DNA from: Tersicoccus phoenicis
Lineage (GTDB): Bacteria > Actinomycetota > Actinomycetes > Actinomycetales > Micrococcaceae
Direction of reading: 5' to 3'
Assembly: GCF_001968835.1 (NCBI RefSeq)
Contig: NZ_MRDE01000068.1
Location: 124,001 to 188,000, forward strand
Length of the DNA: 64,000 bases
The translations under genes and the position numbers were made by a program. Below, piece after piece: positions 1 to 64,000 of the stretch. How positions within the stretch are numbered: the first letter of the stretch is position 1; each line of letters begins with the position of its first letter. Below the pieces are notes generated by a model, which saw nothing but the letters and a program-made list of their open reading frames with translations, searched no databases and was not told where the DNA came from.

Positions 1-2021
1 ACCTGTCGGACGGAAGGCTCGAGCAGCGCAACGGCGCGTGGCTGATCACGGCACCTGAGAGTGTCACGGGTAGCGCCAGCGCGTATGCTCTGGCGCGCTT
101 GCGTGCGATGCCGGAGGGACATCGACGTTTGCTCACCGTTCTCGCGCACCTGGAAGCCGCCAGCTTGCCGCTGCTCAGCGAGCTCGTACCGGGATCGGTG
201 ATCGATGAGGCGTTCGATCAGCGCATGCTGCAGGTGGATCGGAGATCCGAACCACTCGTCCGATTGCGGCATCGCCTGCTCGGAGACGTGGTCCGGAGTG
301 AGACCCCGGTACTGGCGGGCAGGTGTTTGCGCGAGGAGGTCCTCGTGGCGCTCGCAAAGACCGGAGGCACGGCTCCGGCGGCAACGCGCCTCGGATTGAC
401 CGAGTGGTCGCTTGCTCTGGGAGAGAACATACCGGCGGAACAGCTGTATCAATCGATCGAGACGGCGCTCCAGCGGATGGAACACGACCGGGCCCGTCGA
501 ATCGCCGACCACCTGCCCGCCGCTGGCGATCTACGTCACACGGTTGCCTGTGTGAGTGTCTTGGTCGCAGTCGGTGATTACCAGGCAGCGGCGACGATGC
601 TTGATGCGACCGCCTTCACGCCCGAGGACGGACGCGAAGACTTCGTCAACCTCAAGCTCATCGAGCAGGAGGTACGGCGACACGGCGACCGATGTGAGGA
701 CCGGGTCGCCGAAGCCATCGCCGCGGCCGGTGCCGCTGCGGCCGGCGACCGGCGACTGAGGTCACTGGTGGAGTCAGCGGAATTCGATCGCGCTGCCCAC
801 CAAGGCCAGTATGCGCAGATTATCGACGCTGCCCACGATGATGCAGGCTTTGTCGTCGGCGCCGACGGAGACCGGTTATCCGATGCCCAAGCTGTCCGGA
901 TCAGCTGGCTGGCGGAGGCGCTCTGCCAGGTAGGAGAAACTGACCGCGCGGTGGAACTCATCGAGGGACTCTTCACTCGGCTCGACCGGCGCACCGTCAG
1001 CGCTCAGAGTTGGGGACTGATCACCACCAGAATGTATTTCGTCTATCTCTTCGCGGGAAGAGTTCATCGCTGCCGCCGTTTCCTGCAGGAGCTGGATCGT
1101 GCGGTGGAGGACGGTGAACTCAGTCCGGGCTTCCATTCCCTGTCGAGCCACGACACACGCAGTGGTGTCCTGTTCGCGCTGATGGGACGCGGTGATGACG
1201 CTCTGACGTGCCTGCGGCCGGCGGTCGCGCAGTTGCGGCTTCACGACCCTGAATCCTTGATCTCGTTGGCGTTGGCGGCTGCGGCGATGGCCACGGCCAC
1301 CTGCGGCGACAAGGAGGAGGCACGTCGGTACTTGGTGGAGTGGAAAGTCTCACCCGCGCACCCGTGGTTCTTGGTGCAACGCCTGGGCCAGTTGCTGGCG
1401 CGGTGGGCTGAGTTCTTGGTGGGGGAGGACGCCACGCGCATCGCGGAGGACCTGGCCGCGACGTCGTCAGAAGACGAATCTGCGGGCCGAGTTCAGCTGG
1501 CGCTCGTCTTCGGCCTGGGTGCGGTGTTCGCGGGGTCGGTGCAGGCGAGAGCAGCCGTGGATCGATTGGGCGCGGGCCTGCACGGCCGCCTACCCCGGCT
1601 GGCGCTGCGGGTGAACGCTGCGCTTGCCACCAGCCGACCAGAGGATCTACTGGCGGCAGCGGAGCACGCCACGACGGCAGGACTGGACGCCGTCCTGATG
1701 CTGCTGACCGAGGCCATGCTTCGGGGAAAGGCCTGCGAACTGGATGCCAACCAGCGTCGGTCGGCTCGACGGGTGCTCCAGGGCAGCACCTTGCGGATGA
1801 CTTCACCGGCGACAGCGCTACAGAAGATGGAGGGGCTCAGCGGCACCGAACGCCGCGTAGCTCGGGGGGTGGCCACAGGCCTGACGACCCGCGAAGTCGG
1901 CCAGCAACTCTTTCTGTCTGCACGGACGGTCGAATGGCATCTGGCCAGAATCTTCGACAAGCTGGACGTGTCCGGCCGGGAGGGTCTCGGCACTCTGGTT
2001 CGGCTGAGTAGTCGCCCATGA
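1..2021 (+). CDS. LuxR-family transcriptional regulator, C-terminal part (5' end outside window)
   Basis: The frame is open from the first bases, so the gene starts upstream of the window. The visible 670 or so residues are mostly alpha-helical, TPR-like sequence, as in large LuxR regulators that carry an N-terminal ATPase. The first residues (GAWLITAP) resemble the segment that follows the nucleotide-binding domain in that family. The last 65 residues are a LuxR-type helix-turn-helix: LSGTERRVARGVATGL, then TTREVGQQLFLSARTVEWHLARI, the usual DNA-recognition pattern. The ATPase motifs themselves would lie outside the window. The stop overlaps the next start by 4 nt (ATGA at 2018-2021), so the two regulators are translationally coupled. 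Given the position, control of the exopolysaccharide locus downstream is a fair inference. Ligand and target sites are unknown. Confidence 0.85.
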   Translation, partial: LSDGRLEQRNGAWLITAPESVTGSASAYALARLRAMPEGHRRLLTVLAHLEAASLPLLSELVPGSVIDEAFDQRMLQVDRRSEPLVRLRHRLLGDVVRSETPVLAGRCLREEVLVALAKTGGTAPAATRLGLTEWSLALGENIPAEQLYQSIETALQRMEHDRARRIADHLPAAGDLRHTVACVSVLVAVGDYQAAATMLDATAFTPEDGREDFVNLKLIEQEVRRHGDRCEDRVAEAIAAAGAAAAGDRRLRSLVESAEFDRAAHQGQYAQIIDAAHDDAGFVVGADGDRLSDAQAVRISWLAEALCQVGETDRAVELIEGLFTRLDRRTVSAQSWGLITTRMYFVYLFAGRVHRCRRFLQELDRAVEDGELSPGFHSLSSHDTRSGVLFALMGRGDDALTCLRPAVAQLRLHDPESLISLALAAAAMATATCGDKEEARRYLVEWKVSPAHPWFLVQRLGQLLARWAEFLVGEDATRIAEDLAATSSEDESAGRVQLALVFGLGAVFAGSVQARAAVDRLGAGLHGRLPRLALRVNAALATSRPEDLLAAAEHATTAGLDAVLMLLTEAMLRGKACELDANQRRSARRVLQGSTLRMTSPATALQKMEGLSGTERRVARGVATGLTTREVGQQLFLSARTVEWHLARIFDKLDVSGREGLGTLVRLSSRP

Positions 2022-4690
2022 TGCCCGGATCGACCTTGGCGACCGGTTTGCGCACCGAACTCGCCCACCGTATCGCCCAGGATTTTCGCGAGGGCTCCGT
2101 GTCCGGGCTGCTCATCATGGGCGAGGCGGGCTCGGGAAAGGCCGAAATCTCCGACATGGTCGTCGATCTGGTCGCTGACCGCATGCACGTGTGGCGGATA
2201 TACGCGAGCACGGTCCTGTCGACCATCCAGTTCGGCGCTCTGACACCGTTGTCCTCAGGCGCCACCTTGACCCAGATGGCATCTCCGATCGCAGTGATGA
2301 GACTGGTCAGCTCCCGTCTGGCCGCCGAAGCGGGTGATCGTGCACCACTGCTTCTGGTCAGTGACGTTCACCTGCTCGATGACAGCAGCGCTGCCGTCAT
2401 CGCCCAACTTGTCGCTGGTGGGGCAGCTCGGCTCTTGGCGTTCGGTCGTGCGGTCCCGACCTTCCCGAACGATCTACTCACCCTCTACACGGATGGTCTC
2501 ATCGAGCGGATCGAGCTGCCACCCCTTTCCGAACACGAGACTCACCGACTGTGCGAGTTGTATCTGGGCGGGCCGGTGATGCAGGCGGTGGGGACGTACG
2601 TGCACCGAATCTGCGACGGCAATCCCCTCCTGTCCACGGCACTCATCGATGGCGCCCGGCGCAACGGAAGCTTGATCAGTAGACGCGGCGTCTGGATCCC
2701 GGCGGGCGAGCTCCTGCCCGCAGATCTCCGCCTGGCCGAGGTTCTTCGACGGGAGATGATCGACCGATCGCCTCGACAGCGCAACGCCCTCGAACTCGTG
2801 GCGCTGTCCGAAGAGCTGCCGTTGCGGACCCTCACACAGTTGGGTTACGCCGATGATGTGCGTGTACTGGAAGCGGAAGACATCGTGATGGTTGAGTTGG
2901 GGCCGCCCACGTTGGTGCGTACTCGCCATCCCCTGTACGGCGAGTTGCTCCGTCAGCTCGTTCCGGTGGGACGTTCCCTGGCACTCCGTCAGGAGTTGGC
3001 CACTGTCACTGACGTCATGGCCCTGTCCGGAGAGGGCGTCGTGCGTTACGTCGACTGGTCGCTCGACACCGGTGCTCCTGTGGACGCCGCCGTCCTGCTT
3101 CGTGCCGCACGGCAAGGGAATGACCTCGTGCACGTGAAGTCCGCCCGACGAGCCGCGTGTGCTGTCGCCGCGCCGCACCTCGTCGAGAGGGCGCGTATCG
3201 AATTCGCCCGGGCGGCATATCTGGGCGGAGAGTATGACCAAGCCATACAGAGCTGTCGCGAACTGCTGGCATCTTCCACCGATCGGGTGGTGGTCGGATC
3301 AGCGGCCCAACTGCTGACATGTGTTCATCTGCAAACCGGAGAACCGTCGGCGCGTCTGCGTCAGGACGCGTCCCTCTGGCAAGCGGCTATCGAACGGCTC
3401 GCTGGAACCGGAAAGCAGCCGGATGTGACGACCGTGGGGATCCGGCTGATTGAAATCGCTGCCGACCTTCGCGACTTCGCCGTCGTTGGCGTCGAATCGG
3501 ACTTACGCGAGATCCTTGACAATCGTCCGGATGAGGAACACGAGGTCGTCGCACTCGTCCTGCTGGCCGAGGTACTCGGCTGGACGGGCCGACCAGAATC
3601 GGGTCTCGTGTGTTCGACTCGGGCGCTCGAACTGATTGAACACCAGCGAGGCTTGCGTCACTACCTCGACCTGGCATCGAGCCGCCATCTTCTCTGCTGC
3701 TTACTTGTCCCGAGTGCGGACCGTGCGGAACAGACCTTGGAGCTGTACCAGAAGCGCGCCCCGGCTTTGCTCCTGCAGTTCGGAGGTGCCGTGGACCTGG
3801 CGCATGGGCTCGTTGAGCTCAGACGAGGACGGCTGGAAGCCGCCCTGAAGCGGTTGGTGCCAGCTGTCGAAGCGTTGTTCGACCGCGATGTCGAGGGCCT
3901 GCTTGCTCTCGCCGTCGGCGTCACCGCCTTCGCGGCGTCTCTTGCGGGTGAGGACCGCCTCGTATCCCGCTGTCGACAAGACTTCCAGACGGTGCCCGTT
4001 CCGGGTTGGCTCGATCCCAAGTACCAGCTGGCTCAGGCTTATGTCGCGATGGCGTCGCTGGGTCGGCTGGGACCGGCGGCCACGCTCGAGAAGATGGGGG
4101 CACTCGCCCGACAGGCCGAGAGCTCCGGGATGACGTCTGTCGAGGTCGAGCTACGGCTTCTCGCTGCGGAACTCGGCGATACCCAACAACTCGACCGAGT
4201 AGACGTCCTGACTGCGCAGGCGGAAGGTCACATCGCGGAACTGCTCCGCCGATATGAGAACGCACTGGTGTCCGACGAGCGTGAGACCCAACTGCTCGCC
4301 GTGGCGGCGCGGGCCCTCGAACTCGAGTGCGTGCTCGTCGCGCGGTCCGCCGCCAGGGCCGTCAGCGGATCACTGGCCAACGGGCGTGCATCAGCGAACA
4401 TGCGCGCACTCGAGACTGAGTTGGCCGGTATTGACGAACGACTCAGCCCGTCCGCTCCCGTGGCACCGACACCGCTCGACCTCTCGCAGCTCAGCCGCCG
4501 TGAGCGGCAGATCGTCGAGCTGGTCCGATCGGGTCTCGGTAACCGACAGGTCGCGACACAGATGAGCGTGTCGGTCCGTACGGTTGAAGGCCATCTGTAT
4601 CGGGTCTACCGCAAGCTCGGCATCAAGAGCCGGGACCATCTCGTCACGTCGCCGTTGGAAGATCCGCAAGCAGCAGACAGCGATCTCTGA
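2018..4690 (+). CDS. LuxR-family transcriptional regulator with N-terminal P-loop ATPase domain
   Basis: This 890-residue regulator has a P-loop (GEAGSGKAE, about residues 35-43) and a Walker B-like strand (LLLVSDVHLLDD, about 111-122). A long helical middle region follows, and the C-terminal LuxR helix-turn-helix (LSRRERQIVELVRSGLGNRQVATQMS and following, about residues 826-876) binds DNA. This is the layout of large ATP-binding LuxR (LAL/MalT-like) activators, which assemble in response to a ligand. The start overlaps the stop of the preceding LuxR gene (ATGA); a second ATG immediately follows at 2021. Two such regulators in tandem before a polysaccharide cluster suggest joint control of that cluster, perhaps through the dyad at 4745-4761, but that is inference. 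The inducer cannot be read from the sequence. Confidence 0.9.
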   Translation: MMPGSTLATGLRTELAHRIAQDFREGSVSGLLIMGEAGSGKAEISDMVVDLVADRMHVWRIYASTVLSTIQFGALTPLSSGATLTQMASPIAVMRLVSSRLAAEAGDRAPLLLVSDVHLLDDSSAAVIAQLVAGGAARLLAFGRAVPTFPNDLLTLYTDGLIERIELPPLSEHETHRLCELYLGGPVMQAVGTYVHRICDGNPLLSTALIDGARRNGSLISRRGVWIPAGELLPADLRLAEVLRREMIDRSPRQRNALELVALSEELPLRTLTQLGYADDVRVLEAEDIVMVELGPPTLVRTRHPLYGELLRQLVPVGRSLALRQELATVTDVMALSGEGVVRYVDWSLDTGAPVDAAVLLRAARQGNDLVHVKSARRAACAVAAPHLVERARIEFARAAYLGGEYDQAIQSCRELLASSTDRVVVGSAAQLLTCVHLQTGEPSARLRQDASLWQAAIERLAGTGKQPDVTTVGIRLIEIAADLRDFAVVGVESDLREILDNRPDEEHEVVALVLLAEVLGWTGRPESGLVCSTRALELIEHQRGLRHYLDLASSRHLLCCLLVPSADRAEQTLELYQKRAPALLLQFGGAVDLAHGLVELRRGRLEAALKRLVPAVEALFDRDVEGLLALAVGVTAFAASLAGEDRLVSRCRQDFQTVPVPGWLDPKYQLAQAYVAMASLGRLGPAATLEKMGALARQAESSGMTSVEVELRLLAAELGDTQQLDRVDVLTAQAEGHIAELLRRYENALVSDERETQLLAVAARALELECVLVARSAARAVSGSLANGRASANMRALETELAGIDERLSPSAPVAPTPLDLSQLSRRERQIVELVRSGLGNRQVATQMSVSVRTVEGHLYRVYRKLGIKSRDHLVTSPLEDPQAADSDL

Positions 4691-4744
4691 CTGTCGCTGC
4701 CGACGCTCCTGCCCGTTGACCCGTCCTGAATCGAGTGGTTCACC

Positions 4745-4797
4745 CAGTACCTCAAGTACTGCAGGCGCGGTGATTGAGTAGAGCGCACCCCTAGGCT
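4745..4797 (+). promoter_or_regulatory. Candidate LuxR-type operator and promoter
   Basis: A perfect 6-bp dyad, CAGTAC-N5-GTACTG (4745-4761), lies about 30 bp upstream of TAGGCT (4792-4797), which fits the actinobacterial TANNNT -10 pattern. If TAGGCT is the -10, transcription would start near 4804 and the dyad centre sits near -51, a plausible activator position. Attribution to the two adjacent LuxR proteins is inference from proximity only. No good -35 is visible, as expected for an activator-dependent promoter. Confidence 0.45.
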
Positions 4798-5027
4798 GGC
4801 ATCACAAGATCGAGGGGGGAAATCGCCGGGGGAAGCACGGGGGGAGAATTGCTGAGTCTCAATCACCGACGGTCTTGATCTTGACTACCGACCCGGGGGA
4901 GGGTGCGGCAGTCGCGACGGGAGGGCCACGCTCCGTTCAGGCCCGAACACCCCGTCACCGTCTGAACATGCGGGACGCGTCTAGAGCACAGATTGCTCGT
5001 CGCGGAACGTGTGTCAGGCCCATGGAC

Positions 5028-5085
5028 GGAGTCGGCGGCGGATGGCCTTCTGAGACCAAGGCCCCCCCCAGCCGCCGCCGACTCC
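5028..5085 (+). repeat. Nested hairpin in the leader of the 5156 gene
   Basis: A perfect 14-bp inverted repeat, GGAGTCGGCGGCGG (5028-5041) with its complement at 5072-5085, encloses a second stem, GGCCTT (5044-5049) with AAGGCC (5058-5063). There is no T-tract after it. It could be an attenuator or a terminator for read-through from the regulators, or a 5' mRNA stabiliser. It ends 70 nt before the GTG start. Confidence 0.55.
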
Positions 5086-5155
5086 TTCATGACATCCTCA
5101 TTCACCGTTCTGGTGCCCGCTTGATCAGTGCTCGAAGGCTACAAAGGGGGACGAC

Positions 5156-8100
5156 GTGTCCTGGAGAACGCGTAAAGCGAATGGGCTGCACCTCGTGGCG
5201 ACTGGGCCCGCTTCTCGATCTACTCGGCGCGCCGGATCCCGTTTCTGGACCGCCGCGATCTTGCTCGCACTCCTTACCTGGGCGCTCCCGGGTACCGCAT
5301 GGGCGGCGACCTCCTGCACTCCCCAGATGAATCCCGTGCAGTGCGAGAACACGCGACCGGGAACTGACCCGGCCATCTGGGACATCAACGGTGCTGGCGA
5401 TCCGAGCATTCAGGGTTTCGCGACGGACATGAGCGTGGATGCCGGTCAACGGCTGGATTTCAAGATCAAGAGCGACGCTGCCGCCTACACGATCACCATT
5501 TTTCGCACCGGGTGGTACCAGGGCCTTGGCGCTCGACAAGTGGACAGCGTGCAACCGTCCGCTTCTCTGCCGCAAGTTCAGGATGCTTGCAAGGTCGACA
5601 GCTCGACTTCGCTCACGGACTGCGGTAACTGGAAAGTATCGGCCAGTTGGAACGTGCCGTCCACAGCGGTGTCGGGCGTTTACCTCGCCCGATTGACTCG
5701 GACGGACACCGGCGGTTCCAGCCATATCATCTTCGTCGTACGTAGCGATACCAGCCGGTCCAGTGTCGTGTATCAAACCTCCGACCCGACCTGGCAGGCA
5801 TACAACTCGTACGGGGGGGCGAGCTTCTATCAGGGCGGTACCGCCGGCCGGGCTTTCAAGGTCAGCTACAATCGTCCGTTCGCTACGCGCGGAGACGCCA
5901 GCACGGCCCGCGACTTCTATTTCGGTGCCGAGTTCCCTCTGGTGCGCTTCCTGGAACGCAACGGATACGATGTCAGCTATCTGTCCGGGGTGGACACGGA
6001 CCGGCGAGGAGCGCTGTTGAAGAACCACCGTGTCTTCATCTCGGCCGGACACGACGAGTACTGGTCCGGTGCGCAACGCGCCAACATCCAGTCCGCCCGA
6101 GATGCCGGTGTCAATCTGCAGTTTCTCAGCGGCAACGAAGGCTACTGGCGCACGCGCTACGAGAATTCACCCGTGGACGGCGGCGCGTACCGCACACTGG
6201 TCTCCTACAAAGAGACGTTGAGCAACGCCAAGATCGACCCGTCGAACGAATGGACGGGAACTTGGCGAGATCCCCGTTTCGCCACCCCAGCCAACGGGGG
6301 AGCATCGCCGGAAAATGCGCTCACCGGAACGGCGTACGTGGTCAACGACGGCCTCCTGCCCGTCACCGTCAACGCCGACGAAGGCCGAACCCGACTCTGG
6401 CGCAATACCTCGCTGACCTCCTTGTCACCCGGCACCAAAGCCGAACTCGCGCCCAACACCGTCGGATACGAATCCGATGAGGATCTTTTCAACGGATTCC
6501 GTCCGCCCGGCCTGATCCGCCTGTCCACCACCGTCGGAGACGTCCCCCAGTACCTGCAGGATTTCGGGAATACGGTCCGGCCGGGTCGCACCACCCATCA
6601 CTTGACGATGTACCGCGCCAGCAGCCGGGCACTCGTCTTCTCCGCCGGAAGCATCCAGTGGAGTTGGGGGTTGGATGCTACCCACGACGGTCTACAGTCG
6701 CCCTCCGACCAACGCATGCAACAGGCTCAGATCAACCTCCTGGCCGACATGGGAGCCCAGCCGACCACCTTGATGAGTGGCTTGGTGGCCGCTCAGGCGT
6801 CGACTGACGATCAGGCGCCTACAGTGACCATCACGTCGCGCCCGCCCCAATCGGTGCAGAACGGTCGCTCCTACACGGTCGCCGGGAGCGCTGTCGATAC
6901 CGGTGGAGGGGTGGTGGCCGGTGTCGAGTACTCCACGGACGGTGGTGTGTCCTGGTCTCCGGCGACCGGCACGACGTCGTGGACCTTCTCCTACATCCAG
7001 CACGGCCTCGGCCCTGCGTCCGTGAGAGTCCGCGCCATCGACGACAGCGCCAACACAGACCCCACAGGGACGGTGGTCTCGGTCGACGTAGCCAGCCCCG
7101 CCAGCATCTTCGGTGACACCGTGCCGCAGTCGGCGGATTCCGGCGATCCATCAGCGGTTGAACTCGGCCTGCGTTTTTCCGTGTCGCGGGACGGCTACCT
7201 TGCCGGTGCCAGGTTCTACAAGAGTGTCGCCAATACGGGCACTCATATCGGCTCGCTCTGGTCGGCGAACGGTGCACGTCTGGCGCAGGCGACCTTCACC
7301 GGGGAGACCGCCTCCGGGTGGCAGGAAGTTCGGTTCTCCACGCCGGTTCAGGTGACGGCTGGCACCACCTATACGGTCTCGTACAGCACCACGTCAGGGC
7401 GCTACGCCTATGAACCGTGGGCATTCGCTTACGGTGGACTGAGTAGAGAACCGTTCCAGGTGGCCGGTGGCGCTGGGAGCGCATCTGCTGGTGTCTACGG
7501 CGCTATCGGATCAATGCCCACCTCGTCTTATCAGAATACGAACTACAGCGTGGACGCGATCTTCGAGGGGGCGGGCGCAGTTCCGCTGGCGACCGTGGAT
7601 CAGTACCCGCTCAACACGGCGGTCAGTGTGGCGGTCGACAGCGAGATCCGCGCGGTCCTGAACAAGCCGGTCGACCCCGCCACCGTGTCGATCGTGGTGC
7701 GCGACGCTGCAGGCGCTCAGGCGTCCGGTGCCACGACGTGGGATGGGAACACCCGAACCGCGACCTTCAAGCCGAGTCAGGCGCTGCAGCGGAACACCCA
7801 GTACACGGTCACGGTCGGTGCCAAGGATGCGGCCGGTCAGTCGTTGACGAGCGGAGCTTCTTGGTCGTTCCGCACAGTGAAGCCCGACACCCCACCGGGT
7901 ACGTGCCCGTGCAGTCTCTACCAGGACTCCACCCGTCCTGCTCTCGAACTGGTTGACGACAGCTCGCTCCTCGCATCAGGGCAGCGCCTCACCCTTGGAA
8001 CACGTTTCACGACTGTGGTGCCCGGGGCCGTCACGGGGCTACGCTTCTACAAGGCTGCGGGGATGACCGGGACACATATCGGTACGTTGTTCTCCGCGGA

Positions 8101-9160
8101 CGGCACCGCGCTGTCCACCGTCACGGTGTCGAGTGAGACTGCCTCCGGATGGCAGCAGGCCACATTCAATGCTCCGGTTCAGTTGTCACCCGGTGTGGAT
8201 TACGTCATCGCCCTTAGCGGGAATGGAACCTACTCCGCTACTCCGGGCGACCTGGACGCCGCCAAATCAGTCGGCCCTCTGCGTACTGGTGCTCGCGCCG
8301 GAGCCTTCAGCTATGGTGGTGCGTTCCCCAACAACGCCTCCAGCACCTCCTACTTGGTGGATCCTGTCTTCGCCCCGGCACCTTCTGCAGCGTCGGTCTC
8401 TGTCACCGCGACGAGCCCCGCCAATGGAGCGGCCGACACCACCCCTGGTCCTCTTTCGATCAGGTTCAGCCAGCCCGTTCTCGACGGGTACACCTTCCGG
8501 GTGACCGCTGGTGCGAACGCCATCGCCGGTACTACTCGTCGGTCCGCCGACGGTACGTCGCTGACCTTCGAACCGACCGGCGCCCTCCCTGCCGCGACTG
8601 TCATCAGCGCGTCGGTGGAGAACATCAGTGCCGCCAACGGCGCTAAACTGGCCCGCACCGCATGGACCTTCAGCACGGCTTCCGCGGCTGGAAACCCGAC
8701 GACACTTCTGGGCAACTCGGTGCCTGCTGTCACTGATGCCGCGGATCCCGCACCTGTCAGTCTCGGGGTACAACTCAGCACCAGTCGTCCGATCGACATC
8801 AGAGCGTTGCGTTTCTACAAGGGCAGCAAGGACAGCGCAGGAAGCCATACGGCGACCTTGTGGGACTCGGCCGGCAACTCTCTCGCCACGGCGAAGTTCA
8901 CTGACGAGACTGCCAGCGGGTGGCAGACGGCGGTGCTCGACCGGCCCGTGCGGCTTCCCGCTGGGTCGATGTTCACCGTCTCCTATCAAGCGGTCGGTGG
9001 CTACGCCTACACCGGCGGCGCGTTCTCCGCCCCGATCTCGTCGGGACCGCTCACGTCCACGACTCCCAACGGCCGGTATTCCTATGGACAGCCGGGTGGT
9101 CTGCCGCTGCAGTCGTGGAATGCCACCAACTACTTCACCGACCTGGTGTTCTCAGAGTGA
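5156..9160 (+). CDS. Secreted protein with N,N-dimethylformamidase-like domain, Ig-like modules and three DUF4082 modules
   Basis: This is a 1334-residue exported protein. Residues 1-50 form a signal peptide (basic start, then AAILLALLTWALPGTAWA, predicted cleavage after AWA). Residues about 60-545 resemble the C-terminal domain of the N,N-dimethylformamidase large subunit, with the stretches TSDPTWQAYNSYGG, YNRPF, GHDEYWS and SGNEGYWRTR. A bacterial Ig-like module follows (about 560-645). Then come DUF4082 (about 648-805), a Big_5-type Ig module (about 815-910), DUF4082 (about 920-1076), a second Big_5 module and a final DUF4082 (about 1182-1334). The DUF4082 copies share the pattern LRFYK...GTHIG.LW...G.........ETASGWQ. 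DUF4082 is a presumed glycan-binding or adhesion module; the role of the amidase-like domain on a polysaccharide locus is not established. The GTG start has the ribosome-binding site AAAGGGGG. Confidence 0.85.
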   Translation: MSWRTRKANGLHLVATGPASRSTRRAGSRFWTAAILLALLTWALPGTAWAATSCTPQMNPVQCENTRPGTDPAIWDINGAGDPSIQGFATDMSVDAGQRLDFKIKSDAAAYTITIFRTGWYQGLGARQVDSVQPSASLPQVQDACKVDSSTSLTDCGNWKVSASWNVPSTAVSGVYLARLTRTDTGGSSHIIFVVRSDTSRSSVVYQTSDPTWQAYNSYGGASFYQGGTAGRAFKVSYNRPFATRGDASTARDFYFGAEFPLVRFLERNGYDVSYLSGVDTDRRGALLKNHRVFISAGHDEYWSGAQRANIQSARDAGVNLQFLSGNEGYWRTRYENSPVDGGAYRTLVSYKETLSNAKIDPSNEWTGTWRDPRFATPANGGASPENALTGTAYVVNDGLLPVTVNADEGRTRLWRNTSLTSLSPGTKAELAPNTVGYESDEDLFNGFRPPGLIRLSTTVGDVPQYLQDFGNTVRPGRTTHHLTMYRASSRALVFSAGSIQWSWGLDATHDGLQSPSDQRMQQAQINLLADMGAQPTTLMSGLVAAQASTDDQAPTVTITSRPPQSVQNGRSYTVAGSAVDTGGGVVAGVEYSTDGGVSWSPATGTTSWTFSYIQHGLGPASVRVRAIDDSANTDPTGTVVSVDVASPASIFGDTVPQSADSGDPSAVELGLRFSVSRDGYLAGARFYKSVANTGTHIGSLWSANGARLAQATFTGETASGWQEVRFSTPVQVTAGTTYTVSYSTTSGRYAYEPWAFAYGGLSREPFQVAGGAGSASAGVYGAIGSMPTSSYQNTNYSVDAIFEGAGAVPLATVDQYPLNTAVSVAVDSEIRAVLNKPVDPATVSIVVRDAAGAQASGATTWDGNTRTATFKPSQALQRNTQYTVTVGAKDAAGQSLTSGASWSFRTVKPDTPPGTCPCSLYQDSTRPALELVDDSSLLASGQRLTLGTRFTTVVPGAVTGLRFYKAAGMTGTHIGTLFSADGTALSTVTVSSETASGWQQATFNAPVQLSPGVDYVIALSGNGTYSATPGDLDAAKSVGPLRTGARAGAFSYGGAFPNNASSTSYLVDPVFAPAPSAASVSVTATSPANGAADTTPGPLSIRFSQPVLDGYTFRVTAGANAIAGTTRRSADGTSLTFEPTGALPAATVISASVENISAANGAKLARTAWTFSTASAAGNPTTLLGNSVPAVTDAADPAPVSLGVQLSTSRPIDIRALRFYKGSKDSAGSHTATLWDSAGNSLATAKFTDETASGWQTAVLDRPVRLPAGSMFTVSYQAVGGYAYTGGAFSAPISSGPLTSTTPNGRYSYGQPGGLPLQSWNATNYFTDLVFSE

Positions 9161-9167
9161 GGTGACC

Positions 9168-9944
9168 ATGCGTAAGCGAACACTGCTTGGTCTAGTCAGT
9201 TTCGTCGTCGTGCTGGGCGTGGCCGTGGCATGGATTCCTATGGCCGGATCCGGGACGGCGACCTCGGAAGCTAGGACGGGCACCGGCCTTCCCACAGCTA
9301 GCAGCGCTCCGACCACCGGCCCTCCGGGGCTGCCACCATCGCGCGAGCGTTCCGGTCCGAGCGCCAGCGGTCGTGGATCAGCAACTGCGTCGTCGAGCGC
9401 GACACCGACCAATCGTCCTTCCCTGCAGCCGTCGTCCTCGCCACCGCAGAACCGTCCAGGTACCACGCCCACGGCCGTGCCATCTGGACCGATCGCCGGG
9501 CCACGGGCGGGGAACCTGGAGGGGAAACCAGGAGCGACGCCGACGCCGTACCGGTTACCGATGCCAGCCCGCAGTTCAGCGGCGCCACTGACGACGGCGC
9601 CGACGCCGGGGACCGCCTCCGGCGGCTTGACTCGGGGATTCCCCGTCGACGCCATGCCGGTATACCCCGGATCCGCGATCCAGTCCTCTTCCTCATCGGG
9701 TGGCAAGCCGACCGTCCAATTGACATTGCTCGCCACCGCCGCGGCCGCCCCGAGGTCTATCACGACCTTCTACAAGACTGAACTGACTCGTCGAGGCTGG
9801 GTTGTATCCGTGGCAGAGTCACTCAGCGGCTCGGTGACGCTGACCGCGACGTCGGGACGCAACACCGTCACGATCACGGCCAACCGAGCGGGGACGGCAC
9901 GGTCCGGATACTCGGCCCTGGGGACTTTCACGATCGCAGGTTGA
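9168..9944 (+). CDS. Secreted or membrane-anchored Pro/Ser/Thr-rich protein of unknown function
   Basis: The gene codes for 258 residues starting at ATG 9168, preceded by GAGTGAGGTG and only 7 nt after the upstream stop, so it is probably co-transcribed with the DUF4082 protein. It has an N-terminal hydrophobic segment (LLGLVSFVVVLGVAVAWIPMAG) acting as signal peptide or anchor. A low-complexity linker rich in P, S, T and G spans about residues 30-155. The compact C-terminal domain of about 100 residues has FPVDAMPVYPGSAIQ followed by ITTFYKTELTRRGW and alternating beta-strand sequence. The C-terminal part looks like a small soluble alpha/beta fold displayed outside the membrane on a wall-spanning linker. 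I do not recognise the family. The longer reading frame upstream in the same phase overlaps the preceding gene and is not used. Confidence 0.7.
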   Translation: MRKRTLLGLVSFVVVLGVAVAWIPMAGSGTATSEARTGTGLPTASSAPTTGPPGLPPSRERSGPSASGRGSATASSSATPTNRPSLQPSSSPPQNRPGTTPTAVPSGPIAGPRAGNLEGKPGATPTPYRLPMPARSSAAPLTTAPTPGTASGGLTRGFPVDAMPVYPGSAIQSSSSSGGKPTVQLTLLATAAAAPRSITTFYKTELTRRGWVVSVAESLSGSVTLTATSGRNTVTITANRAGTARSGYSALGTFTIAG

Positions 9945-10573
9945 GTGCCACGGTGCCGGTCCACCCTGTCGCCAGCGCCCAGTTGCCGAGCCTTCTCGTA
10001 GCGTCGACGACCTCGCTGGTACAAGCCACTTCTTTCGCTTATCGCGGGAGCGCTCCCGGTCCACCGAGAGCACGCGACTTCGTCCCCGGGCCAGCGACTG
10101 GCAGACCTCGACCATGATCTCCACCACGTACTCTGCCGCCCACAGTCAAGGATACGTCAAGCATAAATAGCGTGGTCACTCGTCAACCACCCGTAGGGCT
10201 TCCGTGCGGTTCGAGTAACGCAACTGCTTACACTTCGAGAGGAAGTTGGGTTCTGGGGAAATCGACTAGGTCTCACACTCGACGACTGATTCAGTCGGAG
10301 CACTGGTTGGGTATTTGGCCCAGCGGTCAGGGCAGTGAGTCATGCGGACGATCAGAGACCGCTCGCTGACTCTTGCATGACGATCTCAGATGGGACTGGT
10401 CGTGTGTCGAGGACGGTCGAGCATCCAGCCGTCGGGGTCGCCGATCGAGGTCGACGGCGAGCGTTGTCAAGGGTCGGGTCCTTGGGTCTAGTGATTGTGG
10501 TTGGGGGCTCATCGGCTGCGAGGTCGTGAGCGGATCGCCGGTGGCGATCGCGGGGAATCAAGGGGGTGGGGGA
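9945..10573. other. 629-bp non-coding gap upstream of the exopolysaccharide operon
   Basis: No credible gene is visible on either strand. Features are a 14-bp perfect palindrome, CGGGAGCGCTCCCG (10045-10058), possibly a terminator stem for the preceding pair of genes or an operator, and an AT-rich patch around 10146-10172 (including GCATAAATAG) that stands out in this GC-rich sequence and could hold a promoter. The ribosome-binding site AGGGGGTGGGGG (10561-10572) lies directly before the ATG at 10574. Upstream in-frame codons back to 10373 read as low-quality coding sequence and are treated as leader. Confidence 0.55.
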
Positions 10574-12097
10574 ATGACGCAGCTGGATGGAGAGATTGCG
10601 GCACGAGTTCCGGCAATGGGGGATTTTGCAGCGTCCGTGCCGGCGGCGCTGAGCGGATTCGACTCGCATGTCAGAGCAATGCGCTCCGGGGGGTGGTCTC
10701 GCCGTTTTCGAAGAATGCTCTGGATACTGGACTCGGCCATCGTCGTCGCGTCAGCCTTCCTGGTGCCGGTCGTTCTGCATTCGTACGCGTTCGCGGCGAA
10801 CGGAATGCTTCCGCGGGCTGCGCTGCAATCGAGCATTGTAATGGCGATCTGGTTGTGTGCTCTGAGCTGGTCGCACAGCAGGGATGTGCGGGTACTCGGC
10901 GTCGGTGCCGCCGAGTACCGGGCGGTGTTCAATGCCGGTGCAGCGTCGGTCGGCGCTGCGGCTGTGTTGTTCCTGCTCGTCCAGGCCGAATCCCGCAGCT
11001 TCGTGTTCCTCGCCATCCCCTTCGGTACCCTGGCCCTCCTTGCGGAACGGTGGGCGGCCCGCCGCTGGTTGACTCATCGCCGCAGCGATGGTCAATTCCG
11101 GTCGAAGGTCGTGGTGCTCGGTCAGCGAGCGGACGTCGAATACGTCACCGAACAGATCGTGAAGAAGCTCGGCGCCGTCTACCACATTGTTGCAGCCGTG
11201 ATGGAAGACACCGACGATGTGCAGTCGCTGCAGCGCGGGGGAAACCTGGTTCCGGTCTACAACACCGTGCAGGAAGTTCCGTCCATCGTCCAGAAGTTCG
11301 GTGCCGACGCGGTGATCGTGGCGGGTCAGCTTGCGCGGGGGAGCGGATTCATCCGGGAACTGGGGTGGGAGCTCGAACGAACCAACACCGAGTTGGCCGT
11401 TGCCTCGTCCTTGACGAACGTCGCCGGGCCACGTATCCGTTTCCGGCCCGTCGAAGGACTGCCTCTCATGCACGTCGAGCTACCGCACTTCACGGGTACC
11501 CGCCATGTGTTCAAGCGCGTCGTCGACGTCGTCCTGGCCTGCGCAGCGATCGTCGTCCTCAGTCCGCTGCTCGGCGTGCTGGCCATTGCCGTCCGGCAGG
11601 ACAGCCCGGGGCCAGCACTGTTCCGGCAGGTCCGGATCGGCCTGCACGGTGCACCGTTCACGATGTTCAAGTTCCGGTCGATGGTGGTCAGCGCAGAACA
11701 GGACCTCGCGGCCCTGACGCAACTCAACGAGGGTGCGGGCGTGTTGTTCAAGCTGCGCGCTGACCCACGGATCACACGAATCGGGAAAGTACTGCGCAGA
11801 TTTTCCCTCGATGAGCTACCCCAGCTGTTCAACGTGGTCAGGGGTGACATGTCGCTGGTCGGACCGCGGCCGCCCTTGCCGTCCGAGGTCGCGAATTACG
11901 ACGGGTTCGTCCACCGCCGCTTGTTCATCAAGCCCGGCGTCACCGGGTTGTGGCAGGTGAACGGGAGGTCGGACCTGAACTGGGAGGAAAGCGTCCGGCT
12001 CGATCTCTACTACGTCGAGAATTGGTCCCTCGCCGGCGACGTCATGATTCTCTGGCGGACGTTCAGGGCGGTCGTCGCCCCGAATGGAGCCTACTGA
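10574..12097 (+). CDS. Polyprenyl-phosphate glycosyl-1-phosphate transferase (initiating sugar transferase, WbaP/CpsE type)
   Basis: This enzyme starts the repeat unit by moving a sugar-1-phosphate from a nucleotide sugar onto undecaprenyl phosphate at the inner membrane face. The 507 residues comprise several N-terminal membrane segments (LWILDSAIVVASAFLVPVVL and others), a Rossmann-like central region (VVVLGQRADVEYV) and a C-terminal bacterial sugar transferase domain from about residue 315. The C-terminal domain begins with a reentrant hydrophobic helix (VVDVVLACAAIVVLSPLLGV). It contains FKFRSM, DELPQLFNVVRGDMSLVGPRP (the D-E pair is the conserved catalytic acid pair) and the final PGVTGLWQVNGRS. 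The start at ATG 10574 is chosen for its strong ribosome-binding site. It is the first gene of the plus-strand operon; which sugar is transferred is not known. Confidence 0.92.
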   Translation: MTQLDGEIAARVPAMGDFAASVPAALSGFDSHVRAMRSGGWSRRFRRMLWILDSAIVVASAFLVPVVLHSYAFAANGMLPRAALQSSIVMAIWLCALSWSHSRDVRVLGVGAAEYRAVFNAGAASVGAAAVLFLLVQAESRSFVFLAIPFGTLALLAERWAARRWLTHRRSDGQFRSKVVVLGQRADVEYVTEQIVKKLGAVYHIVAAVMEDTDDVQSLQRGGNLVPVYNTVQEVPSIVQKFGADAVIVAGQLARGSGFIRELGWELERTNTELAVASSLTNVAGPRIRFRPVEGLPLMHVELPHFTGTRHVFKRVVDVVLACAAIVVLSPLLGVLAIAVRQDSPGPALFRQVRIGLHGAPFTMFKFRSMVVSAEQDLAALTQLNEGAGVLFKLRADPRITRIGKVLRRFSLDELPQLFNVVRGDMSLVGPRPPLPSEVANYDGFVHRRLFIKPGVTGLWQVNGRSDLNWEESVRLDLYYVENWSLAGDVMILWRTFRAVVAPNGAY

Positions 12098-12127
12098 TGA
12101 AAAGCCATCGCTAGACAGGAAGAGAAC

Positions 12128-13252
12128 ATGGTCTCGATAGATCCTTTCGGGGGCGTTACCACGCGAACTGGCGAACCGTTGCGTGTTGCGGTTGTCGGCG
12201 CCGGTTACTGGGGCCCCAACCTGGCCAGGAATTTCCATGGCAGCACGGACTGGGAACTGGTCGCGGTGGTCGATGCAGATCTGAAACGAGCCCGAAGGCT
12301 CGCAGCCATGATCGGCGGCGTGCGGGCCTTCGGGTCCCTCGACGTCATGTTGATGTCGGTCGAGGTCGACGCGGTCGCCATCGCGACGCCTGCCCGAACG
12401 CATCACCCGATCGCCGTTGCGGCGCTCCGAGCCGGGAAGCACGTGGTGGTGGAGAAGCCACTCGCGGCCACTGTCGAGTTGGCGCGCGACATGATCACCG
12501 AGGCGGACAGCCGCGGCCTCGTGCTCATGGCTGACCACACGTACTGCTACACGCCGGCAGTGACCAGGATCCGGGAGCTGGTCCAGGCTGGCGAACTCGG
12601 GGAACTCCTGTTCATCGACTCGGTCCGCATCAATCTGGGACTGGTCCAGCCGGACGTCGATGTGCTGTGGGACCTGGCCCCCCACGACCTCTCTATTCTG
12701 GATTTCATCCTGCCCGGCGGCTTGCGCCCGGAATCCGTGATCGCGCAGGGCGCCGATCCGCTCGGAACCGGCAGAGCATGCGTCGGTCATCTGTCGTTCG
12801 CCCTGGCCGGTGGTGCGATGGCGCACATCCATGTCAACTGGCTCAGCCCCACCAAGATTCGCCAGATGGTGATCGGCGGGTCGAGACGGACGTTGGTATG
12901 GGACGACCTGAATCCCCAGCAGCGGCTGAGCGTGTACGACCGGGGCGTCGATCTGGAACGGGTTTCCGCTGCCTCGGCGGACCGCACGTCCTCCGCCATC
13001 TCGTACCGGCTCGGTGACACGTGGTCTCCCGCCCTTCCCGAGCGAGAAGCGCTCGGTGCCATGGTCACGGAGTTCGCCGACTGCATCCGGCAGGGTCGGC
13101 CTTCTCGCACGGGCGGAGACTCCGGGCTGCGTGTGCTCTCCGTGCTGGAGGCGTCGCGACGCAGCCTCGCCACCGACGGGGCGCGGAGCGACGTCGATCG
13201 GGGATACTTCCACGTCGGTCTGGGGAACGAACAATTGGAGGGGGCACGATGA
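12128..13252 (+). CDS. Gfo/Idh/MocA-family nucleotide-sugar oxidoreductase
   Basis: This 374-residue NAD(P)-dependent dehydrogenase has an N-terminal Rossmann fold (VAVVGAGYWGPNLARNF, about residues 20-36) and the family hallmark EKP (VVVEKPLAA), followed by the C-terminal beta-sheet substrate domain (DLAPHDLSILDFIL). Relatives such as WbpB/WlbA oxidise C3 of UDP-N-acetylglucosaminuronic acid so that an aminotransferase can act. An aminotransferase of the matching type is encoded at 16181, which supports a 3-amino sugar role here; the exact substrate remains inference. The ATG is preceded by AGGAAG 5 nt upstream. The stop overlaps the next start (ATGA). Confidence 0.85.
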   Translation: MVSIDPFGGVTTRTGEPLRVAVVGAGYWGPNLARNFHGSTDWELVAVVDADLKRARRLAAMIGGVRAFGSLDVMLMSVEVDAVAIATPARTHHPIAVAALRAGKHVVVEKPLAATVELARDMITEADSRGLVLMADHTYCYTPAVTRIRELVQAGELGELLFIDSVRINLGLVQPDVDVLWDLAPHDLSILDFILPGGLRPESVIAQGADPLGTGRACVGHLSFALAGGAMAHIHVNWLSPTKIRQMVIGGSRRTLVWDDLNPQQRLSVYDRGVDLERVSAASADRTSSAISYRLGDTWSPALPEREALGAMVTEFADCIRQGRPSRTGGDSGLRVLSVLEASRRSLATDGARSDVDRGYFHVGLGNEQLEGAR

Positions 13253-14367
13253 CGACACCGAGGGCAGCCGGGCAGGACGATTCCCGTACGCCGAGGTACC
13301 GCGACCAGGTAAGGAATGACACCACCGCCGCCAGTTCCTCATCCGTCGTGGACGGTGCGTCCGTCGTCGTCACCGGCGGCGCCGGCTTCATCGGCAGCCA
13401 TCTCGTGGACACGCTGCTGCGCAACCGGCGACCGCACAAGGTGACCGTCCTCGACGACCTGGAGAACGGTACGACCGCCAACCTTGCTCACTGGACGGAC
13501 GATGATCGGTTTGAGCTCGTGGTCGGCGACGTGTGCGATCGCGCCGAGGTCGACCGCGTCGTCGCCGGCGCCGACACCGTCTTCCACCTGGCTTGCCTCG
13601 GTGTCCGGCACAGTCTCCACGCTCCCATGCGCAACCACCAGGTGAATGCGGAGGGGTCCCTGGTCGTCGGACTGGCGGCGCGAGACGCGGGCGTCTCCCG
13701 ATACGTCCATGTCAGCTCGAGCGAAGCATTCGGAACGGCGCAGTACGTACCGATGGATGAACGGCACCCCACGTGGCCCGAAACGGTCTACGGTGCCGGA
13801 AAGCTGGCGGGGGAGGCCTACGCGCGTGCGATGTTCCGCACGGACGGGATGGCGACCGTGGTGGCCCGCCCGTTCAACACCTACGGTCCCCGCAGCCATT
13901 TCGAAGGGGACAGCGGCGAGGTGATCCCCCGCACGATCGTCAGGATGTTGAACGGGCAACGTCCGGTGGTCTACGGAGACGGATCGCAGACGCGGGACTT
14001 CATGCACGTCAGCGATACCGCGACGGCTCTTCTGGCGCTCGCGGAATGCGAGGACGCCATCGGAGAGACGGTCAACATCGGCACCGGCGTCGAGATCTCC
14101 ATGCTCGAGCTGTGTCGGGTGATCGCGGAGATCATCGGCCGACCGGAGCTCACCCCCCGGCTGTTGGACCCGAGGCCTGGTGACGTGCTGCGCCTGTGCG
14201 TGGACAACACCCGGATGAGACAGCTGACGGGGGTTGAACCCACCGTGCCGTTCCGTGACGGCATCGCTGACCTGATCGCGTGGTTCCGGCGTGCGGACGC
14301 CTCTCCCGACGCGATGCTGGCGCAGGTCGCGGACACGAACTGGAACCGGACGGGCGTCTCGGCATGA
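13249..14367 (+). CDS. NAD-dependent nucleotide-sugar epimerase/4,6-dehydratase (extended SDR)
   Basis: The 372-residue extended short-chain dehydrogenase has the NAD-binding motif [15 protein letters not shown] at about residue 40 and an active-site YGAGK (the YxxxK pair). The SSSEAFGTAQYVPMDERHP stretch resembles LegB-type UDP-N-acetylglucosamine 4,6-dehydratases (GTAxYVPxDExHP). However, the S-S-E in place of the dehydratase T-D-E also allows a UDP-glucose 4-epimerase activity. The next two genes are a PLP aminotransferase and a NeuD/PglD-type acyltransferase, the order of a UDP-4-amino-4,6-dideoxy sugar module, which favours the dehydratase reading. The start at ATG 13249 overlaps the previous stop by 4 nt. 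The first 35 residues are an unstructured extension. Confidence 0.82.
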   Translation: MTTPRAAGQDDSRTPRYRDQVRNDTTAASSSSVVDGASVVVTGGAGFIGSHLVDTLLRNRRPHKVTVLDDLENGTTANLAHWTDDDRFELVVGDVCDRAEVDRVVAGADTVFHLACLGVRHSLHAPMRNHQVNAEGSLVVGLAARDAGVSRYVHVSSSEAFGTAQYVPMDERHPTWPETVYGAGKLAGEAYARAMFRTDGMATVVARPFNTYGPRSHFEGDSGEVIPRTIVRMLNGQRPVVYGDGSQTRDFMHVSDTATALLALAECEDAIGETVNIGTGVEISMLELCRVIAEIIGRPELTPRLLDPRPGDVLRLCVDNTRMRQLTGVEPTVPFRDGIADLIAWFRRADASPDAMLAQVADTNWNRTGVSA

Positions 14368-15506
14368 GCAGTCGGATCAACGTGATGAAGCCCTGGTTGG
14401 GCCAGGAGGAGATCGACGCGGTCGCGGACGTCATCGCATCGGGTTGGGTCGCGCAGGGGCCGCGGGTCGCGGCGTTCGAGAAGGCCTTCGCCGACTCCCA
14501 GCAGGTCGCCCATGCCGTCGCCACGTCCAATTGCACGACGGCGTTGCACTTGGCGCTGGTGGTGGCGGGCATCACCCACGGTGACGACGTGGTGGTGCCC
14601 TCGTTCTCCTTCATCGCCACCGCCAATGCGCCCACCTATGTCGGCGCGCGCCCCGTCTTCGCCGATGTCGATCCCGAGACGGGAAACGTCACGGCGCAGA
14701 CCATCGCCTCGGCCATGACCGATCGAACCCGAGCGGTCATCGCGGTGGACCAGGGCGGGATCCCGGTGGACCTCGACCCCATCCGCGAGCTGTGCCACTC
14801 CCGGGACGTGGTCCTCATCGAGGACGCGGCCTGCGGCGCGGGCTCCACGTATCGCGGACACCCCGTCGGACACGGAGCCGATCTCACGGCGTGGTCGTTC
14901 CACCCGCGGAAGATCCTCACGACGGGCGAAGGCGGCATGCTGACCACCGGCAACGCCGAGTGGGCTGCCCACGCACGCCGTCTCCGGGAGCACGCCATGA
15001 CGGCGTCGGCGGCAGAACGCCACGCGTCCGTGCTGTCACCGCCCGAGCGGTACGACGAGATCGGATTCAACTTCCGGATGACCGACATGCAAGCAGCTGT
15101 CGGTCTGATCCAGCTCGGCCGGCTGACCGATATCGTGGCACGTCGTCGGGAACTCGCTGCCCGGTACCGATGCGAGCTGGAAGCCGTCCCGGGGCTGCGC
15201 GCGGTCCGAGATCCGGCATACGGGACGGCCAACTTCCAGTCGTTCTGGGTGGAACTGTTGCCCGACTTCCCCCTGGATCGTGAGGACATGATGCGTCATC
15301 TCGCGGACGTGGGGGTGTCGGCGCGGCGCGGCATCATGTGTGCACACCGTCAGCCCGCCTACGCGGACGTGGAAACCGGATCGGCGGACCTGGCCGGCTC
15401 CGAACGGCTGACCGACACCACGATCATCCTCCCCCTCTATCACCAACTCACGACCGAGGAACAGGATCGTGTGCTCGAGGCCTTTCGTACGGTGGCGGGC
15501 GGCTAG
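14364..15506 (+). CDS. DegT/DnrJ/EryC1-family aminotransferase (LegC/PglE-like)
   Basis: This is a PLP-dependent sugar aminotransferase of 380 residues that adds an amino group to a keto-sugar nucleotide. It opens with INVMKPWLGQEEIDAV, typical of the family. The PLP-binding region is present: NCTTALHLAL for the phosphate, IEDAACGAG, and TAWSFHPRKILTTGEGGML with the Schiff-base lysine in HPRK. The start at ATG 14364 overlaps the previous stop (ATGA). Together with the genes on either side it would convert a 4-keto-6-deoxy sugar to a 4-amino sugar, which the next gene could N-acylate. The regiochemistry is inferred from gene order, not shown by the sequence. Confidence 0.88.
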   Translation: MSSRINVMKPWLGQEEIDAVADVIASGWVAQGPRVAAFEKAFADSQQVAHAVATSNCTTALHLALVVAGITHGDDVVVPSFSFIATANAPTYVGARPVFADVDPETGNVTAQTIASAMTDRTRAVIAVDQGGIPVDLDPIRELCHSRDVVLIEDAACGAGSTYRGHPVGHGADLTAWSFHPRKILTTGEGGMLTTGNAEWAAHARRLREHAMTASAAERHASVLSPPERYDEIGFNFRMTDMQAAVGLIQLGRLTDIVARRRELAARYRCELEAVPGLRAVRDPAYGTANFQSFWVELLPDFPLDREDMMRHLADVGVSARRGIMCAHRQPAYADVETGSADLAGSERLTDTTIILPLYHQLTTEEQDRVLEAFRTVAGG

Positions 15507-15509
15507 GGC

Positions 15510-16184
15510 ATGGAGAATCTGATTCTCGTGGCGGCCAGTGGACTCGCCCGTGAGACCGCCGTCGCGTTACGCGGCTCGACCCGATACCGGGTGCGTGGCT
15601 ACCTGGACGACGACGTCGCACTCGCGGGCACGTCGGTCGATGATCTTCCCGTGCTCGGCCCGATCGACGCGGCAGCGTCCTACGGCGACTGCAGTTTCGT
15701 GGTGTGCGTCGGCAAGGGAGTCGTCCGCGCGGCGATCGTGAGGCGGCTCGCCGGTCTCGGAGTGGGCCCGGACCGGTACGGTACCGTGATCGCGGCTTCG
15801 GTGGTCGTTCCGGGGGGGTGCACCGTCGGTGTCGGGTCCATCCTGTTGACCGGCACGGTCCTGACCGCGGCGGTCACTCTGGGCCGACACGTTGTGGCCA
15901 TGCCGCACGTGGTCTTCACCCACGACGATGAGGTCGGGGACTACGCCACCTTCGCGGCCGGGGTCACGCTCGGCGGCGGTGTCGTGGTCGGCCCGGAGGC
16001 GTACGTGGGGATGAACGCCGGTGTCCGGGAGCGGACCCGGGTGGGTGCCGGCGCGGTGATCGGCATGGGGGCGGTCGTGCTCGACGACGTACCGAACGGC
16101 CAGACCTGGGCGGGCGTACCGGCGCGCCCGATCGGGGTTGAGAAGGCCGTACCCGCGGCAACGAACAGGGGGGTCACAGCATGA
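15510..16184 (+). CDS. NeuD/PglD-like sugar O/N-acyltransferase (left-handed beta-helix)
   Basis: The 224-residue acyltransferase has an N-terminal nucleotide-sugar binding half (LILVAASGLARETAVAL, YLDDD) and a C-terminal hexapeptide-repeat helix. Within the helix, VVFTHDDEVGDYATFAAGVTLGGGVVVGPEAYVG carries the His-Asp pair used as catalytic base in PglD/NeuD enzymes, and QTWAGVPARPI closes the domain. It most likely uses acetyl-CoA to acylate the amino sugar made by the preceding aminotransferase. It sits 3 nt after the previous stop and overlaps the next start by 4 nt, which places it inside the translationally coupled series of amino-sugar genes. Confidence 0.87.
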   Translation: MENLILVAASGLARETAVALRGSTRYRVRGYLDDDVALAGTSVDDLPVLGPIDAAASYGDCSFVVCVGKGVVRAAIVRRLAGLGVGPDRYGTVIAASVVVPGGCTVGVGSILLTGTVLTAAVTLGRHVVAMPHVVFTHDDEVGDYATFAAGVTLGGGVVVGPEAYVGMNAGVRERTRVGAGAVIGMGAVVLDDVPNGQTWAGVPARPIGVEKAVPAATNRGVTA

Positions 16185-17314
16185 CCGTCATCAGTACGAC
16201 TACGCAGCAGGTGCCTTTCGTGGATCTTGCCGCTCAACAGGCCGAGATCCTGCCGGTGATCCGCGACGAGATCGAGGAATTGCTGGCGACCGCAGCCTTC
16301 ATCGGCGGCCCTGCTGTGGACGGTTTCGAACGGGCGTATGCGGGGTACACGGGCACAGCGGCCTGTGTAGGAGTAGGCAACGGCACGGACGCGATCGAAC
16401 TGGCGTTGCGTGCGGTTGGTGTCGGCCCCGGCAGTGAGGTCGTGCTCCCGGCCAACACGTTCGTGGCCACGGCGGAGGCCGTGGCCCGAATAGGGGCGAC
16501 TCCGGTGTTGGTCGACGTCGACACCGAACACCTGCTGCTTGATCCCATCCAGTTGGACCGAGCGATCACCGCGGCGACGAAGGCGATCGTGCCGGTGCAC
16601 CTGTACGGTCAGCTGGCTCCGATCGATCAGATCCAGGACATCGCGAGCTCTCATGGCGTGGCGATCATCGAGGACGCTGCCCAGTCGCAAGGCGCTCGAC
16701 GGCAGGGCATTGTGTCGGGGGCGTTCGGAACCGCTGCCGCAACCAGTTTCTACCCCGGCAAGAATCTCGGCGCAGCCGGGGATGCCGGCGCCGTCACCAC
16801 CAACAACCCAGAGATCGCGGACCGCGTCCGGATGCTCGGTGCCCACGGCAGTGCCTCCAAGTACGTGCACGACGTGGTCGGGGTCAACTCCCGACTGGAC
16901 GCCATCCAGGCGGTGGTGCTGCGCGCCAAGCTCGAGCGCCTCGACACCTGGAACGCAGCCAGGCGCGCCGCAGCCGACCGATACGACCGGTTACTGTCGG
17001 ACGTGCCAGAGGTGCGTACGCCGTGCGTACGACCGGGAAACGAGGACGTCTGGCATCTCTATGTCGTGCAGGTCGGCGAGCGTGACCGCGTGCTCGAAGA
17101 ACTGCAGGCGGAAGGTATCGGAACCGGAATCCACTATCCGTCGCCGGTGCACCTGACGAACGCGTTCCGCAATCTCGGACGGCCGGGCGACTTTCCGGTA
17201 GCCGAACGGGCCGCTGGCCGCATCCTGTCCCTGCCGATGTTTCCGCACCTGACCCCGGTCCAGCAAGAGCGGGTAGTCGACGTGCTGGCCAATGCGGTTA
17301 CCCGGAAATCTTGA
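16181..17314 (+). CDS. DegT/DnrJ/EryC1-family aminotransferase (WbpE/FdtB-like)
   Basis: The second PLP aminotransferase of the cluster (377 residues) belongs to a different subgroup from the one at 14364. It shows VPFVDLAAQQAEI, GNGTDAIELALRAVG, LPANTFVATAEAV, VHLYGQ, IEDAAQSQGA and SFYPGKNLGAAGDAGAV, with the PLP lysine in PGKNLG. These are the signatures of WbpE/WlbC and FdtB/QdtB enzymes, which make 3-amino sugars from 3-keto substrates. The Gfo/Idh/MocA dehydrogenase at 12128 could supply such a 3-keto substrate. ATGA overlap joins it to the acyltransferase gene. Confidence 0.9.
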   Translation: MTVISTTTQQVPFVDLAAQQAEILPVIRDEIEELLATAAFIGGPAVDGFERAYAGYTGTAACVGVGNGTDAIELALRAVGVGPGSEVVLPANTFVATAEAVARIGATPVLVDVDTEHLLLDPIQLDRAITAATKAIVPVHLYGQLAPIDQIQDIASSHGVAIIEDAAQSQGARRQGIVSGAFGTAAATSFYPGKNLGAAGDAGAVTTNNPEIADRVRMLGAHGSASKYVHDVVGVNSRLDAIQAVVLRAKLERLDTWNAARRAAADRYDRLLSDVPEVRTPCVRPGNEDVWHLYVVQVGERDRVLEELQAEGIGTGIHYPSPVHLTNAFRNLGRPGDFPVAERAAGRILSLPMFPHLTPVQQERVVDVLANAVTRKS

Positions 17315-17316
17315 CG

Positions 17317-18786
17317 ATGCCGACTGTTACGCGGGTTCGTCGGACCGGGGTGGACGCACCTACTCCGTCCAGAGCGTTCTTGCTCGGCCTGGCGAACACG
17401 CTCGTGTCCAAGCTGGGCACCATCGGCATCGGCATCGTTCTGGCGCGCATGCTGGGCCCCTCCCAGTTCGGGACGTATGCGATTGCGTTCATCGCCCTGA
17501 TCGCGATCCTCAGTTTCAACGAGTTGGGCATCAGCCTGGCGATCGTCCGGTGGCCGGGGGATCCTCGGGAGATCGCATCGACCGTGACGACCATCTCCCT
17601 GGCCAGCAGCGCACTGATCTTCGCTGGTGCCCTTGCGGCAGCGCAGTGGTTCGCAGACGCAATGGGCGACGCATCGGCGGCACCCGTGGTTCGCGTCATG
17701 GCGGGCTGCGTGGTCATCAACGGAGCCGTGGCCACGCCCGCCGCTCTGCTGCAGCGCGACTTCCTGCAGGGCACTCGCATGGTGATCGACCAGGTCAATG
17801 TGTGGTTGGGCGCCGTCGTCTCGGTGGTGTTGGTGGTGCTGGGAACCGGAGCCATGAGCTTGGCCATCGGACGGGTCGTGGCCAGCGTGGCAGCAGCCGT
17901 GCTGTTCCTGCGGTACTCCCCGCTGCCAACGCGTCTCGGCTTCAACCGTGGGAAAGTCGGGCCTCTGCTGCGCTTCGGGCTTCCTCTCGCCGGTTCCAGC
18001 ATCTTGGTGTTCGCCGTCGGCTATGTGGATCAGATCGTGGCCGGACGGATGCTCGGGAGCGTGGTCCTGGGTCTGTACGTACTGGCGACCAACCTTGCCA
18101 ACTGGCCGGCGAACATCTTCTCCCAGCCGCTGCGCAGCGTCGCACCGCCGGTGTTCGCGCGCCTCCAGCATGATCCATCCCAGATGCGCGAGGCCATGCT
18201 CACACTACTCGCAGTGGTAACAGCGGTCGTCATGCCGGTCGTGACGGTGATGGCGGGAACAGCGGTGCCGCTGGTCACGTTCGTCTACGGCAGCGAGTGG
18301 TTGCCTGCGGCCGAAGCCGTTGTCTGGCTCGCCACCTTCACGGCAGTGAAGGTGCTCTTCGAACTTGTCTATGACTACCTCGTCGTGGTGGGTCGGTCTG
18401 GGCTGATCCTCAATGTCCAGATTTTGTGGTTCGCAGCGTTGCTGGCCGCGCTGATCGCGGGCGCCACGGTGGCGGGCCTCCGTGGCGTCGCTGCCGCCCC
18501 ACTCGTGGTCGCCGTGCTCGCGATCCTGCCGGTCTACCTGGTGATCCTGCGTCGGCACGGGTTCTCGCTCCGGGCGCTGGCGGGACGGGTGTGGCTGCCC
18601 GTGGCGGTCAGTGTGCCACTGTTCGGGGTGAGCGTGTGGTTCGCGTCGAGCATCTCGAATCCACTGTTGGCTGTTCTGGCGGCGACCTTTACCGGCTGCG
18701 TTGTGTTGACGGCGCTCTTGCTGGCGCGCCGGGCTGACCTGGCGACGGTGCGGGCCTGGGGCCGGCAGAAGGAAGGTGCTCGATGA
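17317..18786 (+). CDS. Wzx-type lipid-linked oligosaccharide flippase
   Basis: The polytopic membrane protein (489 residues, about 12 hydrophobic helices) belongs to the polysaccharide transport/MOP superfamily. The N-terminus GLANTLVSKLGTIGIGIVLARMLGPSQFGTYAIAF is the characteristic first helix pair of Wzx proteins, with the motif RxLGPxxFGxYA. It would move the undecaprenyl-linked repeat unit across the membrane before polymerisation. I place the start at ATG 17317; a TTG at 17311 would overlap the previous stop and cannot be excluded. The stop overlaps the next start (ATGA). Confidence 0.9.
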   Translation: MPTVTRVRRTGVDAPTPSRAFLLGLANTLVSKLGTIGIGIVLARMLGPSQFGTYAIAFIALIAILSFNELGISLAIVRWPGDPREIASTVTTISLASSALIFAGALAAAQWFADAMGDASAAPVVRVMAGCVVINGAVATPAALLQRDFLQGTRMVIDQVNVWLGAVVSVVLVVLGTGAMSLAIGRVVASVAAAVLFLRYSPLPTRLGFNRGKVGPLLRFGLPLAGSSILVFAVGYVDQIVAGRMLGSVVLGLYVLATNLANWPANIFSQPLRSVAPPVFARLQHDPSQMREAMLTLLAVVTAVVMPVVTVMAGTAVPLVTFVYGSEWLPAAEAVVWLATFTAVKVLFELVYDYLVVVGRSGLILNVQILWFAALLAALIAGATVAGLRGVAAAPLVVAVLAILPVYLVILRRHGFSLRALAGRVWLPVAVSVPLFGVSVWFASSISNPLLAVLAATFTGCVVLTALLLARRADLATVRAWGRQKEGAR

Positions 18787-20036
18787 GGGTCCTCGTTTAT
18801 CCGCACGACCTCAACGTGGGTGGCAGCCAGCTCGGGGCGATCGAGCTGTGCGGGGCAATGGCTCGGCTCGGGCACGAGGTCGTGGTTTATGGGCAACCCG
18901 GTCCGTTGGTCGAACAGGTCCGAGCCCTGGGCCTCGAGTTCCTGTCGTCCCCCGCCGTCCACCAAAGACCGACACCGACCGTCGTCGCCCACTTGGCACG
19001 GACCCTGCGCCGCCGCCACGTCGACGTGGTCCATGGCTACGAGTGGCCACCCGTGCTGGAGTCCTGGCTCGCCTGCCTGGGCGGCGGCGGACCGGTCGCC
19101 GTGGCCACGGTGCTGTCGATGTCGGTTGCCCCGTTCATTCCCAGACAGGTCCCAATCGCCGTGGGCACCGCACAGATCGCCGCAGCGGAACGCCGATTCG
19201 GCCGCCAAAGCGTCACCCTGCTCGAGCCGCCCGTGGATGCCGAGGCCAACACGCCTGGTCTTACGGACGTCGACGTCACCGGCTTTCGGCTGTCTCATGG
19301 GATCGCCCCGAACATACCCACAGTCTCGATCGTGTCCCGGTTGGCGCGGGAGATGAAGCTGGAGGGCATCCTCACCGCCATCGCCGCGGTGGAAGCGCTC
19401 AACGAGCGCACTCCCGTCCAGCTCGTCATCACCGGTGACGGCCCGGGTCGCTCCGATGTGTGCAACCGCGTCGAACGGGCCAATGCGCGGATCGGGTCTC
19501 GACGGGTGATCTGGACCGGCGAGCTGGTCGACCCCCGCCCTGCCTATGCAACTGGAGACGTCCTCCTGGGCATGGGGGGATCAGCGCTCCGATCCATGGC
19601 GTTCGAGAAGCCGCTGATCGTGCAAGGGGAGAAGGGATATTGGCGAATGCTCACCCCGGAGTCACTGCCGGAGTTTCTCTGGCAGGGCTGGTACGGGGTC
19701 GGACCCGGCACCGACGGGGCGGTAGACCGGCTCGTCGGCCAGCTGCGGAGCCTGCTCGAGGATCGCGCCCGGGCCGAGGACCTGGGAGGATTCGCTCGCG
19801 GCGTGGTGCTCGATCGGTTCTCCCTGGACAGGGTGGCCTCCCGGCAGATCGACTTCTACCGGAAAGCACTGGCATCGCGACGTTCGGGATTCGCCGTGCC
19901 CGGCGAGACCGTCGTGGCTGGGGCCCGATTCGTGGCACATCAAGCGCGGCGGGTGAACGCACGTCGGCGTGGCCGGTCAACCGTCGACGACTTCAACGCC
20001 ACTCCGGTGGCAGCGGTCTCGGAGAGGTCGTCATGA
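18783..20036 (+). CDS. Glycosyltransferase, GT-B fold (family 4-like)
   Basis: The 417-residue cytoplasmic glycosyltransferase has an N-terminal acceptor domain starting VLVYPHDLNVGGSQLGAIELCGAMARLGHEV, the glycine-containing loop typical of GT4. Its C-terminal nucleotide-sugar domain shows VSIVSRLAREMKLEGILTAI and LVITGDGPGR, followed by an RSMAFEKPLIV segment where the family has its E-rich donor site. It probably adds one sugar to the lipid-linked repeat unit on the cytoplasmic face. Donor and linkage cannot be read. It is coupled to both neighbours by ATGA overlaps. Confidence 0.85.
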   Translation: MRVLVYPHDLNVGGSQLGAIELCGAMARLGHEVVVYGQPGPLVEQVRALGLEFLSSPAVHQRPTPTVVAHLARTLRRRHVDVVHGYEWPPVLESWLACLGGGGPVAVATVLSMSVAPFIPRQVPIAVGTAQIAAAERRFGRQSVTLLEPPVDAEANTPGLTDVDVTGFRLSHGIAPNIPTVSIVSRLAREMKLEGILTAIAAVEALNERTPVQLVITGDGPGRSDVCNRVERANARIGSRRVIWTGELVDPRPAYATGDVLLGMGGSALRSMAFEKPLIVQGEKGYWRMLTPESLPEFLWQGWYGVGPGTDGAVDRLVGQLRSLLEDRARAEDLGGFARGVVLDRFSLDRVASRQIDFYRKALASRRSGFAVPGETVVAGARFVAHQARRVNARRRGRSTVDDFNATPVAAVSERSS

Positions 20037-21256
20037 ACCACACCGATCCTCCCATACTGGTTCTGATCGCCGGCAGCCGCTGGGACGACATCCGCGGTAC
20101 CGATCATCGTCTTGCCGAGTCCCTGGCTCGACGGGCCAGTGTCCTGTGGGTCGACCCCCCGGTCCCTTTGCTCGGACCGGCGTCCAGCCGCCGTCCCGGC
20201 GTGGTGCCGGGATACGAGCTGGAGGAGATTCGCCCCGGCCTGCGCCGACTTCGGGTGCTCGCACCACCTGGGTTCACCCGACCGGTGCTGCGGACCATCG
20301 CCGCAGCGCTCGCCGGCTCGGCGATGCGGCGGGCGCTCGGACCACACCGTCCGACCGCAATGATATTGCTCTCGCCCCGCGATAAGTTCCCGTCACGAGT
20401 TCCGGGCACCCGGGTGCTGCACGTGACCGACGACTGGATCGCCGGCGCGACGATGATGGGACTCGACCAGGCACGGGTTCGCCGCACGCTGCGAGCGAAT
20501 GCAGCCCGTGCGGACGTCATCACGACCGTGTCGCCCGGTCTCAGCGACGATCTTGCGACCTTAGCCGGCGAGACGGAGGTGACTCTGCTCCCCAATGGGT
20601 GCACCCCCTGCGCGGGATCCGTTCCCTTACCGGCGCGGCGCCGAGTCGCCGGATTGGTGGGACAACTGAATGAACGACTGGACGTGAACCTGTTGGAAGC
20701 ACTCGTTCGCACCGGCATCGACATCGAAGTGGTCGGCCCCCTCCGCGCCCGTGAACCCGACTGCGGCAGACGGCTGACCACCTTCTTGAACTCCCGTGGT
20801 GTCACCTGGCTCGGGGAGCTGTCCGAGGCGGGTGCGGCCGAGCGGGTCGCCAGCTGGTCGGTCGGTTTGACGCCCTATCGGCAGGATCGGTTCAACCGGG
20901 CGAGCTTTCCCCTGAAGACGCTCGATTACCTGAGCGCCGGCGTACCGGTGGTCTCGACCGATCTGCCCGCATCCCGCTGGCTCAGCTCCAAGTGGGTGCA
21001 CGTCGCTGAGAACCAACAGGACTTCATCGCTGCCGTCACGGCCGCTCTAGCGAACGAGTGGCAGGCCGGGGACGCAGCGGCGCGTCGAGCCTTCGCGGGT
21101 CGGCACACGTGGGACGCGCGGGCGGCCCACCTCCTGGCGATCGCCTCAACAACCGCATCTTCTCGATCGAGCCGAATCATTCCGGTCTCTCGCCGACTGC
21201 TCCGCCAGGACGGTCAGGATACCGTCCGCGGTTCCGTACCCACATCCACGAGGTGA
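20033..21256 (+). CDS. Glycosyltransferase, GT-B fold (GT1/GT4-like)
   Basis: This 407-residue protein starts at ATG 20033, overlapping the previous stop (ATGA). It reads as a GT-B enzyme: GSRWDDIRGTDHRLAESLARRASVLWVDPP at the N-terminus, VLHVTDDWIAG and DVITTVSPGL in the hinge region, then GLVGQLNERLDVNLLEAL and SFPLKTLDYLSAGVPVVSTDLPA, the donor-binding region of family-4 enzymes. The last 45 residues are a low-complexity basic tail. It likely adds a sugar to the repeat unit; donor unknown. Confidence 0.85.
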   Translation: MNHTDPPILVLIAGSRWDDIRGTDHRLAESLARRASVLWVDPPVPLLGPASSRRPGVVPGYELEEIRPGLRRLRVLAPPGFTRPVLRTIAAALAGSAMRRALGPHRPTAMILLSPRDKFPSRVPGTRVLHVTDDWIAGATMMGLDQARVRRTLRANAARADVITTVSPGLSDDLATLAGETEVTLLPNGCTPCAGSVPLPARRRVAGLVGQLNERLDVNLLEALVRTGIDIEVVGPLRAREPDCGRRLTTFLNSRGVTWLGELSEAGAAERVASWSVGLTPYRQDRFNRASFPLKTLDYLSAGVPVVSTDLPASRWLSSKWVHVAENQQDFIAAVTAALANEWQAGDAAARRAFAGRHTWDARAAHLLAIASTTASSRSSRIIPVSRRLLRQDGQDTVRGSVPTSTR

Positions 21257-21260
21257 CACC

Positions 21261-22133
21261 ATGCCCCTGACCATCGACCACGTGCTTCTGACGCGTTTCA
21301 ATCTGCCGTCGCCGGGAGTGGAAAGCTTGGTACGTGCCAAGGAGGGCTGGTTGCGGAATCGACAATCGCTCTTCGAGCGGTACTGTCTTCCCTCGGTGCG
21401 AGCCCAGGTGCAGCGATCGTTCCACTGGATCATTTATCTCGATGTGCAGAGCCCCGATTGGCTGAAGAACCGCATCACCGAACTCTCGCACGACGGCCTG
21501 TTTGTCCCGATCTATCGGGAAGAAGTGCCCCGGGACGACCTCCTGAAGGACATCCGTGCTGTGACTGGCGCTGCGGGCGACGTACTGCTGACCACGAACC
21601 TCGACAATGATGACGCCGTCGCGGTGGATTTCGTCGCCCGCCTCCAGAAAGGCGTCGCGGGTACTGCTCGCCGGGCGCTGTATCTGACCAATGGGCTGAT
21701 CATGCAGACCGACGCGCTCTACCGGCACCGCGATGTCAGCAATGCCTTCTGTTCGGTCGCGGAAAGCTGGAATGCACCCGTCACGTGCTGGTCCGACTGG
21801 CACAACCGACTGGAGTACTCGATGCCCGCGACCCGGCTCCACGGCGCGCCCGGTTGGTTGCAGGTTGTCCATGGCGGCAACGTCAGCAACCGGGTCCGGG
21901 GGGTACGAGTGCGCCCGGATCGCTACACCGCGCTGTTTCCTTCGGTTGTGGCGACCATGCCACAGCCGAGGTCACGTGACCTCTGGATGGACCAGCTCGT
22001 GCGCAGCCGGGTACGGCTGCTCCGGGACGGCGCGCGGGCGGTGGCCAAGCGGACCATTCTCCAGGTTGGCGGCAAGGCGGGTCTCGATCGGATCAAGGTG
22101 CTTGTCGCAGGCCGGACACGTGCGGGTGGATAG
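21261..22133 (+). CDS. Putative rhamnosyl transferase-family glycosyltransferase
   Basis: The 290-residue protein matches the family known as putative rhamnosyl transferase (GT-A-like). It begins IDHVLLTRFNLPS, contains WLRNRQSLFERYCLPSVRAQVQRSFHWIIYLD, and has TTNLDNDDAV at the expected metal-binding DxD position. The gene follows the previous stop by 4 nt. The dTDP-rhamnose genes at 30-33 kb could supply its donor, but the family name rests on weak evidence and the donor is not proven. Confidence 0.8.
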   Translation: MPLTIDHVLLTRFNLPSPGVESLVRAKEGWLRNRQSLFERYCLPSVRAQVQRSFHWIIYLDVQSPDWLKNRITELSHDGLFVPIYREEVPRDDLLKDIRAVTGAAGDVLLTTNLDNDDAVAVDFVARLQKGVAGTARRALYLTNGLIMQTDALYRHRDVSNAFCSVAESWNAPVTCWSDWHNRLEYSMPATRLHGAPGWLQVVHGGNVSNRVRGVRVRPDRYTALFPSVVATMPQPRSRDLWMDQLVRSRVRLLRDGARAVAKRTILQVGGKAGLDRIKVLVAGRTRAGG

Positions 22134-22225
22134 CCCGGGGAAGCGAAAGGATGACGACAACGAGGACGGTCTCAGGTCGTCGAAGCAGGAAAGACAACGG
22201 ACACCGGAAGAGTGGGGCTTGAACA

Positions 22226-23008
22226 ATGTTCGTCAGGGACTTCATCTCGAGCTGTCGCAGGCTTTGGTACGTCGTGCTGGTTGGCCTTGCCATCACGGCC
22301 GTGGCCACCATCACCGTTTTCGGCGCAATCAAGCCGACGTACGAGGCTGGCGCCAGCGTTGTTCTCATCCCGCCGAAGGTCGCTGTCACAGTGGGCGACA
22401 ATCCCTATCTGTACCTGGGCGGTCTGGACCAGGCCGTCGGTGTGCTCCGAGTGAAGGTGACCTCGCCCGAGGTTGCCGGAGCGCTGTTGGATCGTTACCC
22501 CGGGAGTGCGCTCTCGATCGTTCAGGACACGACTACCAGTGGACCCATCATGGCCATCACGGCCACCGCCGATGATGCCGGCTCCGCGATGCAACTGCTC
22601 GCTGGCACGGTGGCGCTGATGCCCAAGACCCTTGCAGAGCTGCAGACGTCACTGAAGGTGCCGGCAGCTTCCACCATCACGATGATGGAACTCTCCCGGG
22701 ATTCCACCGCCAAGAGTGTGGACAAACAGCAGTTGCAGGCGACCGTACTGACCGCGGTCGTCGGCACAGCAGCCACCATCCTCATCACTGGGCTGCTGGA
22801 CCGGATGCTGGCGCGACGCAGATCCGGCGGGGCGGCAGAGCCAGAAGCGGAACCCGGTGACCGCGGGGAAGCGGAGGACCCGGCCCGGGCGGACGAGGCG
22901 GACTCGGGCGCGACCGACGACAGGGACGACGCGACGGCTGCGCCCCGAGCGACAGAATTCTATGAACCGGAGGCTGTGGAACAGGGCAGAGCGCGTGTCG
23001 AGGTCTGA
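22226..23008 (+). CDS. Chain-length-determinant-like (Wzz-type) membrane protein without kinase domain
   Basis: The 260-residue protein has a Wzz-like plan. A short cytoplasmic N-terminus is followed by a first membrane helix (LWYVVLVGLAITAVATITVFGAI), an extracytoplasmic region of about 135 residues (YEAGASVVLIPP and onward) and a second helix near residues 170-192 (VLTAVVGTAATILITGLL). A charged, acidic C-terminal tail of about 65 residues ends it. There is no P-loop tyrosine kinase domain. Such proteins set polymer length together with the polymerase. The last 47 nt overlap the next gene if that starts at 22962. The 92-nt gap before it is the largest break within the operon after 12128. 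Confidence 0.75.
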   Translation: MFVRDFISSCRRLWYVVLVGLAITAVATITVFGAIKPTYEAGASVVLIPPKVAVTVGDNPYLYLGGLDQAVGVLRVKVTSPEVAGALLDRYPGSALSIVQDTTTSGPIMAITATADDAGSAMQLLAGTVALMPKTLAELQTSLKVPAASTITMMELSRDSTAKSVDKQQLQATVLTAVVGTAATILITGLLDRMLARRRSGGAAEPEAEPGDRGEAEDPARADEADSGATDDRDDATAAPRATEFYEPEAVEQGRARVEV

Positions 23009-25025
23009 AACATTGTCGTCGACGGCAGCGCCGATCGCGGTGGCGTCACCAGTAACACGCGGCGTGAGGGGTGGCAGCACCGCTTGGCGTCGTGGCATCG
23101 ACGCCACGACCGTCTTGACCGTCTATGTGGTGCTGCTGCTGGTGGTGCCGTCCGACCGCGGGGTCGCTGCGCTGGGTGCAGCGGGATCGCCTGCCAGCAT
23201 CTTCGGTTCGATCATGTTGCTGTGGTGGGCGTGGTACCACATCCGCCGGATCACCAGCACTACCACTCATCGGGTACAACCGGTGCGGATCGCCTTGTTC
23301 ATCTTCATCATGTGCGTGTTGGCATCCTTCGTGAAGGCAGCACTCACCGCGCTGCCGCAGGAGAACGCCAACGGTTCCATGACGGGGCTGATCACCGTCG
23401 CGTCCTGGGCGGGCGTCGTGCTGGTGGCCAACGACGGTATCCGAAGCAAGGAGCGGCTTTTGGTGCTGGTCCGCCGTATCTGCTGGCTCGGAGCTGCATA
23501 CTCCGCGCTCGGGTTGTTGCAGTTCGTCACCGGACAGAATTTAGTCGACGCCGTCGCTACACCGGGGCTGTCGTCCGTCGGGCAAGGAGCGGTAGACACC
23601 CGAGGTGGTTTCATCCGGCCAGAAGCCACCGCGCGGCACGCTCTGGAGTTCGCGTCGGTGTTGTCGATGACGTTTGCGCTGGCCTTGTTCCTGGCGCAGA
23701 AGTCGTCGCGGAGCGTGGCGCAGCGCTGGACGCCAGCGGCCCTCACGTTCGCTGCCGCGGTCGTGTCACTGACCAGGTCTGCGCTGCTGGGCATTGTTTC
23801 CGTCCTTGTGGTCCTGTTTCCCAGCTGGGACCGCCGAATGCGCCGGGCGGTGGCGGTGGCGGCGTTGATCGGAATCACCGGTGCACTGGCGCTGGCCCCG
23901 TCGTTAGCCAGCACCGTCCGGGCCATGTTCAATCCCGAGGATCCGAGCCTGGTGTCCAGGACGTCCAGCTACGACATCGTCGGCAGTTATGTGGCCGCTT
24001 CCCCGTGGTGGGGACGGGGACTCGGCACGCTGGATCGCTCCTACCACATCTTCGACAACCAGTACATCGGTCTACTGATCCAAATCGGCGTCATCGGTCT
24101 GGCCGCGTTCCTCGGCGTCGTCTTGACCGCAGCAGCCACGGGGATGGCGCAGCGCCGCGACGCCGACCCGGACCTCGCGGCGCTCGGACCTGCGTTGAGC
24201 GCTGCCGTGGTCTCGGGTGCCTTGCTGTTCGCCTTCTTCGATGCGTTCTACTTCCCGCAGAGCGTCGGCCTGTTGTTTCTCGTGGTGGGGTTGTGCGGAG
24301 CTCTCCGGAACCTTCATCGCGCCGACAGGCCCGGGCGCATGCAGGGCATGCACGTCGCCGAGCCGAGCGTCCGGCGGTGGAGCGCAGTCCTGGCGCGCCG
24401 GTGGTACGTCGCCCTGGCGGTATGTCTGGCGGCGATTCCCATTGCGGCAGCCGCCAGATCCGTGCCCGGTGTCTACTACACCGAGTTCGACGTCCGGTTC
24501 GAGGCTCCGCCGCGGGCAACGAGGAGCAACCCGCTCCGGACGGAAGCACCCATGATCGTCGGCTTCGCGGCAATAGTGCAGCGGATGTATGTCGGCAGCC
24601 ACCCGAACTACCCAATCCGGCCCACCAGCGCTCCCTTGTTCGGTACCGGGGCGCGAAGCGCGCAGGCCGTCTACCTGCCGGATGCTGGGGGGCAGTGGCA
24701 GACCAACTTCAACACACCAGCCATCCGGGTCGAGGTGGTGGGCGACTCTCCTGACGCGGTCCTGGCCCGGTCTCGTGGGATCGCGTCGACGCTGACGTCG
24801 CTGGCGAAAGTGCCTCAAGATGCCATCGGCGTCCGGGCGGGGGCGAGGATCGAGACCGCGCGCCAAGCAGCCGGGGATGTGGTGGTCTCGGAACAGCGGG
24901 TGCGGACGTCCTACGCTGTGGCCGCCACGAGTGCGCTCGCCGTGGGCGTAGCGCTCGGCCTGTCCGGGCTGACTGATCACGTGGTCTGGCGCCGGCCTCG
25001 AGGAGTCAGGCGGCGCCAGCAATGA
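22962..25025 (+). CDS. O-antigen ligase/polymerase-like membrane protein with C-terminal chain-length-type domain
   Basis: The 687-residue membrane protein has many hydrophobic helices in its first 450 residues and a large extracytoplasmic loop typical of the Wzy/WaaL family, including RSALLGIVSVLVVL, SRTSSYDIVGSYVAASPWWGRGLG and DNQYIGLLIQIGVIGLAAF. It is the best polymerase candidate for the repeat unit. From about residue 465 it changes character: a basic RRWYV, a membrane helix (ALAVCLAAIPIAAAA), about 170 extracytoplasmic residues, then a last helix (SYAVAATSALAVGVALGL) and a basic end. That plan mirrors the Wzz-like protein encoded just upstream. ATG 22962 is used; GTG 22995 is an alternative start, and neither has a strong ribosome-binding site. 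Confidence 0.78.
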   Translation: MNRRLWNRAERVSRSETLSSTAAPIAVASPVTRGVRGGSTAWRRGIDATTVLTVYVVLLLVVPSDRGVAALGAAGSPASIFGSIMLLWWAWYHIRRITSTTTHRVQPVRIALFIFIMCVLASFVKAALTALPQENANGSMTGLITVASWAGVVLVANDGIRSKERLLVLVRRICWLGAAYSALGLLQFVTGQNLVDAVATPGLSSVGQGAVDTRGGFIRPEATARHALEFASVLSMTFALALFLAQKSSRSVAQRWTPAALTFAAAVVSLTRSALLGIVSVLVVLFPSWDRRMRRAVAVAALIGITGALALAPSLASTVRAMFNPEDPSLVSRTSSYDIVGSYVAASPWWGRGLGTLDRSYHIFDNQYIGLLIQIGVIGLAAFLGVVLTAAATGMAQRRDADPDLAALGPALSAAVVSGALLFAFFDAFYFPQSVGLLFLVVGLCGALRNLHRADRPGRMQGMHVAEPSVRRWSAVLARRWYVALAVCLAAIPIAAAARSVPGVYYTEFDVRFEAPPRATRSNPLRTEAPMIVGFAAIVQRMYVGSHPNYPIRPTSAPLFGTGARSAQAVYLPDAGGQWQTNFNTPAIRVEVVGDSPDAVLARSRGIASTLTSLAKVPQDAIGVRAGARIETARQAAGDVVVSEQRVRTSYAVAATSALAVGVALGLSGLTDHVVWRRPRGVRRRQQ

Positions 25026-25079
25026 TCGATGGTCCGGTCGGACCGTGCCCGAGGACGCCCCGACCGGACCTCTGATCAG
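25023..25079. terminator. Bidirectional hairpin terminator between convergent genes
   Basis: A perfect 11-bp stem, GGTCCGGTCGG (25031-25041) with its complement at 25060-25070, is extended outward after a 3-nt mismatch by TGATC/GATCA. It lies exactly between the convergent stops of the polymerase-like gene and the minus-strand secreted enzyme. Confidence 0.75.
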
Positions 25080-25101
25080 CGCTGAAGCGGCAGCGGCAGA
25101 A

Positions 25102-26958
25102 TTAGAGCTTGACCCGATAGATGTGGTAGCTGGACTCGTTCGCGAAGCCGTCCGTGAACACACCGCCTGACACGGGGATCGAACGATTCTCGCCAACCAC
25201 CTCCACCGAACTGGCCGAGAACTCACTCGGCAGGCGGAACGTCCGACTACCGGGAGAAGACTTGCCGTCGATCATGGCGAAGACATAAGCATCACCGTTG
25301 TAGCTCTTGAGCATCGTGTCCAGCCCAGAGCCGAAGGAGTACTGGTAGGACTGAGTGTTCAGCACAGGGGCCAGACTCTTGATCTGATTGTTGACCTCGG
25401 AGGCCGCTCGTACTTGGTCCGCGCCGCAGAAGCCGCTGGTCGTCTGCGCCTGACGGATCAGGCTACCGCCCTGGCACGGACCCGAGAGGCTCTGGTTGAA
25501 GTAGACGATGCCGCGGGCCTCGTTGATGACTGAAGCCATCACTGCACCTTTGAGCTGGTCGGCCGAGACGTTCGCGGTGAACGGACCTTCACCGGGCCCG
25601 CCGTTGAGCAGTTCGACGAACTGCCACGGGGCTTGCAGCTTGCCATCGGTGGCATCTTGTTGTCGCAACGCCTTCATGGTGGTTCCATAACTGGAGGCAG
25701 TGCGGCAGTTTTCTTGGGTGATGGGAAGGATGTAGTTCTGGCGGAACGGGACGTTGCTGCAGAAGGGAATCGTATACCAGTACATGTCCAACGAGACAGC
25801 GTCGGTGTAGTTGTTCACGTAGGCGCGGGCGTCCTGCTGATTCATATCGGCACTCATGACCATCTGAGTGAAATTGGCGTAGCGGAATCGTCCAGTGCCG
25901 ACGGCCTGGTCGGACAGGTTCTGGAGGTACTGGCGTCCTTCGGCAGGGGTGAACCGACCATCCACTTCGTCGTCGAGGAAGTTTCCGACCCAGTTCGTAC
26001 TCGCGTCAGTGAAGGAGCTGTTGAGCTTTCCTCCGATCCAGTAGACGCCGTTGTCCCGGAACAAGGAATACGGCGTACTGGGGTCCATGCCGATATAGGT
26101 GTTGATTCCCACGGACTTGTCGTACGCGGCCTCACGGTTGGAACTGATGCCGTTGTACCAGGCGACGATGGGAAAGAAGGACGGATCGGACCACCCAGCG
26201 GCGTTCGCCTTGCTGAACTGTTTCCAGTACGCGGAGCCTCCCTCCCACGGAATGCGAGGCAGGTTAAGGGCACTGGGCGCAGGTGTCGACGGCGTCGGTG
26301 TAACGGTGGTCGTGGGGGCTGGGGTTGCGGGTGACGGGTTCCCGGGAGTGAAGACCGGTTCGACGAAGTAGTTCGCGTTCTGGTAGCGCTGAGACGGAGC
26401 ATTTCCGCCGTTCCCGTACGCATACACCCCGCTTCCGACTGGATAGGTGAGAGCTCCAACGGTCACGGCATCGTCCCGACCGTTTAGATCAGCCGAGTAG
26501 CGGCCCCGAGGCGCCAGGTAGGAGGCGATATACGTGCTCCCTTTTGCGATCTTCACCGGTGTAGGCAAAGTAATCGTCTGCCAGCCGGAGTTGCTTTCGT
26601 CCGTTGGGTTCGCCGCCCCGCTGGCGAGTTCTCTGCCGTCGGCCGACCAGAGGGTAACCGTGTGTGGTCCCACGTTGGCGGCGCCCTTGTAAAAGCGGAT
26701 TGCGGACACGACTCCATCATCGGTGGGCGAGAAAAGCGAACCCAGTTCCACGGAGCGGTCATCATCCACCGTCACCGTTGACGGAGTTGTCGGGGCAGGG
26801 CCGGTGCTCGCTCCCGGTGTGGGCACCAACGTATCGGCGGTGGCGCTCATCATGGGAGTGAGCGAGGTCGTCAGTGAAAGGGCCGTCATAATGGCCATGA
26901 CCGCGAGTCTGGACCTGCGACGACGCGTGCCGCGCCAAGATACGGGAATGGGATGCAT
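25102..26958 (-). CDS. Secreted DUF4082 protein with glycoside-hydrolase-like catalytic region
   Basis: This 618-residue exported protein has a basic N-terminus and a hydrophobic core (LAVMAIMTALSLTTSLTPMMSATA) as signal peptide. A DUF4082 module follows (about residues 65-205: LGSLFSPTDDGVVSAIRFYKG, ESNSGWQTITLP, YQNANYFVEPVF), then a Pro/Thr linker and a region of about 380 residues. The last region looks like a TIM-barrel glycan-active enzyme, with WSDPSFFPIVAWYNG, YIGMDPS, NFLDDEVDGRF, SLDMYWYT and ARGIVYFNQS; the acidic DDE and DMYW stretches are candidate catalytic sites. I infer a polysaccharide hydrolase or lyase that trims or releases the polymer made by the cluster. The family is not securely identified. 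Confidence 0.7.
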   Translation of the reverse strand: MHPIPVSWRGTRRRRSRLAVMAIMTALSLTTSLTPMMSATADTLVPTPGASTGPAPTTPSTVTVDDDRSVELGSLFSPTDDGVVSAIRFYKGAANVGPHTVTLWSADGRELASGAANPTDESNSGWQTITLPTPVKIAKGSTYIASYLAPRGRYSADLNGRDDAVTVGALTYPVGSGVYAYGNGGNAPSQRYQNANYFVEPVFTPGNPSPATPAPTTTVTPTPSTPAPSALNLPRIPWEGGSAYWKQFSKANAAGWSDPSFFPIVAWYNGISSNREAAYDKSVGINTYIGMDPSTPYSLFRDNGVYWIGGKLNSSFTDASTNWVGNFLDDEVDGRFTPAEGRQYLQNLSDQAVGTGRFRYANFTQMVMSADMNQQDARAYVNNYTDAVSLDMYWYTIPFCSNVPFRQNYILPITQENCRTASSYGTTMKALRQQDATDGKLQAPWQFVELLNGGPGEGPFTANVSADQLKGAVMASVINEARGIVYFNQSLSGPCQGGSLIRQAQTTSGFCGADQVRAASEVNNQIKSLAPVLNTQSYQYSFGSGLDTMLKSYNGDAYVFAMIDGKSSPGSRTFRLPSEFSASSVEVVGENRSIPVSGGVFTDGFANESSYHIYRVKL

Positions 26959-27061
26959 GTCAGTCCTGCCGTGCCAGTGCGAAGGAGTTGGAACTTCTGC
27001 GGCCCCCGTTGCGGGAGTCTAACACTCTACGGCACGCCCTGTATCGGCCTAGAGCGATCTG

Positions 27062-27074
27062 CGCCTCAGAGGCG
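27062..27074. promoter_or_regulatory. 13-bp palindrome upstream of the secreted DUF4082 enzyme gene
   Basis: CGCCTC-A-GAGGCG is a perfect dyad in the 166-bp gap between two minus-strand genes, about 105 bp upstream of the start at 26958. With a 1-nt centre it suits a protein operator better than an RNA hairpin. It also marks the point where base composition changes. Confidence 0.35.
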
Positions 27075-27124
27075 ACACACCTCATCGCCGCTAGGGGTTG
27101 GCGTATGGTTCTGGACCGAAGTCG

Positions 27125-29887
27125 TCACCTGCTGCTCTCGTCCCGCGCCCAGTGGCCCGGTTCACGCAGTGCCGCACTGAGCCGCAGGCGCAGCCGCGCG
27201 GCCGCGACGATCCCGGCGTAGACCGCCGCATCGATCGTGGTTCGGGCACCGTCGATGCTGGCCAGCAGGTTGCGCAGGCCCGAGCCGGACCCGCGGTCGG
27301 CCACCGGCTCGCCGCCGTCCAGCTGTGCCACGCCGCCGTACACCCGGCCCAGGGTGGCCACCAGGGCGCCCGTCGTCCGCGGGGTGCGGATCACCACCGG
27401 CGTGGTGGCGATGACCTGCTTCTCCTCTGGTGCGAATCGGGAGTCCGCCCACGCGTCGTCGGCCGTGACGTCCGGGAACCGGCCCAGCCGGGCATGGCCG
27501 GCTGCCGACACGGCATAGGCACCGGCTCCCCACAGGTGCCGGTGCAGTTCGGGCACCCGGCGCCGGGCGCGGTAGTAGGCGCGTACCAGGGGGCCGGCGG
27601 CGTCGGTGTCGTAGTCGGCGACCGGCCGTGCTGCGAGCCGTTCGGGCTCGCTCAAATGCAGGAAGAGCGCCTGCAGGGTCGCCGCCGTGATCTCGATGTC
27701 CGCATCCAGGTAGAGCCGGGGCCACGCGCCCGTTGCGGCGTCGGCCGCGTTGAGCGCCGCGGTCTTCGACGCCGTGGCGAGGTCCAGGACGGTCATGCCG
27801 GGGAACCCGCGGGCAATCTCGGCCGTGCGGTCGGAGCACCCGTTGCAGGCCACGACGACGTCGATGGCACCGGCCGCGGCGAGCGGAGCCAGCGGAGTCA
27901 GGGTGCGAGCGATCACCGACTCCTCGTTGTGAGCCGGAATGATGACCGCGCCGTGCGGAAGGGTGGCGGCGTCGAATGTCGGGGCGGCGGGCACGGCCCG
28001 GGGGAGTTGTTCCCACGGCCGAACGCCGAGCAGGTAACGAGCCGCCACGCGGTCGCCGGCGTTGTGCGGCCGAGCCAGAGCGCCGGCCGCTCCGAGGGCG
28101 CGCATGCCGAGGGCGTAGAGAGATCCCCGGTGCGCCCGGGCGTAGCGCACCTTGTTGACCGCTATCAGGGCGACGAGTTGGGGTGACGCGCCGGATCCAC
28201 CGCGGCTGTGCCACATGCGGGCGGCCGGTTCGTACCAGACGGACCAGCCGGCCTCTCGGAAGCGCCGGAAATAGTCCGTCTCCTCGGAATAGAGGAAGTA
28301 GCGCTCGTCCCACGGGCCCAGGGCGGCGGCGACGTCGGCGCGTACGAGCAGGGCCGCTCCCGTGGCCCAGTCGATCCGGTGCGGATGCTGATAGCTCTCG
28401 TCGTCGTGGTCGATCTCCGACAACCACGCCGGCCGCCAGGGAAGCCGCGATCCGAGAACGGCGTCGCCGAACGACCGGGTCAGGGAGGGTTCGCGACGCA
28501 GCGACCGGTAGATCGTCCCGTCGTCGTCGAGCAGGGCGGGCACCACGATCCCCGCCCCGGTGGCACTCATCCGGGCGCGGAGGGCGAGAACGGAGCCCCG
28601 CTCGACGCGCAGGTCAGGGTTGAGCACGAGCAGGGTATCGGTCAGGTCGGCCCGTTCCGCTGCGGCGTTCAGACCCGCCGCATACCCGAGGTTGCCGCCG
28701 GTGGAGAAGGCGATGACGTCGTCGTACCGGTTCAACGCGTCGAGGGTGCCGCCGTCGGGTGAGTTGTCAGCGACAACGACCCGGATGCGCGCGTCGCGCG
28801 TCTCCTCCCGCAGCGAGCCGATCAGCCGATCGATGTCGTCCGCGTTGCGATAGGTCACGGCCAGCACGGTGACGTCCGCGTGGGTGCCCGGCGGAGCGAA
28901 TCGTCCCGGCGTCAGCTCGTCGCGCTGCCCCGTCCCGGCCCCCCTGACAGAGGCCAGCCGCTCGACCACGGGCCGCGCAGTTCGTGCCGGCGTGACGTTG
29001 TCCCGGTTGCGCCGGACGGCGAGGTAGGCGGGCGGCCCGTCCAGGAGGTAGCGCCGCGCGAGCCGGCTCGGCTCCTTCACGAGGCGCCAGCTCCACTCCA
29101 GTCCCCGCTCGCTGACCCAGCGCGGGGCCCGCTCGACGTTGCCGGCCAGGAAATCGACGGCGGCCCCGAACCCGAGCAGCACCCGCGCCCCGGACGCGGC
29201 ACCGTACCGGCTCATCCACAGCTCCTGCCGGGGCTTTCCGAGCCCCACGACGAGAAGGTCGGTGCCCGCGACCCGGATCTGGTCGGCCAGGACAGCCGAC
29301 GCTTCGGGATCGGTCAGGACGTCCCGCGAAGGCGCCCACCATCCCGACACCGCCAGGCCGGGTCGTTCGGTGGCGAACAGGTCGCGCAGGGTGGCCTGGG
29401 TCTCCGGGCTGCCGCCGAGAAACCCGACCCGCACGCCGCGCTCGGCGGCCGCGTCGAGCACCGGGTCGATCAGATCGCTGCCGGCCAGGCGTGGCCAGGA
29501 CCGGCCCGTCGTGCGGGCAACCTGGGCGACCAGGGGAGCACCGTCGAGCAGATTCAGGAACTCGACGTCGGGACCTTCGTCCAGCGTCCCGTGCCAGCGT
29601 TGCCCGGGAGCGAAGTGGTGGATGTGGTCGAGATTGATCGACACGACGGCGAGTGGCATACCGTTGGGTCGGGTCGCGTGCTCGATGATCGCGGCCAGGG
29701 CCTGATCGGCTTCGAGGAGATCGATGCGGATACCCGCCACGGCAACGTGCGGGTGGGGAGGTCTCGGTGCCACCGGCGTCGGTGCCGGGCCGTCGCCCAC
29801 GTCTGTTTGGCTCCGGCCGTGATGGCCGGCGACGCCAGTACCCCTGCCGGCGTGAGAGGGACGTGCACGATCCACCGCTGACGACAT
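27125..29887 (-). CDS. Trifunctional glycosyltransferase: WecG/TagA/CpsF domain plus two GT2 domains
   Basis: The 920-residue protein has three transferase domains in one chain. Residues about 47-292 are a GT26 WecG/TagA/CpsF domain: GIRIDLLEADQAL, INLDHIHHF, GSDLIDPVL, VGFLGGSPE, DLLVVGLGKPRQELWM, GFGAAVDFLAG, RAPRWVSERGLEWSWRL. Residues about 338-600 are a GT2 domain resembling rhamnosyltransferases, with VTYRNADDI, VADNSPDGGT, GGNLGYAAGLN, VLNPDLRV, WATGAALLVR and SEETDYFRRFREAG. Residues about 645-870 are a second GT2 domain, with VIIPAHNEES, ACNGCSDRT, SKTAALNAADA and YLDADIEI. GT26 enzymes transfer ManNAc-type residues to lipid-linked acceptors. One chain could therefore add several consecutive sugars. 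A promoter and operator lie just upstream. Confidence 0.88.
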   Translation of the reverse strand: MSSAVDRARPSHAGRGTGVAGHHGRSQTDVGDGPAPTPVAPRPPHPHVAVAGIRIDLLEADQALAAIIEHATRPNGMPLAVVSINLDHIHHFAPGQRWHGTLDEGPDVEFLNLLDGAPLVAQVARTTGRSWPRLAGSDLIDPVLDAAAERGVRVGFLGGSPETQATLRDLFATERPGLAVSGWWAPSRDVLTDPEASAVLADQIRVAGTDLLVVGLGKPRQELWMSRYGAASGARVLLGFGAAVDFLAGNVERAPRWVSERGLEWSWRLVKEPSRLARRYLLDGPPAYLAVRRNRDNVTPARTARPVVERLASVRGAGTGQRDELTPGRFAPPGTHADVTVLAVTYRNADDIDRLIGSLREETRDARIRVVVADNSPDGGTLDALNRYDDVIAFSTGGNLGYAAGLNAAAERADLTDTLLVLNPDLRVERGSVLALRARMSATGAGIVVPALLDDDGTIYRSLRREPSLTRSFGDAVLGSRLPWRPAWLSEIDHDDESYQHPHRIDWATGAALLVRADVAAALGPWDERYFLYSEETDYFRRFREAGWSVWYEPAARMWHSRGGSGASPQLVALIAVNKVRYARAHRGSLYALGMRALGAAGALARPHNAGDRVAARYLLGVRPWEQLPRAVPAAPTFDAATLPHGAVIIPAHNEESVIARTLTPLAPLAAAGAIDVVVACNGCSDRTAEIARGFPGMTVLDLATASKTAALNAADAATGAWPRLYLDADIEITAATLQALFLHLSEPERLAARPVADYDTDAAGPLVRAYYRARRRVPELHRHLWGAGAYAVSAAGHARLGRFPDVTADDAWADSRFAPEEKQVIATTPVVIRTPRTTGALVATLGRVYGGVAQLDGGEPVADRGSGSGLRNLLASIDGARTTIDAAVYAGIVAAARLRLRLSAALREPGHWARDESSR

Positions 29888-29935
29888 TCTGACCCCCAGT
29901 GACCCCCATGATGCTGATCCGGCAGGTCCGAGCCG

Positions 29936-29979
29936 GTCAGCTATGGCTGACTCTAGGACGCGACGCCGACGGCGTGCAA
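29936..29979 (-). promoter_or_regulatory. Candidate promoter with dyad operator for the trifunctional glycosyltransferase
   Basis: Read on the minus strand, TTGCAC (29979-29974) and TAGAGT (29955-29950) are spaced by 18 bp, a good -35/-10 pair. The perfect dyad GTCAGC-N4-GCTGAC (29936-29951) overlaps the -10 and the expected start of transcription, the usual place for a repressor. The leader to the ATG at 29887 would be about 55 nt. Confidence 0.5.
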
Positions 29980-30019
29980 GATGTGTCTGCGCGTCGGCGC
30001 CGCGTGACGTGGCTCGGAC

Positions 30020-31432
30020 TCAGCCGGTCGTGTCGTCCGCCAGGTAGGCACGCAGAGCCGCGTCCGCGGGTCGGGGGGTGAACCCGGTGGCTTCGAGTTT
30101 GGCCGTGCTCAGCGCGCTGTGCCGCGGGCGGGGAGCGGTGGCGATGTCGGTCCCGTGCTGGGCGACGTAGTCCTCGGTGGACACCGGGGTCACCAGTGCC
30201 GGGTCGGCCCCGCGCGCGCGGTACACATCGGCCGCGATCTGTGCCCACGACCGCACCGGGCCGGTGTTGGTCAGGTTGTAGGTGCCGTAGGTGGCGCCGG
30301 AATCGAGCAGGTGCACGATGCCCGCCGCAAGGTCGTCGCTGAAGCTGAGCCGTCCGAACTGGTCGTCCACCACGCGGGGGGCGACCGCTCGGTCGGCAAG
30401 AGAGGCCATGGTGCGGACGAAGTTGCCGCCGTCCCCGACCACCCAGCTGGTTCGCACGATGTAGTGCCGGGGTGCGCCGGAGGCGGCGAGGTCGCCGGCG
30501 GCCTTGGTCTGTCCGTAGACGCCGAGGGGGCTGAGCGCTTCCTGTTCGTGGTGCTCCGCGACGGTGCCGTCGAAGACGTAGTCGGAGGACAGGTGCACCA
30601 GGGTGAGCTGGTGGCGGGTGGCGATCCCGGCGAGGATGGCCACGGCGGCCGCGTTCACGGCCCAGGCCGTGCGGCGACCGGTTTCGCTCTCGGCGGCGTC
30701 GACATTGGTGAAGGCGGCAGCGTTGATGATGGTGCCGACGCCGTCGACGTCGAGCCGAGCGACCGCCGCTGGATCGGCCAGGTTGACCTCATTCCGCCCC
30801 ACGAATCGTGCGGCCGGCAGTATCTTCCGTAGCGCCCGGCCGATCTGACCGCCGGCACCGAGCACGACGACGTCTCGGCCCGCCATCGGGGTGACGTCGT
30901 TCAGTCGAGGGTGCGTGCGGTCCGCGGCGGACACCTCCGCTTCGGCCAGGTCGATCGGCCAGTCGATGCCGACCGTCTCATCTGCCAGGTTGAGGTACGT
31001 GTACCGGGACTGGGCGGCCGCGCTCCAGTGGTCGTTCACCAGATACGTGTACGCGGTGTCCTTCTCGAGGGTCTGAAACGCGTTGCCGACGCCGCGCGGA
31101 ACGAAGACCGCCGATCCGGGACCGAGCCGTGCGGTGACCACCGTGCCGAAGCCGGGGCCCTTCCGCAGGTCGACCCACGCGCCGAAGACACTGCCGCTGG
31201 CGACGGAGACATACTTGTCCCACGGTTCCGCGTGGATGCCGCGGGTCGTCCCCGGGGCCGCGTTGAACGAGACGTTGTGCTGGACAGGGGTGAAGTCGCC
31301 GAGACCGAGCGGGGCCATCTTCTCCCGCTGCCAGTTCTCCTTGAACCAGCCACGTGCGTCAGCGTGGACCGGGAGGGTGAGAATGATGAGACCGTCGATG
31401 GCGGTCGCCGATGCGTCGAGGGAGGCCGTCAC
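30020..31432 (-). CDS. rmlCD: Fused dTDP-4-dehydrorhamnose 3,5-epimerase / dTDP-4-dehydrorhamnose reductase
   Basis: This 470-residue fusion carries out the last two steps of dTDP-L-rhamnose synthesis. Residues about 1-190 are the RmlC cupin: ILTLPVHADARGWFKENW, TRGIHAEPWDKYV with the catalytic-type His, and VPRGVGNAFQTLEKDTAYTYLVNDHW. Residues about 200-470 are the RmlD reductase: VVVLGAGGQIGRALR, INAAAFTNVDAAE, HLSSDYVFDG, YGQTK (YxxxK), RTSWVVG and the C-terminal TGFTPRPA. The start is GTG 31432, one base after the rmlB stop at 31434; the upstream in-phase sequence is rmlB coding DNA in another frame and is excluded. rmlB and this gene form one transcription unit. Confidence 0.92.
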   Translation of the reverse strand: MTASLDASATAIDGLIILTLPVHADARGWFKENWQREKMAPLGLGDFTPVQHNVSFNAAPGTTRGIHAEPWDKYVSVASGSVFGAWVDLRKGPGFGTVVTARLGPGSAVFVPRGVGNAFQTLEKDTAYTYLVNDHWSAAAQSRYTYLNLADETVGIDWPIDLAEAEVSAADRTHPRLNDVTPMAGRDVVVLGAGGQIGRALRKILPAARFVGRNEVNLADPAAVARLDVDGVGTIINAAAFTNVDAAESETGRRTAWAVNAAAVAILAGIATRHQLTLVHLSSDYVFDGTVAEHHEQEALSPLGVYGQTKAAGDLAASGAPRHYIVRTSWVVGDGGNFVRTMASLADRAVAPRVVDDQFGRLSFSDDLAAGIVHLLDSGATYGTYNLTNTGPVRSWAQIAADVYRARGADPALVTPVSTEDYVAQHGTDIATAPRPRHSALSTAKLEATGFTPRPADAALRAYLADDTTG

Positions 31433-31433
31433 G

Positions 31434-32504
<1,071 letters not shown>

Positions 32505-32523
32505 TCAGAGGAAACGGGGACGC

Positions 32524-33390
32524 ATGCGGGGGATCCTACTAGCGGGGGGTACGGGCTCGCGCCTGCACCCGATCACGCTCGGTACGTCGAAACAGCTCGT
32601 GCCGGTCTACGACAAGCCCATGGTGTACTACCCGCTGTCCACGCTGATGTTGGCCGGTATTCAGGACATTCTGGTGATCACCACGCCGCACGATGCGGAG
32701 CAGTTCCACCGCCTTCTCGGTGATGGCTCGCGCTTCGGGGTGAATCTCAGCTATGTGTCTCAGCCCAGTCCCGACGGCCTTGCGCAGGCGTTCGTGCTCG
32801 GTGCCGACCACGTCGGTACCGACACCGTCGCCCTGGTGCTCGGTGACAATATCTTCTACGGACCGCGGATGGGTCGGCAGTTGCGCCGCTTTGCCGAGGT
32901 CGACGGTGCGGCGGTGTTCGGGTACTGGGTCGCCAATCCCCAGGACTACGGCGTCATCGAGTTCGACGCTGACGGCCGCGCCGTTTCCCTGGAAGAGAAG
33001 CCCACCGCTCCGAGGAGTAACTACGCGATCCCCGGACTGTACTTCTACGACAACGACGTGCTCGAGATCGCTGCAGGGTTGAAGCCGTCGGCACGGGGAG
33101 AACTGGAGATCACGGACGTCAATCTCACCTACTTGCGAGAGGACCGCTTGCAGGTCGAGATCCTGCCTCGAGGCACCGCATGGTTGGACACTGGTACCTT
33201 CGACTCCCTGCTCGACGCCTCCGACTACATCCGCACGGTCGAGAAGCGGCAGGGCCTGTCCATCGGCTGCCCGGAGGAGATCGCTTGGCGCCGGGGCTTC
33301 ATCGACGACGACGGGCTACGGGAGCGGGCGGAACCCTTGGTCAAGAGCGGGTACGGCCGATATCTGCTGCGGCTGCTTGAGCAACGCTGA
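32524..33390 (+). CDS. rmlA: Glucose-1-phosphate thymidylyltransferase
   Basis: This 288-residue enzyme makes dTDP-glucose from glucose-1-phosphate and dTTP, the entry to dTDP-rhamnose. Signature sequences include [82 protein letters not shown]-like [11 protein letters not shown], and [14 protein letters not shown]. The start at ATG 32524 is preceded by AGAGGAAACGGGG. Length equals the usual 285-295 residues. It is transcribed away from rmlB. Confidence 0.96.
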
Positions 33391-33414
33391 GGTCGGTCCG
33401 TCGGACTGGCCGGT

Positions 33415-33430
33415 ACCCGTGGTGACGGGT
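33415..33430. terminator. Short hairpin between convergent rmlA and the VanZ-like gene
   Basis: ACCCGT-GGTG-ACGGGT forms a 6-bp stem with a 4-nt loop just after the rmlA stop and 16 bp before the convergent VanZ-like stop. There is no T-run, so termination efficiency is uncertain. Confidence 0.45.
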
Positions 33431-33446
33431 CGCCCGTGGTCGCGGA

Positions 33447-33908
33447 TCAGCTCGGCTCGCTGACCGATCGTCGCCCCCACCGGTTCCGCAGCAGACGGAC
33501 GATCCGCGCTGTGACGACGACGCCCGTCACCCCGACAGCTGCGCCAAGAGAGTTCATCGCGAGGTCGACGACACTGCCCTTGCGGGAGCCGAGCAGGAAG
33601 TACTGCACCAGTTCAATACCGGCGGATGCGAGCACGCACAGGGTGAGAGCGACGACCGGCCGTCTCAGCACGAGGGTGACGACGGCCCCGACCGGCATGA
33701 AAAGAAGGACATTGGCCGCACGTTCGACTTGGTTGTAGGTGACCCACGGCGGCAGGCCGCGGTCACGCGCAGCGTCGAGCACCTGCATGATGACCTGGCG
33801 GAAAGGCCGGTCGACGGGCACCGGCCAGAAGACCATGACCGCCACCACGATGATCACCCCGACCGCGCACAGGAGCAGTAGCCCCCGTCTCCTCCGTTGC
33901 ACGTGCAC
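33447..33908 (-). CDS. VanZ-like family membrane protein
   Basis: This small membrane protein of 153 residues has four hydrophobic helices. LLLLCAVGVIIVVAVMVFWPV opens it, and N..ERAANVLLFMPVGAVVTLVL, LTLCVLASAGIELVQYFL and GSRKGSVVDLAMNSLGAAVGVTGVVV match the conserved VanZ core, including the ELxQ and DxxxNxLGxxxG patterns. VanZ relatives give low-level teicoplanin resistance in enterococci, but most actinobacterial copies have no assigned role and often sit near cell-surface glycan genes, as here. Confidence 0.85.
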   Translation of the reverse strand: MHVQRRRRGLLLLCAVGVIIVVAVMVFWPVPVDRPFRQVIMQVLDAARDRGLPPWVTYNQVERAANVLLFMPVGAVVTLVLRRPVVALTLCVLASAGIELVQYFLLGSRKGSVVDLAMNSLGAAVGVTGVVVTARIVRLLRNRWGRRSVSEPS

Positions 33909-34013
33909 CGTATGCGTCCTGATCCTTCTGTCGTCGACATAGCCGATGGGTACCCGGTGAAGCGGACCATGACTCGATGGGCTCCAGCTTACGTCGGACC
34001 GTCCGCCGCCTCG

Positions 34014-35375
34014 TCAGGGGCGGCCGAGTGCCCGGTAGGTCCAGCCGGCGGCCCGCCAGGTGGCGGGGTCGAGCACGTTGCGCCCGTCCAGGATCCGGCG
34101 GGTGCGGACGAGGGTCGCGGTCTTCTCGGGGTCCAGATCGGTGTACTGCTTCCACTCGGTCAGCAGCAGCACGGCGTCCGCCCCCGTCAGGGCGATCGCG
34201 ACGTCCGCCTCGTACTGCAGGTCCGGAAACCGGTGCTCGGCGTTGGCCAGCGCTCTCGGGTCGGTGACGACGACGTTGCCACCCTGGAGCTGGATCTGGG
34301 CGGCGACGTTCAGGGCGGGGGAGTCCCGCACGTCGTCGCTCTCGGGTTTGAACGCGGCGCCGAGCACGGTGATGGTCCTGCCCAGGAAGGACCCGTCGCA
34401 GACCTCGCGGGCGAGTTCGACCATCCGGATCCGGCGGCGCATGTTGATGGCGTCGACCTCCCGCAGGAACGTCAGGGCCTGGTCCGCGCCGAGCTCCCCG
34501 GCCCGGGCCATGAACGCCCGGATGTCCTTGGGCAGGCAGCCGCCGCCGAAGCCGAGCCCGGCGTTGAGGAACTTCCGGCCGATCCGGTCGTCCAGCCCGA
34601 TCGCGTCGGCGAGCTCGGTGACGTCGGCGCCGGCCGCCTCGCACAGCTCGGCCATCGCGTTGATGAAGGAGATCTTCGTGGCCAGGAACGAGTTGGCGGC
34701 GGTCTTGACCAGCTCAGCGGTCGTATAGTCGGTGACCAGCCGGGCGGACCCCCCGGTCAGCGGCGCGGCGTAGATCTCGTCCAGGACGGCCGCGGTGGTC
34801 TCCCGCTGCTCGTCGTCGGGGATGCCGTAGACCAGCCGGTCGGGCTGCAGGGTGTCGGTGACGGCGTGGCCTTCGCGCAGGAACTCGGGATTCCACACCA
34901 GCCTCGCGTCGGGCACGATGCGGTGCAGGTCCTCCGCCAGGCGCCCGGCGGTGCCCACCGGGACCGTTGACTTGCCGATGATCAGGTCACCGGGCGCCAG
35001 GTACGCGGCGGCGGAGGCGAACGCGGCGTCGACGTACCGCAGGTCCGCGGCGTTCTCGCCCTTGCGCTGCGGGGTGCCCACACACACGAAGTGCGCGCGC
35101 GCCCCGGTGATCCGGGCCAGGTCGGTGGTGAACCGCAGGCTCCCGGCGCCGGTGCCGGAGCCGGTCCCGGTCCCCGCACCGTGGTCGGAGCCCCCTGCCT
35201 GGATGTCGGCGAGCAGCTCGTTCAAACCCGGCTCGTAGAACGGTGCCGCCGCGGACTGCAGGGCGGCGATCTTCCGCTCGTCCACGTCGACCCCGACCAC
35301 GTCGTGGCCCAGCCGGGCCATGCACGCCGCGTGCACCACCCCCAGATACCCGCACCCGATCACCGAGATCTTCAC
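34014..35375 (-). CDS. ugd: UDP-glucose 6-dehydrogenase
   Basis: The 453-residue enzyme oxidises UDP-glucose twice to UDP-glucuronate. It shows the NAD-binding N-terminus VKISVIGCGYLGVVHAACMARLGHDVVGVDVDE, GKSTVPVGTA, NPEFLREGHAV, and the catalytic cysteine in LGFGGGCLPKDIRAF at about residue 280; LGRTITVLGAAFKPESDDVRDSPAL starts the C-terminal domain. The start at GTG 35375 gives the normal family length; longer in-frame extensions lack similarity. An activity on UDP-GlcNAc (WbpA-like) cannot be excluded, and that product would feed the 3-amino-sugar genes at 12-17 kb. Confidence 0.93.
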   Translation of the reverse strand: MKISVIGCGYLGVVHAACMARLGHDVVGVDVDERKIAALQSAAAPFYEPGLNELLADIQAGGSDHGAGTGTGSGTGAGSLRFTTDLARITGARAHFVCVGTPQRKGENAADLRYVDAAFASAAAYLAPGDLIIGKSTVPVGTAGRLAEDLHRIVPDARLVWNPEFLREGHAVTDTLQPDRLVYGIPDDEQRETTAAVLDEIYAAPLTGGSARLVTDYTTAELVKTAANSFLATKISFINAMAELCEAAGADVTELADAIGLDDRIGRKFLNAGLGFGGGCLPKDIRAFMARAGELGADQALTFLREVDAINMRRRIRMVELAREVCDGSFLGRTITVLGAAFKPESDDVRDSPALNVAAQIQLQGGNVVVTDPRALANAEHRFPDLQYEADVAIALTGADAVLLLTEWKQYTDLDPEKTATLVRTRRILDGRNVLDPATWRAAGWTYRALGRP

Positions 35376-35523
35376 GCCATCAGCCCTTCCGCTACCGACT
35401 GCCCCGGTCAGCCTATGGTGCACCGTGCGCGCCACCCGAACGTGGGCGGAAAGGAAAGTACGTGCGGCTCGACGGCGTACTGCACCACCGGTCGATCGCA
35501 CCTCGTCCCACCGGCTGCGCCCG

Positions 35524-36870
35524 TCAGCCCACGCGGTGGATGGCGTGGCGGCGATGGTGGCGGTTCCGGGCGCGCAGGATGATTGACGCGATGACGGCGG
35601 CGATCAGCGACCCGGTGAGGATGGCGACCTTGGCGTGGTCCTGGTGCGGGCTGCCCGTCCCGAAGCTGAGTTCGGCGATCAGCAGGGACACGGTGAACCC
35701 GATGCCCGCGAGGACGGACAGGCCGACCACGTCGGGCCACCCGACGGCCGGGTCCAGGTTCGCTCGCGTGGTTCGGGTGAGCAGCCAGGTGGTGCCCAGT
35801 ACGCCGATGGTCTTCCCGGCCACCAGGCCGACCGCGATGCCGATCGCCACCGGGTCCGTCACGGTGGCGCGAATGCCTTCGGCGCCGCCCAGGGCCACGC
35901 CGGCGGAGAAGAACGCGAAGACGGGCACGGCGACACCCGTGGAGAGGGGCCGGAGCCGGTGCTCCAGGCTCTCGGCCAGGCTCTCCTCGTCATGGGACTC
36001 CGGTGTGCGCGTCCGGACGCGCACCGGCACGGTCAGCCCCAGCAGGACGCCGGCGATGGTGGCGTGCACCCCGGACGCGTGCACCAGTACCCAGGTCGCC
36101 ACGCCGAGGGGCAGCAGGAGGACCCAGGCCGCCCCCGGACGCAACCGGAACAGCCGCTCGCGGCGCTGGGCGACCAACCCGAACAGCGCCAGCGGCACCA
36201 GCCCGGCCAGCAGATAGCCGATCTGCAGGTCGGAGGTGTAGACGAAGGCGATGATGACGATGGCGATCAGATCGTCGACGACGGCCAGCGTGAGCAGGAA
36301 GGTTCTCAGCGCCGACGGCAGGTGCGAGCCGATCACGGCCAGCACGGCCAGAGCGAACGCGATGTCCGTGGCCGTGGGGATGGCCCAGCCCCGGAGCGTC
36401 TCCGTCCCGGACGGTGCGGTGACGAGCACGTAGATCAGCGCCGGGACGGCCACACCGCCGAAGGCCGCGGTGATCGGGACGATCGCCCGGGAGAGATCGC
36501 GCAGGTCACCGACGAGGAACTCGCGCTTGAGCTCCAGCCCCACCAGGAAGAAGAAGATCGCCAGCAGGCCGTCGGAGGCCCATCGCCCGACGGTCAGCTC
36601 CAGGTCCAGGACGTCGACGCCCAGGGTCGTGTCCCGCAGCGCCGTGTAACCGTCGGCCCAGGGCGAATTCGCCCACAGCAGCGCGAGGACGGTGGCGACG
36701 ATCAGCAGCACGCCGCCGGCGGTCTCCTTGCGCAGGATCTCGCCGATGCGGCGGTCCTCACGCCGGGTTCCGCGGCCGAACAGGGTGCGGCCGACGGCGG
36801 CGACAGGGCGGGCGGCCGCGCTCGCCCGCTGGTCGGTCACGGGCGGATCGTGCTCGGGTTGGTCGGTCAC
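35524..36870 (-). CDS. nhaA: Na+/H+ antiporter NhaA
   Basis: The 448-residue membrane antiporter of the NhaA family exchanges Na+ for H+ for pH and salt homeostasis. Conserved regions include [22 protein letters not shown], the [22 protein letters not shown] signature, [15 protein letters not shown], and [15 protein letters not shown] with the paired Asp that form the ion site. About 12 hydrophobic helices are present. I place the start at GTG 36870 (VTDQPEHD), which has CGGGAGCC upstream and removes a non-homologous N-terminal extension. The N-terminus of about 45 residues is a disordered, charged extension. Confidence 0.93.
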
Positions 36871-37028
36871 GGGCGGCTCCCGGGGATCGTGCGCCGCACG
36901 GCGCGCAGGACAGAACGACGCCGACCAGACTTCCCGGCACACCAGGGGATGAGTCTACCGGGGGATTCCGTGGGGAACGACGGCGGCAGGCGCGACCGGG
37001 CGCGTCGCCGACGTTTGTCGCGGTCGCG

Positions 37029-37340
37029 TCAACCGAGGGCGCGGAAGCCGATCACCAGGGTCGCCAGCCCCAGCGTCATCGAGATCGCGACGACGAGCAG
37101 CGACAGCGTCGATGGTGTGGCGGCCGGGGTCGGTGCCGGTCCGGTCGCGGCCTCGTCGGTCGATGTCCCGCGGGTCGAGGTGCCGCTGGGTGCCGACGCC
37201 TCACGGCTGGGGGAGCCCGGAGCCGACGTCGGCGCGCTCCGCGTCGCGCGCACGGCCCGGACCGCGATGAACCCCCACGCCACCAGCGACCAGAGGCCGG
37301 CGACGATGAGGATGACGGCCAGCGGGATGGGCAGCGACAC
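37029..37340 (-). CDS. Small two-helix membrane protein, unknown function
   Basis: The protein is 103 residues long with a hydrophobic helix at each end (LAVILIVAGLWSLVAWGFIAV and LSLLVVAISMTLGLATLVIGF). A Ser/Thr/Pro/Ala-rich linker of about 45 residues between them probably lies outside the membrane. It starts 2 nt after the stop of the DUF2505 gene, so the two are likely co-transcribed. I do not recognise a family. Confidence 0.65.
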   Translation of the reverse strand: MSLPIPLAVILIVAGLWSLVAWGFIAVRAVRATRSAPTSAPGSPSREASAPSGTSTRGTSTDEAATGPAPTPAATPSTLSLLVVAISMTLGLATLVIGFRALG

Positions 37341-37342
37341 GG

Positions 37343-37840
37343 TCAGTGCTCCCGGATCCAGCGGGCGACGGCGGTGGCCTGCAGCCGCACGGCCTTCGCG
37401 ATCACCGGTTCGGCCATCTGGGCGATCCGCGCGCCGAGGAACGAGATGCCGGAGGTGACGTTCCCGGTGACGGTGAGGGTCGACCCGTCACCGGCGGCGG
37501 CCAGCCGTTCGGTCCCGGTGACCTTCAACGGCACGCTGCCGAACGAGATGGAGACCTCGGAGGTGCGGCTGCCGTCGGGGGCGGGCGCGGCCCAGTGCTC
37601 CTCCTGGCTCAGCAGCAGCCGCCCGCGGATGAAGGACCTCGCCAGGTCGGGGATCCGCTCCTCGGCCACCGCGCGGACGATCGCGATGGTGAATGCGCCG
37701 GCGGGGTCGCCGTCGATCCGGAAGTCGTCGAGAGAGCCACCCGCGGCGGCTCCGGCGTACTGCTGGAAGTCGCGGTTGGTGAACGCACGGATGACCGTGT
37801 CCACCGGGGCGTCGATGGTGGCGGTCGCGTCCAGGCTCAT
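37343..37840 (-). CDS. DUF2505 family (SRPBCC-like) protein
   Basis: The 165-residue protein matches the DUF2505 family, an actinobacterial group with a predicted helix-grip (START/SRPBCC-like) ligand pocket. Typical sequence includes SLDATATIDAPVDTVIRAFTNRDFQQYAG, LSQEEHWA, EVSISFGSVPLKVTGTERL and the C-terminal helix IAQMAEPVIAKAVRLQATAVARWIREH. Ligand and role are unknown. It is divergent from mfd, with a 170-bp shared upstream region that contains TAGGAT (37911-37906) and the palindrome GAACCGGTTC (37874-37883). Confidence 0.82.
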   Translation of the reverse strand: MSLDATATIDAPVDTVIRAFTNRDFQQYAGAAAGGSLDDFRIDGDPAGAFTIAIVRAVAEERIPDLARSFIRGRLLLSQEEHWAAPAPDGSRTSEVSISFGSVPLKVTGTERLAAAGDGSTLTVTGNVTSGISFLGARIAQMAEPVIAKAVRLQATAVARWIREH

Positions 37841-37873
37841 GGGGTCCTCTTCGGCGTTGTCGGAGGGATGGGA

Positions 37874-37883
37874 GAACCGGTTC
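37874..37883. promoter_or_regulatory. Palindrome GAACCGGTTC in the DUF2505/mfd divergent region
   Basis: This perfect 10-bp palindrome is followed by a second AACCGGT half (37888-37894). It lies about 25 nt downstream, on the minus strand, of the -10-like TAGGAT for the DUF2505 gene, so it could be an operator. TAGGCT at 37932-37937 is a candidate -10 for mfd on the plus strand. Confidence 0.3.
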
Positions 37884-38010
37884 GGGAAACCGGTCCGGCT
37901 CCCTCATCCTAGAGGGACGGCGGGCCGTTGGTAGGCTGGTGGCCTCCCCGGGGTCCGTGCTGGACCTCGGGCGTTCGTGCTGCCCGCGCTGTGTTCCCGA
38001 GGAGTGACTG

Positions 38011-41000
38011 ATGAGCCTGACCGGTCTGCGCACCGCCCTGGCGGACGAACCCGGCGTCGCACGGCTGGCTCGGCTGGCTCGTGCCGGGGCCGACGCCCCC
38101 GAGTCCCTGGAGGTCAGCGCCCCGGCGGGGTTGCGGCCGGCCCTGCTGACCGAGTTGGCGGCCGGCCTGGGGGGCGCCGCCACCGGCACCGACGACCGGC
38201 CGGTCGGCACCGGACCGGCCACCGCGCCGGACGGGGATGCGCCGGACGGGGATGCGCCGGACGGGGATCGGTCGGGCGGGGATCGGGCCCCGGTGGTACT
38301 CGCGGTCACCGCGACCGACCGGGAGGCGGGTGACCTCGTCGACGCGCTCAGCTGCTACCTGCCGGCCGGCGCCGTGGAGGCGTTCCCCGCGTGGGAGACG
38401 CTGCCGCACGAGCGGCTCTCCCCGCGCTCGGACACGGTCGGCACCCGCCTGCACGTGCTGCGCCGGCTCGCGCACCCCGGGCAGCGGGAAGGAACGCAGC
38501 CGGCGAGCACTGACGCCGTCGCGCCGCTGCGGGTCGTCGTCGCGCCCGTCCGTGCCGTCGTCCAGCCCGTCGTGGCCGGCCTGGAGGATCTCGAACCGGT
38601 GACCGTGACGGTCGGCCAGGAGCACGAGTTCTCGGGGCTGATCGAACAGCTCTCCGCGGCCGCCTACGCGCGGGTGGACATGGTCACCCGACGCGGGGAG
38701 TTCGCCGTGCGCGGTGGCATCCTCGACGTGTTCGCGCCCACCGCCGACCACCCGGTGCGGATCGAGTTCTTCGGCGACGAGGTCGAGAACATGCGGTACT
38801 TCTCCGTCGCGGACCAGCGGTCCCTCCCCGGGGAGGAACTGCGGAGCCTCTACGCCCCGCCGTGCCGGGAGTTGCTGATCACCCCCGCCGTCGCCGAGCG
38901 GGCCGCCGCCCTGATCCCGGCCATGCCCGGCGCCGCGGCGATGCTGGAGAAGATCGCCGCGGGCATCGCCGTGGAGGGCATGGAGTCCCTCGCGCCGGTG
39001 CTGGCGGACGGGATGGTCCCGGTCGTCGAGCACCTGCCGCCCGGGTCCGTGCTCGTGCTGATCGAACCGGAGAAGGTCCGGGCCCGCGCGCACGACCTGG
39101 AACGCACGAACGCGGAATTCCTCGCCGCCGCCTGGGCGTCCGCGTCCGACGGCGGGGCGGCGCCGCTCCAGCTCGACGCGGCCGGCCGCGACGGCACGGG
39201 CCTGGAGCCGGGCGGTTTCGCCTCCCTGACCGACACCCGGTCGACGACCCTCGCCGCCGGGGTGCGCTGGTGGTCGATGTCCTCCTTCGTCCAGGACGAG
39301 CTCCTGCCCGACGTCGACACCCTGCGCGTGGACGCGCGGGAGCCGCTGCGCTACCAGGGTGACGTCGAGCAGATGCTCGCCTTCCTCGGTGGCCGGGTCC
39401 GCGACGACTGGCGCCTGGTGGTGTGCACGCCCGGTCCCGGCCCCGCCCAGCGCATCGCCGAACTGCTGCACGACGCCGACATCCCCGCCGCCCGGGTCGA
39501 CGACGTGGCCACGGTCCCCGACGCCGGCATCGTGCACATCACCACCGGCGCGGCCGACGGGGGCTTCGTCGTCGAGCCGCTCAAGCTGGGTCTGCTCACC
39601 GAGACCGACCTGCTCGGCCGGTCCAGCGCCTCCACCACCCGGGACATGCGCAGGATGCCGGCCCGGCGGCGGCGCAACGCCGTCGACCCGCTGAGCCTGA
39701 CGGCGGGGGACCTCGTCGTGCACGAACAGCACGGCATCGGCCGGTTCGTCGAACTGATCCAGCGCACCACCGGCGCCGGGAAGGCGCGCACCACCCGGGA
39801 GTACCTCGTGATCGAGTACGCGCCCGCCAAGCGGGGGGCCCCCGGTGACCGCCTGTTCGTGCCCACCGACCAGCTGGACCAGGTGACCCGGTACGTCGGT
39901 GGCGACACGCCCGCCCTGTCGAAGATGGGCGGCAGCGACTGGACGCGCACCAAGAACCACGCCCGACGCGCGGTCAAGGAGATCGCCGGCGAGCTGATCC
40001 GGCTGTACTCGGCCCGGATGGCGTCGCGGGGGCACGCGTTCGGGCCGGACACGCCCTGGCAGCGGGAGCTGGAGGAGGCGTTCCCCTATGTCGAGACCCC
40101 CGACCAGCTGACCACGATCAACGAGGTCAAGGCCGACATGGAGCGGGAGGTGCCGATGGACCGGCTGATCTCCGGCGATGTCGGCTACGGCAAGACCGAG
40201 ATCGCCGTGCGCGCGGCGTTCAAAGCGGTCCAGGACGGCAAGCAGGTGGCGGTCCTGGTCCCCACCACCTTGCTGGTGCAGCAGCACTTCGAGACGTTCT
40301 CGGAGCGGTTCTCCGGGTTCCCGGTGCGGATCCGGGCCCTGTCCCGCTTCCAGACGGCCAAGGCGGCGAAGGACACCATCACCGGCCTGGCGGAGGGCAG
40401 CGTCGACGTCGTCATCGGCACCCACCGGCTGTTCTCGGACCAGGTCCGGTTCAAGGATCTCGGGCTGGTGATCGTCGACGAGGAGCAGCGGTTCGGCGTC
40501 GAGCACAAGGAACAGCTGAAGAAGCTGCGCACCAACGTCGACGTGCTGGCGATGAGCGCCACCCCCATCCCGCGCACCCTGGAGATGGCGGTGACCGGGA
40601 TCCGGGAGATGTCCACGCTGGCCACCCCGCCGGAGGAGCGACACCCCGTGCTCACCTACGTCGGCCCCTACACCGACCAGCAGGTCACCGCGGCGGTCCG
40701 GCGGGAACTCATGCGCGAGGGGCAGGTGTTCTTCGTGCACAACCGGGTGTCCTCGATCGAGCGGACCGCCGCGCACCTGCAGCAGCTGGTGCCCGAGGCA
40801 CGGATCGCCGTCGCGCACGGGCAGATGAGCGAATCCCGGCTCGAGCAGATCATCGTCGACTTCTGGGAGCGCCGGTTCGACGTGCTGATCTGCACCACCA
40901 TCATCGAGACCGGCCTGGACATCGCGAACGCGAACACCCTGATCATCGACCGGGCCGACGCGTACGGGCTGTCCCAGCTGCACCAGCTGCGCGGTCGGGT

Positions 41001-41751
41001 GGGCCGCGGCCGGGAACGGGCGTACGCGTACTTCCTGTTCCCGTCCGAGAAGCCGCTCGGGGAGGTCGCGCTGGAGCGGCTCAAGGCCGTGGCCCAGCAC
41101 AACGAGCTCGGGGCCGGCATGCAACTGGCGATGAAGGACCTCGAGATCCGCGGCGCCGGGAACTTGCTCGGCGGCGAGCAGTCCGGCCACATCGCCGGCG
41201 TCGGGTTCGACCTGTACCTGCGTCTGGTGGGGGAGGCCGTCGCCGACTTCCGGGGCGAGAAGGACGAGACGCCGGCGGAGATGAAGATCGAGCTGCCCGT
41301 CAACGCCCACCTGCCCGAGGACTACGTGCCCGGCGAGCGGCTGCGCCTGGAGGCGTACCGCAAGCTCGCCGCCGCGTCCACCGACGAGGGGATCGACGAG
41401 GTCCAGGTCGAGCTGACCGACCGGTACGGGGAACCGCCGGCCGAGGTGGAGAACCTGCTGGCGGTCGCCCGGTTCCGGATCGCCGCCCGCGCCGCGGGGC
41501 TGACCGAGGTGATCGCCCAGGGGGCGATGGTCCGGTTCGGGCCGATCGCCGACCTGCCCGAGTCGCGGCAACTGCGGCTCACCCGCATGTACCCGGGCGC
41601 GCTGGTGAAGCCGGCCCTGAACGCGGTGCTGATCCCGCGACCGAAGTCCGCCCCGATCGGGGCGACCGACCTGACGGACGAGGCGATCCTGACGTGGGCG
41701 CGCGGGGTGATCGACGCGGTGTTCGCGACCGAGCCCGCCGTTGCCGGCTGA
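38011..41751 (+). CDS. mfd: Transcription-repair coupling factor
   Basis: Mfd (1246 residues) displaces RNA polymerase stalled at DNA damage and recruits UvrA. The N-terminal UvrB-like part contains EAFPAWETLPHERLSPRSDTVGTRL and RVDMVTRRGEFAVRGGILDVF. The RNA-polymerase interaction domain (CarD-like) begins near residue 563 with LTAGDLVVHEQHGIGRF. The translocase module follows, with GDVGYGKTEIAVRAAFKA (P-loop, about 720), VIVDEEQRFGV (DEEQ box, about 822), MSATPIPRTLEMA, and the QLRGRVGRG motif. The C-terminal regulatory domain ends near the stop. ATG 38011 has GAGGAG upstream. An extra low-complexity GDAPDGDAPDGD repeat near residues 73-85 is unusual. Confidence 0.97.
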   Translation: MSLTGLRTALADEPGVARLARLARAGADAPESLEVSAPAGLRPALLTELAAGLGGAATGTDDRPVGTGPATAPDGDAPDGDAPDGDRSGGDRAPVVLAVTATDREAGDLVDALSCYLPAGAVEAFPAWETLPHERLSPRSDTVGTRLHVLRRLAHPGQREGTQPASTDAVAPLRVVVAPVRAVVQPVVAGLEDLEPVTVTVGQEHEFSGLIEQLSAAAYARVDMVTRRGEFAVRGGILDVFAPTADHPVRIEFFGDEVENMRYFSVADQRSLPGEELRSLYAPPCRELLITPAVAERAAALIPAMPGAAAMLEKIAAGIAVEGMESLAPVLADGMVPVVEHLPPGSVLVLIEPEKVRARAHDLERTNAEFLAAAWASASDGGAAPLQLDAAGRDGTGLEPGGFASLTDTRSTTLAAGVRWWSMSSFVQDELLPDVDTLRVDAREPLRYQGDVEQMLAFLGGRVRDDWRLVVCTPGPGPAQRIAELLHDADIPAARVDDVATVPDAGIVHITTGAADGGFVVEPLKLGLLTETDLLGRSSASTTRDMRRMPARRRRNAVDPLSLTAGDLVVHEQHGIGRFVELIQRTTGAGKARTTREYLVIEYAPAKRGAPGDRLFVPTDQLDQVTRYVGGDTPALSKMGGSDWTRTKNHARRAVKEIAGELIRLYSARMASRGHAFGPDTPWQRELEEAFPYVETPDQLTTINEVKADMEREVPMDRLISGDVGYGKTEIAVRAAFKAVQDGKQVAVLVPTTLLVQQHFETFSERFSGFPVRIRALSRFQTAKAAKDTITGLAEGSVDVVIGTHRLFSDQVRFKDLGLVIVDEEQRFGVEHKEQLKKLRTNVDVLAMSATPIPRTLEMAVTGIREMSTLATPPEERHPVLTYVGPYTDQQVTAAVRRELMREGQVFFVHNRVSSIERTAAHLQQLVPEARIAVAHGQMSESRLEQIIVDFWERRFDVLICTTIIETGLDIANANTLIIDRADAYGLSQLHQLRGRVGRGRERAYAYFLFPSEKPLGEVALERLKAVAQHNELGAGMQLAMKDLEIRGAGNLLGGEQSGHIAGVGFDLYLRLVGEAVADFRGEKDETPAEMKIELPVNAHLPEDYVPGERLRLEAYRKLAAASTDEGIDEVQVELTDRYGEPPAEVENLLAVARFRIAARAAGLTEVIAQGAMVRFGPIADLPESRQLRLTRMYPGALVKPALNAVLIPRPKSAPIGATDLTDEAILTWARGVIDAVFATEPAVAG

Positions 41752-41784
41752 GCGCGGCGACGGCGATCGCGCCTCGTCCTTGAC

Positions 41785-41845
41785 TTAGCTGGTTCCGCCC
41801 GAGAGGCATGCTCTGAGAGCACTGCTTTCGGGTGGAACCGGCTAA
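41785..41845. terminator. Long imperfect inverted repeat between convergent mfd and a small membrane gene
   Basis: TTAGCTGGTTCCGCCCGA (41785-41802) pairs with its near-complement at 41828-41845, 16 of 18 positions. The 25-nt loop holds a small internal dyad GCTCT-G-AGAGC (41810-41820). Its place between convergent stops suggests a bidirectional terminator; its arms resemble the other intergenic hairpins of this window. Confidence 0.65.
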
Positions 41846-41870
41846 CTCACGCCGGGGAGGCTGAGCCCGG

Positions 41871-42140
41871 TCAGCGCCCGGCGTGCTCCTTGCGGGTCGG
41901 CCGGGAGAACCCGATGAAGTACATGGCCGAGGCGACCAGGATCGCGACCGGCATCGCCCACCAGGTGGCGGGGTTGTTGTGGTCGATGAAGCTCATCAGG
42001 TAGAGACCGACCAGGAAGACGGCGAACATGATGATGAAGGTCACGAAGTTCTGCACGAAGCGGCCCTCGCCGGAATGGGTCCGGTGCGGGCGGCTGTCCG
42101 CCGTTTGACTGGGCGACTGTCGTGCGGCTGACGTGCTCAT
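41871..42140 (-). CDS. Small two-helix membrane protein, unknown function
   Basis: From ATG 42140, which has GGAGGA upstream, the protein is 89 residues long. A Ser/Gln-rich N-terminal 30 residues precede FVTFIIMFAVFLVGLYLMSFI and WWAMPVAILVASAMYFIGF, two membrane helices with a short loop, and a basic C-terminus. Position between convergent mfd and deoC gives no functional hint. I do not recognise a characterised family. Confidence 0.7.
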   Translation of the reverse strand: MSTSAARQSPSQTADSRPHRTHSGEGRFVQNFVTFIIMFAVFLVGLYLMSFIDHNNPATWWAMPVAILVASAMYFIGFSRPTRKEHAGR

Positions 42141-42255
42141 GCTTCCTCCGGGGGTGCGCGACGGATGATTCGTTCCCATCGTACCCACCGGCCTCGCCCC
42201 GATCCGGTCTGGCCCGCCCGGCCCCGGTCCGGACCGGACGCGCGCGGCGGGGGGC

Positions 42256-42960
42256 TCAGTAGCCGGTGCCGGCACCGCCGGTGACGATGGCGATCCCCGA
42301 GCTGGCGCCGATCCGGCTGGCGCCGGCGTTGATCATCGCCAGCGCGTCATCGCGGGTGCGGACGCCGCCGGAGGCCTTGACCCCCAGGTGTTCGCCCACG
42401 GTACGCCGCATCAGGGCGACGTCGGCGACGGTGGCCCCGCCGCCGCCGAAGCCGGTGGAGGTCTTGACGAAGTCGGCGCCGGCGTCGACGGCGCACCGGC
42501 AGGCGAACTCCTTCTGTTCGTCGGTCAGCATCGACGTCTCGATGATCACCTTGACGATGGCCTGGTTCTGGTGCACCGCCTCGGCGACGGCGGCGATGTC
42601 CGCGACGACGGCGTGCCGGTCCAGGGCGATCACCGCCGGGATGGTGATCACCATGTCGACCTCGTCCGCCCCGTCCAGGCAGGCACCGCGGGCCTCGTGG
42701 ACCTTCGCGTCGGTGGGGGTGGCGCCGAACGGGAACGCCGCGACCGAACAGGTCAGCACGTCCGTGCCGCGTAGTGCCTCCCGGGCCGTGGAGACCCACA
42801 GCGGGTTGACGCACACCGACCGGAATCCGTGCTCGGCGGCTTCAGCGCACAGGGTGAGGATGTCCGACCGTGCACTGTTCGGCGCGAGCAGCGTGTGGTC
42901 GAGGTAACCGGCGAGCTCGGCCGCGGTGAGGGACGCCGCGTCGACGCGGTTCGAGGGCAT
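42256..42960 (-). CDS. deoC: Deoxyribose-phosphate aldolase
   Basis: DeoC (234 residues) cleaves 2-deoxyribose-5-phosphate to glyceraldehyde-3-phosphate and acetaldehyde. Conserved features are [46 protein letters not shown], the Schiff-base lysine region [16 protein letters not shown] and [30 protein letters not shown]. The start is ATG 42960 with GAAAGG upstream. A longer frame that reads through the tandem repeat at 43001-43094 is not used. It is the last step of the nucleoside breakdown set encoded with the purine nucleoside phosphorylase and phosphosugar mutase genes. Confidence 0.96.
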
Positions 42961-43000
42961 GGTGGGCCTTTCGTCGGGATCCGGTCCATGCTCGCACACC

Positions 43001-43094
43001 CGGTGCGGTCCGCCGGTGCGGTCCGCCGGTGCGGCCGGCTCGGTGCGGCCGGCTCGGTGCGGCCGGCTCGGTGCGGCCGGCTCGGTGCGGCCGA
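43001..43094. repeat. GC-rich 13/14-bp tandem repeat upstream of deoC
   Basis: Two copies of CGGTGCGGTCCGC (43001-43026) run into four exact copies of CGGTGCGGCCGGCT (43027-43082) and a partial fifth copy. The array occupies most of the 155-bp gap between the phosphomutase stop and the deoC start and is transcribed as the deoC leader if the genes form one operon. Copy number is likely variable. Confidence 0.9.
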
Positions 43095-43115
43095 CCCGGG
43101 TGGACGCGCCAGGGT

Positions 43116-44939
43116 TCACGAAGGCAGCTCGAGCAGGGCCTGCAGGTCCGCCACGATCGCGTCGAGGGACGCCTCGGCCCGGGCGGTCGCGGCCGCCACA
43201 TCGGTCCGGGACGCCGCCGGGACGACGACCTCCAGGTAGCACTTGAGCTTGGGCTCGGTGCCGGAGGGGCGGACGATCACCCGGTTGCCTGCCTCGGTCA
43301 CCCAGTACAGGCCCTCGGTCGGTGGCAGCGGAGCCAGCCCGGGCACGGCCTCCCCGGCGGCCAGGTCGACCGCGACCACGACGGCGGACCCGTCGAACGC
43401 CGTCGGGCCGGTCTGCCGCAGGCGGCCCATCATGGCGTCCAGCAACCCGAGATCGGTGACCCGCACGGAGAGCTGCCGGGTGCGGTGCACACCGTGGCGC
43501 ACGGAGAGGTCCTCCAGCACGTCGACCAGGGTGCGGCCGTCCGCCTTCGCGTCGGCGGCCAGCTCGGCGGCGAGCAGACCGGCGCTGATGCCGTCCTTGT
43601 CCCGCACGGCGGCCGGATCCACGCAGTAGCCCAGCGCCTCCTCGTAGCCGAAGGTCAGGCCCGGGGTCCGGGTGATCCACTTGAAGCCGGTGAGCGTGAC
43701 CCGGTGCTCGATGCCGGCCGCCTCGGCGATGCGGGAGAGCAGACGGGAGGAGACGATCGAGTTGGCGAACACCGGGGCCGGGCCGGCCGGGTTGCTGCGG
43801 GCGGCGGGCGCAGCGGCCGCTCGTTCGCGCTGCCACCGGTCGAGCAGGTGCGCACCGAGCAGCGCGCCGGTCTCGTCTCCGGTCAGCACCCGGTAGTCGC
43901 CCTCGTGCGCCACGGCGAGCGCCACCCGGTCCGCGTCGGGGTCGTTCGCGATGACCAGGTCGGCGCCCTGCTCGCGGGCCGCGGCGAGCGCCAGGTCCAG
44001 CGCACCCGGCTCCTCCGGGTTGGGGAACGCGACGGTGGGGAAGTCCGGGTCGGGGGCGGCCTGCTCGGGCACCAGGTGCACCGCGCCGAACCCGGCATCG
44101 CTCAGCACGGCGCGCATCAGGTCCCCGCCGACCCCGTGCAGCGGGGTGAGCGTGATCGTCACCGCCCGGGGGGGAAACAGCTCGGGCCGGGAGAGCGCGA
44201 CGACGCCGGCCCGGTACTCGTCGGCGATCGCCGGGGCGAGGACCGTCCACCCGTCGTCGGCCATCGGCACGGTGGCCGGATCGACGGCGCGGATCCGTTC
44301 GGCGATCGCGGCGTCGACGGGGCTGACGATCTGGGCGCCGCGGCCGGTCTCGTCGCTGGCCCGGCCGCCGAGGTAGACCTTGTACCCGTTGTCCTGCGGC
44401 GGGTTGTGGCTCGCGGTGACCATCACCCCGGCGTCGGCGTCGAGGCGGCGGACCGCCCGGGCGAGCACGGGGGTGGGCAGGGCCGCCGGCAGCAGAAGCG
44501 TCTCGATGCCGGCCGCGGTCAGCACGGCGGCGCTGTCGGCGGCGAACACGGCGGAGTTGTGGCGCGCGTCGAAGCCGATCACCGCGCGCGGGGTCCAGGC
44601 GCCGTCGGCGACGTCGAGCAGGTACCGGGCCAGGCCCGCGGCGGCCTGCCGCACCACCAGCCGGTTCATCCGGTTCGGCCCGGGCCCCAGCGCCGCCCGC
44701 AGCCCGGCGGTGCCGAAGGTCAGGGGGCCGGCGAAGGCGCCGGCGAGCCGCTCCCGGGCGGCCTCGTCGCCGGCCGTCGTCGCGGCGAGGTCGGCCAGCA
44801 GCTCCGCCCGGGTCCGGGGATCCGGGTCGGCGTCCGCCCAGACCCGGGCCGCCCGCACGAGGGTGCCGGTCTGCGCGGCGGTGCCGTCGCCGGTCTCGGC
44901 GCTGGTGGTGGGGGACGACGGGGTCCGCGGCAGGCTCAT
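43116..44939 (-). CDS. Phospho-sugar mutase (phosphoglucomutase/phosphomannomutase family)
   Basis: The 607-residue alpha-D-phosphohexomutase-type enzyme carries the phosphoserine loop VTASHNPPQDNGYKVY (Ser about 177), the metal loop IANDPDADRVALA, the sugar loop GDETGALLGAHLL, GYEEALGYCVD, and the phosphate-binding RPSGTEPKLKCYLEV. The size fits the PgcA/PMM-like group that includes phosphopentomutase-acting members. Lying between purine nucleoside phosphorylase and deoC on the same strand, it most likely isomerises (deoxy)ribose-1-phosphate to the 5-phosphate; that substrate is inferred from context. ATG 44939 has GAGGAG upstream. Confidence 0.9.
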   Translation of the reverse strand: MSLPRTPSSPTTSAETGDGTAAQTGTLVRAARVWADADPDPRTRAELLADLAATTAGDEAARERLAGAFAGPLTFGTAGLRAALGPGPNRMNRLVVRQAAAGLARYLLDVADGAWTPRAVIGFDARHNSAVFAADSAAVLTAAGIETLLLPAALPTPVLARAVRRLDADAGVMVTASHNPPQDNGYKVYLGGRASDETGRGAQIVSPVDAAIAERIRAVDPATVPMADDGWTVLAPAIADEYRAGVVALSRPELFPPRAVTITLTPLHGVGGDLMRAVLSDAGFGAVHLVPEQAAPDPDFPTVAFPNPEEPGALDLALAAAREQGADLVIANDPDADRVALAVAHEGDYRVLTGDETGALLGAHLLDRWQRERAAAAPAARSNPAGPAPVFANSIVSSRLLSRIAEAAGIEHRVTLTGFKWITRTPGLTFGYEEALGYCVDPAAVRDKDGISAGLLAAELAADAKADGRTLVDVLEDLSVRHGVHRTRQLSVRVTDLGLLDAMMGRLRQTGPTAFDGSAVVVAVDLAAGEAVPGLAPLPPTEGLYWVTEAGNRVIVRPSGTEPKLKCYLEVVVPAASRTDVAAATARAEASLDAIVADLQALLELPS

Positions 44940-45059
44940 GGGACTCTCCTCGGGGTGGGTTGGCGTGTCGGCGACCCGGGGGCTGTGACAAGAGTGATCG
45001 AGCGTTCGTGCGGGCGGTCGCCGCGGCGGCGTGCCGTGACGGCGGGGCGACCCGGGGCG

Positions 45060-45866
45060 TCAGAGCCGGCGCACGATCCCGGCCAGGAGCGCACTGATCC
45101 GGGGGCCGGCGTCGTGCCCGGCCTGCAGCACCTCGGCGTGGCTGAGGGGCTCGTCGCTGATCCCGGCGCCCAGGTTGGTCACCAGCGAGATGCCGAACAC
45201 CTCCATGCCGGCGTGCCGGGCGGCGATGGCCTCCAGGGCGGTGGACATGCCGACCAGGTCGGCGCCGAGGACACGGGCCATCTGCACCTCGGCCGGCGTC
45301 TCGTAGTGCGGGCCGGGGAACTGGGCGTAGACCCCCTCGGTCAGCTCGGGGTCCACCTCGCGCGCGAGGGCGCGGATCCGCGGCGAGTACAGGTCGGTCA
45401 GGTCGACGAACGTCGCACCCTCCAGCGGGGACGCCCCGGTGAGGTTGAGGTGGTCGGCGATCAGAACGGGGGAGCCGGGGGCCACCTCGGGGCGCAGACC
45501 ACCGCAGCCGTTGGTCAGGATCACGGTGGTGGCCCCGGTGGCGGCGGCGGTGCGCACCCCGTGGGCGACGGCGCGCACATCGCGGTGCTCGTAGTAGTGG
45601 GTGCGGGCCCCGAGCACGAGCACGTGCCGGCCGGCGTCGGTGCGCAGCGACCGGATGGTGCCGACGTGGCCCGCGACCGCGGGCCGGGCGAAACCGGGCA
45701 GGTCGGCGGCGTCCAGCTCGGCGACGGTGGCACCGATCAACTCGGCGGCACCGCCCCAGCCGGAGCCGAGGACGAGGCCGACGTCGTGCTGCTGGACGCC
45801 GGTGCGTTCGGCGATGACGGCGGCCGCGGCCGCGGCCAGGGGGAAAGGGTCCTCGGGGCTGCTCAC
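45060..45866 (-). CDS. punA: Purine nucleoside phosphorylase (trimeric class)
   Basis: The 268-residue enzyme splits purine (deoxy)nucleosides with phosphate into base and (deoxy)ribose-1-phosphate. Family signatures: VGLVLGSGWGG (phosphate loop), GHVGTIRSLRTDAGRHVLVLGARTHYYEH, ILTNGCGGLRPEVAPGSPVLIADHLNLTG, YAQFPGPHYETPAEVQM, DLVGMSTALEAIAARHAGMEVFGISLVTNLGAG and the base-binding Asn in VTNLGAG. The start codon is GTG 45866, 7 nt from a -10 box, so translation is probably leaderless. Confidence 0.94.
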   Translation of the reverse strand: MSSPEDPFPLAAAAAAVIAERTGVQQHDVGLVLGSGWGGAAELIGATVAELDAADLPGFARPAVAGHVGTIRSLRTDAGRHVLVLGARTHYYEHRDVRAVAHGVRTAAATGATTVILTNGCGGLRPEVAPGSPVLIADHLNLTGASPLEGATFVDLTDLYSPRIRALAREVDPELTEGVYAQFPGPHYETPAEVQMARVLGADLVGMSTALEAIAARHAGMEVFGISLVTNLGAGISDEPLSHAEVLQAGHDAGPRISALLAGIVRRL

Positions 45867-45873
45867 CCGTCAG

Positions 45874-45879
45874 ACCCTA
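45874..45879 (-). promoter_or_regulatory. -10 box of a leaderless promoter for punA
   Basis: On the minus strand TAGGGT lies 7 nt before the GTG start at 45866, which would put transcription start at or within a base or two of the start codon. No Shine-Dalgarno sequence is present. Confidence 0.5.
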
Positions 45880-46002
45880 CCGGCTGGCGGGGATGACGCG
45901 GCTCACGTCCGCCGGGCGCTCGGTGCATGTTCACGCGGCTGGTCCGCCGGGCGCTCGGTGCCGCGTTGGCCGTGCCGGAAGCGATGGACCACAATGGTCG
46001 CC

Positions 46003-47451
46003 GTGAACAATCAGTTGGACTACTCGTCGTTGCGTCTGGGGATCATCGGTGGCGGACCGGGCGGTTACGAGGCCGCCATGGTCGCCTCCTCACTGGGAGC
46101 CCAGGTGACCATCGTGGAGTCGCACGGGGTGGGCGGCAGCGCGGTGCTCACCGACGTCGTGCCCTCCAAGACCCTGATCGCCACCGCGGACGCGATGACC
46201 GCCGCGGCCGACGCGGACGCCCTCGGGATCAAGTTCGCTTCCGCGGGTGGTGCGACCGGAGACACCCCGGGCCTGGACACCTCCACGCCGGCTCCCGCCA
46301 TGTGGGCGGACCTGGCCGGTGTCAACCAGCGGTTGCTGGCCCTGGCGAAGGACCAGTCAGCGGACATCCAGGCCGCGCTGGAGCGCAAGGGTGTCCGCGT
46401 CGTCCGCGGGCGGGGCCGGCTGCGCGCCGATCACACCATCGAGGCGACGACCGGGTCGGGGACCGAACGGATCGAGGTCGACGCCGTGTTGCTCGCCGTC
46501 GGCGCCAGCCCGCGGGTGCTGCCCGCGGCCCAGCCGGACGGGGAGCGCATCCTGACGTGGAAGCAGGTCTACAACCTGGACCGGCTGCCCGAGCACCTGA
46601 TCGTGATCGGTTCCGGCGTCACCGGCGCCGAGTTCGCGTCCGCGTTCGTCGGTCTCGGCTCCGACGTCACCCTCGTCTCCTCGCGGGACCGGGTGCTGCC
46701 GGGGGAGGACCCCGATGCCGCGGCGGTGCTGGAGGATGTGCTGCAGAAGCGGGGTCTGAACCTGCTGCCCCGCACCCGCGCCAACGCGGTCGCCCGCACC
46801 GCGGACGGCGTCGTCGTCACGCTCGCGGACGGCAGCACGGTGGCGGGCTCGCACTGTCTGCTGGCCGTCGGGGCCGTGCCGAACACCGAGGATCTCGGGC
46901 TGGAGGAGGCGGGCGTGGCGACCACGGAGGCCGGGCACGTCGTCGTCGACGGTGTCTCCCGGACGAGCGCGTTCAACGTGTACGCGGCGGGTGACTGCAC
47001 CGGGGTGATGCCGCTGGCCTCGGTCGCGGCCATGCAGGGCCGGATCGCCGTCGCCCATCTGCTCGGCGACGCCGTCAAGCCGCTGCGGATCAAGCAGGTC
47101 TCGTCGAACATCTTCACGTCCCCCGAGATCGCGACGGTCGGCGTGACCGAGGCCGACGTCGAGTCCGGCCGGTACCAGGCGGACGTGTTCACCCTGTCCC
47201 TGAAGTCGAACGCGCGGGCGAAGATGATGCACGTCAAGGACGGGTTCGTGAAGGTCTTCGCCCGGCAGGGTTCCGGGACGGTGATCGGCGGCGTCGTCGT
47301 CGGCCCGCGCGCCTCGGAGCTGATCTACCCGCTCGCCATCGCCGTCAGTCAGAAGCTGAACGTGGACGACGTCGCCTCCACCTTCACGGTGTACCCGTCG
47401 CTGTCGGGGTCGATCGCCGAGGCCGCCCGCCGCCTCCACGTCCACCAGTAG
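46003..47451 (+). CDS. lpdA: NAD(P)H quinone reductase of the LpdA (flavoprotein disulfide reductase-like) type
   Basis: This FAD-dependent pyridine nucleotide oxidoreductase of about 482 residues shows RLGIIGGGPGGYEAAMVASSLGAQVTIVE (FAD site), VIGSGVTGAEFASAFVGLGSDVTLV (NAD site), YAAGDCTG, SSNIFTSPEIATVG and the C-terminal dimer domain ending YPSLSGSIAEAARRLH. Where true dihydrolipoamide dehydrogenases have the CxxxxC redox pair, this protein reads GVGGSAVLTDVVPSK, with no cysteine. That matches the mycobacterial LpdA group, which acts as a quinone reductase rather than a lipoamide dehydrogenase. GTG 46003 is preferred because CACAAT (45990-45995) is a -10 box exactly 7 nt upstream; an ATG at 45994 lies inside that box. 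Confidence 0.9.
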   Translation: MNNQLDYSSLRLGIIGGGPGGYEAAMVASSLGAQVTIVESHGVGGSAVLTDVVPSKTLIATADAMTAAADADALGIKFASAGGATGDTPGLDTSTPAPAMWADLAGVNQRLLALAKDQSADIQAALERKGVRVVRGRGRLRADHTIEATTGSGTERIEVDAVLLAVGASPRVLPAAQPDGERILTWKQVYNLDRLPEHLIVIGSGVTGAEFASAFVGLGSDVTLVSSRDRVLPGEDPDAAAVLEDVLQKRGLNLLPRTRANAVARTADGVVVTLADGSTVAGSHCLLAVGAVPNTEDLGLEEAGVATTEAGHVVVDGVSRTSAFNVYAAGDCTGVMPLASVAAMQGRIAVAHLLGDAVKPLRIKQVSSNIFTSPEIATVGVTEADVESGRYQADVFTLSLKSNARAKMMHVKDGFVKVFARQGSGTVIGGVVVGPRASELIYPLAIAVSQKLNVDDVASTFTVYPSLSGSIAEAARRLHVHQ

Positions 47452-47488
47452 GGTCGCCGCTTCCGCGGCTGCCACCCCCCCGGGGGCT

Positions 47489-47553
47489 GACTGGTCACTT
47501 GTTGGGTGTTTCCCGACCCGTTCGAGCCGGAAACGGCCATCAACTGACCAGTC
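47489..47553. terminator. 25-bp imperfect inverted repeat between convergent lpdA and a transporter gene
   Basis: The arm at 47489-47513 pairs with 47529-47553 in 21 of 25 positions. It begins and ends with a perfect 9-bp outer stem (GACTGGTCA/TGACCAGTC), and the loop is 15 nt. It lies 37 nt after the lpdA stop and 54 nt before the convergent transporter stop, so a bidirectional terminator role is likely. Confidence 0.7.
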
Positions 47554-47555
47554 GA

Positions 47556-47592
47556 CCCGGGTAGTGCCCGGGTAGTGCCCGGGTAGTGCCCG
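47556..47592. repeat. Three tandem copies of an 11-bp unit
   Basis: CCCGGGTAGTG is repeated three times exactly (47556-47588) and followed by CCCG. It directly adjoins the inverted repeat and ends 15 bp before the transporter stop codon. Confidence 0.9.
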
Positions 47593-47606
47593 CGGAGGGC
47601 GCGGTG

Positions 47607-49040
47607 TTACGGGGAGGTGGTCGCCACCGCCACGGTCGCGACCTCGTCCTCCAGGGTGTCCAGATCCCGGTGGCGGGTCTCCCGAGTGAACCACAGGGCG
47701 ATGAACGTCAACACGCCCATGAACGCCAGGTAGATGCCGACCCAGCCGACGCCGACGCTCTGCACGAGGGCGTCCGCGACGAACGGCGTGATCGCGGCGC
47801 CGAGGATCGAGGACACGTTGTAGGCGACGCCGGAGCCGGTGTACCGGGTGTTGGTGGGGAACAGCTCGGGCAGCACCGCGGACATCGGGCCGAAGGTCAG
47901 ACCCATCAACGCCATCCCGACGCACAGGAACAGCAGCATCAAGCCCAGGTTGGCCGACGCGCCGGTGCCCATGGCGTTCCGGTCGAGGAAGAGGCCGAAG
48001 CAGAAGCCGAAGACGATGATCAGGCCCGTGATCACCAGCAGGGTGGACCGCCGGCCGAACCGGTCCGCGAGCCAGCCGGAGACCGGCACGAAGGCGGCGA
48101 AGAACAGGATCGCGATCAACTGCAGGATCAGGAAGTTGCCGTACCCGATGCCGAGCTTGCCCTGGGCCGGGGAGCCGATGGCGTACGAGAGCACCCACGT
48201 CGTCATCAGGTAGAACACCCCGTAGGTGGCGAGCATGATGAACGTGCCCTGGACGACCTGCACCCAGTTGCGCTTGAACACGACGCCGATGGGCGCTTTG
48301 ACCTTCTCACCGCGGGCGACGGCGCGGGCGAAGACCGGGGTCTCCTCCAGCTTGATCCGCACGTACAGGCCGATCGCGACGATGATGATGGAGAGCAGGA
48401 ACGGCAGCCGCCAGCCCCAGGTCAGGAAGGGGCCGTCGAACAACGGCTTCGTCGAGTCGTGCCCGAAGGCCAGGGTCAGCACCAGGAACAGGCCGTTGGC
48501 GAAGAAGAAGCCGATCGGGGCGCCGAGCTGTGGCCACATCGCCGCCCAGGCACGCTTGCCCTTCGCGGCGGTCTCGGTGGTGAGCAGGGCGGCGCCGGAC
48601 CACTCGCCGCCCAGGCCCAGGCCCTGGCAGAAGCGCATGATCGCCAGCAGCGCGGGCGCGAACACGCCGATCTGCTGGTACGTCGGCAGCAGGCCGATGA
48701 GGAACGTGGCGATGCCCATGGTCAGCAGCGACCCGAGCAGGGTGGCCTTGCGGCCGATCCGGTCCCCGAAGTGGCCGAACAGGACGGAGCCGATCGGCCG
48801 GGCGACGAACGCGACGCCGAACGTCGCCAGGGACGCGAGGACGGCGGCGCCCTCGTTGCCCTTCGGGAAGAAGAGCAGCGGGAACACCGAGATCGCGGCG
48901 GTCGCGTAGACGTAGAAGTCGTAGAACTCGATCGACGTGCCGACCAGGCTCGCGATGATGATGCGGCGACGGGGGATGGTGGGGGTGTCGGTGCGGCCGG
49001 TGGCGGCGGGGCCCGACGGATCCGGCAGTGATGTGGCCAT
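47607..49040 (-). CDS. MFS transporter, metabolite:H+ symporter (MHS) family
   Basis: The 477-residue secondary transporter has about 12 membrane helices. MHS features are IIIASLVGTSIEFYDFYVYATAAISVFPLLFFP at the N-terminus, FGHFGDRIGRKATLLGSLLTMG in loop 2-3, RFCQGLGLGGEWSGAALLTTE, and WPQLGAPIGFFFANGLF. Members carry organic acids or osmolytes such as citrate, ketoglutarate, proline or betaine; the substrate here is unknown. The start ATG 49040 has GGAGCG upstream. A strong operator-like dyad lies 49 bp before the start, so expression is probably repressor-controlled. Confidence 0.9.
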   Translation of the reverse strand: MATSLPDPSGPAATGRTDTPTIPRRRIIIASLVGTSIEFYDFYVYATAAISVFPLLFFPKGNEGAAVLASLATFGVAFVARPIGSVLFGHFGDRIGRKATLLGSLLTMGIATFLIGLLPTYQQIGVFAPALLAIMRFCQGLGLGGEWSGAALLTTETAAKGKRAWAAMWPQLGAPIGFFFANGLFLVLTLAFGHDSTKPLFDGPFLTWGWRLPFLLSIIIVAIGLYVRIKLEETPVFARAVARGEKVKAPIGVVFKRNWVQVVQGTFIMLATYGVFYLMTTWVLSYAIGSPAQGKLGIGYGNFLILQLIAILFFAAFVPVSGWLADRFGRRSTLLVITGLIIVFGFCFGLFLDRNAMGTGASANLGLMLLFLCVGMALMGLTFGPMSAVLPELFPTNTRYTGSGVAYNVSSILGAAITPFVADALVQSVGVGWVGIYLAFMGVLTFIALWFTRETRHRDLDTLEDEVATVAVATTSP

Positions 49041-49088
49041 GGGAGCGCTCCTTGTGCGAGTGAGACGCAGGAAATCTACGCCCGCGAT

Positions 49089-49118
49089 CATATGGCGGAC
49101 AAACCTGTCCGCCATATG
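49089..49118. promoter_or_regulatory. 13-bp perfect dyad operator upstream of the MHS transporter
   Basis: CATATGGCGGACA (49089-49101) and its exact complement (49106-49118) are separated by AACC. The region between the transporter start (49040) and the accA3 stop (49234) contains no other feature. A dyad this long is typical of TetR, GntR or IclR type repressor sites; the cognate regulator is not in the window. Confidence 0.65.
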
Positions 49119-49233
49119 GACCGCGCTGGACGCCGCCACTCCGCGTACGTCAGCGGCTCACCGACGCACCGGCTCGCGCCCTGGGGTGCGGAACCTCGGC
49201 CTGCCGGGCCGTGCCGTGCCGAGCCGGTCCCGG

Positions 49234-51006
49234 TCAGTCGGCGATGGTGGCGATGACCGCGCCCGCCGCGACGGTGGCTCCCGGCGTCGTCGTCAGGCCC
49301 GTGATGGTGCCCGATCGGTGCGCCGTCAGCGGCTGCTCCATCTTCATCGCCTCCAGGACGACGACGAGGTCGCCCTCGCTGACGGCCTGCCCGTCGGTGA
49401 CCGCGACCTTGACGATGGTGCCCTGCATCGGCGAGGTGAGGGCGTCCCCGTTCGCGGCCGGCGTGGCCGCCGAGCGAGCACCGCGCGGCTTCCGCGACGC
49501 CCGCACCGCGGTCGAGGCGGACTTGACCGTGGAGGAGATGAACGAGGGCAGCACGACCTCCAACCGTTTCCCGCCGACCTCGACGGTGACGCGCTGCCGG
49601 TCGTCCTCGCCGGTGTCGGACCCGGCCGAGGCGTGCGGCGGGATGGTGTTGGCGAACTCGGTCTCGATCCAGCGGGTGTGCACCGCGAAGGGCGACCCGT
49701 CCTCCGGGGCGAAAGCGGGGTCGACGACGACGGCCCGGTGGAACGGGGCGACGGTCGGCATCCCCTCGATGACGAGCTCGGCCAGGGCGCGCCGGGACCG
49801 TTCCAGCGCCTGCCGCCGGCTGGCGCCGGTGACGATCAGCTTGGCGATCATGGAGTCGAAGTTGCCGCTGACCGTCTCACCGGCCTCGACACCGGAGTCG
49901 ACGCGCACGCCGGGCCCCGCCGGGAACGTCAGCGCCGTCAGGGTGCCGGGCGTGGGCATGAAGTTCCGGCCCGGATCCTCCCCGTTGAGCCGGAACTCGA
50001 AGGCGTGGCCGCGGATCTCGGGGTCGTCGTAACCCAACGCCTCGCCGCGGGCGATCCGGAACTGCTCCCGGACCAGGTCCAGGCCGGTGACCTCCTCGGA
50101 CACCGGGTGCTCGACCTGCAGGCGCGTGTTGACCTCCAGGAAGGAGATGGTGCCGTCGCGGCCGACCAGGAACTCGCAGGTGCCCGCCCCCTCGTAGCCG
50201 GCCTCCTTCAGGATGGCCTTCGACGCGGCGTACAGGCGGGTGTTCTGCGCCTCGTCCAGGAACGGCGCCGGGGCCTCCTCGACCAGCTTCTGGTTCCGCC
50301 GCTGCAGCGAGCAGTCGCGGGTGGAGACGACGACGACGTCGCCGTGGGCATCGGCGAGGCACTGGGTCTCCACGTGCCGGGGCGCGTCGAGGAACCGCTC
50401 GATGAAGCACTCGCCGCGGCCGAAGGCGGCGGTGGCCTCGCGCACCGCCGACTCGTAGAGCTCCGGGATCTCCTCGCGGGTGCGCGCGACCTTGATGCCG
50501 CGGCCGCCACCGCCGTGGGCGGCCTTGATGGCCAGGGGCAGGCCGTACTCGTCGGCGAAGGCGAGCACCTCGTCGGCGGAGGCCACCGGGTCCGCCGTGC
50601 CGGGCACGAGGGGAGCCCCGACCTTCTCGGCGATGTGCCGGGCCGAGACCTTGTCGCCGAGGGCGGCGATCGCCGCCGGCGGCGGACCGATCCAGGTCAG
50701 ACCGGCGTCGATCACCGCGGCCGCGAACTCGGCGTTCTCGGAGAGGAAACCGTATCCCGGATGCACGGCGTCGGCGCCGCACTGGCGGGCGACATCGAGC
50801 AGTTTGGTGATGACGAGGTAGGACTCGGCCGCGGTGGTCCCGCCCAGGGCGTAGGCCTCGTCGGCCAACCGCACGTGCAGGGCGTCCCGGTCCGGGTCCG
50901 CGTACACGGCCACCGAGGCCACTCCCTCGTCCCGGGCGGCCCGGATGACGCGGACGGCGATCTCACCGCGGTTGGCGATGAGGACTTTCGAGATGGCTCG
51001 TGACAC
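49234..51006 (-). CDS. accA3: Acyl-CoA carboxylase alpha subunit: biotin carboxylase plus biotin carboxyl carrier domain
   Basis: This 590-residue biotinylated subunit carboxylates its own biotin using ATP and bicarbonate. The biotin carboxylase part shows [49 protein letters not shown] (ATP grasp), [18 protein letters not shown] and [25 protein letters not shown] linker (about residues 450-515) leads to the carrier domain with the biotin-accepting lysine in EAMKMEQ, 35 residues from the C-terminus. It should pair with the accD and accE products encoded at 55.7-57.6 kb to make malonyl- or methylmalonyl-CoA. The start is GTG 51006, with AAGGAG 11 nt upstream. Confidence 0.95.
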
Positions 51007-51161
51007 GGGACGTGAACTCCTTCGGTGATCTTGGGGAACCCTACCGCTGTTGGTGGCTTCGACCTACGGATGACCGGGTTCACGCGTTGCGGAGCCCGAA
51101 TCGTTGTGGTATCCCTACAAAACGCCACCGGTCGTCGCCGTGCCCGGGACGGTGGGCCGGG

Positions 51162-51827
51162 TCAGGCCCAGAGCGCAGTGATGTCCTCACCGAGTCTGCT
51201 CAGCAGGGTGCGCAGCGTGGTGACGGAGAGGCCGACGACGGCGTGCGCGTCGCCGTCAACGCGGCGGATGAAGGCAGCCCCCCGGGCGTCGATGGTGAAG
51301 GAACCGGCAACGGCGAGCGGTTCGCCGGTGGCGACGTACGCGGCGATCTCAGCCGCCGTCATGGTCACGAAGTGGACCTCGGCACTGGCGATCGCCCCGG
51401 TGGCGGCCGCGCCGTCGGGTGCCCGCCGCCCGCGGCCGGGCCGGGTGTCGATCAGCCAGTGGCCGGTGTACAGCACACCGGACCGGCCGCTCATCGCGGT
51501 GATCCGCTCCGCCGCGCGCTCGGGCGTGTACGGCTTGCCGTGGGCGACGCCGTCGAACGAGAACACCGAGTCGCAGCCGAGCACGAGGGCACCGTGCTCG
51601 CGGGCCGGCTCGCCGACCAGGGCCGCGGCGACGGCCTCGGCCTTCGCGCGGGCGAGGAGCAGGGCGGTCTCGGCCGGGTCGGTGATGCCGTGCCGGGCGA
51701 CGACGGCGGCCTCGTCCACGTCGGAGACGCGGACCTGGTGGGCGATGCCGGCGTCGGTGAGTAGCTTGGTGCGGGCGGGGGAGGCGGAGGCAAGGATCAG
51801 TTCAGGGGGACGGGTCAGCTCGGGCAC
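51162..51827 (-). CDS. maf: Maf-family nucleotide pyrophosphatase
   Basis: From GTG 51827 (TGGAG upstream) this is a 221-residue Maf protein that hydrolyses non-canonical or excess nucleoside triphosphates. Motifs: ELILASASPARTKLLTDAGI, SDVDEAAV, VLGCDSVFSFDGVAHGKPYTPE, GRSGVLYTGHWLI, Y.ATGEPLAVAGSFTIDARGAAFI and VVGLSVTTLRTLLSRLG. The SxSPxR loop and the CDS motif with its conserved Asp are intact. Location next to acyl-CoA carboxylase genes is shared with other actinobacteria as I recall them. Confidence 0.92.
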   Translation of the reverse strand: MPELTRPPELILASASPARTKLLTDAGIAHQVRVSDVDEAAVVARHGITDPAETALLLARAKAEAVAAALVGEPAREHGALVLGCDSVFSFDGVAHGKPYTPERAAERITAMSGRSGVLYTGHWLIDTRPGRGRRAPDGAAATGAIASAEVHFVTMTAAEIAAYVATGEPLAVAGSFTIDARGAAFIRRVDGDAHAVVGLSVTTLRTLLSRLGEDITALWA

Positions 51828-51912
51828 GCGCTCCAGCGTAGCGCTGCGGACGACGCGGGCCGGGCCGCCCCGGAGCAGGGGCGACCCGGCCCGGAGGACG
51901 GAGGCGATCGGC

Positions 51913-53358
51913 TCAGGCGCGCACGCCGGCCAGGTCCGCGTCGGTGCGCTGGCCGTCGCCGGTGGACTGCGTCGGCGCGGCGACCGTCGCGTCCGCGACC
52001 CGGCGAGCGTCGTCGTTGAACGGTTCGCCGGTGCGCGGGGCGTTGTAGAGCGTCTCGTCGAGCAGCCCCCGGCGCTTGGCGACGATCGTCGGCACGAGGG
52101 CCTGTCCCGTGACGTTGAGCGCGGTGCGGCCCATGTCGAGGATGGGGTCGATCGCCAGCAGCAGACCGACACCGGCCAGCGGCAGCCCCAGGGTCGACAG
52201 GGTCAGGGTGAGCATCACGGTCGCGCCGGTGGTGCCCGCCGTCGCGGCGGAGCCGAGGACGGAGACGACGACGATCAGCAGGTACTGGCCGAGGTTCAGG
52301 TCCACCCCGAAGAACTGCGCCACGAAGATCGCGGCGACGGCCGGGTAGATGGCCGCGCAGCCGTCCATCTTGGTGGTCGAGCCCAGCGGCACGGCGAAGG
52401 ACGCGTAGCTGGAGGGCACCCCGAGGTTCCGTTCGGTGACCCGCTGGGTCAGGGGCATGGTGCCGATGGAGGAGCGGGAGACGAAGCCCATCTGGGTGGC
52501 GGGCCAGACACCGGAGAAGAACTGCTTGATGCTCAGGTGATGCAGCCGCAGCAGGACCGGGTAGACGACGAACCCGACCAGGATCAGGCCGATGTAGACG
52601 GCGAGGATGAACATGCCCAGCGATCCGATGGTGTCCCAGCCGTACTCGGCGGCGGCGCGGCCGATCAGGCCGACGGTGCCGATCGGGGCGAGGCGGATGA
52701 TCCACCACAGCACCTTCTGGATGACCGCGAGGGCGGAGGCGGTGAGATTGAGGAACGGCTCGGCCGCTCTGCCGACCTTCAGGGCCGCGATGCCGACGGC
52801 GATCGCGATCACCAGGATCTGCAGGACGTTGAAGTTGACGGCCGTGGCGGCGGCACCGTCGGTCATGGTGGTCTTGGCCCCGAGGCCGAGGAAGTTGACC
52901 GGGATCAGACCCTGCAGGAAGGCCCACCAGCTGCCGGTCGTGCCGCTGTAGTCGGCCGGCGGTGCGGCGCTGGCGGTCCTGCCCGGCTGCAGCAGCACAC
53001 CGAGCCCGATGCCGATGGTGACGGCGATCAACGCGGTGATCCCGAACCAGAGCAGGGTGTTCCAGGCGAGCCGGGCGGCGTTGGAGACCTGCCGCAGGTT
53101 GGCGATGGAGCTGACGACGGCGGTGAAGACCAGGGGGACGACGGCGGCCGTCAGCAGCGAGACGTAGCTCGAGCCGATCGTGCTCAACGTCGTCATCAGG
53201 GCGTTGGGGGAGGTCTTCGGGTCCCCGCCGATGGCCTTGGCGGCGAGGCCGAGCGCCAGGCCGACGATCAGGGCCGCGATGATCTGCGGTCCGAAGGACG
53301 TCATCCACCGCGGCAGGGTGCGGGCGCGTCGCTGCGACGCGGAAGTCTGGGAAGTCAC
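51913..53358 (-). CDS. Dicarboxylate/amino acid:cation symporter (DAACS family)
   Basis: The 481-residue GltP/DctA-like membrane transporter shows IIAALIVGLALGLAAKAIGG, LLTAAVVPLVFTAVVSSIANL, SRSSIGTMPLTQRV (the serine-rich hairpin), FAVPLGSTTKMDGCAAIYPAVAAIFVAQFFG and AATAGTTGATVMLTLTLSTLGLPLAGVGLLLAIDPILDMGRTALNVTGQALV, where the D in the last segment coordinates substrate in relatives. It imports acidic amino acids or C4-dicarboxylates with cations. The start GTG 53358 has no clear ribosome-binding site and is uncertain. A promoter-like pair and a dyad at 53412-53424 lie upstream. Confidence 0.9.
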   Translation of the reverse strand: MTSQTSASQRRARTLPRWMTSFGPQIIAALIVGLALGLAAKAIGGDPKTSPNALMTTLSTIGSSYVSLLTAAVVPLVFTAVVSSIANLRQVSNAARLAWNTLLWFGITALIAVTIGIGLGVLLQPGRTASAAPPADYSGTTGSWWAFLQGLIPVNFLGLGAKTTMTDGAAATAVNFNVLQILVIAIAVGIAALKVGRAAEPFLNLTASALAVIQKVLWWIIRLAPIGTVGLIGRAAAEYGWDTIGSLGMFILAVYIGLILVGFVVYPVLLRLHHLSIKQFFSGVWPATQMGFVSRSSIGTMPLTQRVTERNLGVPSSYASFAVPLGSTTKMDGCAAIYPAVAAIFVAQFFGVDLNLGQYLLIVVVSVLGSAATAGTTGATVMLTLTLSTLGLPLAGVGLLLAIDPILDMGRTALNVTGQALVPTIVAKRRGLLDETLYNAPRTGEPFNDDARRVADATVAAPTQSTGDGQRTDADLAGVRA

Positions 53359-53374
53359 CGAAAGAGACTAGTCG

Positions 53375-53424
53375 GTGGTCTATATCAAAGTGAAGTGAAT
53401 ATGTCGAACTGTGACGTAACGTCA
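53375..53424 (-). promoter_or_regulatory. Promoter and CRE-like dyad for the symporter gene
   Basis: On the minus strand TTCGAC, an 18-bp spacer and TATAGA form a plausible promoter in an unusually AT-rich patch just upstream of the start at 53358. The dyad TGACGT-A-ACGTCA (53412-53424) is perfect and sits at the upstream edge of the -35, a site suited to an activator or repressor. Confidence 0.45.
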
Positions 53425-53425
53425 G

Positions 53426-53500
53426 TCACCCGCCGGCTCGTCCACTGAGGTGGTCGCGAACCGGCACCCCTGGTGCGTCCCTTGACGAGCCGGCGGGTGA
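53426..53500. terminator. Perfect 17-bp inverted repeat downstream of the DUF885 gene
   Basis: TCACCCGCCGGCTCGTC (53426-53442) pairs exactly with 53484-53500. The 41-nt loop holds a smaller GCACC/GGTGC stem. It starts 9 bp beyond the DUF885 stop on the minus strand and separates that gene from the symporter promoter. It probably ends the DUF885 transcript. Confidence 0.7.
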
Positions 53501-53509
53501 AGAACGCGA

Positions 53510-55210
53510 TCAGGCGGCGGGGATCAGCGCCCGGCGCAGGGTGTCCAGGCCGACCGAGCCGAGGGAGAGCGCGCGGGTGTGGAATGCCCGGGGATCGAAC
53601 CCGTCGCCCTCGCGGGCGCGCACGTCGTCGCGGATCTGCTGCCAGAGTCGCTGGCCGATCTTGTAGGCCGGGGCCTGCCCGGGCCAGCCGAGGTAGCGGG
53701 TGAACTCGAAGTCCAGTTGCCCGTCGGAGATGGCGATGTTCTTGCGCAGGAACGCGCGGCCGGTGTCGGCGGTCCAGGTACCGGATCCCCACCGCTCCGG
53801 CACCGGCAGGCCCAGGTGCACGCCCAGGTCGAACACGACCCGCGCCGCACGCATCCGCTGGGCGTCGAGCATGCCGAGCCGGTCGCCCGGGTCGTCGAGG
53901 TAGCCCAGGTCGGCCATCAGCCGCTCCGCGTACAGCGCCCAGCCCTCGCCGTGCCCGGAGACCCAGCAGGCACTGCGCCGCCAGCTGTTGAGCACGTCCT
54001 TCTTGACCGTCTGGTAGCCCATCTGCAGGTGATGACCGGGCACACCCTCGTGGTAGACGGTCGTCTTCTCCTTCCACGTGGTGAAGGTGTCCTCGCCCGC
54101 GGGCACGGACCACCACATCCGGCCCGGCCGGGAGAAGTCGTCGGCGGGCGGGGTGTAGTAGATGCCGCCCTCCTGTGTGGGGGCGATCCGGCACTCCACG
54201 GTGCGCATGATCTCGGGGATCTCGAAGTGGGTGCCGGCCAGCGCGGCGACGGCCTCGTCCGAGGTGGTCTGCATCCAGGCCCGCAGCGCCTCGGTGCCGT
54301 TCAGCTGCCGGGCGGGGTCTGCGTCGAGGATCTCGATCGCCTCGGGGACGCTCGCCCCGGCCTTGATCTGCCCGGCGACCTCCTCCTGTTCGGCGATGAT
54401 CCGGTCCAGTTCGGCGACACCCCAGGCGTAGGTCTCGTCCAGGTCGACGGCCGAGCCGAGGAACTGCCGCGAGTGCAGGGCGTAGCGTTCGCGCCCGACG
54501 GCGTCCTCGGTGGGTGCCAGCGGGCGCAGTTCGGTGGCGAGGTAGTCCCGGAGCTTCGCGTATCCGGCGCGAGCGGCGTCGGCGCCGCGCGCCAGGTCGG
54601 CGGCGACGGAGGCGGGCAGGTCGCCGTCACCGGTGCGGGCGCCGGCGACCAGGCCGGCGAAGTACCCGTCGTCGGCGATGTAGCGGCCGGCCTGCTCGAT
54701 CACCGTGTCGACCTGCCGGACGGCGGCGATGCGCCCCCGGTCGGCCGCGGCGCGCAGGGAGGCGACGTACCCGTCGAGGGCGGCCGGGATGTTGGCCAGC
54801 TTGCCGGCGAGGTGGGACCACTGTTCGGCGGTGTCGGTCGGCATCAGGTCCAGGACGTTGCGGATCTCCTGCGCCGGGGAGGCGATGTTGTTCAGTTCGC
54901 CGATGTCGTGGCCGGCCTCGTGGATCTCCAGTGCCAGGCCGAGTCGCTCGTTCAGCGCGTCGAGGGTGACGACGTCGACGTCGTCCTCGGGGCGTAGCGA
55001 CGCGGCGGCGTCGAGCGTGCTGCGGGCGGCGTCGGCGTCGGCCCGGTACCCGTCGGGCGAGTAGTCGCGGTACTCGGTCTCGCGGCCGGGCTTGCCCATC
55101 ACGGTGGCGAAGGCGGGATCGAGGTCGAACAGGGTCTGGGTGTACGTGTTCGCCAGCTCATCGAGGGTGGTCGGGGTGCGGGTGGCCTCGGGGCCTGTGG
55201 TGTCGGTCAC
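53510..55210 (-). CDS. DUF885 family protein (putative metallopeptidase-like enzyme)
   Basis: The 566-residue DUF885 protein has an HExxxGHxxQ-like motif, HEGVPGHHLQ (about residues 387-396), inside TTVYHEGVPGHHLQMGYQ, which is the presumed metal site. Further conserved blocks are GIYYTPPADDFSRPGRMWWSV, GHGEGWALYAERLM (a second glutamate), YLDDPGDRLGMLDAQRMRAARVVFDLGVH and GWPGQAPAYKIGQRLWQQIRDD. No signal peptide is seen, so it is cytoplasmic. Enzymatic activity is not established for most of the family. The start is GTG 55210; the ribosome-binding site is weak. Confidence 0.85.
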   Translation of the reverse strand: MTDTTGPEATRTPTTLDELANTYTQTLFDLDPAFATVMGKPGRETEYRDYSPDGYRADADAARSTLDAAASLRPEDDVDVVTLDALNERLGLALEIHEAGHDIGELNNIASPAQEIRNVLDLMPTDTAEQWSHLAGKLANIPAALDGYVASLRAAADRGRIAAVRQVDTVIEQAGRYIADDGYFAGLVAGARTGDGDLPASVAADLARGADAARAGYAKLRDYLATELRPLAPTEDAVGRERYALHSRQFLGSAVDLDETYAWGVAELDRIIAEQEEVAGQIKAGASVPEAIEILDADPARQLNGTEALRAWMQTTSDEAVAALAGTHFEIPEIMRTVECRIAPTQEGGIYYTPPADDFSRPGRMWWSVPAGEDTFTTWKEKTTVYHEGVPGHHLQMGYQTVKKDVLNSWRRSACWVSGHGEGWALYAERLMADLGYLDDPGDRLGMLDAQRMRAARVVFDLGVHLGLPVPERWGSGTWTADTGRAFLRKNIAISDGQLDFEFTRYLGWPGQAPAYKIGQRLWQQIRDDVRAREGDGFDPRAFHTRALSLGSVGLDTLRRALIPAA

Positions 55211-55290
55211 GGGGACGAGCCTAACGGTACGCGGACCGGGGGCCCGGCACCGGCGGGTGCCGCCGCGTCGAACGACGATGGAGGCCGCCT

Positions 55291-55680
55291 GACTACGAGC
55301 ACACGGTTCTCGGCGGCTGCTACCCGGCCCGGCCGCTGACCCTGGCCGCCTTCATGGGCACGGGGCTGCGGGCGCTGAAGGTCGAGGCGGGCGACATCAC
55401 CGCGACGGCCGCGGACCGGTACGGCGAGACGGTGGCCTGGGCGGAGGCAGCCCACCGCGCCGGCTTCGACGGTGCCGTCTGGCTGAGTCACCGGTGCAAC
55501 ACCGACCACGCCTACGTCCTGTTCGGCGACCGCGTCGGATCCGGCGGGCTGGTCGTGGATCCCACCGTCGCCCGGGCCTTCGGGCTGGATCCCGACCGCG
55601 CCTGGCTCACCGACTTCTGCGCCGCCCTGCACGTCGACATCCGCTGGTGGCCCGCCCGCGCGGACCTCGGTGGTGCGGGC
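55291..55680 (+). pseudogene. Truncated RES-domain (toxin-like) remnant
   Basis: In this frame the translation PLTLAAFMGTGLRALKV, then DRYGETVAWAEAAHRAGFDGAVWLSHRCNTDHAYVLFGDRVGSGGLVV, closely resembles the C-terminal half of RES-domain proteins (NAD+-degrading toxins paired with Xre/ParS antitoxins). The N-terminal half, with the catalytic Arg and Tyr, is absent: a TAA at 55222 closes the frame and no start precedes the similarity. After WWPARAD the frame runs on without a stop into the antisense of accE. No antitoxin gene is adjacent. It reads as a decayed fragment; an expressed short protein from ATG 55354 is possible but unlikely. Confidence 0.55.
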
Positions 55681-55742
55681 TGGCCGTCACGTGCGCGTCG
55701 CGGGCCGGGAACGACCCGGCCGGCAACGGATCCGTCGGGACG

Positions 55743-55973
55743 TCAGCGGTGCAGCGAGCTCCGGCGCCAGGCGCCCGGGCCCGGGGCGGGCCGCATCCGC
55801 AGGGCCGCGCGCCGCTGCCAGCTGCGGTCGTGCTCGTGCGCCTCCTCCTCGGCCGTGCCGAGCGTGGCGACGACCGCGGTGAGGGCCGCCAGTTCTTCGG
55901 CGGTCGGATTGCCGGCGAGCACCTGCAGCAGGGGCTCGGGATCGGTGTCGGTGCCGGGAACGGTGATGGTCAT
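55743..55973 (-). CDS. accE: Acyl-CoA carboxylase epsilon subunit
   Basis: This small protein (76 residues) lies directly downstream of accD. PLLQVLAGNPTAEELAALTAVVATL is the hallmark of actinobacterial acyl-CoA carboxylase epsilon subunits, and the tail WQRRAALRMRPAPGPGAWRRSSL is the usual basic, tryptophan-containing end. It stabilises and activates the alpha-beta complex. The gap from the accD stop is 48 nt. Confidence 0.88.
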   Translation of the reverse strand: MTITVPGTDTDPEPLLQVLAGNPTAEELAALTAVVATLGTAEEEAHEHDRSWQRRAALRMRPAPGPGAWRRSSLHR

Positions 55974-56021
55974 GGGTTCTCCTCCACGAAGGGCGGGTAT
56001 CGGCGTGGCAGTCGGTGCGAT

Positions 56022-57605
56022 CTACAGGGGAATGTTGCCGTGCTTCTTGGCCGGCAGGGAGGCACGCTTGTCGCGCAGGGCGCGCAGCGCCCGCACGATC
56101 TGCAGCCGGGTGTCGGCGGGGGCGATGACGGCGTCGACGTAGCCGAGCTCGGCCGCCTGGTAGGGGTTGAGGAGTTCCTCCTCGTAGTGCTCGATCAGCT
56201 CGGCGCGCCGTGCGTCGACGTCCTGCCCGGCCTCGGCCGTGGCCTTCAGGTCCGCCCGGTACAGGATGTTGACGGCGCCCTGGGCACCCATCACCCCGAT
56301 CTGCGCCGTCGGCCAGGCGAGGTTGACGTCCGCACCGAGCTTCTTCGAGCCCATCACGATGTACGCCCCGCCGTAGGCCTTGCGGGTGATCAGGGTGACC
56401 AGCGGGACCGTCGCCTCCGCGTACGCGAACAGCAGCTTCGCGCCGCGCCGGATGATGCCGTTGAACTCCTGGTCCTTGCCGGGCAGGAACCCGGGCACAT
56501 CCACCAGCGTGACGATGGGAATGTTGAAGGCGTCGCAGTGCCGCACGAACCGGGCGGCCTTCTCGGAGGCGTTGATGTCCAGCGTGCCGGCGAACTGCAT
56601 CGGCTGGTTCGCGACGATGCCCACCGTCGTGCCCTCGATCCGGGCGTAGCCGATCAGCACGTTGGGCGCGTACAGCGCCTGCATCTCGAGGAAGTGCCCG
56701 TCGTCGACCACGGTCTCGATCACCGTGCGCATGTCGTACGGCTGGTTCGCGGAGTCCGGGATGAGGGTGTCCAGCGCCGCGTCCTCGACGGTGGGATCCG
56801 GCTCCTCCGCGAAGTCCAGGTGGGGCGCCTCGGCCAGATTGTTCGACGGGAGGAACTCGAGCAGCTCCCGGACGAAGTCGAGGGCGTCGGTCTCGTCGGT
56901 GGCCAGGTAGGTGGCGGTGCCCGTGTTCGCGTTGTGCTGGCGCGCGCCGCCGAGGGACTCCATGTCCACGTCCTCGCCGGTGACGGCCTTGATCACGTCC
57001 GGGCCGGTGATGAACATGTGGCTGGTCTTGTCCACCATCACGACGTAGTCGGTCAGGGCGGGGGAGTAGGCGGCGCCGCCGGCGCACGGGCCCATGATCA
57101 GGCTGATCTGCGGGACCACGCCGGAGGCGTGCACATTGTTCCGGAAGATGTCCGCGAACATGGCCAGCGACGCGACGCCCTCCTGGATCCGCGCGCCACC
57201 ACCGTCGTTGATGCCGATCACGGGGCAGCCGTTGCGCAGCGCGAACTCCTGCACCTTGACGATCTTCTCGCCGTTGACCTGGCTCAGGGAGCCGCCGTAG
57301 ACGGTGAAGTCCTGACTGTAGAGGGCGACCAGCCGCCCGTCGACGGTGGCGTACCCCGAGACCAGGCCGTCGCCGAGGGGCTTCTTCTTCTCCATGCCGA
57401 ACGCGGTGGAGCGGTGCACCGCGAGGGCGTCGAACTCGACGAAGGAGCCCTCGTCCACGAGCTGGTCAATGCGCTCGCGGGCGGTGCCCTTGCCGCGGGC
57501 GTGCTGGCGTTCGACGGCGGCCGGACCGGACGGGACCGTTGACTCCTGCTGCCGGCGGCGGAACTCCGCGATCTTGCCGGCGGTGGTGGTCAGATCGATA
57601 CTCAT
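56022..57605 (-). CDS. accD: Acyl-CoA carboxylase carboxyltransferase (beta) subunit
   Basis: The 527-residue carboxyltransferase moves CO2 from biotin to acetyl- or propionyl-CoA. Motifs include [112 protein letters not shown], and in the C-terminal half [34 protein letters not shown] and [17 protein letters not shown]. It fits the AccD5/PccB group, which usually favours propionyl-CoA. ATG 57605 with AGGAG upstream is chosen over a longer in-phase extension. Confidence 0.95.
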
Positions 57606-57985
57606 CTGGTCTTCGGCTCCTGGGGTTCCGGGGGGATGGGTCCGGGATTCTCGCGCGTCATCGCGTGGTAACGCCCGAGTGCACCGGACGGGGCCGTCAC
57701 GACCGCGCGCCTTCTGGAGGTTCCGCACAACAACGGGCGCGACGCGAGCGAACTCGTGCAAGTCTAGCCAGCACTGTCGAGCCGACCGTTGTAGGAAGCC
57801 GACAAAGTCAGGGGCGATTCTCGAACGCGTTCGCAGAGGGGTCGCCGATTGTGCGGATGGCGGTGTCATTCGGGTCGAATGCCTGCGTCATCCGCACGCT
57901 CGACGGAGCGGCTCCGCTCGATCGGCGAGCCCAGGAAGCGACCTTGCCGGGTTACTGGTCAGTAACATGCGGCTAGGATGGGCCC
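57606..57985. other. 380-bp divergent promoter region between accD and the SDR gene
   Basis: No gene is supported on either strand. It contains TAGACT read on the minus strand (57766-57761), a possible -10 for accD with a leader of about 150 nt, a small dyad CGGAGC-G-GCTCCG (57904-57916), and at its right end the SDR promoter with its dyad (57952-57979). Confidence 0.5.
57952..57979 (+). promoter_or_regulatory. Leaderless promoter with overlapping dyad for the SDR gene
   Basis: TTACTG (57952-57957), a 16-bp spacer and TAGGAT (57974-57979) place the transcription start at about the ATG of the SDR gene (57986). The -35 is half of the perfect dyad TTACTG-GT-CAGTAA (57952-57965), so a regulator binding there would block polymerase. 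Confidence 0.55.
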
Positions 57986-58870
57986 ATGAGCAGCACTCTT
58001 TCCGGTTCCACGATCCTCATGTCCGGCGGCAGCCGCGGCATCGGCCTGGCCATCGCCGTCCGCGCCGCCCGGGACGGGGCGAACGTCGCGCTGCTGGCCA
58101 AGACGGACACCCCGCACCCCAAGCTGCCGGGCACCGTGCACACCGCCGTCAAGCAGATCGAGGCCGCCGGCGGCGCCGGGCTCGCGGTGGTGGGCGACGT
58201 GCGGAACGACGACGACGTCGCGCGCGCGGTGGAGCGGACGATCGCGCGGTTCGGCGGCATCGACGTCGTCGTGAACAACGCGTCGGCGATCGACACCGCC
58301 ACGACGACGGACATCGACATGAAGCGCTACGACCTGATGGCCGACATCAACGTGCGCGGCGCCTTCCTGCTCTCGAAGCTGAGCATCGAGGCGCTGTCCC
58401 GGTCGGCCAACCCGCACATCCTGACGCTGTCGCCGCCGCTGAACCTCACCCCCTACTGGGCGGGCAAGCACCTGGCCTACACCATGGCGAAGTACGGGAT
58501 GAGCTTGACGACCCTGGGCCTGGCCCGGGAGCTGGCACCTCGCGGGATCGGCGTGAACTCCCTGTGGCCCTGCACGTTGATCGACACCGCCGCGATCCGC
58601 GCGATGCCCGGCGGGGAGCGGCTGGTGCGCGCCGCCCGGAAGCCGGAGATCATGGCCGACGCCGCGCACGCCGTCCTCACCCGGGACGCCGCCACCACCA
58701 CGGGCAACTTCTTCACCGACGAGCAGGTGCTGCGCGAGGCCGGCTGCACCGACTTCCGCCCGTACAGCGTGGTCGCGCCCGTCCCGGGAGCCGATCCCGT
58801 CCGGTTGCTCCCGGACATCTTCCTGTCCGACGGTTCCGATGACCCCTCCGGTGACCCGGGTCCGCGCTGA
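57986..58870 (+). CDS. Short-chain dehydrogenase/reductase (HSDL2-like)
   Basis: The 294-residue NAD(P)-dependent SDR has the cofactor loop ILMSGGSRGIGLAIAVRAARDGANVALLAKT, VVNNASAIDT, LTLSPPLNL with the catalytic Ser, and YTMAKYGMS (YxxxK, about residue 165). The loop after the cofactor site (TDTPHPKLPGTVHTAVKQIEAAGG) and the WPCTLIDTAAI segment are typical of the hydroxysteroid dehydrogenase-like 2 group, whose physiological substrate is unknown. It probably acts on a hydrophobic alcohol or ketone. It is divergent from accD. The start sits 6 nt after a -10 box, so no ribosome-binding site is expected. Confidence 0.88.
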   Translation: MSSTLSGSTILMSGGSRGIGLAIAVRAARDGANVALLAKTDTPHPKLPGTVHTAVKQIEAAGGAGLAVVGDVRNDDDVARAVERTIARFGGIDVVVNNASAIDTATTTDIDMKRYDLMADINVRGAFLLSKLSIEALSRSANPHILTLSPPLNLTPYWAGKHLAYTMAKYGMSLTTLGLARELAPRGIGVNSLWPCTLIDTAAIRAMPGGERLVRAARKPEIMADAAHAVLTRDAATTTGNFFTDEQVLREAGCTDFRPYSVVAPVPGADPVRLLPDIFLSDGSDDPSGDPGPR

Positions 58871-58943
58871 CCGGGTCTTTCGCCCGGTATCCATGCAGGA
58901 CGTCGACGAACGGCGCGGCCCCGATGCCCGAACGGGTACTGGA

Positions 58944-58949
58944 TAGACT
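58944..58949 (+). promoter_or_regulatory. -10 box of a leaderless promoter for birA
   Basis: TAGACT lies 6 nt upstream of the ATG at 58956, with no Shine-Dalgarno sequence, which points to transcription starting at the initiation codon. Confidence 0.5.
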
Positions 58950-58955
58950 GACCGC

Positions 58956-59834
58956 ATGACCCCGTCCGTCCCCGCGTCTCCGGTTCTGGACCAGAGGCGC
59001 ATGGAAGGCGAGCTGCTCCCGCCGGCGGGGCCGTGGGCACGGACCACGGTGGTGGAGCGCACCGGGTCGACGAACGCCGACGCCGCGTCGGCCGCGGTTT
59101 CCCAGCCGGAGGCCTGGCCGGACCTCAGCGCGCTGCTCACCACCAACCAGGACGCCGGCCGTGGACGGCTGGACCGGTCCTGGGTGATCGAACCCGGCGC
59201 CGGCCTGGCGATCAGTTTCGTCCTGCGCCCGACCGCTCCGTCCGGCCGGCCGCTGCCCACCCAGACGTACGGCTGGCTCACCCTGCTCGCCGCCCTCGCC
59301 CTGGCGGAGTCCGTCGGTGGTGCCGACGGCGTGACCGCCACGATCAAGTGGCCCAACGACGTCCTCGTGCACGAACGCAAGATCGCCGGCATCCTCGCTC
59401 AGCTGGCGGGCACCGGTGACGGCACGCCACCTGCCGTGATCCTCGGATGCGGTATCAACGTCAATCAGGCAGCCGGGGCACTGCCCGTGCCGACCGCCAC
59501 GTCCCTGGCCGCGGCAGGCTCCCGTCGGCTCGACCCCACGGACGTGGCCACGGCGTTCCTCGCCGCGTTCGCCGGCCACTACCGCACCTTCTGCACCCGC
59601 TCCGGGGACCCCACCGCGGCCGGTGAGGGCACCAGTCTGATCCGGGCCGTGTCGTTGCGGATGGGGACACTGGGCCGGCGGGTCCGGGTGCAGTTGCCCG
59701 ACGGGTCCGACCTCGTGGGCGAGGCCACCGGCCTGGCCGCCGACGGCGCCCTGCAGGTGATCGGCTCCGACCTGGCCCAGCACGACATCCATGCCGCCGA
59801 CGTCGTGCACCTGCGTACCGAGGAGGGGACGTGA
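58956..59834 (+). CDS. birA: Biotin-[acetyl-CoA-carboxylase] ligase
   Basis: BirA (292 residues) activates biotin with ATP and attaches it to the carrier-domain lysine, here probably the AccA3-type subunit encoded at 49234-51006. Conserved motifs are VVERTGSTNADA, TTNQDAGRGRLDRSWVIEPGAGLAISFVLRP (biotinyl-AMP loop, about residues 65-95), ATIKWPNDVLVHERKIAGILAQL, and VILGCGINVNQ. There is no N-terminal helix-turn-helix, so it is the monofunctional class without a repressor role. The C-terminal SH3-like domain is present. The stop overlaps the next GTG start. Confidence 0.95.
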   Translation: MTPSVPASPVLDQRRMEGELLPPAGPWARTTVVERTGSTNADAASAAVSQPEAWPDLSALLTTNQDAGRGRLDRSWVIEPGAGLAISFVLRPTAPSGRPLPTQTYGWLTLLAALALAESVGGADGVTATIKWPNDVLVHERKIAGILAQLAGTGDGTPPAVILGCGINVNQAAGALPVPTATSLAAAGSRRLDPTDVATAFLAAFAGHYRTFCTRSGDPTAAGEGTSLIRAVSLRMGTLGRRVRVQLPDGSDLVGEATGLAADGALQVIGSDLAQHDIHAADVVHLRTEEGT

Positions 59835-60496
59835 CCTCCCGCGCCCTGCGCCGGCTGCTCCGCGGCGCCGACCCGCGGGAGGAGGTACTCGTGGTGACCC
59901 GGCCGCGGGCCCACCGGCTGGTCGGATCCTTTGTGGTGCTCCTGGTCATCGTCGCCGTCGCCGGCTTCTCGCTCGGCTGGCTGAGCCGCCGCCACACCGA
60001 CCCGGTGCTCGTCTCGGTGCAGCCGGTCCTGCTGCTCGCCGTCGTGGTCGCGGCCGCAGCGGCCGCGGGTGTCTTCGTGTTGCGCCCGTTCCTGCGCTGG
60101 CACCATACCCGCTATGTGCTCACCACGGCGCGGATGATCCGCCGCGACGGTGGCCGCCGTGGGTCCACGCAGGTGTGGCTGGCCGGCGTCCTGCACGTGC
60201 ACATCAGCCAGAATCTGCGGCAGCGACTGGTGCGCGCGGGCGACCTGTACCTCGATGCGGTGTCGGGGCGCCTGGTGCTGCCCGACGCGCCGCACGTGCG
60301 CCGATTCGCCGACGTCGTCACGGACGCCGTCAATCGATCGAGGCCGGGCCATCCGATGGCCGGTTACCCGGGGCCCGGTCACCCCGGCGCCGACTACCCC
60401 GGTGCTCACTACCCCGGTGCCGGCTGGCCGGGGCCGGCCGGTCCGACGTCGGCCATGACCCCCTTTTCCCTGCCCGGGGGGACGCGTGGCCGCTGA
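59831..60496 (+). CDS. Membrane protein with bacterial PH domain
   Basis: The 221-residue protein begins at GTG 59831, overlapping the birA stop, with AGGAGGGG upstream. Two membrane helices (LVGSFVVLLVIVAVAGFSLGWL and VLLLAVVVAAAAAAGVFVL) precede a PH-like domain of about 85 residues (RYVLTTARMIRRDGGRRGSTQVWLAGVLHVHISQNLRQRLVRAGDLYL and onward), as in the bPH2/YdbS group. The C-terminal 40 residues are a low-complexity Gly/Pro/Tyr/His repeat (units such as GYPGPGHPGADYPG). I recall PH-type membrane proteins of this kind next to birA in other actinobacteria. Ligand and role are unknown. Confidence 0.8.
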   Translation: MTSRALRRLLRGADPREEVLVVTRPRAHRLVGSFVVLLVIVAVAGFSLGWLSRRHTDPVLVSVQPVLLLAVVVAAAAAAGVFVLRPFLRWHHTRYVLTTARMIRRDGGRRGSTQVWLAGVLHVHISQNLRQRLVRAGDLYLDAVSGRLVLPDAPHVRRFADVVTDAVNRSRPGHPMAGYPGPGHPGADYPGAHYPGAGWPGPAGPTSAMTPFSLPGGTRGR

Positions 60497-60566
60497 CCGA
60501 CCCCGGGGCCGGCACGTGCGCGGCCGAGACGGGCGTGAGCGATCCGTGGGTCTCGACGGGGATCCC

Positions 60567-61631
60567 ATGCCGCTGACCACGGAGCTGCCACGGATCGGTT
60601 CTCGGCAGGCGACCTCCATCGAGGCGCGGATCCTCGGCGGCGACCACACCCTCAGCCGACGGCAGGTCGCGAAGAACGCCGGGGTGTCGCTGCGCTGGGC
60701 CCGCCGGCTGTGGCGTGCCATGGGGTTCGCCAACGTCGACGAGTCCGCCGTCGCGTTCACCGAGCGGGACCTGGAGGCACTGCGCACGGCTACCGGGCTC
60801 GTCCGCGACGGCCTGATCAGCGAGGAGGCGGCGATCTCGATCGCGCGCGCGTTCGGCCAGATGACGGACCGGATGGTGATCTGGCAGATCGAGGCCATCG
60901 TCGAGGACATGGTCGCCCACCTCGGCATCTCGGACACCGAGGCACGTGAGCGGCTGATCGCCGAGCTGCCGGCGATGATCGAACCGCTGCAGGAACTGCT
61001 CAGCTACGCCTGGCGCCGCCAGCTCAACGAGGGCGTCCAGCGGCTCGCCGTGCGCACCGAGTCGCAACGGCGCTGGGCCAGCGGCGGGCGGCATCCGGCG
61101 CGCCGGGAGGCCGAACTGCCGATCGCCCGCGCCGTCGGTTTCGCCGACCTCGTCTCGTACACCTCGTTGTCCCGCCGGATGAACGAACAGACCCTGGCCA
61201 GCCTCGTCACCACCTTCGAGGCCCGCTGCGCGGAGATCATCTCGGTCGGCGGCGGGCGGATGATCAAGACCGTCGGCGACGAGGTGCTGTACATCGCCGA
61301 CACCCCGCAGGCGGGAGCGGAGATCGCCCTGGCCCTGGCCACCCGGTTCGCGGGCGACCCGGACATGCCCGCCACCCGAGGTGCCGTGGTCTGGGGCCGG
61401 ATCCTGCCCCGTCTCGGCGACGTCTACGGGCCGACGGTCAACATGGCCTCGCGCCTGACGGCGATCGCGGACATCGGCACGGTGCTGACCGATGAGCCGA
61501 CAGCGCAACTGTTGGCCGGCAACGAACGATTCGTGCTGACCCCGCAGGAGAGCGCCAATCTCCGGGGATTCGGCGAGGTGCACCCGGTGTTGCTGACCCG
61601 GGGCGAGGGCGCCGGCCTCGTCCTCGACTGA
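60567..61631 (+). CDS. Class III adenylate cyclase
   Basis: This soluble cyclase, about 354 residues from ATG 60567, makes cAMP from ATP. The N-terminal half (about 170 residues) begins LGGDHTLSRRQVAKNAGVSLRWARRLWRAMGF and resembles the regulatory domain of Rv1264-type enzymes. The catalytic domain has the metal-binding Asp in AVGFADLVSYTSLS (about 194), GGGRMIKTVGDEVLYIA (base-recognition Lys and second metal Asp, about 234), and YGPTVNMASRL (Asn and Arg, about 291), so all catalytic residues appear intact. GTG starts at 60486 (overlapping the PH gene by 11 nt) or 60546 are alternatives; the start is not settled. Confidence 0.88.
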   Translation: MPLTTELPRIGSRQATSIEARILGGDHTLSRRQVAKNAGVSLRWARRLWRAMGFANVDESAVAFTERDLEALRTATGLVRDGLISEEAAISIARAFGQMTDRMVIWQIEAIVEDMVAHLGISDTEARERLIAELPAMIEPLQELLSYAWRRQLNEGVQRLAVRTESQRRWASGGRHPARREAELPIARAVGFADLVSYTSLSRRMNEQTLASLVTTFEARCAEIISVGGGRMIKTVGDEVLYIADTPQAGAEIALALATRFAGDPDMPATRGAVVWGRILPRLGDVYGPTVNMASRLTAIADIGTVLTDEPTAQLLAGNERFVLTPQESANLRGFGEVHPVLLTRGEGAGLVLD

Positions 61632-61682
61632 TCCCGGGGTTCCGGCCGAGCATCGGCACCTCCGCACCTCCGCATCTCCGCC

Positions 61683-61751
61683 TCGACTGGTCAAGAGGTG
61701 CGCGAACGAGTCGCTCCGCTGCCGCCGAACGCGCGTCCACCAACCAGTCGA
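61683..61751. repeat. Long-range inverted repeat with GACTGGT core between the cyclase and PP2C genes
   Basis: TCGACTGGT (61683-61691) pairs exactly with ACCAGTCGA (61743-61751). After a symmetric 8-nt mismatch on each side, GCGCG (61700-61704) pairs with CGCGC (61730-61734). Both flanking genes read rightward, so it could end the cyclase transcript before the PP2C promoter at 61779. Confidence 0.55.
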
Positions 61752-61778
61752 CGGTGGGGAACCGCGACCCATGGCGGC

Positions 61779-61784
61779 TAGGAT
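61779..61784 (+). promoter_or_regulatory. -10 box of a leaderless promoter for the PP2C gene
   Basis: TAGGAT lies 9 nt upstream of the ATG at 61794, putting the transcription start at or a few bases before the start codon. No Shine-Dalgarno sequence is present. Confidence 0.45.
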
Positions 61785-61793
61785 GACCGGACG

Positions 61794-64000
<2,207 letters not shown>

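Follow-up and report, generated by a model that had tools for sequence, protein, structure and literature searches.

The systems closest to the one described here are the PNAG and Pel operons, in which PgaB and PelA each combine, on a single polypeptide, an exported N-deacetylase with a hydrolase that cuts the exopolysaccharide (EPS), linked to a single polymer operon. The hydrolase activity of PgaB requires deacetylation (PMC5933820). The Psl operon similarly encodes a glycosidase barrel, PslG, which has neither a DUF4082 module nor an amidase partner. The locus analyzed here encodes two exported proteins, P1 and P2, for which we propose comparable roles. In contrast to PgaB and PelA, which serve synthase-type polymers and use another deacetylase family, P1 and P2 are separate polypeptides encoded with a Wzx/Wzy operon, and they bring together an iron amidohydrolase-type domain and a barrel without a sequence-family match; no polysaccharide-deacetylase (CE4-type) domain was found by Pfam in either. 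The likeness is best seen as an analogy of role between enzymes that are unrelated. A literature search returned no description of such a surface-polymer enzyme pair, which an earlier note on this DNA had called undescribed.

Both genes lie in a 64,000-nt stretch of Tersicoccus phoenicis (Micrococcaceae) DNA, hereafter the window (GCF_001968835.1, contig NZ_MRDE01000068.1, 124,001–188,000 of the forward strand), and all coordinates are window positions. P1 (1334 aa, 5156–9160, +) and P2 (618 aa, 25102–26958, −) were confirmed as DUF4082 reading frames in the places and orientations first proposed. Between them, all on the + strand, run genes for an initiating sugar transferase (Bac_transf, EPS_sugtrans; 10373–12097), a Gfo/Idh/MocA nucleotide-sugar dehydrogenase that served as the operon marker in genome counts (12128–13252), an SDR nucleotide-sugar dehydratase/epimerase (13246–14367, its reading frame being open upstream from 13021), a DegT-family aminotransferase (14364–15506; nearest solved: TlmJ, perosamine synthetase), a NeuD/PglB/VioB-type sugar N-acetyltransferase (15510–16184; nearest solved: VioB) and a second DegT-family aminotransferase (16181–17314). 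These are followed by a Wzx-type flippase of the MOP family (17311–18786), a glycosyltransferase of the family 4 fold (18783–20036), a further glycosyltransferase with an approximate start (20027–21256), a putative rhamnosyl transferase (Rhamno_transf; 21261–22133), a Wzz-like chain-length protein without a Pfam match that is assigned from its position and hydrophobic segments (22226–23008), and a Wzy/O-antigen-ligase-type polymerase (PF04932; 22962–25025). The proposal that P1 and P2 bracket this operon is half right. Polysaccharide genes continue past P2 to ~35.5 kb, namely a WecG/TagA glycosyltransferase fused to two GT2 domains (27125–29887, −), an RmlC–RmlD fusion for dTDP-rhamnose (30020–31645, −), an RmlB-type dTDP-glucose dehydratase (31434–32432, −), an RmlA-type nucleotidyl transferase (32395–33390, +) and a UDP-glucose/GDP-mannose dehydrogenase (34014–35501, −), and P2 is therefore not a border gene but sits within the larger EPS region.

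We consider it fairly probable that P1 and P2 are enzymes exported to process one kind of Wzx/Wzy-dependent EPS bearing N-acylated amino sugars. The Gfo dehydrogenase, the SDR, the two DegT aminotransferases and the VioB-like acetyltransferase would make and N-acetylate the amino sugar, the sugar transferase and glycosyltransferases would assemble the repeat unit, Wzx would flip it and Wzy polymerize it. Outside the membrane, the mononuclear-iron amidohydrolase domain of P1 would take N-acyl groups off part of the residues and the barrel of P2 would cut the chain and thereby control its length or free the polymer, while the lectin-like DUF4082 modules would keep both enzymes on it.

The N-terminus of P1 is signal-peptide-like when judged by eye, with a hydrophobic stretch ending in TAWAA. 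What had been read as an amidase-like domain is DMFA2_C, of a rare amidase family (Pfam, E 4e-101, 339.5 bits against a cut-off of 27; residues 112–508, 5489–6679, +), and two Big_5 Ig-like domains can be added to that earlier description. Single-sequence PDB searches gave no match for P1 or P2; it took a profile search to relate the catalytic domain of P1 to the large subunit of Paracoccus N,N-dimethylformamidase (DMFase; 6LVB, E 2e-66) and to N-acetyl-(R)-beta-phenylalanine acylase (8HUY, E 1e-60). The catalytic domains are homologous, but P1, unlike these enzymes, is exported and multidomain. Because the match begins only at residue 309 of the 775 in 6LVB, leaving the N-terminal DMFase region without a counterpart, P1 is assigned the shared catalytic domain and not filed as a DMFase. 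The 2-Tyr-1-Glu iron ligands of the Paracoccus enzyme, Y399, Y440 and E521 (PMC7686228), align with Y216, Y225 and E301 of P1, and H519 aligns with H299. None of the four P1 positions varies across the 23 homologues compared, whose identity falls as low as 19%. Judged from this alignment, P1 retains the 6LVB iron site in complete form and is predicted to hydrolyze amides. P1 could instead be a structural anchor whose DUF4082 and Big_5 repeats keep the capsule attached to the cell and whose DMFA2_C domain is a degenerate scaffold, as its multi-module architecture of Ig-like and lectin-like domains, with at most about 4–7 DUF4082 copies in relatives, might suggest. A decayed scaffold should, however, have lost the iron ligands and the neighbouring histidine, and their invariance makes this role for P1 quite improbable. 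As for an EPS-processing P1, we know of no solved DMFA2_C relative that works on a polysaccharide, and our literature search found no description of DMFA2_C in polysaccharide loci.

DUF4082 (PF13313; gathering score 28.4 bits) accounts for three stretches of P1 (E 5e-117, 386.8 bits) and one of P2 (E 2.2e-43, 148.1 bits), as the earlier note had counted them. The P1 modules lie at 7118–7552, 7946–8359 (profile match 7979–8359) and 8717–9136 (+), the P2 module lies at 26362–26790 (−), and a profile search of the 3.21-Mb genome matched only these four. The RFYKG and SGWQ signatures noted previously are real and conserved across modules, with K35, G69 and W70 (P2 module numbering) invariant in 26 modules and Q71 nearly so. 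The predicted model is a lectin-like beta-sandwich, an arrangement shared with the lectin-like domain of Cwp84 (4CI7, Z 11.0) and the N-terminal region of polyvinyl alcohol esterase (9KR0, Z 8.0), although sequence kinship to either is undetectable and the DUF4082 profile gave only chance-level matches against PDB sequences. Pfam matches to PHR and human adenovirus E3A fell under the cut-off (E 1e-4 to 8e-3) and were taken as fold echo or chance. PHR domains have the same fold and, to our knowledge, are not known to bind glycans. From the fold and the company that these modules keep, DUF4082 may well bind the polymer made by the operon; for the Cwp84 domain itself, binding of sugars is unproven (PMC4089489). 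The literature searched describes no function for DUF4082 and mentions it once in passing.

The region of P2 that had been called glycoside-hydrolase-like (residues 233–618, 25105–26262, −) had no match in Pfam, NCBIfam or PDB-sequence searches, profile searches included. AlphaFold predicts it (pLDDT 94.9) as a (beta/alpha)8 barrel followed by a C-terminal beta-domain, and the model compares with GH42 (5e9a, VIA Z 23.0) and GH164 (6t6g, VIA Z 22.4). These and GH140 are closer to the barrel than PslG is (VIA Z about 15.7). In the model, E331 and E449, the candidate acid/base and candidate nucleophile, stand at the ends of strands 4 and 7; they are conserved in 30/30 and 29/30, respectively. The modelled P2 domain is clan GH-A-like and has a plausible catalytic Glu pair.

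Among 245 Micrococcaceae genomes, DUF4082 above the cut-off occurs in 50 and the operon Gfo gene in 56, and they coincide in 49, leaving one genome with DUF4082 alone and seven with Gfo alone. The GH domain was found in 46 genomes, 44 of them with DUF4082 (Fisher 1e-42 for DUF4082–Gfo and 2e-39 for DUF4082–GH, kinship uncorrected). The co-occurrence with polysaccharide operons anticipated in the earlier note is thus non-random, and chance placement of DUF4082 genes is rejected. Nor is the partner EPS in general: five genomes carry a sugar transferase at another locus and have no match for the Gfo marker, DUF4082, DMFA2_C or GH. DUF4082 enzymes track one EPS type. Two genomes devoid of sugar transferase, Gfo and GH carry a broken P1 gene: in G189 an in-frame stop falls inside the DMFA2_C domain and the frame changes further on; in G167 there are frame breaks and two stops, and the C-terminal part is lost. 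Since the DUF4082 enzymes are inherited almost only with one kind of amino-sugar EPS operon, they probably act outside the cell to trim and cut its polymer. As a pair, P1 and P2 are both tied to the operon but separable. Five genomes with operon and P1 lack GH even by profile search, two have GH without P1 or DUF4082, and one has the operon with neither P1 nor GH, so that a strictly obligate pair is rejected. The GH-type protein goes with the operon whether or not DUF4082 is present, and the GH tree shows at least seven gains or losses of DUF4082.

These enzymes might instead serve in scavenging or competition, acting on foreign polysaccharides (plant, fungal or competitor EPS) and travelling with a surface-polymer island in an accessory-gene hotspot. 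DUF4082 genes without EPS genes nearby do occur, in two genomes and on plasmids of Methylobacterium, Methylovirgula, Bradyrhizobium, Pararhizobium and Arthrobacter Rue61a; such genes are mostly plasmid-borne, and some DUF4082/DMFA2_C genes lie alongside type I secretion genes. The DUF4082 model is likewise similar to domains of phage fibres and baseplates, and P1 can be distant from the operon, at 100–330 kb in g22 and part of g10. Yet the operon accompanies DUF4082 in all but one of the 50 genomes, P1 is broken in the two genomes noted above without any sugar transferase, the five genomes with another sugar-transferase locus lack it, and in many genera the GH gene is part of the operon and usually shares its strand, all of which makes a scavenging role unlikely. 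In 12 of 17 large-contig genomes, P1 is within 40 kb of a sugar transferase, against 0.6 expected.

Few neighbours are as constant as the WecG/TagA–GT2 gene (45 of 60 loci), and P1 might accordingly act on N-acyl groups of a cell-wall polymer, with this adjoining gene pointing to a wall-linked product and P2 alone being the EPS enzyme. P1 follows EPS sugar genes, however, in Rhizobium and a cyanobacterium too, both of them without teichoic acid; we regard a wall substrate as very improbable. Outside Micrococcaceae, a P1-type gene lies within about 8 kb of a sugar transferase in four of six assessable genomes. In Rhizobium leguminosarum, Paracoccus and the cyanobacterium Gloeothece, DUF4082 genes sit next to relatives of the operon sugar genes, and the sugar-gene set is found beside DUF4082 genes in other actinobacteria as well. 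Literature searches found no description of this operon in Arthrobacter, and a paper on the Micrococcus capsule is silent on these enzymes.

We advance more tentatively, as a possibility that we would not yet call probable, that proteins combining DMFA2_C and DUF4082 are new iron-dependent EPS de-N-acylases and DUF4082 a new carbohydrate-binding module for amino-sugar EPS, common to Actinomycetota, rhizobia and cyanobacteria. Together with a new GH-A-like family inside the operon, they would form a deacylate-then-cut system convergent with PgaB and PelA. DUF4082 and most DMFA2_C proteins have so far lacked an assigned biological role, and the present data offer both a concrete, testable one in processing one class of N-acylated amino-sugar EPS. 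If this is true, an unrelated iron-based chemistry is added to polysaccharide deacylation, and the matched hydrolase could be used as a tool against matrices of this kind in rhizobia as well as soil actinobacteria.

The gene that directly follows P1 (9192–9944, +) encodes another exported protein, without a Pfam match; like P1 and P2, it found no match in NCBIfam. Its C-terminal ~100 residues recur, weakly, near P1 homologues.

P1 (5156-9160, plus strand) comprises by Pfam a DMFA2_C domain, three DUF4082 modules and two Big_5 domains, and P2 (25102-26958, minus strand) one DUF4082 and a 386-residue domain without a match in Pfam. Both N-termini are signal-peptide-like stretches as judged by eye, and DUF4082 was found nowhere else in the genome, which has 3,209,563 bases and is of Micrococcaceae type, with Arthrobacter and Specibacter as closest named relatives and Sinomonas and Pseudarthrobacter more distant. 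From P1 to P2 run genes for a sugar transferase, a Gfo/Idh/MocA dehydrogenase, an SDR, two DegT aminotransferases, a NeuD/VioB-type acetyltransferase, Wzx, glycosyltransferases and Wzy. The operon thus lies between the two proteins as the earlier note stated, but P2 is not the outer border of the locus: WecG/TagA-GT2, RmlCD, RmlB, RmlA and a UDP-sugar dehydrogenase continue beyond it, placing P2 inside the exopolysaccharide (EPS) locus. The Wzy-type polymerase (22962-25025) extends at its C-terminus into a long tail that contains hydrophobic segments and resembles a chain-length (Wzz-like) region.

Among 245 family genomes, DUF4082 over the cut-off occurs in 50, DMFA2_C in 54, the glycosidase-like GH domain of P2 in 46 and the Gfo gene, the operon marker, in 56; Gfo and DUF4082 coincide in 49 genomes and GH and DUF4082 in 44, with p-values inflated by kinship. 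Evidence independent of counting comes from transferase-only genomes, broken P1 genes and recurrence in distant lineages. Five genomes, two of the window's own genus (G015, G045) and three of genera otherwise bearing the locus (G003, G006, G009), have a sugar transferase yet lack the Gfo marker, and DUF4082, DMFA2_C and GH were all absent from them. In G189 and G167 of genus g22 the P1 gene is broken, and neither the operon nor any sugar transferase was found. The association with EPS is real and stronger than sequence alone could tell.

A profile built from 23 DMFA2_C domains hits the large subunit of Paracoccus dimethylformamidase (2e-66) and also N-acetyl-(R)-beta-phenylalanine acylase (1e-60). 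The dimethylformamidase iron ligands Y399, Y440 and E521 and the nearby H519 (PMC7686228) align with P1 Y216, Y225, E301 and H299, which are invariant in 23/23 domains, so by alignment the P1 active site is intact. Known relatives hydrolyse N-acyl bonds. DegT is near perosamine synthetase and the acetyltransferase is of NeuD/VioB type; the operon is predicted to N-acetylate an amino sugar, which would be a fitting substrate for P1.

The P2 model (pLDDT 94.9) shows a barrel with a C-terminal beta-domain. VIA places this model closest to the GH42 beta-galactosidase 5e9a (Z 23.0, 3.9 A, 318 aligned), with GH164 6t6g second (Z 22.4, 3.8 A, 312 aligned), then GH140 (Z 19.2) and, at Z about 15.7, PslG. 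E331 at the end of strand 4 (conserved 30/30) and E449 at the end of strand 7 (29/30) form a candidate pair of the kind that a retaining enzyme of clan GH-A would have. DUF4082 is modelled (pLDDT 92.8) as a beta-sandwich, and its closest structural match is the Cwp84 lectin-like domain (Z 11.0, 2.6 A, 121 aligned), whose sugar binding was left open by its authors (PMC4089489); phage fibre and baseplate domains (Z 10-11), PHR (10), a polyvinyl alcohol esterase (8.0) and a carbohydrate esterase (7.6) follow, and the modelled fold fits a binding module. The proposal that DUF4082 binds the polymer while the enzymes modify and cut it is partly supported: association and enzyme competence are well supported by sequence comparison and structure prediction, and binding and activity are putative. 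Most likely, P1 would deacylate and P2 cleave the exported chain, by analogy with PgaB, whose hydrolase depends on its deacetylase (PMC5933820); the likeness is of role and not descent, since P1 has no CE4-type domain.

From genus to genus the order BacTransf-Gfo-SDR-DegT1-NeuD-DegT2-Wzx-GT-GT-RhamT-Wzz-Wzy is largely conserved, and in most cases the GH gene lies within the operon on the same strand. DUF4082 fusion to GH changed at least seven times on a quick GH tree, four of them forced by starred branches; the GH enzyme therefore belongs to the operon itself, and DUF4082 is an optional addition to it. P1 lies within 40 kb of a sugar transferase in 12/17 large-contig genomes, but in g22 and some of genus g10 the distance is 100-330 kb. 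Any model must account for five operon-and-P1 genomes without GH, two GH genomes without P1, and DUF4082 genes on plasmids away from EPS loci, whose products may target a polymer with its genes at another site in the host, or one from another organism. Stand-alone GH copies lie outside any recognisable EPS cluster in Sinomonas (L112, L113, L148).

Beyond the family, DUF4082 exceeded the cut-off in 8 other genomes among 396 Actinomycetota; six of these have contigs of sufficient length, and in 4 of the 6 a sugar transferase stands no more than about 8 kb from DUF4082, with relatives of Gfo and DegT close by. On Rhizobium leguminosarum pRlvE, two DMFA2-DUF4082 genes adjoin Gfo-DegT-acyltransferase-SDR-DegT, a flippase and a sugar transferase, and relatives of the same sugar genes occur in Paracoccus and the cyanobacterium Gloeothece. 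In the EPS locus of Paracoccus liaowanqingii (L194), a formyltransferase-family gene (5443-6327), which hints at N-formyl sugars, adjoins a DUF4082 gene whose product has no DMFA2_C match. Downstream of alphaproteobacterial DUF4082 genes (L188 22443-26026, L190 19694-23193, L192 20078-23628) stand genes for a peptidase-domain ABC transporter and HlyD, so these DUF4082 proteins are probably type I secreted, in contrast to the signal-peptide actinobacterial ones. Mesorhizobium sp. Root157 (L139) carries a GH family member at 55% identity, with WecG-GT2, Rhamno_transf and a sugar transferase as its neighbours, likely the result of transfer between phyla. The whole actinobacterial operon is present in a record titled Sporosarcina beigongshangi (Bacillota; L123 1-21167), which looks mistitled or contaminated.

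Within the window, 9192-9944 encodes a small exported protein without a Pfam match; its C-terminal ~100 residues have weak counterparts (E 4e-7 to 1e-3) close to P1 homologues, including in genomes whose P1 is remote from the operon (G140, G189), making it a possible third partner. Two large LuxR-type regulators stand in tandem at 99-4690, and because in many related genomes a relative of the second, LuxR2 (25-58% identity), precedes the sugar transferase, the pair probably controls the locus.
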